The notes under the pieces: generated by a model
What the model was told of the DNA's origin: nothing
The model's database searches: none
What the model saw: the letters and a program-made list of their open reading frames with translations, nothing else
Translations under genes and position numbers: made by a program
In this document: positions 1 to 34,900 of the stretch, piece by piece
How positions within the stretch are numbered: the first letter of the stretch is position 1
Layout: each line of letters starts with the position of its first letter
Assembly (NCBI GenBank): GCA_016281925.1
Contig: JAEEJP010000117.1
Location: 1 to 34,900 of the forward strand
DNA: 34,900 nt
Source of the DNA: Methanomassiliicoccaceae archaeon
GTDB lineage: Archaea > Thermoplasmatota > Thermoplasmata > Methanomassiliicoccales > Methanomethylophilaceae
Direction: 5' to 3'

Positions 1-1518
1 CTCGTCAATGCCGGGTACGCCGGAAAGATCGTCGGAGTCTCGTTCAACGTCATAGGCGGGGCTTCCAGCATCGCACTGCTGCCTATCCTGTCCACCTATG
101 TGTACGGAACCGCCGACTACAGCGAGTCCAGCGCGTGGAGAGACCTTGTATACTACTACAACAACTTCCTCGGAGAGAGCTACACCGTCGATTCGATCAA
201 GAAGACGATCATAGCACCCTTCATCTACAGCGCCGAATCCCCTGTCACCGTCGATCCTTTCTCCTGTCTCACTTCCGATTCCGGGAAGGCGTCCGTCGGC
301 TCCGTGGACACCAAGCTTCTGGTTTTCGGGAACGCCAACAACGACGTGTTCCTCGATGAGAGCGATGTGAGGCTGATTCAGAGTTTCGTCGACGGGAAAT
401 CGGCCTGGAACAAAGCCAAGAACCCTCTGGCCGACACCAATGCCGACGGAAAGATCACAAAAGAGGACGTAGATCTTCTGAGATGCTTCCTAGAAAGGAA
501 GACCTCGCCGATGTTCTACGTCAACGACCTCCTCGAGACCGTCAAGATCACGTTCCCGCTCTCCGGGAAGATCGCCATCGGCGGCGCCATGGATGCCGAC
601 CTCCTGAAGATCATCGGGAAATACGATCTCATCACCGCCACCCTGGACGGCGATTACGACGAATCCGTATACCCCGGCGCATCCAAATGGACAAGGCTCG
701 GGACCTATCCCTTCGACTACGAGAAGGTCGTCAGCTCCGGGGCCACAGTCGTCATGGGACAGGGAGGGTACGTATACGACAGCACCTTCGACGACAAGGT
801 GAAGGGCGGGTATTCCGCTTTCCCGATCGACCAGATCAAGCTCCACGAGGCCAGATGGATCAACGGGATCGAGGGCATCGCCGCGACCATCACCATCGGC
901 GCTCTGATGAACTGCTTCGACAACCAGAAGTACCGGGAATATCTCGATTACATGGACAACATCAACGAGATCCTCGACAAAGCCACCTCCGGCATCCCTG
1001 CGGGCAGCGAGAAGAGCTACATCCTGCTGACCTCCCACTCCTGCAAATCCCCGTCAGACCTCGGCATGGACACCATGTCAACCGGCCTGGAGAATTATGC
1101 GGACGTTGCCACCGCGGTCAACCTCAAGATGACCAACGCCTACCCGATCGGCGAGAGCGGATATATCACCGGATTATCCGTCGAGAACATCCTGAAGTAT
1201 AACCCCGACGTCATCTTCGTCGAGGCGGTCAGCGTCAACACCTACGAGGACTACGTCGCCACCGTGAACAACATCGCGAACTGGTTCGCCAGCGCGGGAT
1301 ACACAGGCAAGATCATAGGGGTGTCTTTCTCCGTCATAGGCGGGGCTTCCAGCATTGCACTGCTGCCTATCCTGTCCACCTATGTGTACGGAACCGCCGA
1401 CTACAGCGAAGAGAGCGCCTGGCAGGATCTCGTCTACTACTACAACAATTTCCTCGGATCTGATTACACCGTGGAAAGCATAAAGAAGACGATCAATGCG
1501 CCGTTCATCGTCGCCTGA
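1..1518 (+). CDS. ABC transporter substrate-binding protein with internal dockerin-like domain (5' partial)
   Basis: The frame is open from base 1, so the gene begins upstream; 505 residues are visible, ending in TGA. The first ~75 residues are the C-terminal end of one binding module. A dockerin-like segment follows (316-501), then a complete module (about 520-1515) resembling iron-siderophore/cobalamin periplasmic binding proteins (Fec/BtuF type). The end of the second module repeats the first 1284 bases (428 codons) later, so the full protein probably has at least two tandem binding modules. Established knowledge: this family captures metal chelates or corrinoids outside the cell and delivers them to a FecCD permease, which lies directly downstream. 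The signal peptide or anchor would be outside the window. The ligand cannot be read from sequence; an iron complex, haem or cobamide are all possible. Confidence 0.82.
   Translation, partial: LVNAGYAGKIVGVSFNVIGGASSIALLPILSTYVYGTADYSESSAWRDLVYYYNNFLGESYTVDSIKKTIIAPFIYSAESPVTVDPFSCLTSDSGKASVGSVDTKLLVFGNANNDVFLDESDVRLIQSFVDGKSAWNKAKNPLADTNADGKITKEDVDLLRCFLERKTSPMFYVNDLLETVKITFPLSGKIAIGGAMDADLLKIIGKYDLITATLDGDYDESVYPGASKWTRLGTYPFDYEKVVSSGATVVMGQGGYVYDSTFDDKVKGGYSAFPIDQIKLHEARWINGIEGIAATITIGALMNCFDNQKYREYLDYMDNINEILDKATSGIPAGSEKSYILLTSHSCKSPSDLGMDTMSTGLENYADVATAVNLKMTNAYPIGESGYITGLSVENILKYNPDVIFVEAVSVNTYEDYVATVNNIANWFASAGYTGKIIGVSFSVIGGASSIALLPILSTYVYGTADYSEESAWQDLVYYYNNFLGSDYTVESIKKTINAPFIVA
49..125 (+). 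repeat. Near-identical direct repeat, copy 1
   Basis: Bases 49-125 match bases 1333-1409 with one difference that I can see (C at 72, T at 1356). The copies are 1284 bases apart and in the same reading frame; flanking sequence is similar but more diverged. This marks an internal tandem duplication of the binding module with a stretch kept homogeneous, probably by gene conversion. Confidence 0.85.
316..501 (+). other. Dockerin type I-like segment (two Ca-binding loops) inside the binding protein
   Basis: Two EF-hand-like loops about 34 residues apart match the dockerin duplicated pattern: NANNDVFLDESD followed by a helix (VRLIQSFVDG), then DTNADGKITKED followed by VDLLRCFLERK. Asp/Asn occupy loop positions 1, 3, 5, 9 and 12 as expected for calcium ligands. 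Dockerins normally bind cohesins; no cohesin is visible in this window. It sits between two substrate-binding modules rather than at a terminus, so it may act as a calcium-stabilised linker or a surface docking module. Confidence 0.7.
1333..1409 (+). repeat. Near-identical direct repeat, copy 2
   Basis: Second copy of the 77-base repeat at 49-125, 1284 bases downstream in the same frame; it encodes the end of the second binding module. The copies differ at one base. Confidence 0.85.
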
Positions 1519-1527
1519 ACAAACTCT

Positions 1528-1545
1528 GCCCCTCTTCGGAGGGGC
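1528..1545 (+). terminator. GC-rich hairpin with TTCG tetraloop after the binding-protein gene
   Basis: GCCCCTC pairs with GAGGGGC around a TTCG loop, a very stable C(UUCG)G tetraloop, nine bases after the stop codon and before the permease gene. There is no T-run after it, so it may be a processing or stabilising hairpin that sets the binding-protein level relative to the downstream genes rather than a full terminator. Confidence 0.5.
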
Positions 1546-1565
1546 GCAACCGTCATCGTAATAGC

Positions 1566-2711
1566 ATGAAATTCATCGGAGACATCGAAGAAGACCCTCT
1601 GATAGCGAAACCGATGTCCAGAATGGTCCGCGAATGGTCCAGGACGGACGAGAGCGATTCGGAAGGGTATCGCAAGCATATGGCGGACTACCACCGTACC
1701 ATCCGCAGGCGCCTGTTCTTCATAGTCCTGTGCGTGGTCATCACTATAGTGGCGGCGGGATACGCAATAGCATACGGGCCGCTGGACATAAGCTTCACGG
1801 AAACCTATGCGACCATATGGAACCACATCACCGGCAACATTCAGAACACCGGGATGGACTTCATAATCGTCAGCGTGAGGGCGCCGAGGATAGTCGCCGG
1901 CATATTCGGCGGAATAGGATTGGCAGTATGCGGAGCCGTCCTTCAGTCCGTACTCCGCAATCCCCTCGCAGATTCGTACACAACAGGAGTGTCTTCCGGG
2001 GCGTCTTTCGGCGCCACACTCGCCATAGCGTTGGGCATGTCTGTCGTCAACAGCACCCCTACGGTCATCATGGCATTCGTATTCTCCATGCTTCCCATAC
2101 TTGCGATAGTTCTGCTGTCCAAGCACAGGTCGGCTTCCTCGCCTACAGTCATGATCATGTTTGGGATAGGGCTGATGTACATATTCAACGCCCTTACCAC
2201 CGTGTTCATGCTGTGGTCTTCCCCCGAAGACCTCGCCGCCATCTACAATTGGCAGGTCGGAAGCCTGGCTAAAGTGACCTGGGACAACATCCCGTATATG
2301 GCCGCCATAGTCGTGGCAGGAATCATAATCATACAGCTTCTCTCGGGGAAGCTGAACGTGCTTGCGACAGGCGACGAGAACGCCAAAGCTCTGGGGATCA
2401 GCCCCCACAGGCTCAGAGTGCTGTTTCTGGCCGTCACAGGCCTCGTCTGCGCCGGTGTGGTGAGCTTCACCGGAGTCATAGGGTTCGTGGGCCTGGTGAC
2501 GCCTCACATAGTGAGGATATTCATCGGCGCCGACAACAGATACCTGATACCTGCATCGGCACTCTTCGGAGCCATGCTGATGGTCGTGTGCGATCTTCTC
2601 GGAAGGGCTGTCCTGGATCCTGCGGTGCTCCCTGTGGGCGTCGTGATGGCTTTCATCGGAGGCCCGACATTCATCTGGCTGCTGGTCAGGAAGGGCAACA
2701 GCGCGTGGTGA
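1566..2711 (+). CDS. FecCD/BtuC-type ABC transporter permease
   Basis: This 381-residue membrane protein has the length and pattern of the FecCD family. A hydrophilic N-terminus (about 45 residues) precedes a first membrane segment (FFIVLCVVITIVAAGYAIA). The family hallmarks follow: VRAPRIVAGIFGGIGLAVCG, NPLADSYTTGVSSGASFGA, a GDENAKALGI cytoplasmic loop that contacts the ATPase, and GVIGFVGLVTPHIVR. About ten membrane segments are expected. It forms the channel of an importer for iron-siderophore, haem or cobamide, with the substrate-binding protein upstream and the ATPase starting four bases after its stop codon. The ATG at 1566 is a reasonable start because the preceding bases contain the hairpin at 1528-1545. 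Confidence 0.92.
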   Translation: MKFIGDIEEDPLIAKPMSRMVREWSRTDESDSEGYRKHMADYHRTIRRRLFFIVLCVVITIVAAGYAIAYGPLDISFTETYATIWNHITGNIQNTGMDFIIVSVRAPRIVAGIFGGIGLAVCGAVLQSVLRNPLADSYTTGVSSGASFGATLAIALGMSVVNSTPTVIMAFVFSMLPILAIVLLSKHRSASSPTVMIMFGIGLMYIFNALTTVFMLWSSPEDLAAIYNWQVGSLAKVTWDNIPYMAAIVVAGIIIIQLLSGKLNVLATGDENAKALGISPHRLRVLFLAVTGLVCAGVVSFTGVIGFVGLVTPHIVRIFIGADNRYLIPASALFGAMLMVVCDLLGRAVLDPAVLPVGVVMAFIGGPTFIWLLVRKGNSAW

Positions 2712-2715
2712 TGGC

Positions 2716-3597
2716 ATGGGAAGCATATCAGATCTGAAAATGGATATGAAAGAGGCTCTGTCCGGCGAGGACAGATCGGATTTCGATGACATCGGCGGCG
2801 TCACCATAGAGATGAAAGACGTCACCTTCGGATACCGCTCCGGGGGGACGGTCATCAGGGACATCAACCTGAAGATCGACCGGCCCGGGCTCTACTGCGT
2901 CATCGGCCCCAACGGAGTGGGGAAATCCACCCTAATCAAATGCATGAGCAAAATCGAAGACCTGACCTCGGGGGACATACTGATCAACGGCCGCAGCATC
3001 AGGACGATGAGGCACAAGGACGTCGCCAAGTTCATCGGCTATGTTCCGGTGGTTTCCAAGGACGTGTTCTCGATGTCGGTTCTGGAGACCATCCTCATAG
3101 GATGCCAGAACCGGAGGTCCGGGGATTCGGACGAATCCAAGATGAAGGCGGTCTACAAAGTGATGGTCCTGCTGAACATACAGGACCTGAGCGAAAAGCT
3201 GTTCAGCGAGCTTTCGGCGGGGCAGCACCAGAAAGTGGCCATCGCCAGAGGGCTGGTCCAGAAACCTAAAGTTCTTATTTTGGACGAGCCGACTGCGAAT
3301 CTGGACGTTAAATACCAGGTTTATGTGGTCGAGCTCCTGAGGGCCCTGGCGGAAAGCGAGGGCATGATCGTCATAATGATAAGCCATGACCTGAACATCT
3401 CCGCGAAATATGCCCATGAGGTGATCATGATGTCCGCCCCCGGAGTCATCTACAAGACAGGGGCTCCGGAAGAGGTGATCACCAAGGAGAACATCGAGGA
3501 GGTCTACGGCGTGCATTGCAAAGTCATAGACGACGAAGGGGTTCCCGTCGTCATATTGGGGCAATCCATGATGGACGAATTCGGGAACATTGACTGA
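2716..3597 (+). CDS. ABC transporter ATP-binding protein (FecE/BtuD type)
   Basis: This 293-residue ATPase energises the adjacent importer. Visible motifs are Walker A GPNGVGKST (residues 64-72), signature LSAGQHQKVAIARGL, Walker B VLILDEPTANLD and the switch histidine in MISHDLN. There is an unusual acidic N-terminal extension of about 28 residues before the nucleotide-binding domain (IEMKDVTFGY). The start at 2716 follows the permease stop closely; an ATG at 2711 overlaps that stop but is in another frame. The signature has SAGQ instead of the common SGGQ, a change also seen in other Fec-type ATPases. Confidence 0.92.
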   Translation: MGSISDLKMDMKEALSGEDRSDFDDIGGVTIEMKDVTFGYRSGGTVIRDINLKIDRPGLYCVIGPNGVGKSTLIKCMSKIEDLTSGDILINGRSIRTMRHKDVAKFIGYVPVVSKDVFSMSVLETILIGCQNRRSGDSDESKMKAVYKVMVLLNIQDLSEKLFSELSAGQHQKVAIARGLVQKPKVLILDEPTANLDVKYQVYVVELLRALAESEGMIVIMISHDLNISAKYAHEVIMMSAPGVIYKTGAPEEVITKENIEEVYGVHCKVIDDEGVPVVILGQSMMDEFGNID

Positions 3598-3615
3598 AAG
3601 ATGGGTGGTGATTAA

Positions 3616-5091
3616 ATAGCGAAAGAAGCAGGCAAGGAGACATTGAAATTCTGGGGGGAATCCGCCAGAGGGTACAAGGAAGGCGTCAAGAAGGAGCTCA
3701 AGAACAGGGAGACCAGCGACCGCTGGATCAAGCTGATCCTGGACAACGCTCCGGAGAAGGATGTCCTGAAGATCCTCGACATAGGGACCGGCCCGGGTTT
3801 CTTCACGATAAACCTAACCAAGATGGGCCACGAAGCCATCGGGATCGACGTCACCGAAGAGATGGTGGAAGTCGCGGCCGAGAACGCCGAGGAACAGGGC
3901 GTGAAATGCGAATTCCGCGTCATGAACGCCAACAGTCTAGACTTCCCGGACAATACCTTCGACCTGATCATCAACAGGGTGGTCACCTGGACGCTCCCGG
4001 ATACGTTCGAATGCTACAGAGAGTGGAGAAGAGTCCTGGCCCCCAACGGCAGGATCCTCGTTTTCGACGCCAACCACTACGCCAATCTCTTCGACGAGGA
4101 GAAAGCGAGGACGATGCGCTCTGCGATGCGCGAGCACGTGAAAGCCGGATTGGAACCTTACACGGACCATTACGACTTCCATGTCCGCTGGACCTACTGG
4201 GAGGAATGTCCGATGATAGGCACCCCCAGACCCGAATGGGACAGGAACATGCTGTACAAGCTGAGATTCGCTGACATCGTCGTGGATGAAGACCTCTTCC
4301 CCGGGAAAGACGATGACAGAGGCACTTCCGGGCCCATGTTCATGGTGAGAGCGGAGAAACCCAGCCCCGAACAGGAGAACGAGCTCATCGTCAACGAGTA
4401 CTGGAACGGCATTGCCGGCGTCGTCAGCGGACGGGCGGCCGTTATGCTGTCCGGCGGAAAGGCACAGGCCTGCGCAGAGGAGATAGCCAAGCGCATCCCC
4501 CCCGGATCCAGGGTGCTGGATGTCGGGACCGGTTCCGGGAACGTTGCCATCCCGCTTTCCAAGATGGGCTACTCCGTCGTCGGAGCCGACAGGGCCTTCG
4601 CCATGATCGAGATGGCCAGGATCACCGCGGAAGAGTGCGGATCTCCCGCGGAATTCGCCGTCGCCGACGCTTACGATCTCCCGTTCGATGACGGAAGCTT
4701 CGATGCGATCGTCATGCGCAACGTGGTCTGGAACCTTTACCGCCCTGAAGCGGCGCTGAAGGAGGCTGCGCGCGTCCTCAGAGCCGGAGGGAAGCTGATC
4801 ATACTGGACGGGAACTGGCAGGCGAACATAGCGGAATGGAAGGCTTCCGGACGGGATCCGGATATCTTCCCCAATTGCAGGAGCCGCGACCTAGGGCTGG
4901 GCGCTTATGACGTGATAGAGAAGTATTATGCCAAGCTGCCGCTGAACTCGGTCAGCAGGCCGGCCTGGGACAGGGAAATCCTCGGGCACTGCATGTCTTT
5001 GGAGGAATGCTCTCCGTTCGAAGACCCGATGATCACCGAAGACCTCAGGCCGGTCCTGGGGCAGGGATTCATAGCGGTATTCAGGAAATAA
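3616..5091 (+). CDS. Tandem two-domain class I SAM-dependent methyltransferase
   Basis: The protein has two Rossmann methyltransferase domains in one chain. Domain 1 has SAM motif I LDIGTGPGFF, motif II-like GIDVTEEM and DLIINRVVTW; domain 2 has LDVGTGSGNV, GADRAFAM and DAIVMRNVVWN. Both halves also share the pattern around ILVFDANHYAN and LIILDGNWQAN, so the protein arose by internal duplication. The methyl acceptor is unknown. It follows the metal-complex importer by 18 bases, suggesting that the methyltransferase acts on the imported compound. The start is uncertain: TTG at 3643 has an AAGGAG only 3 bases away, whereas the frame is open back to a stop at 3613-3615 and an ATA at 3616 reads AKEAGKETLKFWGE and lies 4 bases after GGTGAT, a better-spaced ribosome site. 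If only standard starts are used, the gene begins at 3643. Confidence 0.85.
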   Translation: MAKEAGKETLKFWGESARGYKEGVKKELKNRETSDRWIKLILDNAPEKDVLKILDIGTGPGFFTINLTKMGHEAIGIDVTEEMVEVAAENAEEQGVKCEFRVMNANSLDFPDNTFDLIINRVVTWTLPDTFECYREWRRVLAPNGRILVFDANHYANLFDEEKARTMRSAMREHVKAGLEPYTDHYDFHVRWTYWEECPMIGTPRPEWDRNMLYKLRFADIVVDEDLFPGKDDDRGTSGPMFMVRAEKPSPEQENELIVNEYWNGIAGVVSGRAAVMLSGGKAQACAEEIAKRIPPGSRVLDVGTGSGNVAIPLSKMGYSVVGADRAFAMIEMARITAEECGSPAEFAVADAYDLPFDDGSFDAIVMRNVVWNLYRPEAALKEAARVLRAGGKLIILDGNWQANIAEWKASGRDPDIFPNCRSRDLGLGAYDVIEKYYAKLPLNSVSRPAWDREILGHCMSLEECSPFEDPMITEDLRPVLGQGFIAVFRK

Positions 5092-5099
5092 ACTATAAA

Positions 5100-5117
5100 G
5101 GGGGCTTCGGCTCCCCC
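5100..5117 (+). terminator. Hairpin with TTCG loop after the methyltransferase gene
   Basis: GGGGGC and GCTCCCCC pair around TTCG with one bulged T, nine bases after the TAA stop. It lies in what would be the 5' extension of the MATE reading frame and supports placing the MATE start downstream of it, at 5169. Confidence 0.5.
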
Positions 5118-5168
5118 GTTATCGTTCAAGGGGTTCATAGACTGGAAGAGACCGAGCGCATCGCGATC

Positions 5169-6518
5169 ATGGGCAGGGATCCGCCCAAGGCGATCAGGGT
5201 GATGGCCGTCCCGCTGATCTTCGCCTTTCTTTTGTCGAGCGTCCAGCTGTACATAGATTCGTTCTGGTGCGCCGGCCTCGGTCCCGACGCCAACTCAGCC
5301 ATAACGCTGGCAGGCCCGGTATACTGGGTGCTGCTGGACATAGGCGCCGGCCTAGGCGTGGGAGCCTCCACGGCGATATCCAGAGCTCTGGGGGCGAAGG
5401 ATTACGGGCGGTCCAACAGCCTGGCTTCCCAGTCCATCGTTCTTATAGCGGCAGTATCGGTATGCCTCTCCGCGCTGCTTTTCGCGGGCTCCCGCAGCAT
5501 GATCTCGTTCATGAGCGGAGGGGAGAACGTGGACCTGAGCATGGAATATCTGATGCCTTTCCTCCTGTTCAGCCCGTTCCTCACCCTCAACGGCGTAATC
5601 CTGGGGATGCTGAGGTCCGAAGGAGAGGCCAGGAAATCCTCCGGCCTGTCGGTCGCCGCTTCCCTCATCAACATAGCGCTGGATCCGATCCTCATCTATG
5701 CCCTCGATATGGGGCTTCTCGGAGCGTCTCTAGCCACGGTGATATCGTTCATAGCTACAACGGCCGCAGGAATGTACTGGTATGCCTCGGGGAAGATGTT
5801 CATAAGACCCAGATTCAGAGGTTTCAGATTCATCAGGGAGCAGATCTGGGACATCTGCAGGGTCGGCATCCCCCATTCCCTGGAACTGGCTCTGATCCCT
5901 CTGATGATGATGCCGCAGAACGCTTTGGTTGTGAGGGTCGGAGGGACGGACGGAATGATAACCTACAGCCTGCCGTACCGCTACATAACGCTGGCTATGG
6001 TCCCGGTCCAGGCGATAGCAGCCTCCATGATTCCTGTGGTTTCCTACGCCATCGGAATGAGGAACGAAGCAAACGTCATGTCAGGGATAAGATACGCTTT
6101 CAAGGCTTCCATCCTCATCTCGCTGGTTCTGACCGCGGCTCTGATAATTCTGGCTGAGCCGTTCTCCTTTGCGTTCACATATTCCGAAGACATGGCCAGA
6201 TTCAGATCGGAGATAGCTATGGTCATCAGGATCTACGCCATCGCTCTGGTATCGATATGCCTGACGCATCTCTGCTCGTCGGTCCTTCAGGCCTTGTGCT
6301 TCTCTCAGCTGGCCACGGTGACGATGTTCATCCGCGAAATCCTGTTCATCCTCTTCTATTACATCTCCACGTTCTTCAGCATGACCGCTATATACTGGTC
6401 CCTGGATCTGGCCGAATATCTGGGGCTGATCATGATGCTGGCCTGCGTATGGTACGCCCTCAGAAAGAAGTATCCCGGATCCCGTCTTCTCGGAAGGGCG
6501 AGGGCGGCCGGAACGTGA
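5169..6518 (+). CDS. MATE family efflux transporter
   Basis: This 449-residue, roughly 12-segment membrane protein of the multi-antimicrobial extrusion family exports organic cations, drugs or metabolites using H+ or Na+ gradients. Characteristic features are the N-terminal MGRDPPKAIRVMAVPLIF, the GLGVGASTAISRALGAKDY loop (compare GxG..isr.lGa) and the pseudo-repeat in the second half (GTDGMITYSLPYRYITLAMVP). An upstream extension of the frame to 5007 would run back through the methyltransferase gene and the hairpin at 5100-5117, so ATG 5169 is preferred. Being co-directional with the uptake locus suggests export of a related compound, but the substrate is unknown. Confidence 0.88.
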   Translation: MGRDPPKAIRVMAVPLIFAFLLSSVQLYIDSFWCAGLGPDANSAITLAGPVYWVLLDIGAGLGVGASTAISRALGAKDYGRSNSLASQSIVLIAAVSVCLSALLFAGSRSMISFMSGGENVDLSMEYLMPFLLFSPFLTLNGVILGMLRSEGEARKSSGLSVAASLINIALDPILIYALDMGLLGASLATVISFIATTAAGMYWYASGKMFIRPRFRGFRFIREQIWDICRVGIPHSLELALIPLMMMPQNALVVRVGGTDGMITYSLPYRYITLAMVPVQAIAASMIPVVSYAIGMRNEANVMSGIRYAFKASILISLVLTAALIILAEPFSFAFTYSEDMARFRSEIAMVIRIYAIALVSICLTHLCSSVLQALCFSQLATVTMFIREILFILFYYISTFFSMTAIYWSLDLAEYLGLIMMLACVWYALRKKYPGSRLLGRARAAGT

Positions 6519-6556
6519 TGGGGGGTTCTGTTCCGAAGCATCCCCGACGATTACCG

Positions 6557-6564
6557 TTCTATAC
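6557..6564 (+). promoter_or_regulatory. TATA-like box of the Sel1-repeat gene
   Basis: TTCTATAC is centred about 25 bases before ATG 6586, the archaeal TATA-to-start spacing, which would give a leaderless transcript. No ribosome-binding site is seen before the ATG. Confidence 0.4.
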
Positions 6565-6585
6565 TGATCCGCCCATTCCCTATGC

Positions 6586-8640
6586 ATGGCCGAAAACGAG
6601 AGCTCCTCATCCATCGTAGAATGGCTGCTCAGCGGGCCGGGGTCGGGTTCGGAGACGTCCGAAATCCTCCGTCTCCGCATCGAAAGAGGATGGGCCATCC
6701 CGGAATCCGACGGAGAAGCCGAAGCGTATCTGGAGAGCCTCGCCAAAGAAGGCGATTCTGACGCCTGCCGCATCCTCGGTCTGATGCTGGATAAAGGGAT
6801 CGGCGTCCATATTTCCGAATCCGGCGCCCTGGATTGGTACATCAAGGCCGCCGATTGCGGAGACAGCTTCTCCGCGAAGAGGGCCGGAGAGATCTGCCGC
6901 GACCTGGGCAACACCCAATGGTTCGGCGGCGAGGAGCCGACATATTGGGACATAGGGGCCCGGTACGGGAACGTCGATTGCATCCGCGGCCTCGGAGTGG
7001 CATGCGAGACCGAAGGCACCGAAGAGAGCCTGGCAGAAGCGGTGAGGCTCTATAGGAAAGGTGCGGAGATGGGAGACATCAAAGCCGTCAGATGCATAGG
7101 GAACCTCTATGAGAGAGGCCTCGGCCTTCCGAAATCCTATGAGAAAGCCGCGGAATGGTACAGAAAATCCGCCGAACAGGGATATGCGGAGGCGCAATGC
7201 GATCTCGGATACTTCTATGACAAAGGCATGGGCGTCGCCCAGAACTATCCGGAAGCTGCGAGACTTTACAGGCTGTCCGCCGCCCAGGGCTGCGCACGCG
7301 CTATGAACAATCTGGGCCTGCTCTAGGTCTCCGGAAAAGGAGTGGAGAAGGATTATGCCCTGGCATTCGAATGTTTCTCGGAAGCGGCTGAGAAGGGCGA
7401 CATCGACGCCGCAAACAACGTTGGATATTCGTACGAATACGCCATAGGCGTGGATCAGGACTATAAAAAAGCGTTCAAATGGTATTCCACAGCAGCCCAG
7501 ATGGGCGAAATGCACGCCCAATGCAATCTTGCGGCGCTGTACCGGAACGGGCTGGGCACGGAGCAGAACTATGAGCTGGCGATCGAGCTGTACCGGAAAT
7601 CCGCGGAGCAGGGGCATGATGTCGCGCAGTACCAGCTTGGGACCATGTATCAGAACGGCCTAGGCACCGGGAAGGACTATGGGAAGGCCATGGAATGGTA
7701 CATGAAAGCTGCCGAGCAGGGGGACAGCAGAGCGCAGAACTCGATAGGATACCTGTACCAATACGGAAAAGGCGTCACCCAATCCTACCGGGACGCCGCC
7801 GAATGGTACCGGACAGCGGCAGAGAACGGCAGCACTTTAGCGGCTTACAATCTGGGCCGCCTGTATGATAAAGGCGAGGGAGTCCCCCAGTCGGATGCTG
7901 AAGCGTTCAGATGGTACATGAAGGCGGCCGAAGAAGGGGATCCTGACGCCCAGACGAATGTAGGGTACATGTACATCAACGGAAAGGGCGTAGAGCAGTC
8001 GGATGAAAAGGCGATGGAATGGTATATGAAGGCTGCCGAGCAGGGATTGGCTGCCGCCCAATTCAATGTGGGCGTGATGTATGAGCAGGGCACCGTCGTT
8101 CTCCAGTCCTACGAAAAAGCGGTGGAATGGTACATGAAAGCGGCAGAACAAGGCGATCCCGACGCCCAGAACAGCCTCGGAAGCGCATTCTTCAGCGGTC
8201 TGGGCGTGGATCAAGACTTCGGAAAAGCCATGGAATGGTACATGAAAGCCGCGGTGAAAGGCAATCCGAGTTCCCAGTTCAATATCGGCCTCATGTTTCT
8301 GGACGGGTCGGGATTTCCCAAGTCCGACGAGAAAGCGTTCATGTGGTTCCTCAAAGCGGCGCAGAACGGACTGAAAGGCGCCCAAAACAACGTAGGATAC
8401 ATGTACGAGAACGGCCAGGGCGTAGGGCAGGATTACAACCAAGCTTTCGAATGGTTTTCCAGAGCCGCAGAACAGGACCATGCTCTGGCCCAGCATCATC
8501 TGGGCTATCTTTACGAAAAGGGCAGAGGAGTGGGCAAGTCCTTGGATAAAGCTTTGGAATGGTACCGGAAGGCCGCAGAAAACGGCAGCGAAGGTGCCGA
8601 CGAAGATGTCAGAAGGCTTCAATCATTGATAAATCGCTGA
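6586..8640 (+). CDS. Sel1-repeat (TPR-like) protein with one in-frame TAG codon
   Basis: The protein consists almost entirely of about sixteen 36-residue Sel1 repeats (pattern A..LG.LY..G.GV..D...A..WY.KAAE.G) after a 50-residue N-terminus. Sel1 repeats are helix-turn-helix scaffolds for protein-protein interactions. The frame is broken once, by TAG at 7324-7326 (codon 247). Repeats continue in the same frame on both sides, ending in TGA at 8638-8640, so the product is 684 residues if TAG is read. The TAG falls at the conserved aromatic position of a repeat: LGLL-TAG-VSGKGV aligns with LGYFYDKGMGV. No signal peptide or membrane segment is visible. If TAG were a stop, the product would be 246 residues and the rest would need its own start (GTG 7342). 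Confidence 0.85.
7324..7326 (+). other. In-frame amber (TAG) codon in the Sel1-repeat gene; candidate pyrrolysine codon
   Basis: Context is CTC TAG GTC. It replaces the repeat's conserved Tyr position, one base away from TAC or TAT. Both flanks are intact Sel1 repeats in one frame. Confidence 0.7.
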
Positions 8641-8677
8641 TTAGAATCCAAGGTCTGCTACAGAGGTCGGATTCTAA
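8641..8677 (+). terminator. Perfect 9-base inverted repeat directly after the Sel1 gene
   Basis: TTAGAATCC (8641-8649) and GGATTCTAA (8669-8677) are exact reverse complements with a 19-base loop, starting right after the TGA stop. A transcription-end or RNA-stabilising hairpin is the simplest reading. Confidence 0.45.
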
Positions 8678-8932
8678 AAGACAGAGGCGCGGATCATTCC
8701 GTGAAAGAGAATTGCTCCGGTTCTTTCCTGTCGGTGAGCAGACAGCAGAGGTTTTTCAGCGGCGGCTGAAAACTATGGAATTATAATGCAACAGAATATG
8801 TCGGTATTCTTCGGAAATTATAATTGGATATTGGATCCGGTTAAACTAAAATCCAAGCGGCATTGCTGTCCAATAATTGTATTCGGGCTCCTTCATCAGA
8901 ATTGAATTGATATTCGTCTTTTTGTCTTTGTT
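8678..8932. other. AT-rich intergenic stretch with inverted and direct repeats; no gene seen
   Basis: No supported coding region. It holds an 8-base inverted repeat, TTTTCAGC / GCTGAAAA, with a 4-base loop at 8753-8772, a possible terminator for either flanking gene, and two similar elements, GGAATTATAAT (8777-8787) and GGAAATTATAAT (8813-8824). Base composition is lower in G+C than the surrounding genes. Confidence 0.5.
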
Positions 8933-9733
8933 TCAACTGAGCAATTCGATTTCCAACCACAGATGGTTCCTGCCCTTGCCGAAGATATTGCGTCTATGGT
9001 ATTCCAGATAATCGGGATTGGGATCTGCCCCCTTTTTCGGTATTGATATCTCCTCGCCATCGTATTTGCGGAAATAGCTCTCATATACATGTTCATCCAT
9101 AGAATCTTCTATTGACGAGGAAAGCCGAACGCAATAGCCGCTCGGATCGACCGTTATCAATCCGGCATCGAATGCGGCATCATGAAGCGCGTTGAGGCAC
9201 AGGCCATTGCGTACGTCCAACTTCTCTCTGCCGTTACTTTTGCTCCAAGGCTTTATATGGCTTGCCCTGAGAAGACGTGGCTCATTTATCCCGGTGATGC
9301 AGTAAGAACCGCCATAAGCATTCAGCACAAGCTCTCTGAATTTATTCTGATTGACTCTGGTTTTCACCAGACTGTTTTTTGTCAGACCTACCGCCCATTG
9401 ATCTGACTCTATATCAAACGATTCGACTGCCCCGGATACAATCTCATAAATCACATCATATTGGGAATCTTTGTTCAGCTCTTCCAGAGCTTCATCCAAA
9501 GACATACCTTTGAATATCCCCTTGAAATCATCCCCTAAACCATAACGCCTGAGAATTGCCCAGGATTGATACCCTTTACTTTTAGCGCTGTCCAGCCCCA
9601 GTACTTGACTGTCCAATTTCCTGCTGGACAGCCCGTCAAACAGATATCTAATGACGACGTCTTCCCTCAATTCTCTCCTATAATGGTTGAACTCCCTGTC
9701 ACGGGAAGATGTAGTCAATTCGGGAAGCTGCAT
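8933..9733 (-). CDS. HNH endonuclease domain protein (HNH_2-like), probable frameshift at its 5' end
   Basis: The C-terminal half carries an HNH nuclease core: YCITGINEPRLLRASHIKPW, then LDVRNGLCLNALHDAAFDAG (His about 159, Asn about 176, His about 184 when counted from ATG 9733). This is the pattern of HNH proteins found near or within restriction systems and as solitary genes. The N-terminal ~100 residues (SSRDREFNHYRREL, LGLDSAKSKGYQSWAILRRYGL) form a DNA-related or recognition region that I cannot name. ATG 9733 gives 266 residues. The frame is open further upstream, but residues there look non-coding while another frame (9699-9881) looks coding, suggesting a one-base shift near 9720. Composition is AT-richer than the neighbours, which suggests horizontal acquisition. 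No partner methylase is visible. Confidence 0.75.
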   Translation of the reverse strand: MQLPELTTSSRDREFNHYRRELREDVVIRYLFDGLSSRKLDSQVLGLDSAKSKGYQSWAILRRYGLGDDFKGIFKGMSLDEALEELNKDSQYDVIYEIVSGAVESFDIESDQWAVGLTKNSLVKTRVNQNKFRELVLNAYGGSYCITGINEPRLLRASHIKPWSKSNGREKLDVRNGLCLNALHDAAFDAGLITVDPSGYCVRLSSSIEDSMDEHVYESYFRKYDGEEISIPKKGADPNPDYLEYHRRNIFGKGRNHLWLEIELLS

Positions 9734-9881
9734 ACTTGGCCATATAGCCGCTTGCAGCTTTATACTGACCGATAGATAACAATCTATTATGCGTTTTTTC
9801 CAAGCGAAACAATAATTCCGCAGTCGAAAAGACCATTGCATCAGCATCAATCGATCTGCTACCAAACTTATGCGAGAACAA
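9699..9881 (-). pseudogene. Likely frameshifted N-terminal part of the HNH gene
   Basis: From TTG 9881 this 60-codon frame reads like protein (RLEKTHNRLLSIGQYKAASG then YMAKYAAS) before a TGA. A TATA-like TATTAATTAAC on the minus strand (about 9898-9908) lies near the right distance upstream. Removing one C from the CCC run near 9724 would join it smoothly to the HNH frame (AAS followed by ELTTSSRDRE). It may be a real mutation, an assembly error, or a separate small ORF. Confidence 0.4.
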
Positions 9882-9938
9882 TTCTTGAGAAGTTGTTAAT
9901 TAATACGTCATTATTAAGAGACCGAAGGTGGGGCTCCT

Positions 9939-11066
9939 ACGGACCGCAGAAACGCCAAAAACAGCCTGAATAAAAAGCTTGACCGCGCAGCTATCGCGCT
10001 CGGAGGAATCGAAACCGTTAACAATCGCTCCGACAGGAGGGACGCGACGGCCATCCGCATCCTTCCATGGCTAATAGTGGCATGCATACTCGCAACTTTC
10101 GTGCTGACCGTCTTCAGACAGAACTATGATTTCTGGATGTTCATTAACCGCCTCTGCTTCATGTTCGCCATAGCTTTCGCCATAGTGGGCGCATGGGCTC
10201 TGCCATATCTGAACAAAGGACCGTTCCCCTTGTGGCTGCTGGCCGGAGTGACCGTGACAGCTCTCGTAGTCGCATGGGCGTTCTTCACCGGCACCGACGA
10301 TGTTCTCTATCTGAGAGGGCTGGATGCCTATCAAAACTATGGTGCCCAATATCTGGATTATTTCCGCGCCGTCGATCTTCTGCTGACCCTGTTCATGATG
10401 GTAATGGCCCCGATAGGGATCATCACCACCATATCGGCCATGCTGAGGAAATACATACCCAGGCTGCTCCTTTTCGTCGAAACCGGAACCAATAAAGGGA
10501 AGAATCCCGCCGCGAAATTCTTCGAGGTCCCGGACATAGTCGATATCGAGAGCGTAGAGGTCGATCCGGAAGACGAAGGCCACACGGTGGATCTGGATTC
10601 TTTCGTCTGGCTCGGAACTTACACGTTCTCGCTGGGCATACTGGTCTGCTCCATGCTGTTTCTCAACCCGATCATCCTCGAGACGGTCCCGAGCGACGTC
10701 ATAGTCAGAGCGATGATCACCCTGACCCTGTTCCTTCCGGCGATGGTTATCCCGTGGCTCTGCATAAAGAGCACCGGAGCAAAAGCCATTACTGTGGCGC
10801 CCAGGCCGTACTATCTATGGAAAGGCGCCAGGAAGAAGCTTTTCCTGGGATTCGCCACGTTGAGCTTGTTTTTCTTCAGCTTCCTGATTTCCGTCTATTA
10901 CGGAAACGCGGTCGGAACCATCATAAGCTATTATCTGGAATATCTGGTGCCCGCGACGGCCATCTGTCTGGTGTCCGCACTCGTCTATGCCAACTACTTC
11001 TCGAAGGCTCTGCGGGACGGCATCTGCAACGACTTCCTTTATGAGAAAAGGCTTCGGCCGCGATGA
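9939..11066 (+). CDS. Multi-pass membrane protein of unknown function (non-standard start)
   Basis: I do not recognise the family. About eight membrane segments are visible, with a hydrophilic, acidic cytoplasmic-type loop between segments 4 and 5 (PDIVDIESVEVDPEDEG). The first standard start in frame is GTG 10077, but it falls inside the first membrane segment (ILPWLIVACILATFVLTVF). The frame is open upstream to a stop at 9915-9917 and contains convincing protein (DRRNAKNSLNKKLDRAAIA) but no ATG, GTG or TTG. ACG 9939 sits 8 bases after an AGGTG ribosome-site-like sequence and is my preferred start; CTG 9966 is an alternative. The gene is divergent from the HNH gene and ends in TGA. Confidence 0.65.
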   Translation, partial: TDRRNAKNSLNKKLDRAAIALGGIETVNNRSDRRDATAIRILPWLIVACILATFVLTVFRQNYDFWMFINRLCFMFAIAFAIVGAWALPYLNKGPFPLWLLAGVTVTALVVAWAFFTGTDDVLYLRGLDAYQNYGAQYLDYFRAVDLLLTLFMMVMAPIGIITTISAMLRKYIPRLLLFVETGTNKGKNPAAKFFEVPDIVDIESVEVDPEDEGHTVDLDSFVWLGTYTFSLGILVCSMLFLNPIILETVPSDVIVRAMITLTLFLPAMVIPWLCIKSTGAKAITVAPRPYYLWKGARKKLFLGFATLSLFFFSFLISVYYGNAVGTIISYYLEYLVPATAICLVSALVYANYFSKALRDGICNDFLYEKRLRPR

Positions 11067-11237
11067 TGCATCTTTATTGCTTTCCGGCATGTCCCCCAGA
11101 CTTCTGTCTGAGGGGCCGGCCGGCAGACGCATTCCGCAATCAGCATAAACAGCGGATGTTTTCCGCAAAAACATCAAAACAGTGATTTCGGATAAGTTTT
11201 TTAATCATTCGCACATCAGCCAATCCGAGGTTACCAA
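11067..11237. other. Intergenic region with two hairpins and the XRE promoter
   Basis: Hairpin 1 (11093-11115): CCCC-CAGAC pairs with GTCTG-GGGG around TTCT with one bulged A, placed to end transcription of the membrane-protein gene. Hairpin 2 (11155-11175): GATGTTTT pairs with AAAACATC around a 5-base loop, directly upstream of the XRE-gene TATA box; it could be a terminator or an operator. Confidence 0.5.
11197..11205 (+). promoter_or_regulatory. TATA-like box of the XRE-cupin/acyl-CoA synthetase operon
   Basis: TTTTTTAAT is centred about 36 bases before ATG 11238, giving a short leader that holds a GAGGT ribosome site (about 11227-11231). Confidence 0.4.
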
Positions 11238-11789
11238 ATGGCCGAAAACAAGCTTGGTAAGAGAGTAAGCAAGTACAGGGAACAGCTCGAACTGTCGCAG
11301 GAACAGCTCGCAACCAACTCTGGGCTTGATCTCGCCCTAATCAAGGACATCGAGGAGGGACGCACATACCCGCCCGTCGGCCAGCTCATCAAGATCTCCC
11401 GCGCTCTGGGCCAGAGGCTCGGAACATTCATGGACGATCAGTTCCGCCCGGATCCCATAATCGTCAGGAAATCCGGCAGGGAATCCGAGGCATCCTCCAG
11501 GAGTGATTTCGGGGATTACCAGTACTTCCCTCTCGGCAAGGGAAAGACCGACAGGCACATGGAGCCCCTCTTCATCAAGATGGAAGAGGAGAAGGTCCAG
11601 GAGATGTCCATCCACGAAGGCGAGGAATTCATCGTCGTCGTCTCCGGCAAGGTCATCCTGAGGTACGGCAAGGAAGAGAGGATTCTCGAGGAGGGCGACA
11701 GCGCCTATTACAACTCGGTTGTCCCCCATTACGTCGGCTGCGTCGGCGGGCCCGCATCCATATACGCGGTCCTGTACACGCCTATATGA
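11238..11789 (+). CDS. XRE-family transcriptional regulator with C-terminal cupin domain
   Basis: In this 183-residue protein, residues ~8-62 form an XRE/HTH_3 DNA-binding domain (VSKYREQLELSQEQLATNSG, then IKDIEEGRTYPPVGQLIKIS). Residues ~110-180 form a cupin_2 barrel (IHEGEEFIVVVSGKVILRYG, then EEGDSAYYNSVVPHYVG). This architecture senses a small molecule through the cupin and represses or activates neighbouring genes. It is followed after 9 bases by an acyl-CoA synthetase gene, so it most likely responds to the acid or acyl-CoA handled by that enzyme. A second protein of the same architecture at 18837-19412 is paired with another synthetase. The start has TATA and GAGGT at proper spacing. 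Confidence 0.9.
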   Translation: MAENKLGKRVSKYREQLELSQEQLATNSGLDLALIKDIEEGRTYPPVGQLIKISRALGQRLGTFMDDQFRPDPIIVRKSGRESEASSRSDFGDYQYFPLGKGKTDRHMEPLFIKMEEEKVQEMSIHEGEEFIVVVSGKVILRYGKEERILEEGDSAYYNSVVPHYVGCVGGPASIYAVLYTPI

Positions 11790-11798
11790 GGCGATAGC

Positions 11799-13460
11799 AT
11801 GCCTTGCATCCCAAGAAAGAATATAACCAGCGACGAGAGGCTGGGGGATCTCCTCGACAAATGCGCCCGCGAGCATCCGGATAACGATGCCATCGTCTAT
11901 GTGGACAGGGACCTCAGGCTTTCCTGGACCCAATGGAGCGCGGAAGTCGACCTCGTCGCCAAAGGCCTCATGGGCATGGGCGTGAAGAAAGGCGAGAAAG
12001 TGGCCATCTGGGCTACCAACGTCCCCGACTGGATCACCCTCATGTTCGCCACCGCCAAGATCGGCGCGGTACTTCTCACCATCAACACCAACTACAGAAG
12101 GGCGGAGCTTGATTACGTCCTCAAGCAGTCCGACATGGAATATCTGTTCCTCATCGACGGCATGAGGGATGTGGATTATGTGGAGACGGTGTACGAACTC
12201 GTCCCCGAGCTGAGGAAGCAGCCGAGGGAGACGTTCCGCAGCGAGACATATCCCCACCTCAAAAAGGTCGTGTTCCTCGGGCCCCAGAAGCACCGCGGAA
12301 TGTATACGATGAACGAGGTGAAATCCCTGGCCGTCAGCGTCAGCGAGAGCGAATACCAGGAGAGGAAGGATTCCGTGGACGTCCACGACGTGACCATGAT
12401 GCAGTACACCTCCGGGACCACCGGATTCCCCAAGGGAGTCATGCTCACGCACTACAACATCGCAAACGACGGATACTGGCTCGGAGCCAACATGAACTAC
12501 TGCTCTGACGACCGCCTCTGCATCAACGTGCCGCTGTTCCATTGCTTCGGGTGCGTCCTGGGAGTAATGGCGTGCATCAACCACTGCGTCACCATGGTCT
12601 TCTGCGAGGTATTCGACCCGGTGAAGGTGATGACGTCCATAGAGACCGAGCGTTGCACCTCGGTATACGGCGTCCCCACGATGTACATCAGCATCCTGAA
12701 CCACAAGCTGTTCAGCAAATTCGACTTCTCGTCCCTCAGGACGGGCATAATGGCCGGATCCCCGTGTCCCATCAAAGCGATGGAGCAGGTGGTCGACAAG
12801 ATGAACATGAAAGAGATCACCATTGTCTACGGCCTCACGGAAGCGTCCCCCGGCATGACACAGACGACTTACGACGAGCCTTCCATGGAGAAGAAATGCT
12901 CCTCCGTAGGCAAGAAGCTCCAGGGCATAGACACCGTCATCCTCGATCCCGAGACCTACGAGCCCTGCCCCGACGGGGTGATCGGAGAGTTCTGCTGCAA
13001 AGGCTACAACGTCATGAAAGGGTATTACAAGATGCCCGAAGAGACGGCCAAAGTCATAGACAAGAACGGATACCTCCATTCCGGGGACCTGGGATACAGG
13101 GATTCCGACGGGTATTTCTACGTCACCGGCAGGATAAAGGACATGATCATCCGCGGAGGGGAGAACGTCTACCCCAAGGAGATCGAGGACTTCCTCTACC
13201 ACTGCCCCGGAATCAGGGATGTGCAGGTGGTGGGAGTCCCCAGCCAGAAATACGGCGAGCAGGTCGGAGCCTTCATCATAAAGGATCCGGGGGCGGACCT
13301 CACCGAGCAGGATGTCTTCGACTACTGCAAAGGCCAGATCGCCTGGTACAAATCCCCGAAGTTCGTCCAGTTCGTGGACGCTTTCCCGGAGAACGCCGCC
13401 GGAAAGATCAAGAAATACAAGCTCCGCGAGATGGCCCACGAACTCTGGCCCGACGCATAA
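11799..13460 (+). CDS. AMP-forming acyl-CoA synthetase (FadD-like)
   Basis: This 553-residue member of the ANL adenylating superfamily activates a carboxylic acid to acyl-AMP and then acyl-CoA. Motifs are the P-loop YTSGTTGFPKG (about residues 203-213), YGLTEASP, the hinge GRIKDMIIRGGENVYPKEIE (about 443) and the catalytic lysine region NAAGKIKKYKLRE near the C-terminus. It is closer to fatty/medium-chain acyl-CoA synthetases than to acetyl-CoA synthetase. The ATG is preceded by GAGGCGAT, and it lies in an operon with the XRE-cupin regulator. The other two synthetases in the window (15311-16960, 17182-18840) form a different subgroup. The substrate chain length cannot be read from the sequence. 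Confidence 0.9.
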   Translation: MPCIPRKNITSDERLGDLLDKCAREHPDNDAIVYVDRDLRLSWTQWSAEVDLVAKGLMGMGVKKGEKVAIWATNVPDWITLMFATAKIGAVLLTINTNYRRAELDYVLKQSDMEYLFLIDGMRDVDYVETVYELVPELRKQPRETFRSETYPHLKKVVFLGPQKHRGMYTMNEVKSLAVSVSESEYQERKDSVDVHDVTMMQYTSGTTGFPKGVMLTHYNIANDGYWLGANMNYCSDDRLCINVPLFHCFGCVLGVMACINHCVTMVFCEVFDPVKVMTSIETERCTSVYGVPTMYISILNHKLFSKFDFSSLRTGIMAGSPCPIKAMEQVVDKMNMKEITIVYGLTEASPGMTQTTYDEPSMEKKCSSVGKKLQGIDTVILDPETYEPCPDGVIGEFCCKGYNVMKGYYKMPEETAKVIDKNGYLHSGDLGYRDSDGYFYVTGRIKDMIIRGGENVYPKEIEDFLYHCPGIRDVQVVGVPSQKYGEQVGAFIIKDPGADLTEQDVFDYCKGQIAWYKSPKFVQFVDAFPENAAGKIKKYKLREMAHELWPDA

Positions 13461-13468
13461 ACCTTTCA

Positions 13469-13483
13469 GGGGGAGTCTCCCCC
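13469..13483 (+). terminator. Hairpin after the first acyl-CoA synthetase
   Basis: GGGGGA and TCCCCC pair around GTC, nine bases after the TAA stop, followed by a pyrimidine-rich stretch (CTTCTCCTACTG). It separates this operon from the chelatase promoter. Confidence 0.5.
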
Positions 13484-13494
13484 TTCTCCTACTG

Positions 13495-13501
13495 TTTTAT
13501 A
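13495..13501 (+). promoter_or_regulatory. TATA-like box of the chelatase gene
   Basis: TTTTATA is centred 26 bases before ATG 13524, implying a leaderless transcript. Confidence 0.45.
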
Positions 13502-13523
13502 CCCGCCAAGCGATTCGTTGGCC

Positions 13524-14291
13524 ATGTCATTCTCAGTTCTCATCGTGGCTTACGGCACCGGCTGCGGCCCCGAAGGAAACGCGGCGGAAATCCAGGCGGA
13601 CGAGCTCACCGAGATCATAGGCACCGAAGTCCATACGGCCTATCTTCATGTCGGGGAGCCGAAGATGGACGAGGCCCTCGCGGAGATCGCCCAGGAAAAC
13701 ACGGATTCTCTTGTCGTCATCCCCCTGTTCATGGCATCCGGAAGCCGCACCGACGCGCCTGTCTTCGAAGTTTTCGATGTAAACGAGGACAGCCGCAGAG
13801 GAAGCATAGAGCTTGAGGGGCGCCGGCTGGAAGTGTATGTGACAGATACGTTCTCCATGGATCCGGAGTTCCCGGAAGCGGTCCGCGATGCGATCGGCAG
13901 GATGGCCGGGACCAAGGACGCCGGAATCATCATAGTCGGCCACGGATCCAGGGAAGGCAGGAATCTCGGCGTCGTCAGGAAAGGCGCCGCTGCGGCTGTC
14001 AGAGCGGGATATGACGTGATCTGCTGCAGCAACGAATTCGATGAGCCCGGCATAGAGCAGGCTCTGGCCGAATGCGCCAAAAAACATGACTCTGTATTCG
14101 TCCTTCCGATGTTCATCTCCGCGTCGAAGCATTCCCGGAAGGACCTCCCGATGAAGCTCGGTCTCGGAGAGAACGCCACCGAAGGGACCGTATGCGCGGG
14201 CGGAAAGGAAGTCCGCGTGAAGATCATGCAGGAAATAGGGTTGTGCCCGGAGATCACCGGAATCCTGCTGAGATCCATAGGTGCATCAGGG
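13524..14291 (+). CDS. CbiX/CfbA-like sirohydrochlorin chelatase, two-domain; stop codon apparently lost
   Basis: Two CbiX-like halves are visible. The second half has the metal-insertion signature GIIIVGHGSREGRN (His140) and SASKHSRKDLP (His203). In the first half the equivalent places read IVAYGTGCGPEGN and MASGSRTDAPV, with both histidines missing, so only the C-terminal half looks catalytic. The family inserts Co or Ni into sirohydrochlorin for cobamide or coenzyme F430 synthesis; which metal applies here is not shown by sequence. The chelatase homology ends near 14291 (CPEITGILLRSIG), but no stop occurs there: the frame stays open to TAA at 15441-15443, running antisense through the convergent gene and past the hairpin at 14347-14365. 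I give the end of recognisable homology, not a stop. Confidence 0.75.
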
Positions 14292-14346
14292 TTCCGCCGA
14301 CTCCGATCTATCAGGGCAAATCGTCCCAATTCTTCGGTCTTAAAAT

Positions 14347-14365
14347 GGGAGGGGAAATCCCTCCC
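14347..14365 (-). terminator. Hairpin between convergent chelatase and TerB-like genes
   Basis: GGGAGGG and CCCTCCC form a perfect 7-base stem with a 5-base loop. On the minus strand it is followed by ATTTTAAG, so it fits best as the terminator of the 14373-15233 gene; it may also serve the chelatase gene. Confidence 0.5.
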
Positions 14366-14372
14366 TTCAGTT

Positions 14373-15233
14373 TCAGAAAAGAACGGTCTTGCCGGCGACG
14401 CCGACGATCTCCGCGCATCCGCCTTCGAGGGTGAAGAACGCGATCTCGAGGTTGTTCTCGAGGTACATCTTCGCGATCTCGGGCAGAGCGGATCCGAAGG
14501 CCATCGAAAGCCTCTTGTCGTCGCAGAAAACGGCCTTGCCGTCCCAGCGGACGAAGTCTTCGCCGTTGAAGGCGAGGATCTCGCACTTGGGGTTCTTCTG
14601 GATCTGGGCGTACACGTCCTTGAATGTCCCGATTCCGAAGTAGATCTTGCCGTCGAGGACGGTCTTGAATCCGAGGACCCTCATCTTGGGCTGGTCGCCG
14701 CATTCGGTGGCGAGGACGAAGGATCCCGCCTCGTCCAGGTAGCCGTCGATGATCTCCATGGGGGACGGAGGCTCGAGAGGCTCGATGAGCTGGGCGATCC
14801 ATTTCTTCTCGTCGTCGGTGACCTTGCCGTCGATGGCGCAGATCATCAGGCAGAGCATGACAATCTTGTCTTTGGTCTCGGGGGAGACCAGCTCTATGAC
14901 ATCAACCATGAGGTCGGCCGCGTTCTTCACGTTCTCGGGATTGTCGAGACCCATGTCTTTGAACATCTGGACGGCTTTTTCGTAGGAGACGTCCTCCCCT
15001 GCGGATTTGTCGAAGAGGGGCTTGATGACGACGAACTCTTTCTCGGAGAGCTTCCCGTCGGCGGCGATTGCGGCGAGGACGAAGCTGAGATAATCGGTGT
15101 ATGCATCGACGCCGTCCGCGTTGATCAGGCTGAGATCGTCGAGGACGGAGACGGAAAGCTGGTTGAAATTCTGGTTGAAAGCGATGGGATCCATCTCTTC
15201 CAGTTTTTTGCAGAGCTCTTCGAAGTTGCTCAT
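14373..15233 (-). CDS. TerB-like domain fused to pyridoxamine-phosphate-oxidase-like flavin-binding barrel
   Basis: This 286-residue protein has two parts. The N-terminal ~160 residues are helical and acidic, with two repeats of the TerB-like pattern (LSFVLAAIAADGKLSEKE and LCLMICAIDGKVTDDEKK), each placing acidic residues after a helix as in tellurite-resistance TerB proteins that bind divalent metal. The C-terminal ~120 residues (SFVLATECGDQPKMRVLGF, LDGKIYFGIGTFKDVYAQIQ, NPKCEILAFNG) match the split-barrel flavin/PNPOx-like fold. It probably binds FMN, F420 or haem-type ligands and may be a metal- or redox-stress protein. The substrate is unknown. It is convergent with the chelatase gene. 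Confidence 0.75.
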   Translation of the reverse strand: MSNFEELCKKLEEMDPIAFNQNFNQLSVSVLDDLSLINADGVDAYTDYLSFVLAAIAADGKLSEKEFVVIKPLFDKSAGEDVSYEKAVQMFKDMGLDNPENVKNAADLMVDVIELVSPETKDKIVMLCLMICAIDGKVTDDEKKWIAQLIEPLEPPSPMEIIDGYLDEAGSFVLATECGDQPKMRVLGFKTVLDGKIYFGIGTFKDVYAQIQKNPKCEILAFNGEDFVRWDGKAVFCDDKRLSMAFGSALPEIAKMYLENNLEIAFFTLEGGCAEIVGVAGKTVLF

Positions 15234-15310
15234 GGATGGCGAATCGCGCGGCTTTCTTATAACCGTTCCGAGCGGGGCGCGATTTCCTGCGGAACTTCGG
15301 CGATGCCGGA

Positions 15311-16960
15311 TCAGACATGCTTCCCGTGGTCTTTCCTGCGGATATCGACCCTCTTGATCTTGCCGCTGATGGACTTGGGGAGCTCGGAGACGAAATCGAT
15401 GACCCTGGGATATTTGTACGGGGCGGTGTTGTGCTTCACGTAATCCTGGATCTCTTTTTTGAGCTCCTCGGAAGGCTTGAAATTATCCCTTAAGACTATA
15501 GTGGCCTTGACGACGTTGCCCCTTACTGGATCAGGCACCGAAGTCACCGCGCATTCCAATACGGCAGGGTGCTCGAGCACGCAGCTCTCCACTTCGAAGG
15601 GGCTGATTCTGTATCCGGAAGATTTGATGATGTCGTCGTTCCTTCCGGAATACCAGTAATACCCGTCCTCGTCCTTCCACGCGACGTCTCCGGTGTGGTG
15701 CCATCCGTCCCTGAGAGTGAACGCGGTCTTCTCCGGGTCTTTATAGTATTCCTTGAAGATCCCCGGGACTCTGGGCTCGATGCTCACCACTATCTCCCCT
15801 TCCTCGCCGACAGCGCACGGTTCGCCGTCTTCGTCGACGATTTCCACGCGGTATTGGGGCGAGGGCTTGCCCATGGATCCGGGCTTAGGTGTCATGCCTC
15901 TCAGCGTCCCGACGATGACCGAGGATTCCGTCTGGCCGAAGGCTTCCATCAGCTTCAGCCCGGTAGCCTCGTACCATTTGTTGTATGTGTCCGGGTTCAG
16001 GGCTTCTCCCGCTATGCAGCAATTCTTCAGAGACGACAGATCGTATCCCTCGACTCCGGCGTGGAGATAGAGCCTGAACATCGTCGGTGGGCAGCAGAAC
16101 GTGGTGATCCTGTGCTTCTCGATCATGCCGAGGATCTTGTGGGGGTCGAATCTGTCGAACTCGTAGACGAAAGTGCACCCCTCCATTATCCAGACGGAGT
16201 AGATGCGGCCCCATGCGGTCTTGGCCCAGCCGGTGTCAGCGACCGTCCAGTGTATGCCGTCCGGATCGACCTGATGCCAATGCTTCCCGAGAAGGGTGTG
16301 GCCCAGAGGATAGGTCTGGTCATGGACGGCCATCTTCGGGTTGTCGGACGTCCCCGAAGTGAAATACATGAGGAATTTATCGGTCTTATGGGTGGGAACC
16401 CGCTCCCACACGTCCGGATATCCCTCCATCTCGGAATCGAAATCCGACCATCCCTCTCTCCTGCCCCCGACTATGAATTTGCAGGCCAGATCTTTGGAGG
16501 ATTCGGCGGCGTCGAACGAATCGGCTATGTCGGTCAGGACGGTGACCACGGCCGCCTTGATTCCCGCGGCCTTTATGCGGTAGTCGATGTCGTGGGGCTT
16601 GAGCATGAAGGTAGCCGGCACCGGGATCGCGCCCATCTTGTGGAGGGCGGTTATGATGTACCAGAACTGATAGCTGTCCTTGAGGACCAGAAGAACGAAA
16701 TCCCCTTTCTTTATGCCTTTGGAGGCGAAATAATTGCAGGTCTTGTCGCTGAGCCTCTTTATGTCTGCGAATGTGAAGACCTTCTCGTTGCCGAAATCAT
16801 CCGTCCAGATCATGGCCTTCCTGTCCGGGTCGTTGATGGCTATGTCGTCGACGATGTCATAGGCGAAGTTGAAGCTGTCCGGGCAGTCTATGTCCATATG
16901 CGTAAGAAGGCCGTTCTCGTCGTAGGTCTCCTTCACATATCTGAGGTTGATGTTTCTCAT
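15311..16960 (-). CDS. AMP-forming acyl-CoA synthetase (acetate/medium-chain type), paralogue 1
   Basis: This 549-residue ANL-superfamily enzyme has P-loop MYFTSGTSDNPKM, the signature GEALNPDTYNKWYEATG, FGQTES, hinge SGRNDDIIKSSGYRISPFEV and the acyl-adenylate lysine in LPKSISGKIKRVDIR. It resembles the medium-chain and aryl acyl-CoA synthetase branch. It is a close paralogue of the 17182-18840 gene: both start with MR-INLRY and share long identical blocks in the C-terminal half. ATG 16960 is chosen because the homologous gene starts with the same sequence; the frame is open 17 codons further. It is a separate unit with its own AT-rich upstream region holding TATA and operator-like repeats, and ends in TGA. 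Confidence 0.9.
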   Translation of the reverse strand: MRNINLRYVKETYDENGLLTHMDIDCPDSFNFAYDIVDDIAINDPDRKAMIWTDDFGNEKVFTFADIKRLSDKTCNYFASKGIKKGDFVLLVLKDSYQFWYIITALHKMGAIPVPATFMLKPHDIDYRIKAAGIKAAVVTVLTDIADSFDAAESSKDLACKFIVGGRREGWSDFDSEMEGYPDVWERVPTHKTDKFLMYFTSGTSDNPKMAVHDQTYPLGHTLLGKHWHQVDPDGIHWTVADTGWAKTAWGRIYSVWIMEGCTFVYEFDRFDPHKILGMIEKHRITTFCCPPTMFRLYLHAGVEGYDLSSLKNCCIAGEALNPDTYNKWYEATGLKLMEAFGQTESSVIVGTLRGMTPKPGSMGKPSPQYRVEIVDEDGEPCAVGEEGEIVVSIEPRVPGIFKEYYKDPEKTAFTLRDGWHHTGDVAWKDEDGYYWYSGRNDDIIKSSGYRISPFEVESCVLEHPAVLECAVTSVPDPVRGNVVKATIVLRDNFKPSEELKKEIQDYVKHNTAPYKYPRVIDFVSELPKSISGKIKRVDIRRKDHGKHV

Positions 16961-16997
16961 GGTCTTTCGTCCTGGCAATGGCCTTGATTGGGTGCTC

Positions 16998-17008
16998 ATA
17001 TTTAATAT
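16998..17008 (-). promoter_or_regulatory. TATA-like box of acyl-CoA synthetase paralogue 1
   Basis: On the minus strand the sequence reads GATATTAAATATG, centred about 43 bases from ATG 16960, giving a short leader. Confidence 0.4.
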
Positions 17009-17029
17009 CAATGAATCATGACCCCGATT

Positions 17030-17080
17030 TCTACGAATCTCGTAGATAAAAATTCCATGTCATTACGAATTTCGAATTCG
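17030..17080. promoter_or_regulatory. Operator-like paired inverted repeats upstream of acyl-CoA synthetase paralogue 1
   Basis: Site 1 (17030-17046): TCTACGA-ATC-TCGTAGA, a perfect 7-base palindrome with a 3-base spacer. Site 2 (17066-17080): CGAATT-TCG-AATTCG, a 6-base palindrome with the same spacer. Both contain TACGAAT(C/T)TCG (17032-17042 and 17064-17074), 32 bases apart, about three DNA turns. They lie upstream of the TATA box, the usual position for activator sites in archaea. A related AATCGAATCGG occurs near 17102. Confidence 0.5.
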
Positions 17081-17129
17081 AGCTTATAAAAATTATACGC
17101 TAATCGAATCGGATAATGAACAGGAAAAT

Positions 17130-17156
17130 CCCCGGGCGCACGCTGGCGCCTTGGGG
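17130..17156 (-). terminator. Hairpin after acyl-CoA synthetase paralogue 2
   Basis: On the minus strand, CCCC..GGCGC pairs with GCGCC..GGGG about 25 bases after the stop at 17182-17184, followed by ATTTTCC and, further on, an A/T-rich ATAATTTTTATAA (about 17084-17097). Confidence 0.45.
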
Positions 17157-17181
17157 ATGGGAAAGATCGTTTGGGGAGCGC

Positions 17182-18840
17182 TCACTGGCGCTTGAGGGCT
17201 TCGGCTTCGTTCTTCTTCCTGATCTCCACCCTGCGGATCTTGCCGCTGATGGTCTTGGGGAGCTCGGGGACGAATTCGACCGCCCTGGGATATTTGTAAG
17301 GCGCGGTGTTGTGCTTCACGTAATCCTGGATCTCTTTCTTCATTTCATCGGTGGGCTCGTACCCTTTCCTGAGGACGATGGTCGCTTTGACGAGCTGGCC
17401 TCTGATGGGGTCGGGAACTCCGGTGACGGCGCATTCCAGAACGGCGGGATGCTCGAGAACGCAGCTCTCCACCTCGAAGGGGCTGATCCTATATCCGGAC
17501 GACTTGATGATGTCGTCGTTCCTTCCGGAGAACCAGAAATAGCCGTCCTCATCCTTCCATGCGATGTCGCCGGTGTGGTGCCATCCGTTGCGGAGGGTCT
17601 CGGCGGTCTTCTCCGGGTTGCGGTAATAGCCGATCATGATTCCGGGGACCTTCGGCTCGATGCTGACGACGATCTCCCCGGTGGCTCCCGGAGGGCAGGA
17701 ATTGCCGTCCTCGTCGATGATGTCGACCTTGAACTGGGGCGAAGGCTTTCCCATGGACCCGGGCTTCGGGGTCATCCCCCTTATGGTTCCGATGGTCATG
17801 GTGGTCTCCGTCTGGCCGTACCCTTCCATGAGCTTCAGCCCGGTCTCCTCGTACCATTTTTCGTATGTATCGGGGTTCAGAGCTTCCCCGGCTATGCAGC
17901 AGTTCTTCAGGGACGAGAGATCGTGGCCCTCGAGCCCGGCGTTCAGATAGAGCCTGAACATCGTCGGAGGGCAGCAGAACGTCGTCACCCTGTGCTTCTC
18001 GATCATGTTGAGGATCTCGCACGGATCGAACTTGTCGTATTCGTACACGAAGACGGCGGATTCCATTATCCACTGGCCGTAAAGGGATCCCCAGACGGCT
18101 TTGCCCCAGCCGGTATCGGCCACGGTCCAATGGAGACCTTCAGGATCCACCTGGTGCCAGTGCTTCGCCGTCATGATGTGGCCGAGCGAATAGGTGTGGT
18201 CGTGGAGGACCATCTTGGGGTTGCTGGAGGTCCCGGACGTGAAATACATGATCATCGGCTCGGTGGCTTTGGTCTCCCTCCTGGCGAGCTCTTCGGGAGC
18301 CTTCTCGACTTCGGCGTCGAAATCAAGCCATCCTTCGCGGGGCTTCCCGGAAAGCAGCCTCACCTTCAGGGAAGGTATGTCCTCCGCCGCTTCGACCGCG
18401 CCGCTGATGTTGGACTGGTCGGTGCATATCACGGCTTTGACGTCCGCAGATCTGATCCTGTATTCGATGTCGTGCTTAGTGAGCATGTGGGTGGCAGGAG
18501 CCACGATCGCGCCCAGCTTATGCAGAGCGACGATGGAATACCAGAACTGGAATTTCTGCTTCAGAATCAGCATGACCACGTCGCCTTTGCCGATGCCCAG
18601 GGATGCGAGGCAGTTGGCCGTCTTGTCGCTCATCCTCTTCATATCCGAGAACGTGAACTTCCTCTCCTCCCCGGTGCAGCTCTCCCATATCATGGCTGTG
18701 CGGGAGGGGTCGTTGACCGCTATGTCATCCACGACGTCGTATCCGAAATTGTAATCCTCAGGATATTTGATCCTGTAGTCCTTGAGAATGCCGTCCTCGC
18801 CGTAGGTCTCCTCAAGATAGCGGAGATTTATTCCCCTCAT
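17182..18840 (-). CDS. AMP-forming acyl-CoA synthetase, paralogue 2
   Basis: This 552-residue protein has the same motif set as paralogue 1: MYFTSGTSSNPKM, GEALNPDTYEKWYEETG, YGQTET, SGRNDDIIKSSGYRISPFEV and LPKTISGKIRRVEIR. It converts a carboxylic acid, ATP and CoA to acyl-CoA, AMP and PPi in the cytoplasm. Its ATG (18838-18840) overlaps the TGA of the XRE-cupin regulator (ATGA), so the two are translationally coupled and co-transcribed. The start is confirmed by this overlap and by the matching N-terminus in paralogue 1. Differences from paralogue 1 concentrate in the N-terminal half, where the acid-binding pocket is formed, so the two may prefer different acids. Confidence 0.92.
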   Translation of the reverse strand: MRGINLRYLEETYGEDGILKDYRIKYPEDYNFGYDVVDDIAVNDPSRTAMIWESCTGEERKFTFSDMKRMSDKTANCLASLGIGKGDVVMLILKQKFQFWYSIVALHKLGAIVAPATHMLTKHDIEYRIRSADVKAVICTDQSNISGAVEAAEDIPSLKVRLLSGKPREGWLDFDAEVEKAPEELARRETKATEPMIMYFTSGTSSNPKMVLHDHTYSLGHIMTAKHWHQVDPEGLHWTVADTGWGKAVWGSLYGQWIMESAVFVYEYDKFDPCEILNMIEKHRVTTFCCPPTMFRLYLNAGLEGHDLSSLKNCCIAGEALNPDTYEKWYEETGLKLMEGYGQTETTMTIGTIRGMTPKPGSMGKPSPQFKVDIIDEDGNSCPPGATGEIVVSIEPKVPGIMIGYYRNPEKTAETLRNGWHHTGDIAWKDEDGYFWFSGRNDDIIKSSGYRISPFEVESCVLEHPAVLECAVTGVPDPIRGQLVKATIVLRKGYEPTDEMKKEIQDYVKHNTAPYKYPRAVEFVPELPKTISGKIRRVEIRKKNEAEALKRQ

Positions 18841-19412
18841 TTCTCGGCACCTCTCATCACTACAGCTATGAATCTGCATCCGCTTTTGGATGTGGCATAC
18901 ATACCATGGGGCTTGCCCGAATCGTAATATACCGAATCCCCGGGGCCGAGATCCATCTCGCGCCCGCCATGGGAGAACCTGAGGGTCCCTTCCAGGATGT
19001 AATCGAATTCCTGGCCTTCGTGGGTGGAGACGCGGATCGGCGCGTTCTGATCTTCCTCGATGTAAGGAGCGAAGACGACGAAGGGCTCGGAGAGCTTGCT
19101 CTTGAACGTAGGTGCGAGATGCTGGTACTGGAATCCCAGCCTCCTCTTCATCGGGAGGCCCTTCCCGTTCCTGACCAATGCGAATCCGGAGAGATGGGGA
19201 TTGTCCCCCGTGAGAAGCTCGACCATGTCGATGCCGAATCTCTCGGCGCATTTGTACAGGAAAGTGAAGGAGAAATCCTTCTTCCCGGTCTCGTATTCGA
19301 GATACTCTTCCACGGGTTTGCCTACGATCTCCGCCATCTCTTCCGCAGGGATGTCGCAGAGCTCCCTCATCGCGACTATGCGTTCCGCCACTTCCGCAAT
19401 ATTAGGTTCCAT
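18837..19412 (-). CDS. XRE-family regulator with cupin domain, second copy
   Basis: In this 191-residue protein, an N-terminal helix-turn-helix (VAERIVAMRELCDIPAEEMA, then EYLEYETGKKDFSFTFLYKC) is followed by a cupin (STHEGQEFDYILEGTLRFSH, LGPGDSVYYDSGKPHGM). It is like the regulator at 11238 in architecture but clearly diverged. ATG 19412 is preferred over GTG 19421 because GGAG (19421-19424) lies 8 bases from the ATG but abuts the GTG. It overlaps the downstream synthetase gene by four bases. It likely senses an acyl compound and controls its own operon. Confidence 0.9.
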   Translation of the reverse strand: MEPNIAEVAERIVAMRELCDIPAEEMAEIVGKPVEEYLEYETGKKDFSFTFLYKCAERFGIDMVELLTGDNPHLSGFALVRNGKGLPMKRRLGFQYQHLAPTFKSKLSEPFVVFAPYIEEDQNAPIRVSTHEGQEFDYILEGTLRFSHGGREMDLGPGDSVYYDSGKPHGMYATSKSGCRFIAVVMRGAEK

Positions 19413-19443
19413 GACCGTCACTCCGCCTGCTATATTTTTGATG

Positions 19444-19453
19444 TATAAAAAAA
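19444..19453 (-). promoter_or_regulatory. TATA-like box of the second regulator/synthetase operon
   Basis: TATAAAAAAA on plus (TTTTTTTATA on minus), centred about 36 bases from ATG 19412, the same spacing as in the first XRE operon. Confidence 0.45.
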
Positions 19454-19488
19454 TGACATAACGGATCGATTTATGGAATCGGTCATTT
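19451..19488. promoter_or_regulatory. Inverted repeat upstream of the second XRE-cupin gene
   Basis: AAATGAC (19451-19457) and GTCATTT (19482-19488) are reverse complements separated by 24 bases; the left arm touches the TATA box. It is a candidate autoregulatory operator. The rest of 19489-19594 is AT-rich with no gene seen. Confidence 0.35.
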
Positions 19489-19594
19489 TTGCGGTTGCTG
19501 TTTCTTTCTTTTAATATGAATTATATCAATAGTTTTACTAAAAACTAAAACAGCCTGTATTCGGCCCATCGGATTTCCAGCGGGAACGTCATCT

Positions 19595-20197
19595 TCAGGC
19601 GTTCGGGCAGCGGGATTTTATGAAATTGTACACGAAATCGAAGTCCTCGTCGCAGACATAGACCTGGTTGTTGCTCACGTATATGACATTCCTTCCCTTA
19701 GCCGCCCTTAAAGCCCTGACATCGGCGAACTCCGTGTACATGCTGGTGTTTGCGGCGGCCAGCAGACCTGCTCCGACGGTCGTCGGATTTCCGGCGGCCA
19801 GCCCGGCCAGGACTGCGATGTCCGCGATGATCCCTGCCTTTTTCACCTGGGCTTCCTGCTGGGCATGGAGCACGCCTTCCTCATCCAGCTCGAAAAGGAC
19901 GCAGTATTTCCAGCCCATCATGGCCGCATAGATGAGATATCCTGCCACTCCCAGAGGAAGAATGATGGCGACGGCTATCAGGGATATCTGGATCGCCATC
20001 CCCAATGCTTCGTCGATATCGGAGCCGTCCGCGATCCCTATGATGAACAGTATGGTGAACACGATCGCTACGACTATCAGCAGCACTTTGATCATCAGAA
20101 GCGGTATCGTGGGATTTCTGATGAGGCTCATCTCGTATATCCAGCGATACTTCCCGTCCAGGCATTTCGTTACTCTGCTTCCTGGCCCGTCGTCCAT
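19595..20197 (-). CDS. Membrane protein of unknown function
   Basis: I do not recognise the family. This 200-residue protein has a short soluble N-terminus, two strong membrane segments (LLMIKVLLIVVAIVFTILFI and ISLIAVAIILPLGVAGYLIY), then a soluble C-terminal part with a Gly/Ala-rich helix (AVLAGLAAGNPTTVGAGLLA) and a YVCDEDFDFVYNFI ending. ATG 20197 is supported by TTTTAAT (20219-20225) 25 bases upstream on the minus strand, fitting a leaderless gene. The frame continues further upstream, but only through non-protein-like sequence antisense to the divergent gene. It ends in TGA. Confidence 0.6.
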   Translation of the reverse strand: MDDGPGSRVTKCLDGKYRWIYEMSLIRNPTIPLLMIKVLLIVVAIVFTILFIIGIADGSDIDEALGMAIQISLIAVAIILPLGVAGYLIYAAMMGWKYCVLFELDEEGVLHAQQEAQVKKAGIIADIAVLAGLAAGNPTTVGAGLLAAANTSMYTEFADVRALRAAKGRNVIYVSNNQVYVCDEDFDFVYNFIKSRCPNA

Positions 20198-20218
20198 GGG
20201 AAAACATAGACGGAAGGG

Positions 20219-20225
20219 ATTAAAA
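20219..20225 (-). promoter_or_regulatory. TATA-like box of the 19595-20197 gene
   Basis: Minus-strand TTTTAAT is centred about 25 bases before ATG 20197; no ribosome site is seen. Confidence 0.35.
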
Positions 20226-20336
20226 TCTTTGGTATGGGCAGAATCCGCAGTAAAAGCCCGTTCCATCCGATATGTGGGATCCCGATTCCGCTGTCGATGT
20301 TTTATATCTGCATAGCGTGCCGCCAAAAGGTCAGAG

Positions 20337-20744
20337 ATGCTGTTCAGAAGAAAGAACATTGAATCGTTCGCCTCGATGAAGCTGTCCATATCCAGCATGC
20401 GCGAAGCGGAAGAGTTCGAAGCGGTATGCGACGGCTCCGAGGTGGTTCTTACCCTGAGAAGGGGATATCTCGGCTCCGACGGGCCCGGCATCCCGTGCAC
20501 GGAAGCCCAATGCGAAACGGAGACGTTCATCTCCCTGCTGAACGGCTGCGGAGTGATGGGGTGGGACGGATTCAGAGGAAAGCATCCCATAGGCATTCTG
20601 GACGGGGAAATGTTCGTTTTCGAAGCCTCCGTCAACGACGGGAAAGAAATACGCGCATCCGGGTCGCAGAATTTCCCCAGAGGGCTCTGGGAGCTCAGAG
20701 ACGGCTTATACGGGATTCTTGACGCAGAAACAAAGGCTGAATGA
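20337..20744 (+). CDS. Small protein of unknown function
   Basis: This soluble protein of 135 residues has no membrane segment or known motif that I can name. Patterns such as EVVLTLRRGYL and GEMFVFEASVNDGKEIRASG suggest a mostly beta fold. A TTTATAT at 20301-20307 lies 33 bases upstream of the ATG. It is divergent from the membrane protein gene and ends in TGA 70 bases before the ATPase start. Confidence 0.6.
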   Translation: MLFRRKNIESFASMKLSISSMREAEEFEAVCDGSEVVLTLRRGYLGSDGPGIPCTEAQCETETFISLLNGCGVMGWDGFRGKHPIGILDGEMFVFEASVNDGKEIRASGSQNFPRGLWELRDGLYGILDAETKAE

Positions 20745-20783
20745 ACCGCATCCGGCGTTCAGAAGCCGCAGGAAATGCTGACG

Positions 20784-20792
20784 TTATTATAT
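20784..20792 (+). promoter_or_regulatory. TATA-like box of the ATPase/oxidoreductase operon
   Basis: TTATTATAT is centred 26 bases before ATG 20814. This argues that 20814, not the ATG at 20775, starts the gene. Confidence 0.5.
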
Positions 20793-20813
20793 GACTGCGC
20801 CAATCGCGAGCCT

Positions 20814-21476
20814 ATGTTCCCGCTTGAGAGAAGGGTCACCGTCATCTGCGGACATTATGGCGTCGGCAAGACGAACCTCTCGATCAATCTGGCGGCGGAC
20901 TTCGCCCGCAGGGGGGAAGATGTGACCCTGATCGATCTGGACATCGTGAACCCCTATTTCAGATCGGCCGATTATGGGAGCCAGCTTGCCGGTTAGGGGG
21001 TCAGGGTCGTGGGGCCGAACTTCGCCAACACGAATCTGGATACGCCTTCGCTGCCGGGATCCATACGCGGTTTCATCGAGGACGGCGAGAAAGTCATCAT
21101 AGACGTCGGGGGCGACGATGCCGGCGCCACCGCGCTTGGGACGTACTCCTCCCTTCTGGCCGGGGCCGATCCGGAGGTGCTCTATGTCGTCAACAGATAC
21201 AGGTCCATGACGACCCGTCCCGAAGAGGCCGAGGAAATACTCTGCGAGATCGAAAAGGCCTCTCGCCTCGCCGCCACGGGGATAGTGAACAACTCCCATC
21301 TCAAGCAGAAGACCGACGAATCCGTGATCCTGGGATCGATAGGGTTCGCCGGCGAAGTCTCCGCGCGCACCGGCCTGCCGATAAAATTCACGGCGGTCCC
21401 GCGCGGCATCAACCTCTTAAATAAAATACCGAACATCTACCCGATAGACGTCTGCGTCAAGGCGCCATGGGAATAA
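20814..21476 (+). CDS. ParA/MinD-like P-loop ATPase with one in-frame TAG codon
   Basis: The P-loop (ICGHYGVGKTNLSINLA) and the following DLDIVNPYFRSADYG are typical of the MinD/ParA/CobQ ATPase group. After the TAG the same frame continues with GPNFANTNLDTPSLPG, VIIDVGGDDAGA (Walker B-like region), YVVNRYRSMT and KFTAVPRG, ending in TAA. The product is 220 residues if TAG (codon 61) is read. The role is unknown, but it directly precedes the four oxidoreductase genes and ends 12 bases before the first, so it may help assemble or insert iron-sulfur clusters in that complex. The start at 20814 agrees with the TATA box and with the protein pattern (MFPLERRVTVICG). Confidence 0.8.
20994..20996 (+). 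other. In-frame amber (TAG) codon in the ATPase gene; candidate pyrrolysine codon
   Basis: Context is GGT TAG GGG, between SADYGSQLAG and GVRVVGPNFANTNLD, a loop where homologous ATPases are expected to be variable. The frame is preserved on both sides. Confidence 0.7.
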
Positions 21477-21488
21477 GCAGGTAGTCAG

Positions 21489-21695
21489 ATGCCCGAAGTC
21501 AAAGTAAACAACGACAGGTGCAAAGGCTGCGAGATGTGCGTCATCACGTGTCCGAAACACTTGCTGGAGCTCGACAGGACGATCACCAACAGCAAAGGGT
21601 ACCATCCCGCGCACATCACAGACCAGAAAGCGTGCACCGGATGCGGCTCCTGCGCTGTAATGTGCCCCGATGTGGCCATCAGAGTGGAGGTCTGA
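21489..21695 (+). CDS. vorD: 2-oxoacid:ferredoxin oxidoreductase, delta subunit (2x[4Fe-4S] ferredoxin)
   Basis: This 68-residue ferredoxin has two CxxCxxCxxxCP motifs: CKGCEMCVITCP and CTGCGSCAVMCP. It passes electrons between the catalytic subunits and external ferredoxin. It is the first subunit gene of a four-gene set; the alpha subunit begins 2 bases after its stop. The name vorD versus korD depends on the enzyme's substrate, which the sequence does not fix. Confidence 0.88.
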   Translation: MPEVKVNNDRCKGCEMCVITCPKHLLELDRTITNSKGYHPAHITDQKACTGCGSCAVMCPDVAIRVEV

Positions 21696-21697
21696 GC

Positions 21698-22771
21698 ATG
21701 GGCGAGAAAGTTCTCATGAAAGGGAACGAGGCCATCGCGGAAGCTGCCATAGCCGCCGGATGCAGACATTTCTTCGGCTACCCGATCACCCCCCAGACAG
21801 AGGTCGCGGCATACATGTCCAAGAGGATGCCGAAGATCGGCGGGGTGTATCTCCAGGGTGAATCCGAGGTCGCGTCGATCAATATGGTCCTCGGAGCAGG
21901 AGCCGCCGGCGTCAGGGTCATGACGTCCACGTCTTCCCCCGGGATCAGCCTCATGGCCGAGGGCATCTCATACATAGCGGGATCGGATGTCCCGTGCCTC
22001 ATAGTCAACGTACAGCGCGGAGGCCCCGGCCTCGGAGGCATTCAGCCTTCCCAGGCGGATTACTATCAGGCCACCAAAGCGTCCGGCCACGGAGACTTCC
22101 AGATGCTCGTGTTCGCGCCTTCCACCGTCCAGGAGATGGTGGACCTCGTGGCGGGAGCGTTCGAGCTCGGAGACAAATACAGGATGCCCGCGATGATCCT
22201 CTCCGACGGCATGCTCGGGCAGATGATGGAGCCGGTGGAGCTCCCCGAGAAGAGGGAGAACCCGGAAGACAACAAGCCTTGGGCGGCTTCCGGCCATCAG
22301 AACAAGAGGGGCCACAACGTCATCAACTCCCTTTACATCGATCCCCACGAGCTGGAGAGGCTCGTCGTCGAGAGATACAAGAAATACGACGCAATCAAAG
22401 AGACGGAGCAGAGGGCTGAGGAGTACCTCGCAGACGACGCGGAAATCATAATCGTCGCCTTCGGAGCGTCCTCCAGGGTCTCCCGCTCCGCAGTGGACAT
22501 GGCCAGGAAACAGGGGATCAAGGCCGGGCTGGTCAGGCCGATCACGCTGTGGCCCTTCCCCGAGAAGTTCCTCGCCAAGCATGCCGGCCACGCCAAAGTC
22601 TTCCTTTCCGTGGAGATGTCCATGGGCCAGATGGTCGACGACGTGAAGCTGGCCATAAACTGCAGCAGACCGGTCGAATTCTTCGGCCGCACAGGAGGTG
22701 TGATTCCTACGCCCAAAGAAGTGCTGGAACAGATCGTCAGGCTCAACGGAGGCGGATACCGATGCCGGTGA
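21698..22771 (+). CDS. vorB: 2-oxoacid:ferredoxin oxidoreductase, alpha subunit (VorB/KorA type)
   Basis: This 357-residue pyruvate-ferredoxin-oxidoreductase-like domain I+II protein has MKGNEAIAEAAIAAGC, FFGYPITPQTEVA, VMTSTSSPGISLMAEG and RGGPGLGGIQPSQADYYQA. The pattern, notably the MGEKVLMKGNEA N-terminus, is closest in my recall to VorB (branched-chain 2-oxoacid type), with KorA (2-oxoglutarate) as the alternative. ATG 21698 is preceded by a strong GGAGGT (21687-21692) at 5 bases. Its 3' end overlaps the beta-subunit gene by 10 bases. Confidence 0.9.
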   Translation: MGEKVLMKGNEAIAEAAIAAGCRHFFGYPITPQTEVAAYMSKRMPKIGGVYLQGESEVASINMVLGAGAAGVRVMTSTSSPGISLMAEGISYIAGSDVPCLIVNVQRGGPGLGGIQPSQADYYQATKASGHGDFQMLVFAPSTVQEMVDLVAGAFELGDKYRMPAMILSDGMLGQMMEPVELPEKRENPEDNKPWAASGHQNKRGHNVINSLYIDPHELERLVVERYKKYDAIKETEQRAEEYLADDAEIIIVAFGASSRVSRSAVDMARKQGIKAGLVRPITLWPFPEKFLAKHAGHAKVFLSVEMSMGQMVDDVKLAINCSRPVEFFGRTGGVIPTPKEVLEQIVRLNGGGYRCR

Positions 22772-23511
22772 AAGGGGAAAGGCCCCACGCGCTCCTCGAT
22801 GTGCCGCTCCATTACTGCCCCGGATGCACCCACGGGATCGTCCACAGGCTCGTAGCCGAAGTGATAGACGAGCTCGGGATCGAGGGGAAAACAGTGGGAG
22901 TCGCTTCGGTAGGATGCTCGGTCTTCACGTACAACTACTTCGGATGCGACATGGTCCAGGCTCCCCACGGGAGGGCTCCGGCCGTCGCCACAGGAGTCAA
23001 GAGGGCCAGGCCGGAGAACGTGGTCTTCACCTACCAGGGCGACGGAGACCTCGCCGCCATAGGCATGGGGGAGACCGTGCATGCCGCCGCCAGAGGCGAG
23101 AACATAGTCGCCATATTCATCAACAACGCCATCTACGGGATGACCGGAGGCCAGATGGCTCCCACGACCCTTCCCGGGCAGGTCACTCAGACCACCCCCT
23201 ACGGAAGGGACGTGAAAACGGCCGGGAATCCCATAAGGGTGTGCGAGCTCCTCTCGTCGCTGGACGGGGTCGCCCTGGCTCAGCGCGTCACTGTCGACTG
23301 CGTCAGGAACGTGAACATAGCGAAGAAAGCGATCAGAAAGGCTTTCGAATACCAGATGGAAGGCAGGGGATACTGCATCATCGAGGTCGTGTCCACCTGC
23401 CCCACCAACTGGGGGCTTTCTCCGAAAGACGCCATCCAGTGGCTCAGGGACAACATGCTCCCGTACTATCCGCTGGGAGTCTACAAGGACGCAGGGGAGG
23501 CGGAGCAATGA
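22762..23511 (+). CDS. vorA: 2-oxoacid:ferredoxin oxidoreductase, beta subunit (thiamine diphosphate binding)
   Basis: This 249-residue protein has the thiamine-diphosphate motif GDGDLAAIG (residues 93-101) leading to NNAIYGMTGGQ (121-131). Cysteines in YCPGC (residues 18-22) and VGCSV (50-54) match the cluster-binding cysteines of this family. It decarboxylates 2-oxoacids to acyl-CoA with ferredoxin reduction, or runs in reverse. The start overlaps the alpha subunit; the stop overlaps the gamma-subunit start (ATGA), so the genes are translationally coupled. Confidence 0.9.
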   Translation: MPVKGERPHALLDVPLHYCPGCTHGIVHRLVAEVIDELGIEGKTVGVASVGCSVFTYNYFGCDMVQAPHGRAPAVATGVKRARPENVVFTYQGDGDLAAIGMGETVHAAARGENIVAIFINNAIYGMTGGQMAPTTLPGQVTQTTPYGRDVKTAGNPIRVCELLSSLDGVALAQRVTVDCVRNVNIAKKAIRKAFEYQMEGRGYCIIEVVSTCPTNWGLSPKDAIQWLRDNMLPYYPLGVYKDAGEAEQ

Positions 23512-24044
23512 CCGGCGACCTCAACATACTTCTGGCCGGGTTCGGCGGGCAGGGAATCCTGTTCACCGGGAAGGTCATCGCCTACGCCGGGCTGATGGGC
23601 GGCAGGGAAGTCTCCTGGCTCCCGTCGTACGGGCCCGAGATGCGCGGAGGGACCGCCAACTGCAGCGTCTGTCTGTCCGACAAGACGATAGGCTCGCCTC
23701 TGGTGACGATGCCGGATGTCCTCGTGGCCATGAACCTTCCGTCCCTGGAGAAATTCGAGGGCGATGTCGTCCCCGGAGGGCTGATCATCGTTGACAGCTC
23801 CATCATCAGCAAGAAAGTCTCCCGTTCGGACGTCAGAGCGGTGTACGTGGACGCCTCGAACATCGCGGAATCCAACGGCCTGAAAGGGGCGGCCAACATG
23901 ATCATCCTCGGAAGGATGTTCAGGGAGACCGGATTCTGCTCGGCGGAAATCCTGGACAAAGGGCTCCAGAAATCCATCCCGCCGAAGAAGATCGAGCTTC
24001 TCGGAAACAACAGGAAAGCCATACAGCTGGGCATCGACAGCTGA
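23508..24044 (+). CDS. vorC: 2-oxoacid:ferredoxin oxidoreductase, gamma subunit
   Basis: This 178-residue gamma/domain III subunit has LLAGFGGQGILFTGKVIAYA and LPSYGPEMRGGTANCSV, which contribute to CoA binding and the subunit interface. It is the last gene of the operon and ends in TGA before the hairpin at 24061-24084. Confidence 0.9.
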   Translation: MTGDLNILLAGFGGQGILFTGKVIAYAGLMGGREVSWLPSYGPEMRGGTANCSVCLSDKTIGSPLVTMPDVLVAMNLPSLEKFEGDVVPGGLIIVDSSIISKKVSRSDVRAVYVDASNIAESNGLKGAANMIILGRMFRETGFCSAEILDKGLQKSIPPKKIELLGNNRKAIQLGIDS

Positions 24045-24060
24045 ATCGGGCGGGCGGGTC

Positions 24061-24084
24061 CGGGGCTCCTCTTTTCCGGCCCCG
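24061..24084. terminator. GC-rich hairpin between the oxidoreductase operon and the dihydrouridine synthase gene
   Basis: CGGGGC (24061-24066) pairs with GCCCCG (24079-24084) around a T-rich loop, in the 71-base gap between convergent genes. It could end transcription from both sides. Confidence 0.45.
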
Positions 24085-24115
24085 CCTCCGCCTGACCCAT
24101 TTTCTCTTCCGGCCT

Positions 24116-25165
24116 TCAATCTTCGCCGTGCGCGCACGCCGCATCCGTTCCCGGGCGGCCGACCGTCCTGTCCTCTGATCTCTCCTCGATCAGATCCAGC
24201 AGCGCGAAAAGCTCCTCTTTAGTCTCGGGCTCTGTGGCCAGCCTTCTGCGGCCGGCGCTCCATCTGCATCCCGAAAAGAACTTCGGCGCTATGCTGCGGA
24301 GCTTTTTCACGCCTATTGCCTCGCCTTTCTCCCCGATCACGGCCTCGGACAGCTCTCTGCACCATGCGATCTGCTGCCTGACGGTGGGGTTCGGGACGCG
24401 CTTCCCGGAACGGAACCAGGAGTCGATCTGCCTCACCAAGTTGGGGTTGCCTATGCCTCCGCGCGCGACCATGATCCCGGCCGCTCCTGAGCATCTCTCC
24501 GCCTAGATCGCATCCTCCAGGGAATAGATGTTCCCGGAGACGATCAGCGGGACGGGAAGCTCTTTCTGCAGCCCCTCCAGGAGATCGTAGTGAGGACGGC
24601 CGGCATAGCGCTCCCTGACCGTTCTGGCATGGACGGCGACCACATCGGCCCCGGCGGAAACGGTTTCGTCCAGCACCTCGCGGAAATTGATGGATTCCAT
24701 GCTCTTCCCGAGGCGCGTCTTTATGGTCACAGGCATCCCCGTGGCCTTTCTGACGGCCCGGACGATCTCCCCGCATCTCCCGGGATCGGCCATCAGAGCG
24801 GACCCGGAACCTGAGCGGAGGACTTTCGGCACGGGGCATCCCATATTGATGTCGAAGAAGCTGATGTTAGGGTTCATCCTCATGGCTATGGAGGCGGCTT
24901 CGGCGATCTCTTCCGGGCCGCTCCCGAACAATTGCAGCCCCGTGGGATAATTCGGCCCGAAACCGACGTACATGGAGCCCGTCCTTTCGCTGTCGTGGAT
25001 CACTCCCGCCGATGATGTGAGCTCGGTCACCGACACCGCCACGCCGAACGGCTTCATAAAATCCCTGTAGCTGGCGAATGTGAACCCTGACATGGGCCCC
25101 AGAATGACCTTGCCCTCTACCGGGATGTCTCCGATCTTCCACATCCTGGCTGCCGATGCGGTCAT
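24116..25165 (-). CDS. dus: tRNA-dihydrouridine synthase with one in-frame TAG codon
   Basis: This FMN enzyme reduces uridine to dihydrouridine in tRNA. Motifs are VILGPMSGFTFASYR, DINMGCPVPKV with catalytic Cys110, TIKTRLGKS, VVAVHARTVRERYAG, and VSGNIYSLEDAI. After TAG at 24503-24505 (codon 221) the same frame gives AERCSGAAGIMVARGGIGNP, the conserved phosphate-binding end of the barrel, then a C-terminal helical domain, ending in TGA. The product is 349 residues, a normal Dus length; stopping at TAG would remove essential FMN-binding sequence. The ATG at 25165 is 3 bases after the transporter gene's stop, so the two are co-transcribed; MWK at codon 8 is an alternative start. Confidence 0.85.
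24503..24505 (-). other. In-frame amber (TAG) codon in the dihydrouridine synthase gene; candidate pyrrolysine codon
   Basis: Context on the minus strand is ATC TAG GCG. It lies in a helix between SGNIYSLEDAI and AERCSGAAG, where related enzymes would be expected to have a charged or polar residue; AAG, GAG or CAG are one base away. Confidence 0.75.
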
Positions 25166-25168
25166 CGG

Positions 25169-26095
25169 TTATCTTTTTATTTCCCCAGCGGCCGGATCCG
25201 CGTTCCCCGAGCTGGATTCCCTCAGGCCCCAGTTCATTATGATTATGGACACCAGAATCATCGCTATCCCGATCAGGGTATGCGCGGACAGGCTCTCTCC
25301 GAAGAACAGTAGCCCGGCCACGGAAGCCATCGCGGTCTCCATGAACATTAGGATGGATACTGTGCCTATGTCCAAGCCGGCCAGCCCTTTGGAATACAGA
25401 TAATAGGGCAGAGCCGTGAACACCAGCCCGATGGCCGCGGAAGCGAGCAGGACCTCTGCCGAGCTGAAAGACAGCTTTATGGTCCCGACGGGATCGGAAA
25501 ACGGCACGAGCATGGCCGTGCTGAAGATGAAGATGTAAAGCAGCACCGTCTGTTCGGAATATCCTTTTTCCAGCGAAAGCTTGAAGAATGCCGTATGAAG
25601 CGCGCCGCCGAACCCCGCCCCGAGACCGATGGATATCCCCAGCAGGCTGAATTCGGCGCTGTGCGTGAAAAGTCCCACGGCGAAGGCGCATCCCGAGAAT
25701 CCTATGACCGCGGCCAGCACTTTCCTTACCGTGATGGGGTCCTTGAAGAATAGGAAGGATATCCCTATGGCAAAATAGCAGTTCGTGCTCAGCAGCACTC
25801 CTGCCAGGGACAGATCCATTATCGTCTGCGCCTGTATGTACAGAACATCCATGCCCACATTCGTGGCGGCGGCCAATATCAGGACCCACAGATCCTTCGG
25901 CCTGACGCGGAAAGCGCCTCTGTCCGTCGCCAAAAGAGCTATTACTATGGCGGCAAGACATACCGCGGATTTGACCGCGTTGATCTGGACGGAGTTCATG
26001 CCCGCATCGGACAGTATCCTGGTGCTTATGCCTATCATACCCCAGATCGATGCGCACAGGACCGTGCAGATGGCGGCGGCCGTCCTCCCTACCAT
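25169..26095 (-). CDS. EamA/DMT-superfamily transporter
   Basis: This 308-residue protein has ten hydrophobic segments in two EamA halves (TVLCASIWGMIGISTRILSD at the start; LGISIGLGAGFGGALHTAFF opening the second half). The family exports or imports small metabolites such as amino acids and purines; the substrate is unknown. Minus-strand TTTTTAT is centred 26 bases from ATG 26095, supporting this start. It is followed by the dihydrouridine synthase gene in an operon. Confidence 0.85.
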   Translation of the reverse strand: MVGRTAAAICTVLCASIWGMIGISTRILSDAGMNSVQINAVKSAVCLAAIVIALLATDRGAFRVRPKDLWVLILAAATNVGMDVLYIQAQTIMDLSLAGVLLSTNCYFAIGISFLFFKDPITVRKVLAAVIGFSGCAFAVGLFTHSAEFSLLGISIGLGAGFGGALHTAFFKLSLEKGYSEQTVLLYIFIFSTAMLVPFSDPVGTIKLSFSSAEVLLASAAIGLVFTALPYYLYSKGLAGLDIGTVSILMFMETAMASVAGLLFFGESLSAHTLIGIAMILVSIIIMNWGLRESSSGNADPAAGEIKR

Positions 26096-26116
26096 GCCGG
26101 CCCATCCTATGATCGG

Positions 26117-26126
26117 GATAAAAACG
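26117..26126 (-). promoter_or_regulatory. TATA-like box of the DMT transporter/dus operon
   Basis: Minus-strand GTTTTTATCC is centred 26 bases before ATG 26095 in the divergent promoter region. Confidence 0.45.
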
Positions 26127-26178
26127 CTTCTGAGAGATAACGCCCAACAACCATTTCATAAAGGCGCATAATGCGGGA

Positions 26179-26184
26179 TATATA
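26179..26184 (+). promoter_or_regulatory. TATA box of the flavoprotein gene
   Basis: TATATA is centred 26 bases before ATG 26207, which supports that start over upstream alternatives. Confidence 0.5.
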
Positions 26185-26206
26185 CCTGCCAGCCCATTTC
26201 CGATGC

Positions 26207-26896
26207 ATGAAAGCGTTCATCATAAACGGGAGCCCCCGCAAAAGCTGGAACACCGCAAAAGCCGTCGAGAAAGCCGGAGAAGGCCTGAAAGACAGCGGCT
26301 TCGAAGTCGAAAGAATCGACCTCTACGATTATGAGTTCAAAGGATGCGTGAGCTGTTTCGCCTGCAAGCTGAAAAACGCGAAGACCTGCGGGGTCTGCGC
26401 CGTCAAAGACAGCCTGCGCCCTGTCCTGGAAAAGCTCAGGGAAGCGGACGCCGTGGTTCTGGGATCTCCGGTTTATTTCAGCCAGCCGGCCGGGCAGGTA
26501 AGGTCTTTCGTCGAAAGATGGCTGTTCCCGATATACTCCTACCACTACGAAGACGGGAAACCGCTGTTGTGCAGAGAAAAACCGGTTCCCTGCGGCATGA
26601 TATACACCATGAACCTGCCGAAAGAGATGTACGACAGCTGGGGCTACGAGGATACTCTCAGGCAGACCCCCAAATCCATGGGCGAAATCATGGGATGCTG
26701 CGAAACCCTGAACATCTTCAACACATACCAGTTCAAGGATTATTCGAGGTATGACATCACGCTGTTCGACGAAGAGCAGAAAAGGGCGTATCGCGACGGC
26801 CATTTCGAACAGGATCTGAAGAGCGCATACGATCTCGGATGCAGAATTGCCGAGAAGGCGAAAAAAATAGCTGACGACGCAGGTATTACGATTTGA
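26207..26896 (+). CDS. Flavodoxin-like NAD(P)H reductase / iron-sulfur flavoprotein family
   Basis: This 229-residue flavodoxin-fold protein begins MKAFIINGSPRKSWNTAKAV, the FMN phosphate-binding loop of the NADPH-dependent FMN reductase family. A Cys-rich stretch CVSCFACKLKNAKTCGVC follows, matching where archaeal iron-sulfur flavoproteins hold a cluster; GSPVYFSQPAGQVRSFVER is the second FMN loop. It is probably cytoplasmic, in redox or oxidative-stress metabolism. Its stop overlaps a possible TTG start of the next gene, but that gene more likely starts at 26935. Confidence 0.85.
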   Translation: MKAFIINGSPRKSWNTAKAVEKAGEGLKDSGFEVERIDLYDYEFKGCVSCFACKLKNAKTCGVCAVKDSLRPVLEKLREADAVVLGSPVYFSQPAGQVRSFVERWLFPIYSYHYEDGKPLLCREKPVPCGMIYTMNLPKEMYDSWGYEDTLRQTPKSMGEIMGCCETLNIFNTYQFKDYSRYDITLFDEEQKRAYRDGHFEQDLKSAYDLGCRIAEKAKKIADDAGITI

Positions 26897-26904
26897 CGAA
26901 AGCG

Positions 26905-26910
26905 TTATAT
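26905..26910 (+). promoter_or_regulatory. TATA-like box of the CDF transporter gene
   Basis: TTATAT is centred 27 bases before ATG 26935, pointing to that ATG as a leaderless start. Confidence 0.45.
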
Positions 26911-26934
26911 CACATGCGCCGAGATTATCGTCCG

Positions 26935-27969
26935 ATGTCAGGGAAAGCGGATGCGAACATCGAGTTCCAGAAGATTGTGGCCGTCGTCGGTGTCGCGCTG
27001 ATGGCCATAAAATTCCTGGCATATTTCACCACCCATTCGGTGTCGATTCTTACCGACGCGCTGGAATCGATAGTGAATGTCGTGGCGGCTTTCATCGGGC
27101 TCTTCGCCCTTTACATCTCTGCCCGCCCGGCCGACAGATCCCATCCCTTCGGACACGGAAAGATCGAGACCGTCTCGTCGTCGATCGAGGGGACGCTCAT
27201 CGCCGTCGCCGGATCCATGATCATCCTGGAATCGATTGACAGGATTCTGCATCCCGGGGAGCTCAGAGAGCTGGACATCGGCCTTGTCCTCATAGCCGTC
27301 ACTGCCATCGTCAACTACGCGGTGGGGAGAGCGGCGATCAGACGCGGGACGAAAAGCCGCTCGCCGGCTCTGGTGGCCAGCGGGAAGCATCTCTGCTCCG
27401 ACACCGTATCCTCAGTCGGCATCATCGCCGGGCTGGCCGTGCTCTATGCGGTCCAGGCCATGGGGTATGATGCGTCCTGGCTCGACGCCGCCATCGCAGG
27501 GGCGTTCGGATGCGTGATAATATACACCGGCGCCAAAGTGATCAGAGGATGCCTGAACGATTTCATGGACGCGGCCGATTCAAAACTCATCCGCGAGGTC
27601 ACGGAGGTGCTCAACGATCACAGGCACTACCATTGGATAGACGTCTACGGCCTCAGGATCATCAAATACGGACCGAACATGTTCATCAACATGAGCGCCG
27701 TGCTTCCCAAGGGGATGCCCCTCAGCCTGGTCCAAGTCGAGATCGCAGAAGTCGGGGAGGCTCTGGAAGAGAGATACGGCGATTCGGCCGAAGTTTCCAT
27801 CAATCCGGTCCCCTGCACGGACATCAGCTGCCGCTATTGCAGATATCCCTGCTCCTACAGGAAAGATCCCTTCGCGCGCGAGCTCGACTGGACGCCCGAG
27901 ACCCTGTGCTGCGACAGGCCCCATGTCGATATCAGATCGTCCATCATCCGGATAGACGCAAGCGATTAA
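26935..27969 (+). CDS. Cation diffusion facilitator (CDF) metal transporter
   Basis: This 344-residue metal exporter of the ZitB/FieF family has HPFGHGKIETVSS and the membrane metal site, read here as E44 and N48 (LTDALESIVNV) with H152 and D156 (KHLCSDTVSS). In FieF the first two are Asp, so metal choice may differ. About six membrane segments are followed by a cytoplasmic domain, then an unusual Cys-rich tail (CTDISCRYCRYPC, and a later CC) that may bind metal. Starts at 26893 (TTG) and 26914 are possible, but the TATA box favours 26935. Confidence 0.88.
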   Translation: MSGKADANIEFQKIVAVVGVALMAIKFLAYFTTHSVSILTDALESIVNVVAAFIGLFALYISARPADRSHPFGHGKIETVSSSIEGTLIAVAGSMIILESIDRILHPGELRELDIGLVLIAVTAIVNYAVGRAAIRRGTKSRSPALVASGKHLCSDTVSSVGIIAGLAVLYAVQAMGYDASWLDAAIAGAFGCVIIYTGAKVIRGCLNDFMDAADSKLIREVTEVLNDHRHYHWIDVYGLRIIKYGPNMFINMSAVLPKGMPLSLVQVEIAEVGEALEERYGDSAEVSINPVPCTDISCRYCRYPCSYRKDPFARELDWTPETLCCDRPHVDIRSSIIRIDASD

Positions 27970-27993
27970 AGCAACCTCCAGCATACGGAGGCC

Positions 27994-28575
27994 ATGGACC
28001 AGACGGAAATCCCCCAGGAGATAGCGATCGCAGGGCTCTCGGATTGGTACGCGGGGCTGAACGACCCCAGCAAAGTCAAAGTCAGAAGATATCTCAGAGG
28101 GATAGACACGTCCTCGGCGGCGGCTCTCCTCATAGACCTCATGCTCCGCTCCGAGGAGGACCACAATTACGGCCTTTCGGTGACAGCCGGATCTTACGCG
28201 GTCTCGATGGCCCTGGACGACTATCAGCTTTTCAAAGTCAGGGAAGCGTACATAGACGGGCTTTTCGGATCCGAAAAATACGACGACGCCAAGGAGCAGT
28301 GCTGCCTCAATCTCGACCTGTATCCCGCCGTAAAGGACAGATTCCTGGGGGAGAACGGCGGAAGCATTCCAAAGGACATAAAATGCCGCAACAGGCTCAT
28401 AGACATCCTGGTCGGCGTCGAATGCGCCTACGACGAAGCCATTTCCCTTCTGGACGATTATGCCGCCATTGGCATAATGGATCCGGACGAGCTGGAATAC
28501 AGGAAGCAGAGCCTCAAAATCCACAGGATGCAGAAGACTTTCGACAGCATCTATTCGTATCGTCCGAAGGAATGA
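27994..28575 (+). CDS. Helical protein of unknown function
   Basis: I do not recognise this 193-residue, acidic, mostly helical soluble protein. The pattern of paired helices (YQLFKVREAYIDGLFGSEKY, then DEAISLLDDYAAIGIMDPDE) suggests a TPR-like fold. GGAGG at 27987-27991 precedes the ATG by 2 bases. It follows the CDF gene by 24 bases in the same direction, and its 3' end overlaps the convergent 28514-28843 gene by 62 bases. Confidence 0.6.
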   Translation: MDQTEIPQEIAIAGLSDWYAGLNDPSKVKVRRYLRGIDTSSAAALLIDLMLRSEEDHNYGLSVTAGSYAVSMALDDYQLFKVREAYIDGLFGSEKYDDAKEQCCLNLDLYPAVKDRFLGENGGSIPKDIKCRNRLIDILVGVECAYDEAISLLDDYAAIGIMDPDELEYRKQSLKIHRMQKTFDSIYSYRPKE

Positions 28576-28843
28576 GGCTTTTCCACGGGATCATGGGGAT
28601 CACGTCTATCACCGGCTCTTCGTAAGGGTGCACCCTGCGGATCGCAGCGACGGCTTTCCCCAGATCCTCCTCCCATACGGCGAACTCGAGCCTCATCTCC
28701 TCGGCCGTCTCTATCTCGCCCGGGGTCCCCAGATAAGACTCCGATCCTTCGAGCGGCCTCCAGGTCCCTGTGACCGGCCAGTATGTGAAGCATCTGTCGT
28801 ATCCCGGATACAGAGGCTCCACCGATGCAGCGATCTCATCCAT
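28514..28843 (-). CDS. Stand-alone NIF3/YqfO-type small domain protein
   Basis: This 109-residue protein matches the PII/CutA-like inserted domain of NIF3/DUF34 proteins: TWRPLEGSESYLGTPGEIET and a later RVHPYEEPVIDVIPM. In most NIF3 proteins this domain is part of a larger metal-binding enzyme; here it stands alone. ATG 28843 lies within the last codons of the upstream PHP gene (8-base overlap), suggesting translational coupling. The C-terminal ~20 residues overlap the opposite-strand gene and may not be meaningful. Confidence 0.7.
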   Translation of the reverse strand: MDEIAASVEPLYPGYDRCFTYWPVTGTWRPLEGSESYLGTPGEIETAEEMRLEFAVWEEDLGKAVAAIRRVHPYEEPVIDVIPMIPWKSLIPSDDTNRCCRKSSASCGF

Positions 28844-29858
28844 CAAGCTTTTTAGCAGCTTTCTCGATGCGTTTGTTCCTAACTTGAAACATCTTCTCTC
28901 CGTCGTCATACGGAACCCCGGAATCGATGCCTTCGATGATCCTTCCGATCCTCTCGAGGCGTTCGTCCATCTTCGCCGTCATCCTCTTGGATCCGCGCCT
29001 CAGATAAAGGAGGCTCAGAGCCGTGGCCAGGCATGTGATCGGCGGGAAAAGGTACGCCGATCCGGCGATTATCCCGGTGCCGGCCATGAGGCGGGAGATG
29101 CGGTCTATCTTCTGCGCCAGCTGGTCTCCCTCGGCGATCTCGAGCCTGTTCCTCAGCTTGTCCATGAGAAGCTTCTGGCCGCCGATGACGACCTCCATGC
29201 TCCATTGGACCTGGGTGAACGGATCCGCGGCTTTACCGCAGCCTCTGGTCTTCCTTTTCAGTATGGAATCCCTGAAGTCATCCGCGGAATTCCCTTCGAA
29301 TTCTGTCCAGCATGTGCCGGCGGTATACACGGAATGGGCGTCGCTGCCCGCGAGATCGGCCCATCTCCCCGGATAGGCGTCCATAACTTTCCTTGCGAAC
29401 ATGTTGGAGTAATAATCGGGATGGCCGCCGTTGACGGTCTCGAAGCCGTCGATGTCCAGGGCCAGGATCTTTTCCTGCAGGCCGGGGACATGGAAGCTGA
29501 AGGGATGCGGAGCGATCACGATGCCTCCCTGCGACCTGATGATGTCGACCGTCTCCTCGACGGAAAGCCCTCTGGGGACCTTTTCGGTGAGGAACAGCCC
29601 TATTATCTCGCCGTCCAGGGTGGTGACCTCCTCCCCGACGATGAGGTCGATGTCGCCGAATTTCCTGGCATATTTCTCGCCCTGGAAAGCGCCGGCTATC
29701 TCGTCGTGGTCGGTGATCGCCAGGACCTGATACCCTAGGCGTCTCATCTGATCCAACTGGGTTTCCGGGGTGATCACCGATTCCGGGAATTTCATCGCAT
29801 TCCCCAGCTGATTGAAGCCGGAGAAGTGGGTGTGAAGATGGGTGTCCGCTCTACCCAT
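28836..29858 (-). CDS. PHP-domain phosphoesterase with C-terminal membrane segment
   Basis: The N-terminal PHP domain has metal-binding motifs MGRADTHLHTHFSG, ITDHDE, VGEEVTT, IAPHPFSF and AGSDAHS. A later hydrophobic stretch (ISRLMAGTGIIAGSAYLFPP and onward) and a charged helical tail extend beyond the usual PHP fold, so the protein may be membrane-attached. It is probably a phosphatase or nuclease-like hydrolase of unknown substrate. ATG 29858 lies 25 bases after a TATA-like box; upstream in-frame codons do not look like protein. Confidence 0.8.
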   Translation of the reverse strand: MGRADTHLHTHFSGFNQLGNAMKFPESVITPETQLDQMRRLGYQVLAITDHDEIAGAFQGEKYARKFGDIDLIVGEEVTTLDGEIIGLFLTEKVPRGLSVEETVDIIRSQGGIVIAPHPFSFHVPGLQEKILALDIDGFETVNGGHPDYYSNMFARKVMDAYPGRWADLAGSDAHSVYTAGTCWTEFEGNSADDFRDSILKRKTRGCGKAADPFTQVQWSMEVVIGGQKLLMDKLRNRLEIAEGDQLAQKIDRISRLMAGTGIIAGSAYLFPPITCLATALSLLYLRRGSKRMTAKMDERLERIGRIIEGIDSGVPYDDGEKMFQVRNKRIEKAAKKLDG

Positions 29859-29879
29859 AAAATTAGGATTCCCTAATAA

Positions 29880-29888
29880 TATAAAAAT
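29880..29888 (-). promoter_or_regulatory. TATA-like box of the PHP gene
   Basis: Minus-strand TTTTTATAT is centred about 25 bases before ATG 29858. Confidence 0.45.
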
Positions 29889-29923
29889 GGTTTTCTGACA
29901 ATCACATCGGAACGGTGTAAATC

Positions 29924-29943
29924 GCGGGGGAGAGCGCCCCCGC
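29924..29943 (-). terminator. Hairpin directly after the ABCE1 gene
   Basis: GCGGGGG and CCCCCGC form a 7-base stem starting one base after the ABCE1 stop codon on the minus strand. Being this close to the stop, it is more likely to protect the mRNA 3' end than to act as a classical terminator. Confidence 0.45.
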
Positions 29944-29944
29944 A

Positions 29945-31711
29945 TCAGGAATAATAGAATTCCCCGTTGGATTTCTGCTCCCTGTCGAGCCTGGAATCGG
30001 GCTTGTTGATCCTCGGCCGGTGGGTGTCCGCGTCGCGCCTGAACGTGATGTCGACGGCGGAAAGGAAGCGGTTCATACCGTCCCTCATGTCGAACGGCCC
30101 TTCGCCGACGCCGTGGACCCCTGGATCGCCGCCGAAGACCATCATGGAATCGGATACCATGTCTAGGAAATACACGTCGTGGTCGACGACCATGGCGCTG
30201 CGCCCGGTCTTCTCCATCATCCTTCTGATCGTCTTGGCGGCGATCATCCTCTGGTTGGAATCCAGATAGGCGGAAGGCTCGTCGAAGAGATACATGTCGG
30301 CTTCCTCCGAGAGGCAGATGGCGATGGCCACCCTCTGCAGCTCCCCTCCCGAAAGCCTGGAGACCTTCTTGTCCATGAGGAATTTGATCCCGAGAGGCTC
30401 TATGACCTCCCCGGAGAAGAATCCCGAGCTGATGGTTTCGTAGTTCTTCGAGAACAGAAGCTCCTGGACGGTGCCGTCGAAGTCAGCGGATATGTACTGG
30501 GGCTTGTAGGAAAGCTTGACCTCGCCTTCAAGGCTCCCGGAATCGGCCTCTATCATGCCGGCCAGCATCTTCACGAAGGTCGTCTTTCCGGTCCCGTTCG
30601 GGCCTACGATCCCGACGGATTCGCCGATTTTCACGGATCCCCCGGTGATGTCGAGGCTGAACCCGCCGAAATCGTTCTTCAGGCCGTCGAAAGATATCAC
30701 GTCGGCCGTCTGCCAGTCTCCCCTCGGAGGGGACGCCTCGAATTCGATCGGGCGGTCCCTGAATCTGATGTTCTCCTCCGGCAGATACCCGTCCAGATAG
30801 GCGTTGATGGCGGTCCTGACCTGCCTGGCCAGGGTGAAAACTCCGTACGCCCCTTCGGACCCGTACACGAGGTTCACGTTGTCCGCCAGGAAATCCAGGA
30901 TGGCCAGGTCGTGCTCTATGACTACGACCTGCTTGTCTCTGCTCAGATCCTTGATTATCCTTGCCATCCTTACCCTCTGGTAGATGTCCAGATAGGATGT
31001 GGGCTCGTCGAAATAGTATACGTCGGCCTCCTTCATGACCGTGGCCGCCATGGCCAGCCTCTGGAGCTCCCCTCCCGAAAGCTTGTCCAGCTCCCTGTCG
31101 AGGACTCCTGCGAGATCGAACGTCTCCGCCGCCTCTTCCACAGTCATGCGCTCCTGGACCTTCACCAGGAGATCCCTCACAACGCCTTTCACCGACTGGG
31201 GGAGCTTGTCGACGTACTGCGGCTTGATTGCGGTCTTGATCTTCCCCTCGTAGACGCTCTGGAGATAGTCGTGGAGTTCGGTCCCGGCGAAATGCTTCAG
31301 CACCTCCTCCCTGCTCGGAGGGTTCTCATAGTCCCCCAGATTGGGGGTCTCCGCCCCGGACAGCATGCGGATGGCCGTGGTCTTTCCGATCCCGTTCGGA
31401 CCGAGGATGCCCGTTACGATGCCTTTCTTGGGCACCGGAAGGCGGTACAGGCGGAAAGCGTTCTCGCCGTAGCGGTGGACGATGTCCTCCTTGAGCTCGT
31501 CCGCAAGGCCTATGATTTTGATCGCTTTGAACATGCACTTGTTGGTGCATATCCCGCACCCCTGGCAGAGAGCCTCGGAAATGATGGGCTTCCCCTTGTC
31601 GCCGAACGTGACGCACTGCGAGCCGGTGCGGTTCAGAGGGCAGAACCTCTCGCATTCCTTGTTGCACTTCTTTGGCTGGCATCTGTCTGCCAAGACTGCG
31701 GCTATCCTCAT
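29945..31711 (-). CDS. Ribosome-recycling ATPase ABCE1 (Rli1)
   Basis: This 588-residue protein is diagnostic of archaea and eukaryotes. It has an N-terminal iron-sulfur domain with two [4Fe-4S] motifs (CQPKKCNKECERFCP and CQGCGICTNKCMF) and two ABC domains: GPNGIGKTT with LSGGELQRLAMAA, and GPNGTGKTT with LSGGELQRVAIAI. It splits ribosomes after termination and with release factor aRF1. In an organism that reads TAG as an amino acid, competition with aRF1 at UAG makes termination factors interesting, but nothing unusual is visible in this gene. Confidence 0.97.
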   Translation of the reverse strand: MRIAAVLADRCQPKKCNKECERFCPLNRTGSQCVTFGDKGKPIISEALCQGCGICTNKCMFKAIKIIGLADELKEDIVHRYGENAFRLYRLPVPKKGIVTGILGPNGIGKTTAIRMLSGAETPNLGDYENPPSREEVLKHFAGTELHDYLQSVYEGKIKTAIKPQYVDKLPQSVKGVVRDLLVKVQERMTVEEAAETFDLAGVLDRELDKLSGGELQRLAMAATVMKEADVYYFDEPTSYLDIYQRVRMARIIKDLSRDKQVVVIEHDLAILDFLADNVNLVYGSEGAYGVFTLARQVRTAINAYLDGYLPEENIRFRDRPIEFEASPPRGDWQTADVISFDGLKNDFGGFSLDITGGSVKIGESVGIVGPNGTGKTTFVKMLAGMIEADSGSLEGEVKLSYKPQYISADFDGTVQELLFSKNYETISSGFFSGEVIEPLGIKFLMDKKVSRLSGGELQRVAIAICLSEEADMYLFDEPSAYLDSNQRMIAAKTIRRMMEKTGRSAMVVDHDVYFLDMVSDSMMVFGGDPGVHGVGEGPFDMRDGMNRFLSAVDITFRRDADTHRPRINKPDSRLDREQKSNGEFYYS

Positions 31712-31811
31712 GGCCCGCGGATTTGCTTATCCGATAAAAGGGTTTAGCGTATCCTCCGTTTCCCGTCAAAAGAATATAATATCGTTATGCAGTGCCGTCC
31801 GCCAGGTTAAC

Positions 31812-34067
31812 ATGTCCAGAATCTGCATAAACATCGCGTGGCCGTACTCGAACGGCGCGATACACCTGGGCCATCTGGCGGGATCGCTTCTGCCGCCCGA
31901 CATATTCGGCAGATATAACCGTCTGATCGGCAACGAAGTCCTGGTCGTGGGAGGCTCGGACCAGCACGGTACCCCGATTACCATCTCCGCGGAGAAGAAC
32001 CATATGACTCCGGAGGAGTACGCCGACAGGTTCCACGAGATCAACAAGAAAGCGATCGAGGACATGAGCATAGAATACAGCCTCTACAGCAAGACCCACA
32101 GCCCGACGCACATCAGGACCACCCAGAACATATTCGAGTGCCTGAAATCCAAGGGCTACATCTACACCAAGGAGACGGAGCAGTATTACTGCCCTTCCTG
32201 CGGCCGCTTCCTTCCGGACCGCTACGTGGAAGGCATATGCCCGAAATGCGGGGCGGAGAAGACCCGCAGCGACCAATGCGACAGCTGCGGGACCACGTTC
32301 GAGACCGGCGATCTTCTCGAGCCTTACTGCACCCTCTGCGGGAACAGGCCGGAAATCAGGCCTACGAGCCATTTCTTCCTGAAGCTCAGCGCTTTCGAGG
32401 ACGATCTCAAGAAGTTCGTCGCTGGCAAGGACGGCTGGAGGTCCAACGTCAAATCATTCACGCAGAACTGGCTGGAAGGCGGATTGCAGGACAGGGCCAT
32501 AACCAGGGACATGTCATGGGGAGTCCCGATACCCGAGGAAGGCTGGGACGGGAAAGTCATCTACGTCTGGTTCGACGCCGTCATCGGATACCTCAGCGCT
32601 TCCATCGAGTACTCCAGGATGGTCGGAAAGCCCGATCTCTGGAAGGAATACTGGCGCGACCCGGAGTGCAAGCACTATTATTTCATCGGAAAGGACAACA
32701 TCCCGTTCCATTCCATCATCTGGCCGGCGATTCTGATGGGGATAGGAGGCATGGATCTGCCCTACGACATCCCTGCCAACGAGTATCTGATGATCGGAGG
32801 CGGAAAGTTCTCCAAGAGCCGCGGGGGAGCGATCGACATCCCCTCTGTGCTTAAGGAATACGACGCCGACCAGATCAGATACTACATATCGGCGATAATG
32901 CCGGACACCCACGATTCGGAGTTCTCCTGGGACGACTTCGCCGTCAAGAACAACAACGAGCTGGTGGCGGACCTGGGGAACTTCTATCACAGATGCCTCA
33001 GCTTCACCAAGAAGAATTTCGGATCCGTTCCGGCCCCCGCGGACGATTCGGAGATTCAGGAGGTCCTGGATGCCATCGGGGCCGCCGTGAAAACGTACTC
33101 CGAATGCGTGTCCAACTGCGACTTCAAGAAAGGGCTGAAAGCCGTCATGGATCTGGCCCATTTCGGGAACAGATATTTCGATTCGGCCAAACCCTGGGCG
33201 CTCATCAAGACCGACAGGGAGGCCTGCGGGAAGGCGATGAACACGAACCTGCGCATCGCCAAGGCCCTCGCGATCATGGCATGGCCGTACATGCCGAAAT
33301 CGTCGGAAAAGATCTGGGGGTACCTGGGCATGCCCGGGACCCAGGAGAAAGCCGGCCTGGAAGCCGCTCTGGAGCCCATGCCGGCGGGCGCGGAGCTTCC
33401 GGAGCCCGTCCCCGTGTACAGGAAGATCGAAATCAAAAAGGAAGAGAAGCCCGTGAAGAAGCAGGAGTGCAGGAAGGAAGGCTCCTCACCGGCTCCGAGC
33501 GGCCCGTTCGCCGACTTCAGGAAGATGGACATCCGCGTGGGCCAGGTCATATCCGTGGAGGACCATCCGGAAGCTGAGAAGCTCTTCGTCTTGAAGATCG
33601 ATCTCGGAGAGGACGAGCCGAGGCAGATCGTGACGAACATGAAGAGCGTCTACACCAGGGAGGAATTCATGGGCAGGAAGCTTCTGGTCATCTCCAATCT
33701 CAAGCCTGCCAAGTTCCGCGGCGTGGTCTCTTCGGGGATGCTTATGGCGGCAGACGACGAGCCTCTGGGAGGCAAGACCATAGCGCTCCTGGAGCCTTCC
33801 GCCGACGTCCCCAACGGGACCAAGGTGAACTGCGGCCTGGAATGCTCCCCGTCCCGCATAGAGGTGAAGCACTGCGAGAAGGTCGCGATCAAAGTCGCCC
33901 GTCTGAAGGACGGAAAATTCCTTGGCAGGAGCATAGAGGTCCCGGCGGGCGCCCCCGGGGTGATCGCCGCGGTCATCGACGGGGACGAAGCCATCCCTCT
34001 CGGAGACGGGAAAGGATGCTGCATGACCGTCGGAAAAGAAGTCATGGACGGTGCCGACGTAGTATGA
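31812..34067 (+). CDS. metG: Methionyl-tRNA synthetase with C-terminal tRNA-binding domain
   Basis: This 751-residue class I enzyme charges tRNA-Met. Visible features are WPYSNGAIHLGHLAGS (HIGH motif), four zinc-knuckle cysteine pairs (CPSC, CPKC, CDSC, CTLC), KFSKSRGG (KMSKS motif) and, after a Lys/Glu-rich linker (about residue 540), an EMAP/OB-type tRNA-binding domain (FADFRKMDIRVGQV). A further C-terminal ~90 residues follow it. ATG 31812 is preceded by AGGT. The stop overlaps the next gene's start (ATGA). Confidence 0.96.
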   Translation: MSRICINIAWPYSNGAIHLGHLAGSLLPPDIFGRYNRLIGNEVLVVGGSDQHGTPITISAEKNHMTPEEYADRFHEINKKAIEDMSIEYSLYSKTHSPTHIRTTQNIFECLKSKGYIYTKETEQYYCPSCGRFLPDRYVEGICPKCGAEKTRSDQCDSCGTTFETGDLLEPYCTLCGNRPEIRPTSHFFLKLSAFEDDLKKFVAGKDGWRSNVKSFTQNWLEGGLQDRAITRDMSWGVPIPEEGWDGKVIYVWFDAVIGYLSASIEYSRMVGKPDLWKEYWRDPECKHYYFIGKDNIPFHSIIWPAILMGIGGMDLPYDIPANEYLMIGGGKFSKSRGGAIDIPSVLKEYDADQIRYYISAIMPDTHDSEFSWDDFAVKNNNELVADLGNFYHRCLSFTKKNFGSVPAPADDSEIQEVLDAIGAAVKTYSECVSNCDFKKGLKAVMDLAHFGNRYFDSAKPWALIKTDREACGKAMNTNLRIAKALAIMAWPYMPKSSEKIWGYLGMPGTQEKAGLEAALEPMPAGAELPEPVPVYRKIEIKKEEKPVKKQECRKEGSSPAPSGPFADFRKMDIRVGQVISVEDHPEAEKLFVLKIDLGEDEPRQIVTNMKSVYTREEFMGRKLLVISNLKPAKFRGVVSSGMLMAADDEPLGGKTIALLEPSADVPNGTKVNCGLECSPSRIEVKHCEKVAIKVARLKDGKFLGRSIEVPAGAPGVIAAVIDGDEAIPLGDGKGCCMTVGKEVMDGADVV

Positions 34068-34774
34068 AGGCCGATCTCCACGTGCATACAATGTTCTCCA
34101 AGGATGGCAGAACGACCATGGAGGAATTGGTCAGGTATGCCGTGGAGGCTGGTCTCGGATGCGTGGCCGTAACCGACCACAACAGCTTCGAAGCTTATCC
34201 GTTGCTCAAAGACAACGGGGAGATCATAGTCATACCTGCGGAGGAAGTCTCCTCGAAGGAGGGGCACATAGTGGCGCTGGGCATAGACTCCCTGATCCCC
34301 CGGGGACTGCCCATCCAGGAGACCATCGACGCCATCCATGACGCCGGAGGCTTCGCATTCGCGGCGCACCCGTACAGATGGTGGTCCGGATTGGGGGAGG
34401 AAAACACCTTATCAAATCCTTTCGACGGGATCGAAGCCAGGAACGGAAGGTCTGTCCCATCGGCCAACGTCAGATCCGAGAGGCTGGCCGCCAGGACCGG
34501 CAAACCGATATCGGCAGGAAGCGACGCCCACACGCCGCGCCATATAGGCGAAGGATACGTGGAGCTGCCGGACGGGGCGGAGACCTGGGAGGATGTGATG
34601 GACCTCGTAATGGCCGGCAAGGCCGAAGCCTACAGCGGCAGCCGCGGATGGAAAGGGACCATGAAATACGGGACCAAATCCATCGGCGAATGGATGCTGA
34701 GAGGGTTCAGGAAGATGCGACGCGAACGTCCGTTCTCCCATCGAATCAGCCGAATATCTTTTATCTTAAGTTGA
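34064..34774 (+). CDS. PHP-domain phosphoesterase, coupled to MetRS
   Basis: This 236-residue protein has the complete set of PHP metal ligands: MKADLHVHTMFSKDG, VTDHNSFEA, PAEEVSSKEGHI, AAHPYRW and AGSDAHTPRHIG. It is most likely a phosphatase of small phosphorylated compounds. The start overlaps the metG stop by four bases, indicating co-translation. It is shorter than the PHP gene at 28836-29858, lacks its membrane segment and has a basic C-terminus. It ends in TGA. Confidence 0.85.
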   Translation: MKADLHVHTMFSKDGRTTMEELVRYAVEAGLGCVAVTDHNSFEAYPLLKDNGEIIVIPAEEVSSKEGHIVALGIDSLIPRGLPIQETIDAIHDAGGFAFAAHPYRWWSGLGEENTLSNPFDGIEARNGRSVPSANVRSERLAARTGKPISAGSDAHTPRHIGEGYVELPDGAETWEDVMDLVMAGKAEAYSGSRGWKGTMKYGTKSIGEWMLRGFRKMRRERPFSHRISRISFILS

Positions 34775-34900
34775 AAAGTGGCCTTAGTGAAAGAAAGGGC
34801 ATTTTTGTATTTGAAATCGAGTATGAACGATAAAGCATACGCTGAAACACACCGAATTGGGTGCATCAGCTACTTTAGGACGATTTTAGTCGCGGATCAA
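34775..34900. other. AT-rich end of window; no supported gene
   Basis: An ATG at 34823 opens a frame that runs to the window end (26 codons), but its translation matches nothing I recognise. It could be the start of a gene that continues beyond the window. Confidence 0.2.

Follow-up and report, generated by a model that had tools for sequence, protein, structure and literature searches.

Does TAG still terminate translation in this archaeon, or is it read as an amino acid, and if so as which one? The question is raised by three genes, each interrupted by a single TAG, in the window analysed here, a stretch of 34,900 nucleotides that constitutes an entire contig (C21). The genome (1.96 Mb in 122 contigs, 85.9% complete) belongs to a relative of the rumen methane producers. 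The closest named match of its Dus protein is found in Thermoplasmata archaeon SIG7 (SUSZ01000031, 72% identity), and the next ones (68-69%) in Candidatus Methanomethylophilaceae assemblies obtained from the rumen of sheep and of buffalo and from sheep omasum; the genome is presumably of rumen-type origin. Among the genomes used for comparison, the one designated G072 is syntenic with the window, with 83-84% DNA identity across about 16 kb in two blocks.

The products of the interrupted genes are a Sel1-repeat protein, an ATPase of the MinD/ParA-like type and a tRNA dihydrouridine synthase resembling DusB (Table 1). The claim of an initial sequence-only reading that TAG is read in unrelated genes is supported. 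Beyond the TAG, the frame remains open for 437 codons up to a TGA in the Sel1 gene, for 159 codons up to a TAA in the ATPase gene and for 128 codons up to a TGA in the Dus gene. In the ATPase, for which the gene caller favours a later start at 20814, the TAG falls behind the P-loop, as read in the sequence; a search of a structure library with this protein returned distant P-loop proteins only.

Under the standard code, 32 genes were called in the window, ending in TGA (24), TAA (5) or TAG (3), and the only three TAG-ending calls are the Sel1, ATPase and Dus genes themselves. The same initial reading had stated that no gene whose terminator it read ends in TAG, in line with the window calls once these three are read through. 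With TAG treated as a sense codon, 29 genes were called (24 TGA and 5 TAA ends), the absence of TAG ends being in this case a matter of construction. The caller carries a penalty on TAG; the unpenalised version produced in the window one spurious gene that contained 11 TAGs. One window gene conserved in G072, encoding an HNH-domain protein, was overlooked by the caller. Its open reading frame has the same end with TAG as sense, and it is therefore not TAG-terminated. TAG and lysine codons interchange at one position of this gene between close relatives. The contig also carries an ABC ATPase with an RLI-type domain (ABCE1-like, ribosome recycling; 29948-31711, minus strand) and a methionyl-tRNA synthetase gene (31812-34064, plus strand).

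Table 1. Genes and in-frame TAG codons considered in this study. Positions are those of the window unless a locus is named.
Feature	Position	Strand	Basis
Sel1-repeat protein, 684 aa via one TAG	6586..8640	+	14 Sel1 repeats (PF08238)
In-frame TAG, Sel1 protein codon 247	7324..7326	+	Sequence, homologue alignment
HNH-domain protein	8933..9865	-	AAA (Lys) at one codon, against TAG in G072
MinD/ParA-like P-loop ATPase, 233 aa via one TAG	20775..21476	+	CbiA/ParA (PF01656)
In-frame TAG, ATPase codon 74	20994..20996	+	PF01656 match 29-148 spans the TAG
DusB-like tRNA dihydrouridine synthase, 349 aa via one TAG	24116..25165	-	Dus (PF01207)
In-frame TAG, Dus codon 221	24503..24505	-	T at 24505; PF01207 match 22-323 spans the TAG
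TAG-ending calls outside the window extended by homologues	L008:1724; L009:14104; L010:2028; L011:6536; L011:18433		

Comparison with relatives was used to establish whether these TAGs are genuine. ATPase homologues were compared in six genomes: the codon is TAG in G072, G073 and G063, GAG in G071 and G057, and AAC in G016. At codon 221 of Dus, TAG is likewise present in G072, G063 and G073 (G063 yields the same alignment as the record SIG7, and G073 the same as RGIG6908), and further homologues carry assorted sense codons. The sense codons of other relatives at the two sites comprise GAG, AAC, TCC and many more. Since three further species of the genus, with protein identities of 69-85%, have TAG at the very codons found here in the ATPase and Dus genes, these two TAGs are not errors and, as judged from the alignments, have lasted through species divergence. 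The Sel1 homologue of G063 (61.97% identity over residues 1-680) has TAT (Tyr) at this position. The check for sequencing errors proposed in the initial reading is therefore settled for the ATPase and Dus genes, and not for the Sel1 gene. At such TAG sites, relatives show E, Q, K, Y, S, R and N, among others, several of them being one base away from TAG.

In agreement with the statement that the three TAGs interrupt genes whose homology continues in frame, selection was detected on both sides of all of them. Across 13 comparisons, dN/dS on the two sides of the TAG ranges from 0.07 to 0.41, one upstream value being not computable. Upstream and downstream values are 0.255 and 0.142 for the ATPase against G072, 0.090 and 0.139 for Dus against G072, 0.089 and 0.258 for Dus against G063, and 0.147 and 0.262 for Dus against G073. 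For Sel1 against G063 they amount to 0.283 and 0.128, with a downstream dS near saturation. The low dN/dS downstream of each TAG shows that the protein encoded there is under in-frame selection.

Internal TAGs are found well beyond the window. In a sample of 303,118 bases (about 15% of the genome, non-random as it includes the window and the contig of the pyl genes), 25 of 263 called genes contain a total of 30 internal TAGs, a few of these calls being probably false, such as L008:19224 with its three TAGs. The corresponding figures are 30 of 649 genes with 36 TAGs in G072, and 10 of 403 genes with 10 TAGs in G016. Sequence on both sides of the TAG is coding-like in 21/30, 22/36 and 8/10 cases, respectively. 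Family matches run across the TAG in TruA, archaeosine synthase (ArcS), an ABC ATPase and a D-aminoacyl-tRNA deacylase. In RNA polymerase A'' (L011:17257-18729, minus strand), the TAG at codon 100 lies just ahead of the start of the family match; the same TAG is present in G072 (95% identity) and is replaced by Lys in G016.

Stops located inside genes that are intact in a relative were also compared, using queries called under the standard code and requiring 20 aligned residues on both sides. Within genes intact in G072 or G016, five TAG and one TGA were found in the present genome, and four TAG, no TGA and no TAA when at least 40% identity was required on both sides. With the same filter, the reverse comparison gave two TAG, two TGA and two TAA of G072, and one TAG and one TGA of G016, inside genes of the present genome. 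The TGA and TAA codons of G072 sit in three of our calls: a run-on gene (TGA), a candidate false call (TGA and TAA) and a plain TAA. The base that follows the 21 coding-like internal TAGs is G in 15 cases, A in five and C in one; G follows 8/22 of them in G072 and 3/8 in G016. The excess of G is not seen in G072, and no conclusion was drawn from it.

The ability of TAG to end genes was addressed with G072 genes aligned to their ends. Among 118 pairs, 13 had no stop of the present genome within 12 codons; at the remaining 105 orthologue-fixed ends the stops are TGA (90), TAA (13) and TAG (2). The first of the two TAG ends is preceded by an in-frame TGA and falls in a tail that aligns poorly. 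The second belongs to a TetR-like gene (L011:721-1257), in which the TAG is found one codon past the stop of the G072 orthologue and is followed by a TGA after five more codons; this TAG could be a terminator. In the reverse test (107 pairs, eight without a stop), G072 uses TGA at 90 ends, TAA at nine and TAG at none of 99. Normal termination at TAG, which the sequence-only reading had held incompatible with reassignment, is therefore rare, with two ends in 105 and both of them weak cases. As TAG triplets are about as common as TAA triplets in the sample (5.1 and 4.4 per 1000), the scarcity of TAG ends is not a matter of base composition.

Standard-code calls of the present genome that end in TAG number 29, of which 13 have a non-coding-like extension; several are apparently spurious calls or run-ons. 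Homologues extend beyond the TAG in eight of the 29, namely the three window genes and the five loci listed in Table 1; the Sel1 extension was judged by the G063 homologue, the comparison of the 29 calls having shown only paralogues of Sel1. Among the other calls, one TAG is at an ancestral end and 20 were not placed by homologue comparison, these 20 including mtmB and archaeosine synthase, whose TAG is internal according to family matches. Backup TAA or TGA stops within five codons gave no usable signal: they follow TAG ends in 1/29 cases here, 4/31 in G072 and 0/9 in G016, and TGA ends in 28/208, 84/532 and 49/351 cases, respectively. A few genes lack a stop at the expected end and run on into neighbouring sequence: those for a radical SAM protein (L011:15175, plus strand), TruA (L011:6536, plus), thymidylate kinase (L018:9573, plus) and a tRNA thiolation protein (L006:9879, minus). 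A TGA is present near the expected end in G072 for the radical SAM gene and in G016 for the thymidylate kinase gene.

A search for pylT, pylS and pylBCD, suggested in the initial reading, found all of these genes, pylB being partial. Contig C94 carries pylS, the tRNA-Pyl gene, the partial pylB, and mtmB beside a corrinoid protein gene. The tRNA-Pyl gene, with its CTA anticodon, adjoins pylS (L001:1371-1441, minus strand) and was found in G072 too. PylS scores 255.9 bits with TIGR02367 (255.8 in a repeat search) against a cut-off of 178.15; it is a protein of 273 aa that matches the C-terminal part only. On contig C8, PylC reaches 306.8 bits (cut-off 248.3) and PylD 198.5 bits (cut-off 150.05). 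PylB, with 208.4 bits over 173 residues, stays under its cut-off of 348.2 because the contig ends within the gene. The mtmB product matches the whole PF05369 profile (762 bits, residues 7-456) and has its expected TAG at codon 201. Among 31 genomes of the genus, PylD is above cut-off in 30 and PylS in 27.

The release factor aRF1 retains the NIKS, YRCDSQF (YxCDxxF motif) and GGQ sequences. In the genus, 25 of the 28 aRF1 copies over cut-off were read, our own included, and show NIKS in 24 cases and NIRS in one; the solved aRF1 structure 4af1 has NIKS and YHCDSAF. Given these motifs, aRF1 probably still recognises UAG, and a code change by an altered aRF1 was rejected, its stop-recognition motifs being unchanged. 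No second tRNA with a CTA anticodon was found among 42 matches to the Rfam tRNA model in this 85.9% complete genome. ARAGORN names 41 of these matches, and the remaining one, longer and probably intron-bearing, was read by eye as CAT. A suppressor tRNA was rejected as well on this count; the tRNA-Pyl itself is missing from the 42 matches, so such a search can miss odd tRNAs and does not constitute proof.

If the TAGs were true stops, the genes would be broken, or their downstream parts would be made separately by re-initiation, for which in-frame GTG or ATG codons are available after the TAGs (for instance in the ORFs 21009-21476 and 24116-24472). The presence of the same TAG in other species and the purifying selection on either side argue against this explanation, as does the position of the break, which would fall inside the Dus and CbiA matches and, in the ATPase, behind the P-loop; we consider it very improbable. 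Even less credit can be given to the idea that only methylamine methyltransferases use TAG in this way and that errors of sequencing or assembly account for the three cases in the window. The mtmB gene does carry its expected TAG, and an error is possible at the single Sel1 site, which is not common to G063, but the other two sites are shared with other species and more TAG sites occur in unrelated genes. The sense reading of TAG could alternatively rely on an ordinary suppressor tRNA that inserts one of the standard amino acids (Lys, Tyr, or Gln as code 15 has it). The residues of relatives at these sites (among them E, N, S, Y, K, Q and R) do not point to pyrrolysine in particular; against this proposal stand the complete Pyl gene set of the genome and, with the reservation made above, the tRNA search, and its likelihood appears to be very slight.

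A more serious competitor is a dual use of UAG, partly for pyrrolysine and partly for termination, each gene giving a short and a long product. The unchanged appearance of aRF1 and the TetR-like gene with its TAG at an ancestral end fit this scheme. However, TAG accounts for at most two of the 105 orthologue-fixed ends here and for none of 99 in G072, and termination at the TAGs of Dus, TruA, ArcS, the ABC ATPase and the D-aminoacyl-tRNA deacylase would cost much product. Dual use is rather unlikely. It overlaps with the reading that we favour, namely that pyrrolysine is the main reading of UAG genome-wide, which is highly probable and compatible with some termination at UAG.

TAG thus appears to be mostly, perhaps wholly, a pyrrolysine codon in this organism, and many ordinary genes very probably encode pyrrolysine by TAG; the residue inserted at the three window TAGs would accordingly be pyrrolysine. 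In the mechanism that we propose, PylBCD would make pyrrolysine from lysine, and PylS, devoid of the N-terminal domain, would charge tRNA-Pyl (anticodon CUA), which may then efficiently outcompete aRF1 at UAG. As aRF1 looks normal, we infer competition and not a loss of recognition. Most simply, ordinary pyrrolysine decoding of sufficient strength would have removed TAG as a terminator, and TAG could then drift into tolerant sites: with UAG hardly serving as a terminator, a mutation to TAG at such a site is nearly harmless, can persist and can pass to daughter species. The three window genes may represent three TAG sites captured in this way. A bolder proposal, which we put forward tentatively and regard as almost evenly balanced, is that the reassignment is complete in this genus. 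All TAGs would then be pyrrolysine codons, individual pyrrolysines of core proteins (ATPase, DusB, RNA polymerase A'') would be old, vertically inherited and perhaps selected, and the normal-looking aRF1 would merely be outcompeted.

Methanosarcina has a pyrrolysine system with pylTSBCD and an mtmB gene with an in-frame TAG, as observed here. Methanosarcina PylS possesses an N-terminal domain, whereas the present one consists of the C-terminal part only. An archaeal 'Pyl code', in which all TAG codons of some archaea stand for pyrrolysine, was reportedly described with proteomic confirmation by Kivenson and others in Science in 2025; our literature search for archaea with a pyrrolysine code at the scale of the genome did not return such a paper. 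TAG still represents about 4-5% of stops in Methanosarcina (PMC4153887). The use of amber codons in unrelated genes is already described for the order of our archaeon. There is good support for a TAG that is largely reassigned here, beyond the methyltransferases, but in this order such a finding is not new. In Candidatus Methanomethylophilus alvus, of the same order, 16 Pyl proteins were predicted beyond the methyltransferases, in unrelated genes, TAG makes up 1.6% of stops, and constitutive Pyl decoding was argued (Borrel 2014, PMC4153887). The two organisms share TAG in unrelated genes and the rarity of TAG stops; the share of 25 TAG-containing genes in 263 and the TAGs conserved between species, reported here, have no counterpart in the passages of that paper on M. 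alvus. The rumen Methanomassiliicoccales ISO4-H5 has a complete pyl operon and in-frame amber codons in 46 genes, including those for adenylate kinase, an isomerase and cas3; the reactions of PylBCD and PylS are established (PMC5011839). The amber genes named for ISO4-H5 differ from those found here, and the passages of that paper on this strain hold neither gene-end nor selection tests.

Standard annotation would truncate or lose up to about one tenth of the genes sampled here (25/263). The TAG sites shared between species constitute a natural set for asking whether proteins other than methyltransferases benefit from pyrrolysine or are indifferent to it, and they bear on what prevents a normal-looking aRF1 from acting at UAG. 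Related families also carry TAGs at other positions: a Sel1-repeat paralogue of G072 (L202) has its own TAG at a different position, and a Dus homologue from another genus (L045, genome G052) is interrupted by a single in-frame TAG at another codon.
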